Shown one piece after another: positions 1 to 25,781 of a stretch of 25,781 nt of DNA. The stretch covers positions 1 to 25,781 of the IMG/VR virus record IMGVR_UViG_3300042523_000040; one strand, 5' to 3'. A model generated the notes under the pieces. That model had not been told where the DNA came from and searched no databases. It worked only from the letters and a program-made list of their open reading frames with translations. The stretch comes from a virus. Position numbers and translations under genes: made by a program. Position 1 is the first letter of the stretch, and every line of letters begins with the position of its first letter.

Positions 1-1236
1 CAGAGTAAATCCAGTTACGGATGGCGATGTACCTGTAACAGCAGAAACAGTATAGATGCTGCCCGTCGCATATCCAGAAATAGTACCAGTTCCACCTAGT
101 GTACCAGTAATACGAATACGATCACCAGCTGCTAGAGTAGTTGCGGTGCAAGTAAACTGACCGCCAGTTCCAGAGATAGCAACACCAGCAAGTGCGGTAC
201 GACCAGCAGCAGCAGAGGCAGAAGCAGCCAAACGGAACAGACCAGTTGTAAACCCTAGAGCAGAAACAAAGTATGAAGTTCCGTTTACTAAACCAGTAAC
301 AGCAGTACCACCATTATGATAATACTTAATTTCTTCACCAGAAACTAAACCGTGAGTAGCATAAGTAAACTTCTCTTCAGCAATAGTAACAGCAGATGTA
401 GGCACAGTTCTGCGTGGAACTGAAAGATTTACAGTAGGAGCAGTTTCATATGAAGAACCATTGTCTGTTACAGTGATTGCAGTAACTACGCCACCAGAGA
501 TGGTCGCTGTTGCCTCAGCATCAGCACCACCACCACCTGAGAAACCAACAGCAGGGGTTTCAAGGTAACGTGTACCACCTTGGATTAGAGCAACCGCTGA
601 AATGTAACCACCCGATTGGTCGCCATGAATTTCGCTGCTTCTTACACCAAAAACTTGTGTCGATTCAAAGTCAGTTGATCCAACAGAGGCAACGAAAGTT
701 GGTTTTTCGTGGGCTCTATATGTTTGACCAGAGAATGTAGTCAGAGTTGTTCCTGGATTTGCATTGATAACAGTCGCCACTGTTTCACTAGCAACGGCGA
801 TTACAATCATTTCCTGAGTACCAACACGAACGATATCATTAACAAGAAGAAGATCCGTCACGAACAAGGTGTCTGTACCTGTTAGAGTTCCGCGACCGTA
901 ATCTAGACTTAGTGTGAAAGTGTGTGAAGCACCTGAACCATCTGTCGAGGCGATTACTGTTGGATTATTATGTAGTGCCTGTGCTTCAGTAGCAGCAACC
1001 ATGAAAGTATCTGTAGTAACATTAGTTACGTAGTATGTGCTGCCAGATGTCAGACCTACAACAGAAGTTCCTCCACCGTTTGCATATGCAACAGGATCGC
1101 CTAGTTGAAATGGATGGCCTGACGAATTATAAACGCCGGCAGCATGACCTGTGGCGCCATTGAATGTGATAGCAGGTGCAGTAAGAGTTACTGTACCCGA
1201 CACTGATTTACTATCTGCTTTACCCCATGCGGACAT
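1..1236 (-). CDS. Virion structural protein with repeat domains (partial, runs off left edge)
   Basis: An open frame of 412 codons starts at ATG 1236 and reaches base 1 without a stop, so the C-terminus is missing. It begins MSAWGKADSKSVSG and is rich in Gly, Thr, Ser, Val and Ala. Two copies of a beta-rich module are visible: one with GDPVAYANGGGTSVVGL then GSTYYV (first 80 residues), and one with HGLVSGEEIKYYHNGGTAV then GTSYFV. A separate GGGGADAEATATISGGVVTAI stretch ends in GSSYETAPTV. Such modules are typical of virion surface or neck/tail proteins of marine T4-like phages (family memory); I cannot assign a T4 gene number. The ATG overlaps the stop of the upstream modular gene as TAATG, so the two are translationally coupled in a late operon. 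Confident on a structural protein, not on its exact place in the particle. Confidence 0.75.
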   Translation of the reverse strand, partial: MSAWGKADSKSVSGTVTLTAPAITFNGATGHAAGVYNSSGHPFQLGDPVAYANGGGTSVVGLTSGSTYYVTNVTTDTFMVAATEAQALHNNPTVIASTDGSGASHTFTLSLDYGRGTLTGTDTLFVTDLLLVNDIVRVGTQEMIVIAVASETVATVINANPGTTLTTFSGQTYRAHEKPTFVASVGSTDFESTQVFGVRSSEIHGDQSGGYISAVALIQGGTRYLETPAVGFSGGGGADAEATATISGGVVTAITVTDNGSSYETAPTVNLSVPRRTVPTSAVTIAEEKFTYATHGLVSGEEIKYYHNGGTAVTGLVNGTSYFVSALGFTTGLFRLAASASAAAGRTALAGVAISGTGGQFTCTATTLAAGDRIRITGTLGGTGTISGYATGSIYTVSAVTGTSPSVTGFTL

Positions 1237-2564
1237 TAGTTGTCTCCCTTTTTATATTCTTGATCTACAAAGTTAAAAAATTGTTTGCGTTTTTCTTCAT
1301 CAAGTTCCGAGGGAGACTTGATACCATACTGTGTAAGTGCTGCGTCAAATGTGGTCTTATAAGATTCATTCATCTGTGTGAAGGCAGCGATATCAGCCAG
1401 TGCTTCGCCGCGGCGAGATTCCTTTGCAAGAATTTTACGGCCAGCACGGATACGACTATTTAAACGGTTTCCATACTTTCTCATACTATCCAGGTCATTA
1501 ACATTTGCAACGACTTCACCCGGTTTAGTCTTTGCCTTATCCATATAAGATTGAAGTTTACCCTTTGAAAGTTCATCGATTGTTTCGACTTCTTCTTTCA
1601 CACCAGCATTCATTTTTTTAGCATGAGCATGTGCAGCCTTGTGCTGGTCAGGAGATGTTTGCTTTGATTGGGTGTCTCCATAAGGAAACGACTTGACCAC
1701 CTTTGATGTCATCAATGCCTGACCCATCGCATCTTTTTTCCCAGTAGGAATTTTTTTGTTCACATGATGTGCGTTATTGGCTGTGTGAACGAAATATGTT
1801 GCTTCTTCCAGATCGACTTCCTCAGTGCGAGAGTTTTTCAAATCGGCGGCGCTAGGTGCACCTTCTGAACCAGGCTTGCGCATACGTTCACCAGATCCTG
1901 ATTTAATGCGCTTACGCTTTGCATGAATGTTATCCCAGAGGCCGCGCTTCTCTTCGACTGGCTCGGCTTCTTCATTCTTCTGGGTATTCATTGCCTTCTT
2001 AGCAAGATGTTTGGCAACGTTCTTTACCTTATTGCCGTATTCGTCTTTGCGCTCTCCGGCTTTTTTATATGGACCTTCAAACGGCATTTTTTCTTCATTC
2101 ATTTCGCTTTGGAGATAGTTCGCTGCGGTTGAGATATAGTCTTCTGCTAGGGTAATCTTTGATTGAACCCACTCAGGAAGATTTGTATCTTCGCTCATCG
2201 AATCATGCATACGTTGCGAGTTAGCAATGATTGACTTTAGTTGGGACATAGCCATGTCACCTTCATAGTCATACTCTTGCTTCTCTTTAGCTTCGGTTGC
2301 ATACGATTTAGCACCAACTCTGGCCTTATTAAAGATAGAATCATCACCCAGAACGATGAACATCATGGAATTTAAGAAGTTTGCCATGATGTCGCGCTCG
2401 GCGCCTTGAAGTGGATAACCACCTTGTATCTTAGTAATAGCTTTGCGCAATAGAGGAATAGTATTCGATGGCATTAGTCCAGCACGGACTAGTTGCTGCA
2501 AACGCATATCCAAATCTACTGACTCTGCCATTACAGTGTCTTTAATTGTTTGTTCGAGTGACAT
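1236..2564 (-). CDS. Modular prohead/capsid-interior protein candidate (442 aa)
   Basis: The start is ATG 2564, preceded by AAGGAG six bases upstream; a longer frame from a GTG at 2594 lacks this site. The protein is hydrophilic and modular. An N-terminal helical region (1-125) is followed by a segment with LPEWVQSKITLAEDYISTAA (about 129-148), a basic segment with ERMRKPGSEGAPSAADLK (226-243), a His/Lys-rich domain (255-320), a helical domain starting LSKGKLQSYMDKA (332-344), and a C-terminal segment with EEKRKQFFNFVD. Similar segments recur in varied combinations in proteins of marine T4-like phages (memory). Acidic junctions carry (I/L)xE triplets: LEE at 252-254 and IDE at 329-331. That fits the known gp21 prohead-protease cleavage rule, so I infer a prohead core or internal protein. 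A late-type box GATAAATA lies just upstream. Exact function unknown. Confidence 0.7.
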   Translation of the reverse strand: MSLEQTIKDTVMAESVDLDMRLQQLVRAGLMPSNTIPLLRKAITKIQGGYPLQGAERDIMANFLNSMMFIVLGDDSIFNKARVGAKSYATEAKEKQEYDYEGDMAMSQLKSIIANSQRMHDSMSEDTNLPEWVQSKITLAEDYISTAANYLQSEMNEEKMPFEGPYKKAGERKDEYGNKVKNVAKHLAKKAMNTQKNEEAEPVEEKRGLWDNIHAKRKRIKSGSGERMRKPGSEGAPSAADLKNSRTEEVDLEEATYFVHTANNAHHVNKKIPTGKKDAMGQALMTSKVVKSFPYGDTQSKQTSPDQHKAAHAHAKKMNAGVKEEVETIDELSKGKLQSYMDKAKTKPGEVVANVNDLDSMRKYGNRLNSRIRAGRKILAKESRRGEALADIAAFTQMNESYKTTFDAALTQYGIKSPSELDEEKRKQFFNFVDQEYKKGDN

Positions 2565-2584
2565 TAGTATCTCCTTATCCTCTA

Positions 2585-2592
2585 TATTTATC
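2585..2592 (-). promoter_or_regulatory. T4-type late promoter box (GATAAATA)
   Basis: Read on the minus strand this is GATAAATATAG, one base off the T4 late consensus TATAAATA. It ends about 20 bases before the ATG at 2564 and overlaps the stop of the Dps-like gene. Its position matches those of the perfect boxes at 5321 and 7879. Confidence 0.5.
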
Positions 2593-3028
2593 ACTTAGAG
2601 GATGCACGGATCATCCAACCGTGTTTTGCATGAACATCTAATCTCTCTTCGAGTAAGTTCAATAAGCCTCTATTATTTTCCGCGTCTGCCAATTTATGAG
2701 CCGAATTAAGTGCTTCAATCACAGAGGCATTTGCGTCATTAAGGTCAGATAACATACCAGATACATCTACACCATAGATATTAGATTCTTTGATAGTAGT
2801 AATAGAAGCAAGTTCTGTCATATTATATGGCGCATATTCATCCAAAGCTCTAATTTGTTCCGCCACGGTGTCTATAGCCGCAAACAGTTCTTCGTAGATG
2901 TCAGAAAAGAAATCGTGCAGCTGGGAGAAGTCTTTACCTTCTACATTCCAGTGAAAGCCATGCGCCTTAAAATACATTGCATATGTATTTGCCAGAACAA
3001 TTTTAAGGGAAGTATTCAACTCATCCAT
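2591..3028 (-). CDS. Dps-like ferritin (DNA protection / iron storage)
   Basis: A 145-residue protein with the Dps four-helix signature: HWNVEGKDF (26-34), H38, then DTVAEQIRALDEY (53-65). Aligned by eye to E. coli Dps, the ferroxidase ligands H51, H63, D78 and E82 correspond to H26, H38, D53 and E57. The position of D67 is S42 with D43 next to it, so one ligand may be shifted. Dps proteins assemble as dodecamers, oxidise Fe(II) with peroxide and often bind DNA. The length is slightly short for the family. The start ATG 3028 follows an AGAAG-type ribosome site, and the gene begins one base before the stop of the large modular gene. Its place between two probable capsid-interior proteins in the late region is unusual. 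The family call is firm; a role in the particle is speculation. Confidence 0.85.
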   Translation of the reverse strand: MDELNTSLKIVLANTYAMYFKAHGFHWNVEGKDFSQLHDFFSDIYEELFAAIDTVAEQIRALDEYAPYNMTELASITTIKESNIYGVDVSGMLSDLNDANASVIEALNSAHKLADAENNRGLLNLLEERLDVHAKHGWMIRASSK

Positions 3029-3029
3029 A

Positions 3030-5288
3030 TTATTTCTTCTTCGTTCTTGCGTTGGTCACGCGGCTCTGGTCACGCTTTCTTTCGCTTTGTTGTAGGCGGA
3101 TTGAAAGTCTTGATACCATTGGTGCCATGCGCTTTACTTGTGCTTCGATACGTGCCTTTTCAGAGGCTGATACAGAAGATGGGTCGCGGTTACGAAGAAT
3201 GCGCTTGTAAACCATTCTACGAGCGGCGCGAATTGAACGAGATTTAATTCTATCAGGTGTAGCAATACGCTTTAGCGCCATATTCTTTGCAAGATTGCGG
3301 CGAGTCTTGTTGCGCATTGCAGCAAATCTTTTCTTTAGACGACCCTGAGGAGTGATGGCTTCATCTAGTTCGCCTTCATTCTCATCTTCGTCTTCTACAT
3401 CTTCGGCATCATAGTATTTACTTAGGTCTTGCCATGAAGAAGATTCAATTTCATTAGTGACATCAGCCTCAATTGCAGCCAAGTCACCCTCGGTCCATTG
3501 ATTTACCGTATCGTCGGCGCTCATATCATCTAAACCAGGTAGAGGTGATAGTTGATACGGCGAAGGATAATTTGCAGGTGAGATATTGTCAGTGCAAGGT
3601 CCCATTGTCTGACCCATGGTCTCTTCTGAGATTGCTCTCATAAAATCAGCATGTGATTTGTGGGCGCGCTTGACTAGACTTTCTTTTTCGATTGAAGACT
3701 TCAACGAGTGATAGCGGTCATTGAACTTCTCTACATGGTTAGGAGCTACGTGGTGTTCTGCACCATCATAGAACTTAACCTTGGAACCAATAGAAGTGGC
3801 TTTACGAAGTTGCATAACAAGATGCTTAGGTTCTTCTGCTCTCTGGACTGCCTTTTTCTTTGCAATATCTTTCTTAGCCTTTGCGATTTTTTTCGGATCG
3901 GCAAGTGTCTTTCGTAGTTTGGCAGCAAATTCAGAACGCTTCTTGGCACCTAGGGCCGAGATTTCGTCGAGTTGTTGTTCTTGGATAGCATCACCAGAAA
4001 ATGGATTCATTGCTGGAATCTTATCAGCCGCTAGACCTTCTTGTCCTGGTGTCATAGCTGCCCACTTCTTGCGAAGTTCTGGGCTACCCCATTCGTCTTC
4101 TTTACCTAGTTCTTCTTTGACAGTGCTGTTGTTTAGACGTTTTGCCATAGCACCACGAATTCGCGAGAGAGACCCGACACTGCTCTGTGGTGTTCTTGGT
4201 TTTTCAGCAGCAGGATGCATCGTAGGTTTAGCAATCGGCGGACGTTTTGGTGGCGTTTTCGGCGTATAACCATTACTAACGCTGTGTGCATTTTGGTCAA
4301 TACCATACTCGTTTATCTGCTCGATTTCTTCGTTACAATTCCAGCGGCGTAGTGACATAGCCTTACGGGTTGGACGACCCTTCTCATCCTTCATAGGACC
4401 TTTCATGCCACCCATGCGGGCGCAGAATGACTTGCGACGACCAGCAGCTTCACCTTTTGGATCCAGCTTACTAGGAGGTGTAGTAACAGCCGTCTTGATA
4501 CCCATGGCCTTGGCACCCTTACGAGTTAGACCAGCGCCATCTTCTGTGGCACGGTAGTGACCCTTAGAGTCTTCGCCGCGCTCTTCTGGAAGAATTGAAG
4601 ACTTAGTTACCTTTGATTTGAATACAGTGTGGTCAACACCGACTCTCTTTGCTGCAACCTTATGTGCATGAGCGGTGTTCTGAGCCTTAACATGGACCGA
4701 ACCAGCAGCAACAGCTTTACCAGCATGTTGTTTAGGAAAGTCTACCTTCCACATGCCATATGCTTCTTCGACTTTGTTTGAGACTTCGATGGTCTGTGCA
4801 TTCAATGGCTTCTTGGCTTCATCGCCGTTTGCCGCCTTGTATGCTTTGTCCATATCTTCGTCGCTATCACTTTCTTGTGGCTTTAGACCAGCATTTGAAT
4901 GGTAGCCATACTCACCTTCTTTAGGAAAGCCTTCTCTTGGATAATTATCAGCGGCTTCTTTGACATGACGACCCATGCCACTGGAATAGGTATTGAGTTC
5001 GTATGGGTGTGTGCCGCCCTTGTTGAATACTTGAACATGTACCATGTGCTTCTTGCCACTAGTATGAGTGGCTGGCATACTTACAGAGGTGGTATTACCT
5101 TCGCTTGGCTTCTTTGAGCCAACACCAACGTGCTGGAATCTATCATCGTCACTTACACTAAGACCAGCCTTTTGGTGGTGTGATAGTGCGTGATTGATTG
5201 CATCGGTATATGATTTGTGATACAGTGTGTAATCAGAACCACGAGCCTCTTTCAGTCGCGCCTTTGCTTTCTCAATAATATTAGCCAT
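3030..5288 (-). CDS. Large modular, basic prohead/capsid-interior protein candidate (752 aa)
   Basis: The start ATG 5288 has GGAG nine bases upstream. It is a mosaic of small, mostly basic domains joined by acidic linkers. An N-terminal His/Lys-rich domain (15-110) is followed by AYGMWKVDFPK (176-186) and a His/Ala/Lys-rich domain. A DUF6321-like module (about 250-319) contains GAGLTRKGAK, KTAVTTPPSK, RRKSFCARMGGMK and RRWNC. A Lys-rich helical module (445-550) and a strongly basic C-terminal module (644-752, with ARRMVYKRILRNRDPSS) complete it. (I/L)xE triplets sit at the borders: LKE 12-14, INE 325-327, LDE 440-442, ISE 553-555 and LDE 641-643. This is what a gp21-type protease would cut (known T4 rule), so I infer a prohead core or internal protein yielding several basic peptides. 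A perfect late promoter box lies upstream. No enzyme motif seen. Confidence 0.7.
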   Translation of the reverse strand: MANIIEKAKARLKEARGSDYTLYHKSYTDAINHALSHHQKAGLSVSDDDRFQHVGVGSKKPSEGNTTSVSMPATHTSGKKHMVHVQVFNKGGTHPYELNTYSSGMGRHVKEAADNYPREGFPKEGEYGYHSNAGLKPQESDSDEDMDKAYKAANGDEAKKPLNAQTIEVSNKVEEAYGMWKVDFPKQHAGKAVAAGSVHVKAQNTAHAHKVAAKRVGVDHTVFKSKVTKSSILPEERGEDSKGHYRATEDGAGLTRKGAKAMGIKTAVTTPPSKLDPKGEAAGRRKSFCARMGGMKGPMKDEKGRPTRKAMSLRRWNCNEEIEQINEYGIDQNAHSVSNGYTPKTPPKRPPIAKPTMHPAAEKPRTPQSSVGSLSRIRGAMAKRLNNSTVKEELGKEDEWGSPELRKKWAAMTPGQEGLAADKIPAMNPFSGDAIQEQQLDEISALGAKKRSEFAAKLRKTLADPKKIAKAKKDIAKKKAVQRAEEPKHLVMQLRKATSIGSKVKFYDGAEHHVAPNHVEKFNDRYHSLKSSIEKESLVKRAHKSHADFMRAISEETMGQTMGPCTDNISPANYPSPYQLSPLPGLDDMSADDTVNQWTEGDLAAIEADVTNEIESSSWQDLSKYYDAEDVEDEDENEGELDEAITPQGRLKKRFAAMRNKTRRNLAKNMALKRIATPDRIKSRSIRAARRMVYKRILRNRDPSSVSASEKARIEAQVKRMAPMVSRLSIRLQQSERKRDQSRVTNARTKKK

Positions 5289-5320
5289 TAAAAGTATCTC
5301 CAGAAGCTAAACGTTTGCTA

Positions 5321-5328
5321 TATTTATA
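5321..5328 (-). promoter_or_regulatory. T4-type late promoter box (TATAAATA)
   Basis: A perfect TATAAATA on the minus strand (context TTGTTATAAATATAGC), ending 33 bases before the ATG at 5288. No TTGACA-like element lies at the sigma70 distance, as expected for a late promoter read by a gp55-type sigma factor. Confidence 0.7.
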
Positions 5329-5332
5329 ACAA

Positions 5333-5848
5333 TTACTTCTTCGATTTCTCGGAGTTGATACGGTCAACCTCAGTTTTGTTATCTGCAATCCACTTCTGTA
5401 GAGCAATCAATTGCTGGGCGTTTTGCTGGCATCTGGAGTAGTTTGTGATGATTCCGACGAGGGCCGTAGTGTCTGTAATTCCTGAGGAGGACGCATCAGA
5501 AGCTCGGGTGGGGTCGGCATCACTGGCAGTGGCACTAGAGTCGTGCGTGAACACCCAGCCGTTAGACATAACAGACTGGCTAGGAACAATGTTTTTGGCG
5601 GTATCAATGTAAACATATTCTTTCTCTCTAATTGTGTTTGTTCTATCAACATATTCAGTAACTACATTATTACTTATTTCAGCATTCTTTTTCTCAAGTT
5701 CGGCAACTTGTGTGCTTGCCTTAGCAGCAAATCTTTGTAGTTCTGCTTCGGCGTAGGCAGAGCCCTTCATATATCCATATAGGAATACACCAAGTATTAA
5801 AGCAGCGCCTGCTAGTAACTTATATGGGAGAGGGATCATACCAAACAT
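5333..5848 (-). CDS. i-spanin (Rz-like), inner-membrane lysis protein
   Basis: The start ATG 5848 (MFGMIPLPYK) has AAGGA seven bases upstream; the frame extends further up without a ribosome site, so I reject the longer form. The 171-residue product has one N-terminal transmembrane segment (about 9-28, LLAGAALILGVFLYGYM) followed by a charged helical region (AEAELQRFAAKASTQVAELE) suited to coiled coil in the periplasm. This is the layout of Rz-type i-spanins, which pair with an outer-membrane lipoprotein to fuse the two membranes at the end of lysis. The decisive support is the lipoprotein frame nested inside (5407-5616). A two-TM, holin-sized protein is encoded immediately upstream. No endolysin gene is seen in this window. 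Confidence 0.8.
   Translation of the reverse strand: MFGMIPLPYKLLAGAALILGVFLYGYMKGSAYAEAELQRFAAKASTQVAELEKKNAEISNNVVTEYVDRTNTIREKEYVYIDTAKNIVPSQSVMSNGWVFTHDSSATASDADPTRASDASSSGITDTTALVGIITNYSRCQQNAQQLIALQKWIADNKTEVDRINSEKSKK
5407..5616 (-). CDS. o-spanin (Rz1-like) outer-membrane lipoprotein, nested in the i-spanin gene
   Basis: A 69-residue frame lies entirely inside the i-spanin gene in a different frame. It starts MFTLIPPKTLFLASLLC and has a lipobox LTAGC (19-22 up to Cys22), giving a short signal peptide cleaved before Cys22. The mature part is Pro- and Ser-rich (LVPLPVMPTPPELLMRPP), as in lambda Rz1. ATG 5616 follows a GAGAG/GAGAA purine stretch at a usable distance; a longer start at 5652 would put 12 polar residues before the signal and is less likely. 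Nested Rz/Rz1 pairs are well known, and the lipobox in exactly this position makes chance unlikely. It would anchor in the outer membrane and contact the i-spanin C-terminus. Confidence 0.85.
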   Translation of the reverse strand: MFTLIPPKTLFLASLLCLTAGCSRTTLVPLPVMPTPPELLMRPPQELQTLRPSSESSQTTPDASKTPSN

Positions 5849-5858
5849 ATTTAATTCC

Positions 5859-6107
5859 TTATTCTTCTTCTGACTTCTTTGTTGGTTTCTTAGGCGCAAA
5901 CTTTTCTACACCAGTAATACCAAGAGTGCCGATAACAATATACATTACACCGTTGAAGATAAACTCTTCAATGGTGAAGTCCCAGAATAGATTAGCAATG
6001 TAGCCAATGGCAATAAGTAGTGTAGCAACAACTGCTACCATACGTTTAGAAGATGGATTACCATTTTCTGACATCATATCTTTGATATATGTTAGAAATT
6101 TGCCCAT
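5859..6107 (-). CDS. Small two-TM membrane protein, holin candidate
   Basis: An 82-residue protein with a polar N-terminus (MGKFLTYIKDMMSENGNPSSKR), two hydrophobic segments (about 23-42 VAVVATLLIAIGYIANLFW and 50-67 FIFNGVMYIVIGTLGITG), and a charged tail ending KKSEEE. AGGA stands seven bases before ATG 6107. Length, two-TM topology and position directly upstream of the spanin pair all fit a class II-like holin. T4's own holin is different (one TM, much larger periplasmic domain), so this would be non-orthologous. Holins have no reliable motif, so it could be another small membrane protein. Confidence 0.5.
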   Translation of the reverse strand: MGKFLTYIKDMMSENGNPSSKRMVAVVATLLIAIGYIANLFWDFTIEEFIFNGVMYIVIGTLGITGVEKFAPKKPTKKSEEE

Positions 6108-6108
6108 G

Positions 6109-6717
6109 TTAGAGTCCTAGAAACGTTTTGAAGGACAAGGCTTCATGGAGGCCCATGCCACGGCGAACATCTTTATAGAGTTCGCTCTTATGCTTTGTGG
6201 ACATTGCACTAGGTGCCATCTTATGAAATTCTTTTTCGTTACCAGCGGCTGCATGTTGGCGCATCTTGGTACCAGAAGCGCCTGCTACACCTGTGTCAGC
6301 ATCCGAACGTTCTTTACCAACGGTATGAATGGTAATCTTCTTAAAGTTGTAGTGGCCGTGACGACCTTCTTTGCCATTATACTTATGCGCGAGAGCATGG
6401 AATTCATGTGCGCGGTCTGAACCAACGTGTAAGTGTAAGTGTGTAACACCTTCACTATGAAGTCTTGACATTTGGTGTAGGAGAGTGGGATGTTCTTTAT
6501 CTAGAAGACGAACATTGGCACCTGGAAATGCTCTCTTAGCATGTTTCAACTTCTGTTCAGGCGTCAAAGGATTCTTTTTAGAATCGTGTGTGCCAGTAAG
6601 AACGATGGTATGTCCGTGGGTACCAGCCGTGTTACGAACTTGGTTTACAACAGCTTCATGACCCACGGTGATTGGGTTCATTCTACCTTGTGTGATATGA
6701 TGATGAACGTCAGCCAT
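6109..6717 (-). CDS. Cytidylyltransferase-like nucleotidyltransferase with C-terminal tag
   Basis: The 202-residue protein shows the HIGH-superfamily signature: GRMNPITVGHEAVV (11-24), matching G(R/x)xNPxxxGH, and later GASGTKMR, matching the ISSTxxR-type nucleotide-binding motif. Such enzymes transfer NMP to small phosphorylated substrates (NMN adenylyltransferase, cytidylyltransferases); the substrate here is unknown. Shortened relatives occur among the structural genes of marine T4-like phages (memory). The protein is His- and Lys-rich. The last residues are LHE then ALSFKTFLGL; the SFKTFL part resembles the N-terminal tags of two other proteins in this window and follows an LxE site. ATG 6717 overlaps the upstream stop as TAATG. 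Nucleotidyltransferase fold: fairly sure; capsid packaging: inference. Confidence 0.75.
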   Translation of the reverse strand: MADVHHHITQGRMNPITVGHEAVVNQVRNTAGTHGHTIVLTGTHDSKKNPLTPEQKLKHAKRAFPGANVRLLDKEHPTLLHQMSRLHSEGVTHLHLHVGSDRAHEFHALAHKYNGKEGRHGHYNFKKITIHTVGKERSDADTGVAGASGTKMRQHAAAGNEKEFHKMAPSAMSTKHKSELYKDVRRGMGLHEALSFKTFLGL

Positions 6718-7850
6718 TATTTGCCCTTGCTTGCTCTTAGAATTGCACTGCGCTCTCGGTTAGCTTTCGAGAAGCCTTCGCGGTCAACAACCTTCAGACC
6801 ATGGGCGACATAACCTTCGCCGCCAGCGGCTGCACCATTAATATGCGTCGAGAACCCACCACCGGCGGCACGATCTAATCCTCTAGCAAGATGATTGGTC
6901 GCTTGTTGTAAATGGTGGTGAATTTGAAACGATCTTTGAAAGTGCTTTTTGCTGGCATCTACCTGCGATAGATGAGTATTCATAGTGGCAGTCTTGCGCT
7001 CTTTAGCAGCCGGAGTCTTGACGGCATCTATCAGTTTCTGGTGCGAAGTTTCTAAATGCTTCCTGTATCCTTCGACTGAAGGTTTTTCACCGCTTGTAAC
7101 AGTTCTATTGATATAAGTTCTTAGATGTATTTCATGACCAGGCAGATGCTGATACGAGTGACTTTTCATCAACTTTTCTGCCGCACTCAGATGCTCTTCT
7201 GCTTGGGACTTAACTGTAGAATGAAGTTTGCGCTCTTTGTCTGATACAAGATGTTGTACCATGTGAACATCAGGATGTGATTGAAAGTGCGACATGTCCG
7301 TGATAGGATGTGCGGTTCTTTCTGGACCCTTTAGCTCCGTATGTATAGTAACACTAACCTTGGATTTCTTTAGCTTCTTCGCTTCTTCGCTACCAGCATC
7401 CGCACGATATTCAATCGTATTTGGAGTATGCGAGATGTGTGAGGTGTATTCTGATCTTCCAGAAGGTTCGCTCATATATCCGCCCTGGTATTCACCGGGC
7501 TTTTTTGGAATTACTTTACCCAGGTGGGCATGAAGTGCTTTCAGAGGACCAACAAGATATGGTTTATGGCCATGTTGCTTTTCAATATCTGCGGCAGAAT
7601 AGTTGTAGTGAGAACCAGCACCCTTATACTTGACACCAATCTTACCATCAGGTGTTCGAATTACATGGAAAGACATTCTATCATCTATCTTACGAGTAGA
7701 TGGTGTTTTCCCACGTGCAACACCACGCAAAGTTTCCAATGCGTGGTGTGCAGCGTCTTGACTATCAAATGATCTATCAGAGGGATGCTCTATATGAGCA
7801 ATACCACCAGTGTGGGTCGCCTCAGTGATAAATTGTGTAAAGGATAACAT
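6717..7850 (-). CDS. DUF6267-like protein with T4-type capsid-targeting N-terminus
   Basis: I choose ATG 7850 (377 aa) over the longer frame because the protein then begins MLSFTQFITE/ATHTGG, very like the T4 internal-protein targeting sequence MKTYQEFIAE/A. The first 200 residues follow a family I recall as DUF6267: AHIEHPSDRSF (18-28), RKIDDRMSF (53-61), GKIGVKYKGAGSHYN (69-83), YQGGYM (121-126), then a SHTPNTIEY segment. Relatives usually have KWDG at the first site, like the covalent Lys motif of ligase-type nucleotidyltransferases; here it is KIDD (54-57). The C-terminal half is His-rich and helical. The gene has both a sigma70-like promoter and a perfect late box upstream. GAGATGAG precedes the start at a loose distance. 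I infer a packaged late protein; enzymatic activity is uncertain. Confidence 0.7.
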   Translation of the reverse strand: MLSFTQFITEATHTGGIAHIEHPSDRSFDSQDAAHHALETLRGVARGKTPSTRKIDDRMSFHVIRTPDGKIGVKYKGAGSHYNYSAADIEKQHGHKPYLVGPLKALHAHLGKVIPKKPGEYQGGYMSEPSGRSEYTSHISHTPNTIEYRADAGSEEAKKLKKSKVSVTIHTELKGPERTAHPITDMSHFQSHPDVHMVQHLVSDKERKLHSTVKSQAEEHLSAAEKLMKSHSYQHLPGHEIHLRTYINRTVTSGEKPSVEGYRKHLETSHQKLIDAVKTPAAKERKTATMNTHLSQVDASKKHFQRSFQIHHHLQQATNHLARGLDRAAGGGFSTHINGAAAGGEGYVAHGLKVVDREGFSKANRERSAILRASKGK

Positions 7851-7878
7851 AAGGGTCTCATCTCTATTGATTACCCTA

Positions 7879-7886
7879 TATTTATA
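7879..7886 (-). promoter_or_regulatory. T4-type late promoter box (TATAAATA)
   Basis: A perfect TATAAATA on the minus strand, ending 29 bases before ATG 7850. The predicted transcript would begin near an AGGGT/ACCCT inverted repeat (7853-7876) that sits just before the start codon and could shape the 5' end of the late mRNA. Confidence 0.7.
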
Positions 7887-7927
7887 ATACTTTCGAATCA
7901 CACTCTCTCTTTTCCATCTACTATTAT

Positions 7928-7955
7928 ATAGTAGCAGATTCTGAGGAAATGTCAA
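7928..7955 (-). promoter_or_regulatory. sigma70-type promoter (TTGACA-16-TACTAT)
   Basis: On the minus strand TTGACA (7950-7955) is followed after 16 bases by TACTAT (7928-7933), with a TATAAT overlapping just beyond. It starts at the end of the preceding gene and would read into the DUF6267-like gene. Confidence 0.55.
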
Positions 7956-7964
7956 GCGGTATTT

Positions 7965-8315
7965 TTATGCCAGTATAGCACTCAATTCTTCGGTAACATC
8001 CACTGCGGTAAGATCGATAGGAGGAAAATCGATTGCACCATTTAGATTGGCTTGGAATGTTTCAGAATTTGTAGGGGCTTCTGCAAAATAAATTTCAAAT
8101 CCAGCTACAGTTTCACGAACAAATGAATCGCCACCTTCAAACATGTGGGAAACTTTATCAAGTTCTTCATTAATCATTTCAAAGGTGGGTTCACCAGTAA
8201 AATACTTGACGATATATTCTTTTGCACCAACTGTCTTCCATAATGGAAGGTCAGCACTACCAACATTTGTCCATACAAATGAGGATACTACAAGTTTAAG
8301 ATTCAATTCGTCCAT
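7965..8315 (-). CDS. Hypothetical protein (116 aa)
   Basis: I do not recognise this protein. ATG 8315 has AGGA six bases upstream. The product is acidic, without signal peptide or membrane segment. It starts MDELNLKLVVSSFVWTNVG; YIVKYFTGEPTFEMINEEL (about 34-52) suggests mixed alpha/beta, and the C-terminus is acidic (PPIDLTAVDVTEELSAILA). It lies directly after tRNA-Arg and is probably on the same transcript from the sigma70 promoter at 8417. It separates the replication region from the late region. The reading frame is well supported by its ribosome site and packing; function unknown. Confidence 0.6.
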   Translation of the reverse strand: MDELNLKLVVSSFVWTNVGSADLPLWKTVGAKEYIVKYFTGEPTFEMINEELDKVSHMFEGGDSFVRETVAGFEIYFAEAPTNSETFQANLNGAIDFPPIDLTAVDVTEELSAILA

Positions 8316-8331
8316 ATTATTTCCTAAAAAC

Positions 8332-8408
8332 TGGTGCGCCGTGCAGGACTCGAACCTGCTGCCTCAAGATTAGAAGTCTCGCGCTCTATCCAGATGAGCT
8401 AACGGCGC
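8332..8408 (-). tRNA. tRNA-Arg (anticodon UCU), CCA encoded
   Basis: The minus strand folds into a complete cloverleaf. The 7-bp acceptor stem is GCGCCGT with ACGGCGC, perfectly paired. The D stem is GCTC/GAGC, the anticodon stem CGAGA/TCTTG with loop CTTCTAA, and the T stem GCAGG/CCTGC with loop TTCGAGT. The anticodon at the centre of the loop is TCT, so it reads AGA (Arg). Discriminator A is followed by an encoded CCA (8332-8334), as in many bacterial tRNAs. A sigma70 promoter ends just upstream, with a predicted start near 8410, so the tRNA is the first element of its transcript. Confidence 0.95.
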
Positions 8409-8416
8409 ATAACTAT

Positions 8417-8445
8417 TGTATACTACATTTATAACAGTTTGTCAA
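8417..8445 (-). promoter_or_regulatory. sigma70-type promoter of tRNA-Arg
   Basis: TTGACA (8440-8445), 17 bases, TATACA (8417-8422) on the minus strand. The start would fall at about 8410, two bases before the mature tRNA 5' end. The spacer also holds TATAAATG, one base from the late box. Confidence 0.7.
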
Positions 8446-8446
8446 G

Positions 8447-9838
8447 TTAAAACTCAAACTTTGAAAAATCTCTTCGCTTACCAATGGTAGTATTTTCAAA
8501 CACTGGAACATCGTCTTGCCCAGAGTCCATAATACCAGCCTGAGCATCATCTTCCAAGTCATACAGTTTCATCTTACCACGGTCGATACCAATCATGAAG
8601 CGTTTGTTCATACCTGGGTCGTTGTAACGATTCTTCAACTGCTTTATCATCAACTGGCCCATCTTGTCAAGTTCTTCTGTTGCGATAAGGGCAAACATCA
8701 AGTCAGCCGTAGCTGGTAGACCAAATGATTCTGAAGTATCTGTCAGTTCGACATCTGAATTGGCATAACCACTGCGGGTTGTCTGTGTAGCAGAAACGAT
8801 TGGCAAATCAAACTCTACTGCCAGACCACGAAGTTCTTCTGCGATACCCTTAATGACTGTGTAAGAATTGGCACCAGACGATGCTTTGTAGCGACTAGAT
8901 GCACAAATATTCAGATAGTCAATGAAGATAACATCTGGCTTGAAGTTCCGCTTCAACTGGAGTTCGTTCAACAGAGCCTTGAAATGGCCTACATGGGCGC
9001 TGGCGGTTGGATATTCTTTGACAATCAAACGACCTTCTGTCTTCGAACGAATCTTTGCAATGCGCTGGTCAAACATAGACTTAGATAGGTCTTTGAGTTC
9101 TTGAATGTTAACGTTCATCAAGTTGGCGTCAATACGTTCTGCGATACGTTCTTCTGCCATTTCAAGGGTGATATACAAAACGTTCTTGTTCTGACCCAAT
9201 GCACCAGCAGCCATGTGGCACATGAACAGAGACTTACCAACACCAGTACCAGCAAGAGCAATGTTCAATGTCTTATTTGGTAGACCACCATTGGTAATCT
9301 TGTTGAACATCTCGAGGTCAAACGGCAACTTAGTTTCTGCCCGGTGATAGAAATCAAAACGGTCTTCGGCGTTATCAATGTAGTCATGTCCTACGTTGTT
9401 ATCAAACCCAACTGCCAATGCATCTTGGAGAATGGAAGGAATACCATCTTGCGAATGTACCTTGTCTTCGCCATCAATGATTTGAATCGATTGCATAATG
9501 GCATTATACACCGCTCGGTCTTTGCAGAACTTTTCGGTCTGGTCTAGAAGCCACTTCTCATTGGCATCCACATCATCATCAAGTGCGGTTAGAGTTTCTG
9601 TAACGTGCTGATACTCTTTTTCATTTACCTTGCGGTCATTTTGTAGAGCAATGTTTATGGCATCGATGGTAGGAAGAGAATTATATTTGGTAACAAATTC
9701 GTTGATGTAACGATAGATTAACTTCTCGGCGTTGTCTGTAAAATATTCATCTTTAATGAATGGGATTACCTTACGCAGGTAATCCTCATCCGAAATCAAC
9801 TTACTTAGGATAATAGTTTCAATTTTCTTCTGCAACAT
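8447..9838 (-). CDS. 41: Replicative DNA helicase (T4 gp41 / DnaB family)
   Basis: A 463-residue hexameric 5'-3' helicase that unwinds the fork and, in T4, works with the gp61 primase. An N-terminal helical domain (about 1-150) is followed by a RecA-like core. Walker A is GTGVGKS (197-203), then ITLEMAEERIAERID (223-237). Walker B is VIFIDYLN (303-310), followed by TQTTRSGYAN and a C-terminal QLKNRYNDPG. Length is close to T4 gp41 (475 by memory). The start ATG 9838 has AGAGG six bases upstream, inside the 3' end of the zinc-ribbon gene, which it overlaps by 20 bases. It stands downstream of uvsX with one small gene between, as uvsX-40-41 in T4. Confidence 0.93.
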   Translation of the reverse strand: MLQKKIETIILSKLISDEDYLRKVIPFIKDEYFTDNAEKLIYRYINEFVTKYNSLPTIDAINIALQNDRKVNEKEYQHVTETLTALDDDVDANEKWLLDQTEKFCKDRAVYNAIMQSIQIIDGEDKVHSQDGIPSILQDALAVGFDNNVGHDYIDNAEDRFDFYHRAETKLPFDLEMFNKITNGGLPNKTLNIALAGTGVGKSLFMCHMAAGALGQNKNVLYITLEMAEERIAERIDANLMNVNIQELKDLSKSMFDQRIAKIRSKTEGRLIVKEYPTASAHVGHFKALLNELQLKRNFKPDVIFIDYLNICASSRYKASSGANSYTVIKGIAEELRGLAVEFDLPIVSATQTTRSGYANSDVELTDTSESFGLPATADLMFALIATEELDKMGQLMIKQLKNRYNDPGMNKRFMIGIDRGKMKLYDLEDDAQAGIMDSGQDDVPVFENTTIGKRRDFSKFEF

Positions 9839-10040
9839 TCACATCCTCTAGTTCAAAATATTCTTCATAATCATTAGCAATCTTCATACAACAATCTTCA
9901 CATACCCACTTCTCAAAAGTTAGGCCATGTTCTGAACCATGAAGACAGATTGCAGCATCTTTCTTAGGATTGATGCCGCAACCACATTCGTCACAGATTT
10001 TCGTATTCTTCTGAAACATCTTCGTCAAGAATTTCCACAT
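9819..10040 (-). CDS. Small zinc-ribbon-like protein between uvsX and gp41
   Basis: A 73-residue protein starting at ATG 10040, with GGAGG about six bases upstream; it overlaps the uvsX 3' end by 50 bases. It has a CDECGCG cluster near residue 18 and a CEDCC cluster near residue 49, a two-knuckle arrangement suggesting one bound zinc, and an acidic C-terminus (DYEEYFELEDVNVAEE). It occupies the place of T4 gene 40 but does not look like it. No family can be named; a zinc-binding regulatory or adaptor role is only a guess. Overlaps on both sides and the strong ribosome site support it as a real gene. Confidence 0.7.
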   Translation of the reverse strand: MWKFLTKMFQKNTKICDECGCGINPKKDAAICLHGSEHGLTFEKWVCEDCCMKIANDYEEYFELEDVNVAEEN

Positions 10041-11055
10041 TTTCACCCTCCATCATTTGTCCGCCTGCCATGCGGTATCGCTTTTCAATCCAATCACTGA
10101 ATGTTGGGTCGGTCAGAACTGGCATCCAGAATTCTTTGTTGTATGTATCATTCAGGCGATGCTTCTTTTCTTCTGTTGCCAACTGGTACCAACCATTCGA
10201 TGGCTTGATAACGTGGCCGCTTTCTAGTGCCATATCAAGTAGACCAGACCACTTACTGATACCACCTTGAAAGGTTACTTCGATTGGAATCTTTGACTTC
10301 TCACGAACATAACGAGACTTCTCGACGTTAATGATAAAGTTGTAACCAACTACTTCGGTGCCTTGCTTCTCTTGCTGGCGACCAATGATAAAGATATTAT
10401 CGGCTGAGTAGTAGATGCCCGTACCACCAGAGACGATTGCCTTGGGGAACATACCAATTTCCATATAAGTGTGATTGACCACGACCATAGGAATGTCTTT
10501 AATGGTAAGATGTGGTGTAATCATACGGAACAAGGACTTCATCTGCTTGGCGCGGGTCATATCTGCAACCGACTTACCATCTAGGGCATCATCAACTTCT
10601 TTCTTAGAAGCAAGGTTACCCACAGAGTCAACTACAATCATGACACGGTCCTTACGTTCAAGTTCATTAACTTGCTTCATAATATCATGTTTCAATTGTT
10701 CAATGTCAGTGATGGGAGTATGAACAACCTTACCTGTATCAATGCCAAAGTTCTCAAAGTATGACTGAGGAGCACCAAACTCGGAGTCGTAAAACAAAAC
10801 AATACCATCATCATACTTGTCCAAGAAACTCTTAACCAACATCATGGCGAATGCAGTCTTAAAGTGTTTAGATGGGCCAGCAAAGATGGTTAGCCCTGGT
10901 GTCAGACCACCATCTAGTTTACCAGAGAGAGCCACATTTAGTGCAGGAACAGAAGTCTGAATTAAATCTTTGGTACTAAAGAGTTTACTTTCTGATAATA
11001 CATTCGTTTCTTTGATAGTAGTATTCTTTTTCAGTTTGTCAAGTAGTGCGTTCAT
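9991..11055 (-). CDS. uvsX: UvsX RecA-like recombinase
   Basis: A 354-residue strand-exchange protein of the RecA/Rad51 fold, used in T4 for recombination-dependent replication and repair. Walker A is GPSKHFKT (60-67), the characteristic T4-type variant of GxxxxGKT with SK.FK. VLFYDSEFGAP follows, then a Walker B region MIVVDSVGNL and the loop segment VVNHTYMEIGMFPKAIVSGG. The C-terminus is acidic (EDVSEEYENL), typical of UvsX, which carries an acidic tail for partner contacts. Slightly shorter than T4 UvsX. ATG 11055 overlaps the gp43 stop (ATGA), with GGAGG ten bases upstream, so it is co-transcribed and coupled with the polymerase. Confidence 0.93.
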   Translation of the reverse strand: MNALLDKLKKNTTIKETNVLSESKLFSTKDLIQTSVPALNVALSGKLDGGLTPGLTIFAGPSKHFKTAFAMMLVKSFLDKYDDGIVLFYDSEFGAPQSYFENFGIDTGKVVHTPITDIEQLKHDIMKQVNELERKDRVMIVVDSVGNLASKKEVDDALDGKSVADMTRAKQMKSLFRMITPHLTIKDIPMVVVNHTYMEIGMFPKAIVSGGTGIYYSADNIFIIGRQQEKQGTEVVGYNFIINVEKSRYVREKSKIPIEVTFQGGISKWSGLLDMALESGHVIKPSNGWYQLATEEKKHRLNDTYNKEFWMPVLTDPTFSDWIEKRYRMAGGQMMEGENVEILDEDVSEEYENL

Positions 11056-13577
11056 GCGAATAGGTCCTCCAATGTTGCTTTAGGTTCAGTAGACCAGCCT
11101 AGACCGTCTACAATCATGTTAAGTGGGTCAAGAAATGCTTTCTGGAACATCATCTTATAATCTATATATCGGTGAATGTCAAGTTCTTTTGGCATTATTC
11201 CGAGAAAAGCAATACAATTTTCATGCATTGTATTAGGCTCTTTGAGATAAAGGAACTTAATCTTTTCACCCTCTTGTATTAATTCATACTTCTTGTCAAG
11301 GTTGGCTTTCTTGATCATATGGTTATACATCAGGGCACCGCGAACATGCATCGGTGTTCCCTTGCCATAAATATCAGCCGTAGATGTATACTTAGACAAC
11401 CCATTTACACCTCGTGGGAATGCAATCTCTTCAGGTGTCATCTTGTAGAAGGCTTCGCGGGTTTCTTCAATGAACTTCTGTAGAGTTGCTTCGTCGGAGG
11501 TCAGGCAGAGTCTGACGGCTTCTTTGAGGCTCTTGCGGACGGGCGCAGGCGTAGACGAGCGGACGATTTCGAGACCCATGACTTTGAGTTTTGGCTCATC
11601 GTAACGGACGCCTTCGTTGTCATAGACATTAAGTGCGTACCTCTTTTTTGCAACCCAGATGCCACGTTCCGCGATTGCCTCGCGTTTGAATATAATTTTC
11701 TTCTGAAATGCATTCGTGTAGTCCGCAAGTCCATCGCAACTCTTGTTGATCGCCTCTGTGATTTTCTCTTCGCAGATTTTATCGAGAACGCCAATGAGTT
11801 TGTCGCGGTCCATATCAGGATAAAACTTACTAACAAGAGGCTCCAGGGAAATATAACAAGAATCAGTATCACTGTAGAAAGAGTAGTTGTGTCCATTTGT
11901 TCCTACGACCTTGTTGAGATATGCGTCAAGTGCCTTACCTACTTCCTGAATAATATACTGACCAGTCATAGTGATGCCTTCAGCCACTCGGGCATCATAA
12001 TAACGGAAGTATTCATTACCCATGGCACCGAAGAGAGAGTTCAACTGAATCTTTCTTGCCATTTGAAAGTTGTTATACTTCGAAATGTTGTTCTTTAGTT
12101 TTTCGTCTTTAGTAAGTTCATATTCTTTCTGCGCGGCAATCATTAACTTCTTGTAGCGTTGACGGTCATCAAAGAACTTCTCTACGATTTCTGGAAACAG
12201 ACCTTGCTTAGTGCGATTATAGCAATACCCATTTGAAGTCATGCAATAATCATTGTCTTTTAGGTCATCAAGGTCAAAGGTCTTATCAAGAAGGCCGCGC
12301 ACGGTGGTGTCTTTGACATAACCATTTACCATGGTCTCAGGCGACATGTTATACTGCATAATGATTGACGGATACAGAGAGGTAGCATCGAAAGAAACTA
12401 CCCAGTCATACTTACCGGGCTTAGGTTCTTGAACATACGCACCTTCAATGCCGCGGCCCTGTTGGTCTCTCTTCTGAGGAATGTGAATGTTCTTATCATA
12501 CAGGTGATTATAGAGAAGGCAATCCCAGGTGCGAACCTGTGAGAAAACGTCATTGTAATTACACTTGGCGTCATAGGCCATCGTGAGGATAAGTTCAATC
12601 AACTTCAACTTACGTTCAAGTTCGTCCACAATTTCAACGTCTCGAACGTTGTATTCAACAAACTTCTGCCAGTCTTTAGTGTAAAACTCACGGAAACTTT
12701 CATAGGGATTTTCCAGCTTGTTCTTACCAAGTTCTACAGAAGCAATATGGTCTAGCTTGTAGGACTCTTGGTTAGAATACGTGAACTTCTTAAAGAGGTC
12801 CAGATAATCTAGAACGGCAATACCCTTCATTTCATAGGTAAACATTTCGCGACCCATGACGTTCATGTTCTTGCGCTGCACTAGACCCCAAGGAGAAAAC
12901 TTCTTCTTAGTGGCATTTTCATCATTGAACAGCCGCTCTACACGGGCAATCAAGTATGCAATATCGAAAAGTTCAACGTTCCAACCAGTGATGATATCTG
13001 GATGATTATCAGAATGAAAACGGACATAAGTTTCTAGCAGGTCACGTTCATTATCACACTTGACATACAGAAACTTGTTGCCAGTGGCACGAAGGGCTGC
13101 AATTTCTTCTGAGTTTACATCATCAAATTCACCGCAACCAAAGGTAATAATCTGGCGAGAGACTAGGTCCTTGACAGTGATGAGAAGTATCTCTTCAATC
13201 GGATTATTGATATCTGGAAAGCCAAACTCGGCTCTCGTTTCGATATCGATTGTCTGAATCTTTAGAGCATTCATATCCCATTGAATTTCACCAGGAAACT
13301 TATGCGTGATATACTGGTAGCCAAAGTTTGTCTGACCATAGATAGGAAAGTTATCTACTTCACCATAGGTTTGAATAAACTCTTTGGCGTCATTATTACT
13401 TTGAAACTCAACTGGCTGAAGATTGTCGCCATACAGAGACTTATGGACACCTTCTTCTTTGCTCTTCACATAGAGAACAGGAGAGAAGTCTTCCCTACGA
13501 TTGAAGCGCACACCATTATGAACACCTCGAACGAGAATCTTGGAGCCATATTGGTGTGCGCTGGTATAAAACTTCAT
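11052..13577 (-). CDS. 43: Family B DNA polymerase (T4 gp43)
   Basis: An 841-residue replicative polymerase with proofreading. Exonuclease motifs: IQTIDIETR (Exo I), ITGWNVELFDIAYLI (Exo II) and YNVRDVEIVDEL (Exo III), with the catalytic acids present. Polymerase motifs: SFDATSLYPSIIMQYN (motif A), KIQLNSLFGAMGNEYF (motif B) and YSDTDSCYI (motif C, catalytic DTD). It is somewhat shorter than T4 gp43 (898 by memory), close to the size in other marine T4-like phages. It works with the clamp gp45 and loader gp44/62 encoded upstream. ATG 13577 is preceded by AGAGGG, and that site can pair with a sequence about 45 bases upstream, hinting at translational control like the T4 gp43 operator (inference). 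Confidence 0.97.
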   Translation of the reverse strand: MKFYTSAHQYGSKILVRGVHNGVRFNRREDFSPVLYVKSKEEGVHKSLYGDNLQPVEFQSNNDAKEFIQTYGEVDNFPIYGQTNFGYQYITHKFPGEIQWDMNALKIQTIDIETRAEFGFPDINNPIEEILLITVKDLVSRQIITFGCGEFDDVNSEEIAALRATGNKFLYVKCDNERDLLETYVRFHSDNHPDIITGWNVELFDIAYLIARVERLFNDENATKKKFSPWGLVQRKNMNVMGREMFTYEMKGIAVLDYLDLFKKFTYSNQESYKLDHIASVELGKNKLENPYESFREFYTKDWQKFVEYNVRDVEIVDELERKLKLIELILTMAYDAKCNYNDVFSQVRTWDCLLYNHLYDKNIHIPQKRDQQGRGIEGAYVQEPKPGKYDWVVSFDATSLYPSIIMQYNMSPETMVNGYVKDTTVRGLLDKTFDLDDLKDNDYCMTSNGYCYNRTKQGLFPEIVEKFFDDRQRYKKLMIAAQKEYELTKDEKLKNNISKYNNFQMARKIQLNSLFGAMGNEYFRYYDARVAEGITMTGQYIIQEVGKALDAYLNKVVGTNGHNYSFYSDTDSCYISLEPLVSKFYPDMDRDKLIGVLDKICEEKITEAINKSCDGLADYTNAFQKKIIFKREAIAERGIWVAKKRYALNVYDNEGVRYDEPKLKVMGLEIVRSSTPAPVRKSLKEAVRLCLTSDEATLQKFIEETREAFYKMTPEEIAFPRGVNGLSKYTSTADIYGKGTPMHVRGALMYNHMIKKANLDKKYELIQEGEKIKFLYLKEPNTMHENCIAFLGIMPKELDIHRYIDYKMMFQKAFLDPLNMIVDGLGWSTEPKATLEDLFA

Positions 13578-13579
13578 GT

Positions 13580-13638
13580 AACCCTCTTTTCAATTCAAAT
13601 ACTACTATACTATAAAACATAACAAAAGTAAAGAGGTT
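13580..13638 (-). promoter_or_regulatory. Possible ribosome-site-sequestering hairpin before gp43
   Basis: On the minus strand AACCTCTTT (13638-13630), just after the nuclease stop, can pair with AAAGAGGGTT (13589-13580), which contains the gp43 ribosome site. That gives nine pairs with one bulged G and a loop of 40 AT-rich bases. The long loop lowers confidence. The 60-base gap also holds two overlapping TATAGT hexamers (around 13602-13612) without a good -35 element. Confidence 0.35.
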
Positions 13639-14061
13639 TTAGTTACACCATGATGCTTTCTTTTCGCCCATATAGGCGCGGGCAAGACCAGCCTTGATTA
13701 GTTCTGTTGATAGGTCCTTGCCATTATACTTGACATAACCAAGAACACGGCCGCCAAACTTGTCCCATTCTTTTAGATCAACCTGAATAATCTGACCAGG
13801 TTTAATCACAGACTTAGTAAAGTTTGTTGCTGCTTCTCCACCAGCAGCTTCCTTAGGACACTGGGCACGTCCACCCTTTTCAGGTGTATCAACACCCAAT
13901 ACTCGGATTTTAATTACGGGTGGAATTGGAGCTGGCACCCATGGTGCTTCGACTTCGATTGTGTCGCCGTCCATAACTCTTGTTACCTTCCATGAATGCT
14001 CTACTGCCAGAGCTGGAGTGGCAATCAGGGCTGCGGCTAGAAATGCGGTAAATAATTTCAT
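13639..14061 (-). CDS. Secreted thermonuclease-like (SNase-fold) nuclease
   Basis: A 140-residue protein with a clear Sec signal peptide (MKLFTAFLAAALIATPALA, predicted cut after Ala19) and a staphylococcal-nuclease fold: VMDGDTIEVEAP (29-40), IRVLGVDTPEKGG (52-64), and DKFGGRVLGYV (100-110). The catalytic residues of SNase (D21, R35, D40, E43, R87) correspond to D31 or D33, R53, D58, E61 and R105, so it should be active. SNases cut DNA and RNA with Ca2+ and here would act in the periplasm or outside the cell. ATG 14061 overlaps the previous stop as ATGA. Its place just before the polymerase gene suggests a role in superinfection exclusion or nucleotide scavenging (inference). Some phage SNase homologues are known, so the family itself is not new. 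Confidence 0.88.
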   Translation of the reverse strand: MKLFTAFLAAALIATPALAVEHSWKVTRVMDGDTIEVEAPWVPAPIPPVIKIRVLGVDTPEKGGRAQCPKEAAGGEAATNFTKSVIKPGQIIQVDLKEWDKFGGRVLGYVKYNGKDLSTELIKAGLARAYMGEKKASWCN

Positions 14062-14357
14062 ATGATAATCTTACTTTCTGGAATAACGATACCACTACCG
14101 AAACGAGTATTATATTCGTTCTTCATTCCAGTATCTGGTTCGAAAATAGAAACAACTGCACCAGCACGAATAGGAATATCTCCGGTCTGGGCATACGGGC
14201 AGAAGGGTGCTAGTCCAATACCAAACTGATTGTTCTGGTTAGGTACCATCATAATCAACAGAGGCTTTTGTAGGATTACAAGACCCTCAGCACTTTCATC
14301 AATGTCAGCAATGATTTCCTCACCGCTGATTAGCTTTATACATTTAATATTGGACAT
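14058..14357 (-). CDS. Small Sm-like (LSm-fold) phage protein candidate
   Basis: A 99-residue protein from ATG 14357 (MSNIKCIKLISGEEIIADI), with AAGG about eight bases upstream; a GTG three codons earlier is less likely. The opening KLISGEEIIADI followed by a VILQKP strand resembles the first strands of Sm-like barrels. I recall Sm-like proteins of this type from marine phages, one with a solved structure, but cannot verify this. The rest is hydrophobic (PLLIMMVPNQNN, IPIRAGAVVSIFEP) and ends in SGIVIPESKIII. If Sm-like it could bind RNA as a ring, but no RNA-binding residues can be identified by eye. It is coupled to the downstream nuclease by a 4-base overlap. Confidence 0.55.
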   Translation of the reverse strand: MSNIKCIKLISGEEIIADIDESAEGLVILQKPLLIMMVPNQNNQFGIGLAPFCPYAQTGDIPIRAGAVVSIFEPDTGMKNEYNTRFGSGIVIPESKIII

Positions 14358-14378
14358 AGCATTCACCTTCTTAAATTA

Positions 14379-14867
14379 TTACTTAGTTTTACCTTCTGCC
14401 AAGAATTCGGCAGCTTGTGATGGATATTCATTATCCTCATCGGTAATGTCGATCTTCTTGGCTTTCTTTTCTTCTGGAATAAATGCTTCAAGCCAAATCT
14501 TTAGCATACCATTTACCAGAGTAGAACTTTTTACTTCAACATTGTCGGCAAGAGTGAATTCACGTTTAAATCCTCGCTCGGCAATACCTTTGTAAAGGTA
14601 TTCAGTATTGTCAGTGGCATCGATTTTACCACGAATACTCAACAGACCTTCTTGCAATTCAATATCAATCTCGGACTTACCGAAACCAGCAACGGCTAGT
14701 TCAATAACGTAGCGGTCTTCATCGACCTTCTTGATATTGTATGGGGGATATTTAATTGGCATCATCTGGGATGATTGGTCGGCAATATCTGCCAGCCTCT
14801 TCATAACACGGTCTGCGCCAACGAAATAACGATCCATCTGTGGGATCATTGTTGTATCAAATTTCAT
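14379..14867 (-). CDS. hsp20: Small heat shock protein (Hsp20 / IbpA-like)
   Basis: A 162-residue alpha-crystallin-domain chaperone that holds unfolding proteins. ATG 14867 has AGGAG seven bases upstream; the longer upstream frame crosses a terminator hairpin and is rejected. The domain runs from YPPYNIKKVDEDRYVIELAV (about 41-60) through GLLSIRGK to the closing strand VNGMLKIWLEAF, with GIAERGFKREFTLADNVEV in between; the A.RGF.R.F.L motif is typical of IbpA-type proteins. Hsp20 genes are common in marine T4-like phages, where capsid assembly has been suggested as the client process. It is separated from regA by a terminator and has its own promoter, so its expression is set apart from the replication operon. 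Confidence 0.93.
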   Translation of the reverse strand: MKFDTTMIPQMDRYFVGADRVMKRLADIADQSSQMMPIKYPPYNIKKVDEDRYVIELAVAGFGKSEIDIELQEGLLSIRGKIDATDNTEYLYKGIAERGFKREFTLADNVEVKSSTLVNGMLKIWLEAFIPEEKKAKKIDITDEDNEYPSQAAEFLAEGKTK

Positions 14868-14892
14868 ATTTTTGCTCCTATTAAGCGAGTTT

Positions 14893-14926
14893 AAAAAAGT
14901 GTGCCATCCGAAGCATGACACACTTT
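14893..14926 (-). terminator. Rho-independent terminator after regA
   Basis: On the minus strand AAAGTGTGTCAT (14926-14915) pairs with ATGGCACACTTT (14907-14896), a stem of about 12 pairs including one G-T pair, with a GCTTCGG loop region, and the T run continues to 14893 (six T in total). It ends the clamp-loader/regA transcript before hsp20. Its 5' arm overlaps the hsp20 promoter. Confidence 0.85.
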
Positions 14927-14933
14927 ATTTATA
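14926..14933 (-). promoter_or_regulatory. Late box TATAAATA upstream of hsp20
   Basis: A perfect TATAAATA, 59 bases before the hsp20 ATG. Its first six bases also serve as the -10 of the sigma70-like promoter listed at 14928-14956, so the site may be read by both polymerase forms. It overlaps the outer edge of the terminator. Confidence 0.5.
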
Positions 14934-14956
14934 CTATACTTTTAGAAGAAAGTCAA
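14928..14956 (-). promoter_or_regulatory. sigma70-type promoter of hsp20 (TTGACT-17-TATAAA)
   Basis: TTGACT (14951-14956), 17 bases, TATAAA (14928-14933) on the minus strand, at the end of regA. Predicted start near 14921, inside the 5' arm of the terminator stem, so transcripts from here would lack the outer pairs of that hairpin. Confidence 0.6.
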
Positions 14957-15373
14957 CTACTTTTTGCGACCGATGTTATACTTTTGAATAAGTTCCCACT
15001 CGTTCTTTTCTTTGTAAGCAATTACTTTGATTTGATTTAGAGGTGCCTTGTCCTCATGAATTTCTGGATTGAGAATGGTAATCAAACCCCAGTCCGAAAG
15101 TAAATGCGCAACAGTATTTCTACGTTGCAAGTCATTATCGCTAAAGTCCGCATCTTTACCATCTAAGGCAAAGAGTTCCTTAAAGTGGACAATGAAATAC
15201 CTACCCTGCTTATGAAGGATATGGCATGACTGATAAAGAATCTTATCCTTACGAGACGCTACCCCAATACGTGAAAGAGTTTCACGAACCTTTAGAAAGT
15301 CGTCTGGATTCTCCAACTTAACTTCCAAGGGAGCATACCCAGGATAGTTAATATCAAAAAAATCTTCGCTCAT
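14957..15373 (-). CDS. regA: RegA translational repressor
   Basis: A 138-residue homologue of T4 RegA, which binds start regions of many early mRNAs (in T4 including genes 44 and 45) and blocks ribosome loading. The match is clear by eye: DDFLKVRETLSRIGVASRKD, ILYQSCHILHKQGRYFIVHF and RRNTVAHLLSDWGLITIL parallel T4 DFLKVKETLTRMGIANNKD, LYQSCHILQKKGLYYIVHF and RRDSIAWLLEDWGLIEI. It is a little longer than the T4 protein (122 by memory), with about 12 extra N-terminal residues (MSEDFFDINYPG). ATG 15373 overlaps the gp62 stop (ATGA), with AAGGTGG upstream. The 44-62-regA order is that of T4. Confidence 0.97.
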   Translation of the reverse strand: MSEDFFDINYPGYAPLEVKLENPDDFLKVRETLSRIGVASRKDKILYQSCHILHKQGRYFIVHFKELFALDGKDADFSDNDLQRRNTVAHLLSDWGLITILNPEIHEDKAPLNQIKVIAYKEKNEWELIQKYNIGRKK

Positions 15374-15825
15374 TTTCTACCACCTTTATACAATTTCTCT
15401 TTTATTGTTTTCTTTTGTTCTTCGGAGAGAATTGTAAGAGCTTGACTAGCTTTTTCATTACTATAGCCATAATACTCCTTGATCATCTCAACTTCGGCAT
15501 CGTCTTCAATTTTGATCCATTTATCAAAACGCTTTCTAGACCTAATTGTATTTATAAGAAAAGTATTTTGCAGAGCTTTATCAAGGTGTGGGCGGCAGTT
15601 CATCTCGTTGGCTGGAATGACAGTATCAGCACTGAAACTCAGTCCACGATTGATGATCCAAGGGTTGTATTGCTTCTCTGACCACTCATCTACTATGAGA
15701 TTAGTCTTCTTGTGGTTAATATCGTTGATGAAATCAAAGGGAGAAATCTTGGCTTTTTTCTCCACATAATCTTCTGGCTTGTATTCTACCTTTGGATCAC
15801 CAAGGCCCTCTAGAATACCGTCCAT
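15370..15825 (-). CDS. 62: Clamp loader small subunit (T4 gp62)
   Basis: A 151-residue subunit that joins four gp44 ATPases to load the sliding clamp. ATG 15825 overlaps the gp44 stop as TAATG and has GGAG upstream; a GTG nine bases earlier is in frame but unnecessary. The segment ISPFDFINDINHKKTNLIVDE (about 27-47) and the following YNPWIINRGLSF match the diagnostic N-terminus of gp62 (PFDFxNxI, then YxPFxxNRxLS). EMNCRPHLDKALQNTFL follows. It is shorter than the T4 protein (187 by memory) at the C-terminal end. Position between gp44 and regA confirms the call. Confidence 0.93.
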   Translation of the reverse strand: MDGILEGLGDPKVEYKPEDYVEKKAKISPFDFINDINHKKTNLIVDEWSEKQYNPWIINRGLSFSADTVIPANEMNCRPHLDKALQNTFLINTIRSRKRFDKWIKIEDDAEVEMIKEYYGYSNEKASQALTILSEEQKKTIKEKLYKGGRK

Positions 15826-16757
15826 TACTTCCACTCCACTCCAGCCATAATCTCAACCAGACAGGCTACGAGATTGATTTCTTGGTTGGTGGCGAAAGCA
15901 GACTTGTATTGATAGTCGGCCAGCAGAACGATAAGAGCCGCAGGATACTTAACATCATCAAGAAGGGTATCATAAATCTTACGGAAAATGATGCCAGCAT
16001 CGTTGTCGATATTATCTACAACCCACTGACGGACTTTCTTGAAGTCCTTACCACGAAGGGCATCAACCAGTTCTTTCATATTGATTTCTTGGACATTGGC
16101 CAAGATACCAGCATCGATAGTACCACTTACACTGTAACGCTGTAGTTCATTAAGAACACGGCGATAATCAGGGAAGTGCTTCTTGAGGACTTCGGCAACA
16201 ACCTTGTCATCATACTGCACACTCTCGGCTTCAAGAATATCACCAAGACGTTTCATAAAACGTCCAGCCATCTTTGGTCTATCGGCCTTAGTCAGCTTGA
16301 ATTCAATCACCGCAGTTCGACTATGCAGAGGTGCAATGATACGGTTCTTGAAGTTACAGGTAAAGATGAAGCGGCAGTTGTTGGCAAACTCTTCAATGAA
16401 GGCACGAAGGGCTGGCTGAGTGGAATTTGGATTCAGGTAATCGGCTTCGTCTAGAATAACAACCTTAGTCTTGCCGCTAAACGAGACAGAGGATGCAAAC
16501 TCACGAATCTTGGTACGGAGAACATCAATACCAGATTCTTCTGAACCGTTAATAACGATATAATCACAACCCAATTCTTCACAAATGGCTCGGGCGATAG
16601 TAGTCTTACCTACACCAGCCGAGCCACACAGGAGCATATTGGGAATCTCACCAGTTGCCACAAACTGGCGAAAGGTATTCAGTTGTTCATCGGGAAGGAT
16701 ACAATCGTCCAGCTTACGAGGACGATACTTCTCAACCCAGAGGAAGTCTTCACGCAT
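15825..16757 (-). CDS. 44: Clamp loader large subunit (T4 gp44, AAA+ ATPase)
   Basis: ATG 16757 (MREDFLWVEKYRP) has GGAGAA seven bases upstream; an 18-residue upstream extension is rejected because WVEKYRP is the usual clamp-loader N-terminus. The protein is 310 residues. Walker A is GSAGVGKT (45-52), Walker B VVILDEAD (99-106), sensor 1 region FIFTCNFKNRI (130-140), and the arginine-finger motif SRC appears as SRT (146-148). It loads gp45 onto primer-template junctions using ATP. A sigma70 promoter lies in the 3' end of the upstream peroxiredoxin gene, and a hairpin lies in the 75-base leader. Confidence 0.96.
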   Translation of the reverse strand: MREDFLWVEKYRPRKLDDCILPDEQLNTFRQFVATGEIPNMLLCGSAGVGKTTIARAICEELGCDYIVINGSEESGIDVLRTKIREFASSVSFSGKTKVVILDEADYLNPNSTQPALRAFIEEFANNCRFIFTCNFKNRIIAPLHSRTAVIEFKLTKADRPKMAGRFMKRLGDILEAESVQYDDKVVAEVLKKHFPDYRRVLNELQRYSVSGTIDAGILANVQEINMKELVDALRGKDFKKVRQWVVDNIDNDAGIIFRKIYDTLLDDVKYPAALIVLLADYQYKSAFATNQEINLVACLVEIMAGVEWK

Positions 16758-16783
16758 AATGATTCTCCATAATAAAATAAAAT

Positions 16784-16815
16784 GTCCGTCGCGATGTGTA
16801 AGGGCATCCACGGAC
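16784..16815 (-). promoter_or_regulatory. Hairpin in the gp44 leader
   Basis: On the minus strand GTCCGT (16815-16810) pairs with ACGGAC (16789-16784), and inside it GATG (16808-16805) with CATC (16796-16793), closing an eight-base loop. ATTTTATTTTATT follows, so it could act as a weak terminator or attenuator, or as a protein-binding site upstream of the gp44 ribosome site. Structure seen by eye only. Confidence 0.4.
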
Positions 16816-16837
16816 TCTGGCTTAGTGACCAGTATTC

Positions 16838-16866
16838 ACTATATCAGTTGTTGCGCAACCAGTCAA
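16838..16866 (-). promoter_or_regulatory. sigma70-type promoter for gp44 (TTGACT-17-TATAGT)
   Basis: TTGACT (16861-16866), 17 bases, TATAGT (16838-16843) on the minus strand, at the very end of the peroxiredoxin gene. It would start gp44-gp62-regA transcription near 16831. Confidence 0.65.
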
Positions 16867-17428
16867 GAATATTTTCGGGTGAAGTTACACCATAAGGATC
16901 ATCCGCGCAGTTGTCCTCAACTACATCACCTTCAATGAACCACTTCTCAATCTGACCGTTATTCACCACAACAGCATATCGCCATGAACGTTCACCAAAG
17001 CCAAGATTGTCCTTCTGGACATTCATTCTCATCTTACGAGTGAACTTACCAGAACCATCAGGAATCATCTTAACCTTCTTGATCTTCTGATCTTTCGCCC
17101 AGCAATTCATGACAAAGGAATCATTGACAGATACACAGTAGATGTCCTTGATACCAAGTGCCTTAAACTCAGCAAAGTTCTTTTCGAAACCAGGTAACTG
17201 GTAGGTCGAACATGTTGGAGTAAAGGCACCAGGAAGAGAGAACAGAACTACACGTTTACCAGCGAAGTAATCATAGGTTGTCTTATCTTCCCAACGGAAT
17301 GGGTTAGGACCTTCAATCGAGTCATCGCGGACACGGGTCTTGAAGACTACTGCAGGAACAATCTCAGGTAGTTCCTGATCGCTGGCTTCATCGTCCCACT
17401 CCCGCTTAAATTTAAACTTCTCTGCCAT
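16844..17428 (-). CDS. Peroxiredoxin (Prx5/AhpC-TSA type)
   Basis: A 194-residue thiol peroxidase reducing H2O2 and organic peroxides. The active-site motif PGAFTPTC (66-73) is complete, with Cys73 as peroxidatic cysteine and Thr70 positioned to activate peroxide. It is followed by STYQLPGFEKNFAEFKALGI, the usual Prx5-type continuation, then VSVNDSFVMNCWAKD and FGERSWRYAVVVNNG, which supplies the conserved Arg of the active site. A second Cys in CWAKD could be resolving, but this is uncertain. No glutaredoxin domain is fused. ATG 17428 overlaps the 55-residue gene stop (TAATG). A peroxiredoxin inside a phage replication operon, between clamp and clamp loader, is unusual. The reductant would have to come from the host. 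Confidence 0.92.
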   Translation of the reverse strand: MAEKFKFKREWDDEASDQELPEIVPAVVFKTRVRDDSIEGPNPFRWEDKTTYDYFAGKRVVLFSLPGAFTPTCSTYQLPGFEKNFAEFKALGIKDIYCVSVNDSFVMNCWAKDQKIKKVKMIPDGSGKFTRKMRMNVQKDNLGFGERSWRYAVVVNNGQIEKWFIEGDVVEDNCADDPYGVTSPENILDWLRNN

Positions 17429-17595
17429 TATACCACAGCTACCTGCGCATCAAAGTCATTAAGAATGAGGAGCTTGTTAAACTGGCGAACAACTTCATCA
17501 AGGTCACTGGTGGTAAACGCAATGGTTACATCACGAGGGTCTTCTTCTGCATCATAAGGAATGCGGGCATTAAATGTGAATTCAAACTTAGTCAT
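17428..17595 (-). CDS. Small hypothetical protein (55 aa)
   Basis: This frame is short but well supported: ATG 17595 has a perfect AAGGAG seven bases upstream, and its stop overlaps the peroxiredoxin start as TAATG. It reads MTKFEFTFNARIPYDAEEDP, then RDVTIAFTTSDLDEVVRQFN, then KLLILNDFDAQVAVV. Pattern: an N-terminal strand, an acidic turn, a helix of about 15 residues (SDLDEVVRQFNKLLIL) and a final strand. No family recognised. Position between sliding clamp and peroxiredoxin suggests a replication-linked accessory protein, but nothing in the sequence proves that. Confidence 0.75.
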   Translation of the reverse strand: MTKFEFTFNARIPYDAEEDPRDVTIAFTTSDLDEVVRQFNKLLILNDFDAQVAVV

Positions 17596-17606
17596 ATTAT
17601 TTCTCC

Positions 17607-18266
17607 TTAAATAGAGGACGCAGGGTCCATTGCAATGTAATAAACGAGTTCGCGACCCTTGCTCTTAAACTCCATGGCGCGCTTCTTACCAAGCGTGACA
17701 GTGTAGTTATCAGAGAGGACTTTGAGGTTCTCGGTCTTCACTCGGCAATCAAACACAGGAGCGGGGTCGGTGCTGATAGTCTTAGTGTAGGAGTTTGCCG
17801 ATGAATTAGTGGGGTCGCCAACCTTGAGTTGAACCTGGGCGCCATCCGATACAATGCTGATGATTGGTGCCGAGGTGATTGATGCGGCGCGGAGAATCAT
17901 GCTGATTGCATCCGCAGAAAGATCGAACGACCACACAGGTTCAATCTCAAGGTTTTTGTCGGGAGCAGCGGTCACGGTGCCAGGATCGGAATAGAAGTAT
18001 TCAAACTTCGAGCCGTCCTTACTAACCTTGATGCTAGTCTCGCCAAAATCTACGTCCTGATCTTCCATAAGGGTCAGAAGTGCCAGAAGGCTGTTCAGAT
18101 CATAGACGGCAATTTCACGCGGAAAGGTTTCAGTAACCGTGGCACGTGAAAAGATGTTCTTCCCAGGACTTACGGTACCAATCACATTACCCTGCCGAAA
18201 CAGAATATTGGTATTGATACCAGCGTAGTTCTTTAGAAGTGAAAGTGTTTCATTAGAAATTTTCAT
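17607..18266 (-). CDS. 45: Sliding clamp (T4 gp45)
   Basis: A 219-residue processivity clamp (T4 gp45 is a trimer that also activates late transcription). The start MKISNETLSLLKNYAGINTN, followed by ILFRQGNVIGTVSPGKNIFS, matches the T4 gp45 N-terminus pattern (KLSxxTxxLLKNFAxINxxI, then GxxIxTxSPxKNI). The C-terminus with NYTVTLGKKRAMEFKSKG and LVYYIAMDP also fits. Length is near the T4 protein (228 by memory). ATG 18266 has AAGG ten bases upstream. A sigma70 promoter with consensus TTGACA lies inside the preceding gene. With TATAAATA late boxes present, it may also serve late transcription here, as in T4 (inference). Confidence 0.95.
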   Translation of the reverse strand: MKISNETLSLLKNYAGINTNILFRQGNVIGTVSPGKNIFSRATVTETFPREIAVYDLNSLLALLTLMEDQDVDFGETSIKVSKDGSKFEYFYSDPGTVTAAPDKNLEIEPVWSFDLSADAISMILRAASITSAPIISIVSDGAQVQLKVGDPTNSSANSYTKTISTDPAPVFDCRVKTENLKVLSDNYTVTLGKKRAMEFKSKGRELVYYIAMDPASSI

Positions 18267-18272
18267 AATATA

Positions 18273-18785
18273 TTAACCTTTTTTCTTGTTGGTCTTATTA
18301 CCAGTATTTGTTATAACAGAAATTGTGTCGTTTGTCAAGAGAGAACTGGTGCCCATGTTGTAATTATTCCAGTCTGGAACAATAGTATCGTTAAGGTTTA
18401 GCGTAATAGTATCATAACCATTTGGATGAGCAGACAAAGTTGTAGTAGACAAGGCTGTAGCAAGAGCAGGTTTTAGGTTGACATCCTCGTAAAGTCCTGC
18501 TAGACTAGGCTGTTGTGCCTTATCATGAACATGCAATGCAATGATGGCATAGTGAATGACCTTCATGAGGTCCTTGCGCCAGTCTTCGGGAGTTCCCTTA
18601 TGACCGTATCGCTGGGCATACTTCATGATGTTTCCAACCGTGAAGCCTACACCATGTCCACCATCAATGATAAACTCGGTAGCTTGGTACTTGTTCTGCG
18701 AATAGTGCTGCCCATAAGTGGCATTCACATACTCGGTAACCTGCCGAAGCAGGTCACCTTCGTTATACTTATATTTAATTGTCAT
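18273..18785 (-). CDS. DUF3310-like phage protein
   Basis: A 170-residue protein from ATG 18785, with AAGGAG five bases upstream. The central part HYSQNKYQATEFIIDGG, then GFTVGNIMKYAQRYGHKG, then EDWRKDLMKVIHYAIIAL (about 22-90) follows the pattern I associate with DUF3310 (HYxxxxxxxxEFI...GFxxGNxxKYxxRxGxK...DLxKxxxYx), a short helical domain common in phage early genes and of unknown function. The C-terminal half is polar and Thr/Asn-rich, ends NTGNKTNKKKG and looks disordered. Its coding sequence contains the promoter of the sliding clamp. Confidence 0.65.
   Translation of the reverse strand: MTIKYKYNEGDLLRQVTEYVNATYGQHYSQNKYQATEFIIDGGHGVGFTVGNIMKYAQRYGHKGTPEDWRKDLMKVIHYAIIALHVHDKAQQPSLAGLYEDVNLKPALATALSTTTLSAHPNGYDTITLNLNDTIVPDWNNYNMGTSSLLTNDTISVITNTGNKTNKKKG
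18310..18338 (-). promoter_or_regulatory. sigma70-type promoter for gp45, inside the upstream gene
   Basis: TTGACA (18333-18338), 17 bases, TATAAC (18310-18315) on the minus strand, within the last 70 bases of the DUF3310-like gene. Predicted start near 18303, about 37 bases before the gp45 ATG. Confidence 0.65.
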
Positions 18786-18794
18786 ACTATCTCC

Positions 18795-19964
18795 TTAGAA
18801 AGGTGTTTCTTCAAAAAATGCGTCTTCATTGACGTTATCGGTAGGGCCAGTATCAATCTTGGCATCAACCTTGGTGTAGAGGTCGAGGAATGCTGACTTG
18901 GTATCAGCATCAAAGCGGTTAACGCAGAGTTCGACTGCCTTCTGGCGAGACTTGAACATGGCGAAGGCATTGACAATGTGTTCCAGACGGCGAGTCGAAA
19001 TCAGGTCGTCAATGCCACCATCGTAAAAAGTCTTACGGATGATTTCAGCCCAAGTAACAAGGTTGTCGGCGAATTCTTCATCAATCGCGCCAGCCTTTTC
19101 CATCTTGTTCATGACAATCTTCTTTTCGACCTTAGCCGATGGGTATTCTTGTTCGACTGTGATGGCGAAACGCTCAAGGAAGGCATCATCAAGAATCTGA
19201 GCCGAGATGAACTTGCCGTCATCGGAACCACGACCCTTGGTGTTAGCAGTTGCAACCACGTTGAAGCCCTTGGCGGGGAAGACAGTCTCGCCAGTCTTCT
19301 TATTGAAGTATGGCTTGCCTTCAAGAATGGCCTGGATGCACATCAACTTGTTCGAACCGCGGTCGATTTCATCAAGAATAAGAATTGCCCCACGCTTCAT
19401 GGCAGTCAGAACAGGACCTTCGCGGTACACTACGTTACCATCGACAAGGGTGTTGCCACCAATCAGGTCGTCTTCATCGGTTTCTACCGAGATGTTGACG
19501 CGGAGACATTCGCGCTTCAACTTGGCGCAAGCCTGTTCAATCATTGTGGTCTTACCGTTACCAGACAGGCCAGAGATGAACGTGGGATAGAAGGCTTCTG
19601 CCTTGAGAACCTTAATCAGGTCGGTGTAAAAGCCAAACGGAACGTAGGTCGCATCAAGACGGGGAACCAGATTGTCAATGATTACCTCTAGCTTAGGCTG
19701 CATCACCGTCTTAGCAACGGGCTTCGAGATAATCTCAGCAACTGGCTGAGGCATCACGGGTGCAGGCTTGGCAGTCACGCCAACCATTGCAGCAGACAAA
19801 TCGTAAACGCCACGAGAAACCACATTGTCCTTTGACAGGAGCCAGTTCAACTTCTCAATACCCATGGGGTGGGCGACGGCAAAAACATCTTTCTTGCGGA
19901 AAATACCACCATTCGTATCAGCGGCACGAAGGGCGGCAAGCAGGTCTTCACGGGTACTAATCAT
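18795..19964 (-). CDS. MoxR/CobS-type AAA+ ATPase
   Basis: A 389-residue AAA+ protein. The N-terminal 100 residues are a separate domain with a short DNA-binding-like helical start (MISTREDLLAALRAADTNGG) and a Pro/Lys-rich linker. Then Walker A GLSGNGKT (132-139), VETDEDDLIGGNTL (161-173), Walker B ILILDEID (194-201), sensor-type VVATANTKG and the arginine-finger region FLERFAI. ETDEDDLIGG and DEIDRGSNKLM are typical of the CobS/MoxR group, whose members work with VWA-domain partners; one is encoded immediately upstream. Phage copies are often named CobS, but cobalt insertion is not shown, and remodelling of a protein target is as likely. ATG 19964 has AAGGTGA upstream; a strong sigma70 promoter stands at 20011. 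Confidence 0.88.
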   Translation of the reverse strand: MISTREDLLAALRAADTNGGIFRKKDVFAVAHPMGIEKLNWLLSKDNVVSRGVYDLSAAMVGVTAKPAPVMPQPVAEIISKPVAKTVMQPKLEVIIDNLVPRLDATYVPFGFYTDLIKVLKAEAFYPTFISGLSGNGKTTMIEQACAKLKRECLRVNISVETDEDDLIGGNTLVDGNVVYREGPVLTAMKRGAILILDEIDRGSNKLMCIQAILEGKPYFNKKTGETVFPAKGFNVVATANTKGRGSDDGKFISAQILDDAFLERFAITVEQEYPSAKVEKKIVMNKMEKAGAIDEEFADNLVTWAEIIRKTFYDGGIDDLISTRRLEHIVNAFAMFKSRQKAVELCVNRFDADTKSAFLDLYTKVDAKIDTGPTDNVNEDAFFEETPF

Positions 19965-20010
19965 AATAAAATCACCTTTTCACAAACAAACATCATCAAT
20001 CACATTATTT

Positions 20011-20039
20011 ACTATAGTCGATTCGCGACCAAATGTCAA
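20011..20039 (-). promoter_or_regulatory. sigma70-type promoter of the CobS-like gene (TTGACA-17-TATAGT)
   Basis: A near-perfect promoter on the minus strand: TTGACA at 20034-20039, TATAGT at 20011-20016. It belongs to an exact 33-base repeat (20008-20040) with the promoter of the CobT-like gene at 22304-22336. The spacer holds CGAATCGA. Confidence 0.85.
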
Positions 20040-20046
20040 GTGTTTT

Positions 20047-22275
20047 TTACGCCACAGCCTCAACCATTTTTGTAAGAATTACACGACCAATAGATTTCTT
20101 ATCCTGAAACGCCTTGAACGCCTTGGTCAGTTCTTTCTTATCGTTGGAGTCCACAGTCAGAGTGTCTTCTGAAATTTGCAGACTACTGCCAGCTTTAATC
20201 AGAAACTGGTCATCAAAGCCGTTGCTGTCCTTGAGAAGTGCCGCACCTTCCTTCTTGAAAGCCTTGCGGGTCGCATCACTGACTGTGCCAGGGACGAGCG
20301 AACGAGCCAAGAAATACTTGAGGTCATAAGAACCCATCAGGTAAAAGTTAATCATCCGCGAACCAGTGGTTTCACGATACAGTTCAAGAAGAGCCTTACA
20401 GTAAGACCGGCTGCGGTAGCTAACACCGTCATATTGCTGCGAAAAGGTGCGACGAGTCTTAGAGTCAACAATAGCTAGGTTCTTACGGTGATAATCATTA
20501 TGATTATGACCAACAGTTTCGAAGTTGCAATCACCTTCACCATCGGTCAAGAATACCGACGAAAGAACTTCAACGCGATTGCGGTTCTTGAAATCTTCGG
20601 CGATGTAACGGCCAAGCAGAATGGCTTCTTCTAGCGGAGTGCTGCCAAGACCAAAAGAATTGGCAGCGGTACCGTCTAGATAAAGGTCATGATAGCTACG
20701 ATTATAAGACTGGCCAAGAGCAAGAATATTTGCCATCTGGGTCTTGAACTTACCACCAGAAACGCCGGTAGCCACCAACTGGAGCATACGGAAACTGGGG
20801 TCAGAAATCATCAGGTTGTTAGGGTCAGACAAGTTATTACGGCTGCGCACTGTATCGAAATACGTTTGTGGTGCGCTAGAGTTCGTAATGAAACCGTAAA
20901 CTTCAAACGGAATGCGAACTTTCTGGCAGAACGAAGCCAGTAGAACCAGCTGCTCCATGGTACCAGACATGTTGGAAGACATGCTGCCCGACATATCAAG
21001 GTACAGAAGCATGCCGTGGTTCTGACCGTTAGGAACAACCGTGTTCTGTAAGAACAGGTCTTCTGTAATCTTGTAAGCCCACACTTTGTCCATGTTGATG
21101 CGGCCAGTCTTGGAAGTCTGGGCGCGCATAAGCGACTTGGCTTTTTTCTTACGTTCAAAGTCCTGTGCCATTGAACTAAGGTACTTGCTGTTCTTGGCAA
21201 GAAACTCCTTGTAGAGTTCCATCTTGACTTGTTCGGCAGTCTTGCCTGCTCGGTATGCGGCGCCACCAACAGAGAACTTCAACATCTTTTCGACGGTGTT
21301 AATACCGACAATAAAATCAGCCGGGTTCAGAATAGGGAGCTTGGCATAAAACGTCTCACGGGCGTTTGCATCAAGCAGGCTGTCTTCATTCCGACGAAAG
21401 TTCTCATCGGTGAACGAAGTCGGCTCAGGGCTTTCTTCTGTATCATCGGACTCACTGTCACCAGACGAACCGTCTTCTTTCTCTTCTGACTTTTCTTCTG
21501 ACTTTTCTTCGGTATCATCGGACGATGAAGACTTAGGTTCTTCTGTTTCGTCTTCTGATTTCTGACCCGTAGAGGAAGGCGTCTGTGGCTTTTCCTTGTC
21601 ATCTGAGTTGTCCGAATTAGGAACTTCAACGTAGTCTGCACTCGGATCGAATTCACCGTCACCATCTTCCATGATATCACCAAGGGCGTTCATGAATTGT
21701 TCGAAGTCAAGTTCCTCGGTTGAATTTTCGGCACGTTCATAGAGTTCGCTAGCCAGCGCTACCACATCTTCCCAGGTGTCGAGGCTGTCAAGACGATTGA
21801 CAATCGCTTGTTCTTCGTCCGAGAACTTGACGTTCAAAAACGAACCGACCTTGGCGTGAAGGTTGATGCGGTCAATGAACTTTAGCTTATTGACATCCAT
21901 ACCTTCGACACCGAAGAAATTCTTTTCGAAGAGTTCTTGGTAACCATTGTAGAACGACCGACGAAGACCGGGGTAACGGTTCTTCATCTTGCGTTCGATA
22001 CGAGCATCTTCAATGATGTTGAGGAAAGACTTGAAGCCCACACCCTTCTCAGAGATGCTGGAGTGCCAGCCGTCAGCAGGCGTTTCAAGAGCGTGACCGA
22101 CTTCATGGCCGATTAGCAGGTCATAAAGGTCAGCCGAAGTCTCTTTGAAGATCGGCAGCACGACCGTGCGGGTCTCCAGATTGAAGTAAGCGGTACTTGT
22201 CTTCTGGTGTTCTACATGGATATTTTCTGTCGCCAACAACTTGGCGAGAATCGACTTTTCAGCAAACTGGGACAT
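20047..22275 (-). CDS. VWA-domain zinc metalloprotease-like protein (CobT-like partner of the AAA+ ATPase)
   Basis: ATG 22275 has GAGG seven bases upstream; a GTG one codon earlier is less likely. The 742-residue protein starts with a metallopeptidase-like domain: HEVGHAL (57-63), with IIEDARIERKMKNRYPG (87-103) likely giving the third zinc ligand. A very acidic Ser/Glu linker follows (about 215-290). A VWA domain has MIDAS motif DMSGS (427-431), with later VFLTDGEGD. CobT-type proteins share the acidic linker and VWA parts and act with CobS-type ATPases, and the ATPase gene follows directly. The HExxH domain makes an ATPase-driven protease or remodelling machine more plausible than cobalt chelation (inference). 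The target is unknown. Confidence 0.87.
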   Translation of the reverse strand: MSQFAEKSILAKLLATENIHVEHQKTSTAYFNLETRTVVLPIFKETSADLYDLLIGHEVGHALETPADGWHSSISEKGVGFKSFLNIIEDARIERKMKNRYPGLRRSFYNGYQELFEKNFFGVEGMDVNKLKFIDRINLHAKVGSFLNVKFSDEEQAIVNRLDSLDTWEDVVALASELYERAENSTEELDFEQFMNALGDIMEDGDGEFDPSADYVEVPNSDNSDDKEKPQTPSSTGQKSEDETEEPKSSSSDDTEEKSEEKSEEKEDGSSGDSESDDTEESPEPTSFTDENFRRNEDSLLDANARETFYAKLPILNPADFIVGINTVEKMLKFSVGGAAYRAGKTAEQVKMELYKEFLAKNSKYLSSMAQDFERKKKAKSLMRAQTSKTGRINMDKVWAYKITEDLFLQNTVVPNGQNHGMLLYLDMSGSMSSNMSGTMEQLVLLASFCQKVRIPFEVYGFITNSSAPQTYFDTVRSRNNLSDPNNLMISDPSFRMLQLVATGVSGGKFKTQMANILALGQSYNRSYHDLYLDGTAANSFGLGSTPLEEAILLGRYIAEDFKNRNRVEVLSSVFLTDGEGDCNFETVGHNHNDYHRKNLAIVDSKTRRTFSQQYDGVSYRSRSYCKALLELYRETTGSRMINFYLMGSYDLKYFLARSLVPGTVSDATRKAFKKEGAALLKDSNGFDDQFLIKAGSSLQISEDTLTVDSNDKKELTKAFKAFQDKKSIGRVILTKMVEAVA

Positions 22276-22306
22276 CACAAAACCTCATCAATCAATCATA
22301 TAATTT

Positions 22307-22335
22307 ACTATAGTCGATTCGCGACCAAATGTCAA
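22307..22335 (-). promoter_or_regulatory. sigma70-type promoter of the CobT-like gene (TTGACA-17-TATAGT)
   Basis: TTGACA at 22330-22335, TATAGT at 22307-22312, 17-base spacer, on the minus strand. Identical over 33 bases to the promoter at 20011, which places both partner genes under the same control. Confidence 0.85.
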
Positions 22336-22344
22336 GCGATTCTT

Positions 22345-22707
22345 TTAGAAACAACGGCGCTCACGGCGAATATATCGATTGCCGTAGTAGTCATATTCAG
22401 TAACTTCTGTGGTACGGCAGTTACGGTCGCGGCGATAATATGCATCACGGTTGCGATAGTGATATTCATACTCGCGGTCATAAACTTCGCGCTCAACTTC
22501 CTCGTCGCGGCTATTGTTGTTTTTAATAGCAGCACCAAGAATAAATGCGCCTAGACCGATAGCAATAGCTTCGCCGGTATTAATATGATTGCCGCGCTTG
22601 CGCTCGTGGCGTTCAGTGCGGTGTTCACCACGACCCTTGGCTTCTGCTACCACAGGAGTAGCAAGAACACTGACCGCAATAATACTAGAAATAACAGACT
22701 TAAACAT
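22345..22707 (-). CDS. Small exported Arg/Tyr-rich protein
   Basis: The start is ATG 22707 (MFKSVISSIIAVSVL), because AAGGAG lies seven bases before it and only one base before the ATG at 22713. The 120-residue product has a Sec signal peptide with likely cleavage in TPVVAEA/KG, a basic stretch (RGEHRTERHERKRGNH), a hydrophobic Gly-rich segment (GEAIAIGLGAFILGAAI) that could insert into a membrane like a glycine zipper, and a C-terminal half rich in Arg, Tyr and Glu (YDREYEYHYRNRDAYYRRDR). No family recognised; some bacterial periplasmic proteins look similar. It has its own sigma70 promoter. A periplasmic or envelope role such as superinfection control is possible but unproven. Confidence 0.7.
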   Translation of the reverse strand: MFKSVISSIIAVSVLATPVVAEAKGRGEHRTERHERKRGNHINTGEAIAIGLGAFILGAAIKNNNSRDEEVEREVYDREYEYHYRNRDAYYRRDRNCRTTEVTEYDYYGNRYIRRERRCF

Positions 22708-22728
22708 AATCATTCTCCTTATATTATT

Positions 22729-22756
22729 AGTATACACGAATCGATGGTAATGTCAA
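22729..22756 (-). promoter_or_regulatory. sigma70-type promoter of the exported-protein gene (TTGACA-16-TATACT)
   Basis: TTGACA at 22751-22756, TATACT at 22729-22734 on the minus strand. The spacer contains TCGATTCG, the reverse complement of the CGAATCGA found in three neighbouring promoters. Confidence 0.75.
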
Positions 22757-22757
22757 G

Positions 22758-23363
22758 TTAAAAACGTGTCATTGACCCATCGGCATGAGCCAAAAATGGC
22801 TCAAACTTAATGTTGGGATATTCATCTGCCAAATCTTTGAACATCTGGAGATTGGAAACAGCATCATCAAAGAGACGAGCGCGAGTAAATTTACCAGTAT
22901 CAAGGTATTGTTTAATAAAGATTTTCTTGGCTGGAGCAGACGGCATAGCGCCTAGATTGCCAGCACGGTGAACATGTATATCATCAATATCGATACCTTG
23001 TTGACGAAAGGTATCTAGAAAAATATCACGGTCATCAAAATCTGACCGAGCGGTAATGACAATCATCTTACTGCCACGGGCCTTAATATTTTTATGCATT
23101 GCAATCAATTTGCGAATCGCTTTAGCGATAGGTTCGCTGGTGTCACGAAAATGCCGGGCGTCCCTAAACTCGCTAAAGTCAAAGGATTCACCCGGCTGTA
23201 AATTATATGTATTGTATTGCTTGTTACCCAGTGTCTTGATTATCTTACCGCCTTTGACGATATGGACACGGGCTTTGGTACGGAACAATGTCTCGTCAAT
23301 ATCCCAGATAGTTAATCCGGCACTGTCTTGCGACTCACTTATAAACTCTTTAAAACCAATCAT
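22758..23363 (-). CDS. HAD-like phosphatase with T4-type capsid-targeting N-terminus
   Basis: A 201-residue HAD-fold protein. Motif I is DIDET (21-25, nucleophile D21, general acid D23), motif II VITARSD (102-108, T104) and motif IV FDDAVSN (165-171); a Lys in PAKKIFIK (144-151) can be motif III. It should act on a phosphate ester or anhydride; the substrate is unknown. The first residues MIGFKEFISE/S closely resemble the T4 capsid-targeting sequence MKTYQEFIAE/A. ATG 23363 has no ribosome site, and an in-frame TAG lies nine bases upstream of the ATG (12 bases counted from its start), so the start is forced. Both a sigma70 promoter and, further up, a perfect late box precede it. Late expression fits packaging. 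Confidence 0.82.
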   Translation of the reverse strand: MIGFKEFISESQDSAGLTIWDIDETLFRTKARVHIVKGGKIIKTLGNKQYNTYNLQPGESFDFSEFRDARHFRDTSEPIAKAIRKLIAMHKNIKARGSKMIVITARSDFDDRDIFLDTFRQQGIDIDDIHVHRAGNLGAMPSAPAKKIFIKQYLDTGKFTRARLFDDAVSNLQMFKDLADEYPNIKFEPFLAHADGSMTRF

Positions 23364-23369
23364 ATTTAT

Positions 23370-23398
23370 ATACTACTCGATTCGTGAGTGAATGTCAA
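23370..23398 (-). promoter_or_regulatory. sigma70-type promoter of the HAD gene (TTGACA-17-TAGTAT)
   Basis: TTGACA at 23393-23398, TAGTAT at 23370-23375, spacer with CGAATCGA, on the minus strand. The expected start lands at about 23363, the first base of the ATG, so the early transcript would be leaderless. A TATAAATA at 23363-23370 overlaps the ATG itself and cannot serve this gene as a late promoter. Confidence 0.65.
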
Positions 23399-23402
23399 GT
23401 AG

Positions 23403-23410
23403 TATTTATA
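23403..23410 (-). promoter_or_regulatory. Late box TATAAATA upstream of the HAD gene
   Basis: A perfect TATAAATA on the minus strand overlapping the ClpP stop codon, ending 40 bases before the HAD ATG. It would give a leader of roughly 30-35 bases, comparable to the late boxes at 5321 and 7879. Confidence 0.55.
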
Positions 23411-24002
23411 CAGGCGGGGCTTTCTTTCGAGTTTTCTTGGGCTTTGGAGCCTCTTCTTCCGCGTCTGCTTCGATACGGTTCTTCAAACGCTTGGCAACTT
23501 CTTCCGCATCAAGCCAGATGTCCTTGTTATCAAGCATAGACTTAATTTCTTCTGGCGTCAGGAAGTCTTTATAGAAAGAAGCAAACAACTTCTCAGACCA
23601 TGCACGGAAGTGTGTGATTTGGTCATACATTTCGCCGCCCTTACCAATGGTGCCACTTGAATAGTTGTGGAACATGAACATGGTATGGTCAGATAGTTCA
23701 AAGCGATCCGCACTAAGGAAGATAAGAGTTGCAGCCGACATACAGATGCCTTCTACCGAACAAACGATAGTAGCATTTGATTCTTGAATTGCTCTTACTA
23801 TCTGGAGAGCGGCAAACAGGTCGCCACCTTCACTGTTGATACGAATGTAGATAGTATCTGTCTCGCCAGCCGCTCGAAATAACTGGAACCATTCTACATA
23901 TTCTTCGGCGGCTTTAATTTCGCCGCACAGATATAGATTTACGACAGTAGCTACAGGTTGCGCAAAGTATCTAGCCTTAGAAGGACCATCAAACTCGTTC
24001 AT
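23406..24002 (-). CDS. ClpP-like serine protease
   Basis: ATG 24002 (MNEFDGPSKARYF) is chosen over a TTG 14 codons upstream; it overlaps the preceding stop by 14 bases. The 198-residue protein follows the ClpP fold: INSEGGDLFAALQI (55-68, substrate-binding glycines), GICMSAATLIFLSAD (85-99) with catalytic Ser89, and MFMFHNYSSG (108-117) with catalytic His112. An Asp near MLDNKD (156-161) can complete the triad. The spacing of Ser and His is two residues shorter than in E. coli ClpP. The basic tail KPKKTRKKAPPV is unusual. ClpP rings need a Clp ATPase for large substrates; none is encoded here, so it may use the host's or act on peptides. A capsid-maturation role is possible, but its place among early genes argues against it. 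Confidence 0.88.
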   Translation of the reverse strand: MNEFDGPSKARYFAQPVATVVNLYLCGEIKAAEEYVEWFQLFRAAGETDTIYIRINSEGGDLFAALQIVRAIQESNATIVCSVEGICMSAATLIFLSADRFELSDHTMFMFHNYSSGTIGKGGEMYDQITHFRAWSEKLFASFYKDFLTPEEIKSMLDNKDIWLDAEEVAKRLKNRIEADAEEEAPKPKKTRKKAPPV

Positions 24003-24366
24003 AGAATCTTGTGATTGCGGTGATCTTTTCAATTTGGTTATCAATTATGGGTGTCCTATTCGGCCAGTGGATGTATTCCTTTTCAGGATTTTTCATCAGG
24101 TTATACATTAAAGGTAAAATTAAGTCTTCTACCTGCTTCAACTTTTCAGAAACTTCCATTTCGACCAGTCGCTTATGTTCTGAGATAAGTGTTGACTGGT
24201 CTACATTAAGAAGTCTAGCTTCTAGGTCATATAGTTTGGCCATAATCTCATCTTTAAGATCGCTGGCACCTATATCGTCGTTAGGATTATATGGTTCTCG
24301 AACGTGAACCACAGTTTCGGTTGGGTCTTCGAATGTAAATCCGAAATCATAGGTTGTGTTGGACAT
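23989..24366 (-). CDS. Hypothetical protein (125 aa), probable coiled coil
   Basis: A protein starting MSNTTYDFGFTFEDPTE, with an acidic N-terminus and a long helical, heptad-like middle (about 36-92: LKDEIMAKLYDLEARLLN, KRLVEMEVSEKLKQVEDLIL). It ends with EYIHWPNRTPIIDNQIEKIT. I recall similar short proteins with a YIHWPNR motif in other T4-like marine phages but know of no function. No ribosome site precedes ATG 24366. The first bases of the gene, with upstream DNA, are duplicated at 24905-24937 on the other side of the oxygenase gene. Its 3' end overlaps clpP by 14 bases, so the two are coupled. Confidence 0.65.
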   Translation of the reverse strand: MSNTTYDFGFTFEDPTETVVHVREPYNPNDDIGASDLKDEIMAKLYDLEARLLNVDQSTLISEHKRLVEMEVSEKLKQVEDLILPLMYNLMKNPEKEYIHWPNRTPIIDNQIEKITAITRFYERV

Positions 24367-24383
24367 ATTTTCTAGTATACCTT
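24351..24383 (-). repeat. Direct repeat copy A (start of the 125-aa gene)
   Basis: 33 bases, 31 of them identical to 24905-24937. The copy spans the ATG at 24366 and about 17 bases upstream, including TATACTAGAAAATATGTCC on the minus strand. The two copies flank the oxygenase gene. Confidence 0.85.
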
Positions 24384-24402
24384 TCGTGGGGATAAAATAT
24401 AT

Positions 24403-24876
24403 TCATTTCAACATTTTCCAAAAATTAAAAGCCATGGAGACTCTTTCGCCATCACCTTCGTTCGGTAAAACCCGATGCATCAAATCATCAGGAAATAATA
24501 ATAACAACCCAGCATATGGTTTAATCTGAAAGATTTCTTTTTTAATCTCATACTCAAAATGACCAGCATTTTCTGGAACTTGGAGATAAAGAACTCCACA
24601 CATCTCATCTGTGGCACCCCTATCGTGATGGTGCCACTCATTATAATCGCTACCAGTATTGATATTATACCAGCAAGTTATATCTCCAGTAACACCCGCT
24701 ACAGCTTGAACATTATCTATAACTGATTCTGCCCAGGAATAAGTTTTTCTATTACAACGTTCACTGTGCCATCCACCTTTATTACTTCGTTTAACAGACT
24801 TGGTTATGCCACGCAATGCTAAAACATTATCGGTGAAATTTTCTGGTAAAGTAAGTTGAACCAATCGCATAGTCAT
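24403..24876 (-). CDS. 2-oxoglutarate/Fe(II)-dependent oxygenase
   Basis: A 157-residue dioxygenase of the small phage 2OG-Fe(II) type. The iron ligands are visible: the HxD motif in WHHHDRG (81-87; H83 and D85) and the distal His134 in DDLMHRVLPNE, with Arg145 in GERVSMAFNFW placed to bind 2-oxoglutarate. CWYNINTGSDYNEWH and CGVLYLQVPENAGHFEY are typical strands of the double-stranded beta-helix. Substrates are unknown; such enzymes hydroxylate proteins, nucleic acids or small molecules and are frequent in marine T4-like phages. ATG 24876 or 24870 may be used; neither has a ribosome site. The gene lies between two copies of a neighbouring gene's start, so it looks like an inserted cassette. 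Confidence 0.88.
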   Translation of the reverse strand: MTMRLVQLTLPENFTDNVLALRGITKSVKRSNKGGWHSERCNRKTYSWAESVIDNVQAVAGVTGDITCWYNINTGSDYNEWHHHDRGATDEMCGVLYLQVPENAGHFEYEIKKEIFQIKPYAGLLLLFPDDLMHRVLPNEGDGERVSMAFNFWKMLK

Positions 24877-24884
24877 AAAAATAA

Positions 24885-24920
24885 TTAGTCAACTGTAAAT
24901 TCAAAGGTTGTTTTGGACAT
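24885..24920 (-). pseudogene. 11-codon remnant of the 125-aa gene start
   Basis: ATG 24920 opens a frame MSKTTFEFTVD followed by a stop. It aligns with the start of the 125-residue protein, MSNTTYDFGFTFED, with a two-residue gap. It overlaps the last codons of the deformylase gene in another frame. I read it as the leftover of the original gene junction after the oxygenase entered. Confidence 0.65.
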
Positions 24921-25416
24921 ATTTTCTAATATACCTTTTTGCTCGTTTTTCTAGTGACTTCATAGCCATCTTCATTTTCATTTCAGAAGCATGGTCAGAG
25001 AAATTCAACCCAAGCATATGATCATATTCATGCTGAAAAATTCTGGCGGGTAATCCCGTGAACTCTTCTACTATATATTCACCTTCTACGTTCTGATATG
25101 AGGCAGTGATTGCGGCTGGGCGTTTGATAGAAAGCCATAGACCTGGATAACTTAGACAGCCTTCTTTAGCAAGATTAGTTTCGGGTGACCATGAAACAAT
25201 CTTGGGGTTAAAAATATTCTTGCGATTATCATCATCTGAACCCATTACAAAAACTTTAGCATCGATTCCCACCTGATTTGCAGACAGTCCTAGACCTCGA
25301 AGGTCACGAGATTTTGTCCATAGCTTATCAACCAGATCGTTTGCGTCACCAGCATCAAAGTCAAATGCAGACGGCTCTTTGCGAAGCTGCGGATCAGTAA
25401 ACTTAATTAATTCCAT
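24901..25416 (-). CDS. def: Peptide deformylase
   Basis: A 171-residue metalloenzyme removing the formyl group from nascent N-terminal Met. All three motifs are present: GLGLSANQVG (41-50, motif GxGLAAxQ), EGCLSYPG (85-92, metal ligand Cys87) and QHEYDHMLG (128-136, HExxH-type with ligands His129 and His133, catalytic Glu130). The length is typical of a bacterial enzyme, longer than the trimmed cyanophage ones I recall. ATG 25416 overlaps the gp46 stop as TAATG, with GGTGG close upstream. It likely boosts maturation of phage proteins during rapid synthesis. The last codons form part of direct repeat copy B. Confidence 0.96.
   Translation of the reverse strand: MELIKFTDPQLRKEPSAFDFDAGDANDLVDKLWTKSRDLRGLGLSANQVGIDAKVFVMGSDDDNRKNIFNPKIVSWSPETNLAKEGCLSYPGLWLSIKRPAAITASYQNVEGEYIVEEFTGLPARIFQHEYDHMLGLNFSDHASEMKMKMAMKSLEKRAKRYIRKYVQNNL
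24905..24937 (-). repeat. Direct repeat copy B (end of deformylase gene)
   Basis: 33 bases, two mismatches to 24351-24383. Here the sequence is the 3' end of the deformylase gene and, in another frame, the start of the 11-codon remnant. Weaker similarity continues a few bases further on the remnant side after a six-base gap. Confidence 0.85.
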
Positions 25417-25781
25417 TATACCACCATTTCACTATAGTTATTTTTCTTTTCAAACTTAATTAGACTGCGGAACTTATCAAACAGTTGGTCGCCCTTATGA
25501 CTGATAACAAATACATTAGTATCTTCACCCAATGTATCAAGTAGAGACATAATATAATCTGTCCCATTGTTGTCTAGTGAACTATCAAATACTTCGTCCA
25601 GGATTAGAAGATTGGTAGCTACACTGTTCTTCATCTTAGCGATTGTTCGCCACGTAAAGAGAAGAGCCAGGTCGATGCGTTGCTTTTCGCCTTCAGAGAA
25701 GGATGCGTAACTGAAATCGTCACGATGGCGAGACTTAATCGTTTCATCAAACTTCTCACCAAGATTAAACTGCACAAAGAA
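25416..25781 (-). CDS. 46: Recombination endonuclease subunit gp46 (C-terminal part)
   Basis: The last 122 codons of a gene whose start is outside the window; the frame stays open to the right edge. ABC/SMC-type motifs: signature FSEGEKQRIDLALL, Walker B NLLILDEVFDSSLD, and H-loop VFVISHKG. T4 gp46 is the Rad50/SbcC-like ATPase that acts with the nuclease gp47 in end resection, host DNA breakdown and recombination-dependent replication. The DEVFDSSLD form of the D-loop and the short tail after the H-loop fit gp46. gp47 would be expected nearby outside the window. The stop overlaps the deformylase start. Confidence 0.93.
   Translation of the reverse strand, partial: FFVQFNLGEKFDETIKSRHRDDFSYASFSEGEKQRIDLALLFTWRTIAKMKNSVATNLLILDEVFDSSLDNNGTDYIMSLLDTLGEDTNVFVISHKGDQLFDKFRSLIKFEKKNNYSEMVV

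Follow-up and report, generated by a model that had tools for sequence, protein, structure and literature searches.

A known signal for sending proteins into a phage head is the capsid-targeting sequence of the T4 internal proteins IPI, IPII and IPIII (Mullaney and Black, 1996, as cited in PMC9026906 and PMC5694885), a ten-residue N-terminus in which positions 4 and 7 matter for targeting and positions 8 and 10 for cutting (PMC9026906). With Asp in place of the Glu at 10, T4 cargo is reported to enter the head uncut. T4 also packages an enzyme in its head, the ADP-ribosyltransferase Alt, which gp21 trims of propeptides at both ends and which is ejected at infection (PMC9026906). In phage P1 the N-terminal residues of DarB are enough for a reporter to be packaged in the capsid; the Dar proteins, according to the same work, have no common sequence consensus (PMC9024508). 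Finally, nucleotidyltransferases (NMNAT or cytidylyltransferases) have been reported in the virions of the cyanophages S-SM1, S-CREM2, S-SZBM1 and S-SCSM1 (PMC3037559, PMC10665884, PMC9146016, PMC9602691). In the accessible text of these four papers their presence is put down to carriage or contamination and no tag is named, and authors of virion proteomes point out that CsCl fractions may contain contaminating enzymes.

We have analyzed a window of 25,781 nucleotides (the whole stretch of viral DNA presented here, from a T4-like phage) in which three genes, all on the minus strand, carry terminal sequences of this kind. The first-pass annotation had placed these ORFs and their termini correctly. 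The first encodes a DUF6267 (PF19782) protein of 377 aa (6717..7850; Pfam 1.9e-34, 120 bits for a cut-off of 27), whose residues 1-10, MLSFTQFITE (7821..7850), are followed by A. The second, at 22758..23363, encodes a HAD-superfamily phosphatase of 201 aa, of the class B acid phosphatase/T4 Pnkp type, starting with MIGFKEFISE (residues 1-10, 23334..23363) followed by S. In both, a gp21 cut is predicted after E10. The third is an HxGH-type, cytidyltransferase-like nucleotidyltransferase of 202 aa (6109..6717), in which site and tag are at the other end (residues 190-202, 6112..6150), the protein finishing with GLHE/ALSFKTFLGL at 6112. That the DUF6267 protein and the phosphatase share an N-terminal layout was borne out (it reads M-x-x-F-x-x-F-[IL]-x-E), and the two tags are in register with those of T4 IPII and IPIII (NC_000866). 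Both have F4 and F7, the aromatic/hydrophobic positions of the T4 tag, and I8 with E10, an LxE/IxE-type gp21 site. The likeness to the T4 internal proteins is one of length (ten residues), of aromatic residues at 4 and 7, of a hydrophobic residue at 8 and of Glu at 10 before a small residue. In AlphaFold models the tag region is disordered (pLDDT <50 at residues 1-18 of the DUF6267 protein and 1-12 of the phosphatase).

The start of the phosphatase is delimited by an in-frame stop 3 codons upstream of the tagged ATG. For the DUF6267 gene of the window there is an alternative TTG 35 codons upstream, but three relatives (L097, L106, L112) have a stop codon 4 codons ahead of the ATG, so that, judging from these sequences, the tagged ATG is likely the start in the window too. 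Among 29 window genes picked by eye (further ORFs that overlap, and 25416-25775, truncated at the end, being set aside), the strict regex found neither N- nor C-tag in the other 26, replication genes included. A looser regex also matches ORF 5859-6107 (MGKFLTYIKD, membrane-protein-like), which we did not count as tagged.

The cargo itself appears to be enzymatic, unlike the small internal proteins of T4. Phosphatases of the HAD superfamily are recognized by a DxDxT nucleophile motif and a DD motif. Both are present here, and D21, D23, T25, K146, D166 and D167 are invariant in 20 sequences. The protein matches phrog_415, polynucleotide kinase (8e-12), and PF03767 below its cut-off (2.4e-4), and Foldseek retrieved AphA (1e-4) and T4 Pnkp (3e-3). 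A PDB sequence search gave nothing significant and tblastn against isolated phages gave no match, a second tagged HAD protein giving one weak record. In the ATP-dependent polynucleotide ligase superfamily, motif I has the lysine of KxDG and motif IV reads EGxV. In 16 DUF6267 sequences K54-I-D-D is invariant, with D where motif I usually has G, as is E345-G with V348. For the structure model of the DUF6267 protein (pLDDT 86.5), all 50 matches shown by VIA were polynucleotide ligases, at Z 8.4 to 6.1, although by the tool's own caution Z values of 7 to 8 are often reached. By Foldseek the best E value was only 0.25, T4 RnlB had no real match to the DUF6267 profile in hhalign, and neither the sequence profile (no ligase found) nor a PDB sequence search (nothing significant) added to this. 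The protein may have a polynucleotide-ligase-like nucleotidyltransferase fold. The models of the DUF6267 protein and the phosphatase match different folds, as the first-pass annotation had it, and for this reason common descent of the two as the source of their shared N-terminus is rejected. The nucleotidyltransferase matches phrog_3041 (3.2e-48) and phrog_395, cytidyltransferase, with PF01467 under its cut-off (0.0028) and nothing significant in a PDB sequence search; by tblastn it has matches in 515 phage records.

The tags are kept in most orthologues. For the phosphatase we used 75 of 78 loci (L030, L056 and L057 are incomplete) and set aside 18 of these, 9 tagged and 9 untagged, that had been recruited solely by the scan peptide MIGFKEFI; all 57 orthologues found via other peptides carry the strict tag. 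In the DUF6267 family, likewise recruited by other peptides and counted over 79 of 80 loci (L134 is incomplete), 64 have it, including F4/F7, I/L8 and E10. Positions 4, 7, 8 and 10 are the conserved ones by entropy, partly by construction as the set was chosen by the tag regex; the phosphatase shows no variation at positions 2 and 5 either. By the first-pass annotation, homologues keeping the enzyme without the N-terminus would count against targeting. Such homologues exist in part of the set, one phosphatase clade (L062-L070) and several DUF6267 homologues of isolates being untagged, and to that extent they count against it. In that clade the octapeptide MIGFKEFI is found on a DUF6321-like ORF of the same contigs (9/9), and the untagged DUF6267 protein S-SZBM1_141 is missing from the S-SZBM1 virion list, both of which fit a movable tag. 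These modules are also present in the isolates Methylophilales phage Melnitz, C48C1 and S-RIM4.

The nucleotidyltransferase departs from the T4 arrangement. That it bears a tag at its C-terminus, as had been proposed, is supported by 62 of 74 orthologous tails (downstream ORFs), which read [LI]xE|x-x-S-F-K-x-F-L. Its position is not the N-terminal one of T4, and we class it as a C-terminal variant rather than a member. A narrow search for this form yielded 16 stretches and, because 15 of them lie within the transferase family of the window, the sequences establish it for that family only. The C-tag regex had no matches in S-CREM2 and two in S-SZBM1, one of them gp21; the C-terminus of gp21 resembles the tail of the transferase, which the first-pass annotation had not noticed. 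In the literature, as far as available to us, we met no direct experimental precedent for a C-terminal targeting signal. The cyanophage virion enzymes belong by annotation to the same superfamily (37.9% identity between the window transferase and S-SZBM1_140), but all four start with the tag (in S-SZBM1 in the shorter register), whereas the window lineage carries it at the C-terminus. Tags shift between the ends of transferases and between genes, one clade having MIGFKEFI on the phosphatase and a second clade having it on a DUF6321-like protein; together with the C-terminal form, this suggests a modular sorting signal.

Beyond the window, the pairing seen by the first-pass annotation proved to be part of something larger. 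A regex scan of IMG/VR for M-x-x-F-K-E-F-[IL]-x-E gave 121 matches, 113 at or near ORF starts and 6 internal; a permuted motif, the clean null, gave just 13 stretches in total. The tagged ORFs group into 79 families (ORFs <50 aa dropped, and 21 families found in the +1 register alone excluded, the +1 list being L445-L555 only). Environmental phages commonly have a version one residue shorter (register -1), unlike the T4 internal proteins, and their tagged cargo is far more varied. The +1 register contains some real-looking tags (e.g., DUF5824 proteins), hence it is an unclean null. Domains found behind the tag elsewhere include NT5C, Zeta/AAA kinases, DUF6321 (L553) and ART-PolyVal (L263), the last a parallel to T4 Alt. 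Matches to T4 core genes near tag loci (tblastn) were rejected as proof of kinship with T4: they accompany 87 of 112 register-0 starts and 43 of 102 register -1 starts, and are not discriminating because 39 of 66 register +1 non-starts (again from L445-L555) have them as well.

A chance or compositional likeness has to be considered for so short a sequence (ten residues), the more so as the same motif has 119 matches in genomes of bacteria and archaea, of which 37 lie at or near a start and 15 of the 37 share a membrane-protein-like beginning, MRKFKEF. It is ruled out for practical purposes by the conservation in orthologues, the start bias in viruses (113 of 121 against these 37 of 119), the permuted control and the window itself. 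There, given the rate at internal Met of two cyanophage proteomes (strict N-tag at 2 of 1591), at least two strict N-tags among the 29 genes have P = 6e-4, and none of the 194 internal Met codons of these genes matches.

The T4 system also requires gp21 to cut. No Peptidase_S77, the T4-type prohead protease, is found in the window, but a 117 kb record (G004) that contains it at 25,780 of 25,781 bases (one mismatch) encodes one, so the LxE/IxE site and a gp21-type protease occur in the same genome, as in T4. Of nine searched contigs of at least 60 kb, seven have gp21, the motif being also on the two where it was not detected, and in many register -1 and +1 motif contigs no gp21 was detected. 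Above cut-off it is present in 12 of 46 register-0 records vs. 9 of 35 mixed records (register -1, +1 and permuted, tagged and untagged), a comparison on which we lean lightly, the 46 being drawn from 112 start loci as the listed contigs >40 kb plus most of L287-L325. In six such genomes the gp23 N-terminal regions, viewed by eye, have LxE with A, D or T as the next residue.

Published virion proteomes allow the tag to be compared with presence in the virion, in other phages and for other proteins than the three of the window. Pooling three cyanophages, 6 of 9 strict-tagged CDS were in virions vs. 1.7 expected (p = 0.002), with a strict regex that was written after virion N-termini had been seen; regexes set earlier gave 4 of 7 (p = 0.027) and 5 of 8 (p = 0.0065). 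The S-CREM2 virion has all four of its tagged CDS (SAM hydrolase, APH-like kinase, cytidylyltransferase and gp136), S-SZBM1 one of three and S-SCSM1 one of two, so that three of the nine are absent from the lists; S-SZBM1 on its own has no enrichment (p = 0.36). The six include the nucleotidyltransferase of each of the three phages. With the looser regex the figures are 5 of 7 for S-CREM2 and 1 of 4 for S-SZBM1. S-SM1 has a single annotated CDS with the strict tag, the cytidyltransferase GC190, and this protein has been reported in its virion. For S-SCSM1 and S-SM1 we scanned ORFs instead of a complete list of CDS and assigned the tagged ones to annotated genes by eye, leaving out an unannotated ORF in either phage (42 aa and 35 aa) and an internal start; the 48 virion flags of S-SCSM1 are a by-eye count. 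DUF6321 is also found in the virion proteins S-CREM2 gp137 and SSCSM1_29. The window has a DUF6321 protein (3030..5288, minus strand, 752 aa, PF19846 8e-13) that has no terminal tag and is possibly a further head protein.

We therefore consider it very probable that the tags act as capsid-targeting sequences of the T4 type which gp21 would cut and through which enzymes would be packed and delivered, in a C-terminal version on the transferase. Of the reading given by the first-pass annotation, capsid targeting is well supported by the register, the residues, the gp21-type gene and the virions of other phages, whereas cutting, packaging and injection of the three proteins in this phage are inferred. 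In this phage the core F-x-x-F-[IL] would dock the enzyme to the prohead core at head assembly and the gp21-type protease would then cut after the Glu, leaving the mature enzyme free within the head, to travel with the packaged DNA into the next cell. As the site follows the tag in the DUF6267 protein and the phosphatase and precedes it in the transferase, one cut would remove the tag in all three.

There are two further explanations. One would be that tagged proteins enter the prohead to build it or to be degraded, and are not delivered as working enzymes. Tag and site do match T4 core proteins, gp21 itself has a C-terminal segment of the tag kind, and IPIII influences T4 head assembly (PMC9026906). 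However, residues of catalytic type are invariant in the phosphatase, the tagged cargo elsewhere includes recognizable enzyme domains, and purified virions of other phages gave peptides of tagged enzymes, which makes this alternative unlikely. The other is that the N-terminal segment docks to a different phage structure, e.g., a replication or membrane site, presence in virions being secondary. The virion data cover a minority of the tagged families and some motif contigs have no detected gp21, but register, residues and cleavage site are those of the T4 sequence, the replication genes of the window carry no strict tag and tagged proteins are enriched in virions, and we regard this as very improbable. 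Capsid targeting with delivery remains the preferred explanation.

Like tags occur on dozens of protein kinds in environmental phages, and the data suggest that such phages load enzymes alongside their DNA and bring them into the cell at infection. The cargo of the window would act on RNA or DNA ends. A broader proposal, which we put forward tentatively and consider doubtful as a whole, is that one tag movable to either protein end constitutes a general protein-injection system of T4-like phages of seas and lakes. Its kit (ligase-like DUF6267, HxGH nucleotidyltransferase and polynucleotide-phosphatase-like HAD here, Zeta/AAA kinase and ADP-ribosyltransferase elsewhere) would mend or modify RNA or DNA ends at the onset of infection, e.g., after the action of host anticodon nucleases. 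The tag offers a reason for the recurrent enzymes in cyanophage virions, which their authors could not separate from contamination. It would also turn an observation made in T4 into a readable code, by which sequence alone lists the proteins likely to be packed and injected by a T4-like phage, and many phage genes of unknown function become testable as injected proteins.

The three tagged, enzyme-like genes of the window all lie on the minus strand, and reading the ORFs directly bore out the termini described in the first-pass annotation. The DUF6267 protein (6717-7850, 377 aa) starts MLSFTQFITE followed by A, the HAD phosphatase (22758-23363, 201 aa) starts MIGFKEFISE followed by S, and the HxGH-type nucleotidyltransferase (6109-6717, 202 aa) ends GLHE followed by ALSFKTFLGL, the putative cut falling directly behind the E in all three. 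T4 internal proteins IPII and IPIII start MKTYQEFIAE followed by A, and IPI starts MKTFKEF (NC_000866). According to passages of a T4 review, residues 4 and 7 of the T4 capsid-targeting sequence (CTS) mainly matter for targeting, and residues 8 and 10 for cutting (PMC9026906). Both N-terminal tags satisfy all four positions in register, as the proposed T4 layout implied. With the strict N-terminal definition, M-x(1,2)-[FY]-x(2)-[FY]-[ILVMF]-x-E, and the strict C-terminal tag, only these 3 of the 29 listed window genes are tagged; an earlier, looser regular expression also matched the ORF at 5859-6107 (MGKFLTYIKD).

Homologues keeping the enzyme and losing the tag had been named as evidence against targeting, and on this point the result is divided. 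Among DUF6267 orthologues, retrieved with peptides from the protein body only, 64 of 79 carry the strict tag, but DUF6267-type proteins are untagged in S-WAM1, S-PM2, S-RIM4, XG4 and S-SZBM1. Of the 15 non-strict orthologues, six have F4 replaced by L, seven have a longer run, e.g., MQRFRLFVESFLSE then A (the start not always being in view), and two show MITFSKLRSMLTEE. Since the scan itself used MIGFKEFI, the HAD count was restricted to loci also matched by another scan peptide; there the tag was found in 57 of 57 (20 distinct bodies), but a clade with 48-50% identity (L062-L070) lacks it on the HAD protein. In all nine contigs of this clade MIGFKEFITE stands on a 97-aa ORF that is DUF6321-like by likeness. 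Within tags preselected by regular expression, the variable positions are 5, 6 and 9 in DUF6267 and 3, 6 and 9 in HAD, and the spacer behind the DUF6267 tag differs in length. The C-terminal tag closes the ORF following DUF6267 in 62 of 74 cases, with three more one residue off, and is missing from six proteins of 415-942 aa and from three shorter ORFs (261-264 aa). In 32 distinct C-tails, chosen by the C-tag expression, the E is present in all and each of the two F positions is F in 29.

The transferase tag is C-terminal in the window lineage, whereas it is N-terminal in S-SZBM1, S-WAM1 and S-RIM4, whose proteins are homologues by annotation (tblastn matches the window protein to S-SZBM1 and S-RIM4). 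The DLP6 transferase lacks the strict tag and that of Melnitz has a near tag. The DUF6267-type protein (assigned by Pfam for S-SZBM1, tblastn for S-WAM1, S-PM2 and XG4, and likeness for C48C1, Melnitz, DLP6 and S-RIM4) carries the tag in C48C1, Melnitz and DLP6; in S-WAM1, S-RIM4 and S-SZBM1 it is the adjoining transferase that is tagged. If both proteins sat in one complex, a single tag would suffice for both. The C-terminal tag also resembles the C-terminus of the prohead protease gp21 (LEEAKIQIFERFLRHL in the window lineage, LEERKISAFHEFLQSL in S-SZBM1); T4 Alt and gp21 are said in the T4 review to undergo C-terminal processing (PMC9026906).

Published cyanophage virion proteomes allowed a comparison with packaged proteins. 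Table 3 of the S-CREM2 paper gives 52 virion proteins with coordinates (PMC10665884), and the strict tag, found on 4 of 219 CDS, falls only on proteins of that table: a SAM hydrolase (MKDFDSFLEE), an APH-like kinase (MKRFDAFLTE), a cytidylyltransferase (MKNFSSFLTEA) and gp136 (MQTFSMFFSED). A looser expression gives five of seven, adding gp13 (virion) and gp30 and gp175 (both non-virion). In S-SZBM1 (30 virion proteins in Table 1 of PMC9146016) three of 218 CDS are tagged and one, the cytidylyltransferase MRFRQFIIEA, is in that table, from which the untagged DUF6267 protein S-SZBM1_141 is absent. S-SCSM1 has two annotated tagged CDS, of which the NMNAT (MKSFLQFLKEA) carries a virion flag; by our count on the genome record 48 of 282 are so flagged, versus 45 according to the paper (PMC9602691). 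Pooling the three phages, 6 of 9 tagged proteins are in these virion sets against 1.7 expected (permutation p = 0.002). The strict expression was written after virion N-termini had been seen, so the test was repeated with the earlier one, written before that (4 of 7, p = 0.027), and with the shorter register known from the census added (5 of 8, p = 0.0065). The three tagged proteins undetected in these sets have 105, 106 and 165 aa. S-SM1 has a single annotated CDS with the strict tag, that of the cytidyltransferase GC190 (MKKFSAFLNEA), which is reported from its virion, a set of 41 proteins (PMC3037559). Two further virion proteins have tag-like stretches: the Cas9-like nuclease gp12 of S-CREM2 (L556 7704-10313) has LRFASFMAE then A close to, not at, its N-terminus and KTFRDFLN at its C-terminus, and the virion-flagged, 69-aa SSCSM1_93 (L570 1626-1835) ends RTFKEFLEYIE, possibly a C-terminal tag outside the transferase family.

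In IMG/VR, at least 119 stretches of DNA encode M-x-x-F-K-E-F-[ILMF]-x-E. Among the 121 matches listed in this register, 77 coincide with an ORF's first start, and another 36 have an alternative start up to 40 codons upstream; six are internal and two are in short frames. With one residue less (121 listed) the figures are 70 first starts, 34 near, 8 internal, 7 short and 2 cut; with one residue more (120 listed), 37, 13, 59, 7 and 4. Permuting the motif without changing its composition (M-x-x-E-F-K-F-[ILMF]-x-E) left 13 stretches in total in IMG/VR, five at or near a start, one of these in a 12-residue frame. In GTDB genomes, the 119 listed matches to the first motif divide into 37 of start type (23 first starts and 14 near), 46 internal, 34 in short frames and 2 cut; one MRKFKEF beginning is common to 15 of the 37 start-type matches listed, and one of the 37 (L620) resembles a phage DUF6267 protein. 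Single-linkage clustering of 250 listed tagged ORFs (at least 50 aa, first 12 residues cut off) gave 100 families, 79 with a member in the first or the shorter register. Among 20 tagged ORFs, Pfam named DUF6267 (alone and fused to CTP transferase), NT5C, ART-PolyVal, DUF5824, DUF6321 and CTP transferase with Zeta/AAA kinase, with HAD IIIB and HD below the curated cut-off and no match for eight. The CTP transferase-Zeta-toxin/AAA kinase fusions are the tagged ORFs L369 9065-11314 and L398 158-2122. In a 197 kb relative, three clustered tagged ORFs (MKTFLDFLKEE, MFKFKQYIEEA and MKTFKEFLSEE; G002:35937-38275), some kilobases from DUF6267, possibly form a cargo island.

The window, a 25.8 kb virus record of IMG/VR in its own right, is contained whole in a 117 kb record (G004) with one mismatch in 25,781 bases, and a profile search placed a Peptidase_S77 (gp21-type) gene at 35597-36046 of G004. 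The window's own gene content, judged from sequence, is that of a T4-like phage, with clamp loader subunit A (Pfam) and, assigned by eye from the ORF list, helicase, RecA-like recombinase, polymerase, RegA, gp44 and gp45. It also holds a ferritin/Dps-like protein (2591-3028, Pfam), a peroxiredoxin (16844-17428, profile match) and an AAA ATPase adjoining a large protein resembling, by eye, a VWA partner (18795-22278). Peptidase_S77 was present in 10 of 17 records including the window, and in all six above 100 kb, with portal, gp22-like and gp23-like genes nearby (called from position and by eye). A 202 kb record (G047) has a register-0 tagged ORF and gave no Peptidase_S77 match in the profile search. 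In two records (G001:67855-68313, G002:177672-178514) the gene immediately 5' of gp21 starts with a near-tag, MKTYKQLQERI or MMRFQDFRQNLVEAA. The T4 core genes 67/68 occupy this position, which raises the possibility of a similar signal on the core proteins as well.

As to the cargo, the predicted DUF6267 model (pLDDT 86.5, first 18 residues disordered) gave only RNA or DNA ligases among the best 50 of 991 chains in VIA structure re-alignment (Z of 8.4 for Naegleria RNA ligase, the best, 7.0 for T4 Rnl1 and 6.5 for T4 Rnl2). Its invariant K54-I-D-D and E345-G-[YF]-V may correspond to ligase motifs I and IV. Because Foldseek alone was weak (E 0.25), profile comparison gave no ligase match and Z values near 8 are common, we treat the ligase-like fold as a lead only. 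The HAD model is of the class B acid phosphatase type, with T4 Pnkp among its structural matches, and the transferase contains GRMNPxTxGH, which we take to be a nucleotidyltransferase-type signature. The most attractive reading, that the three form a kit for repair or modification of nucleic-acid ends, is an unlikely one. The window also encodes a 752-aa protein with a DUF6321 domain (3030-5288, Pfam); this domain recurs in virion proteins S-CREM2 gp137 and SSCSM1_29 and in tagged ORF L553, and the tagged ORFs on L290, L062-L070 and G006:85827-86114 look similar to it.

The general idea is already in print, since the T4 review suggests in one passage that the CTS may let T4-like phages generally bring various proteins into their capsids (PMC9026906). 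In the openly licensed literature, that review was the one paper to mention both capsid targeting and cyanophages; of six tag strings a single one occurred, in a non-phage paper, and we found no precedent there for the environmental census, the link to cyanophage virion enzymes or the C-terminal form. The terminal tag is real, conserved and widespread, and very probably it is a T4-type packaging tag, through which the phage of the window would putatively deliver its tagged enzymes.
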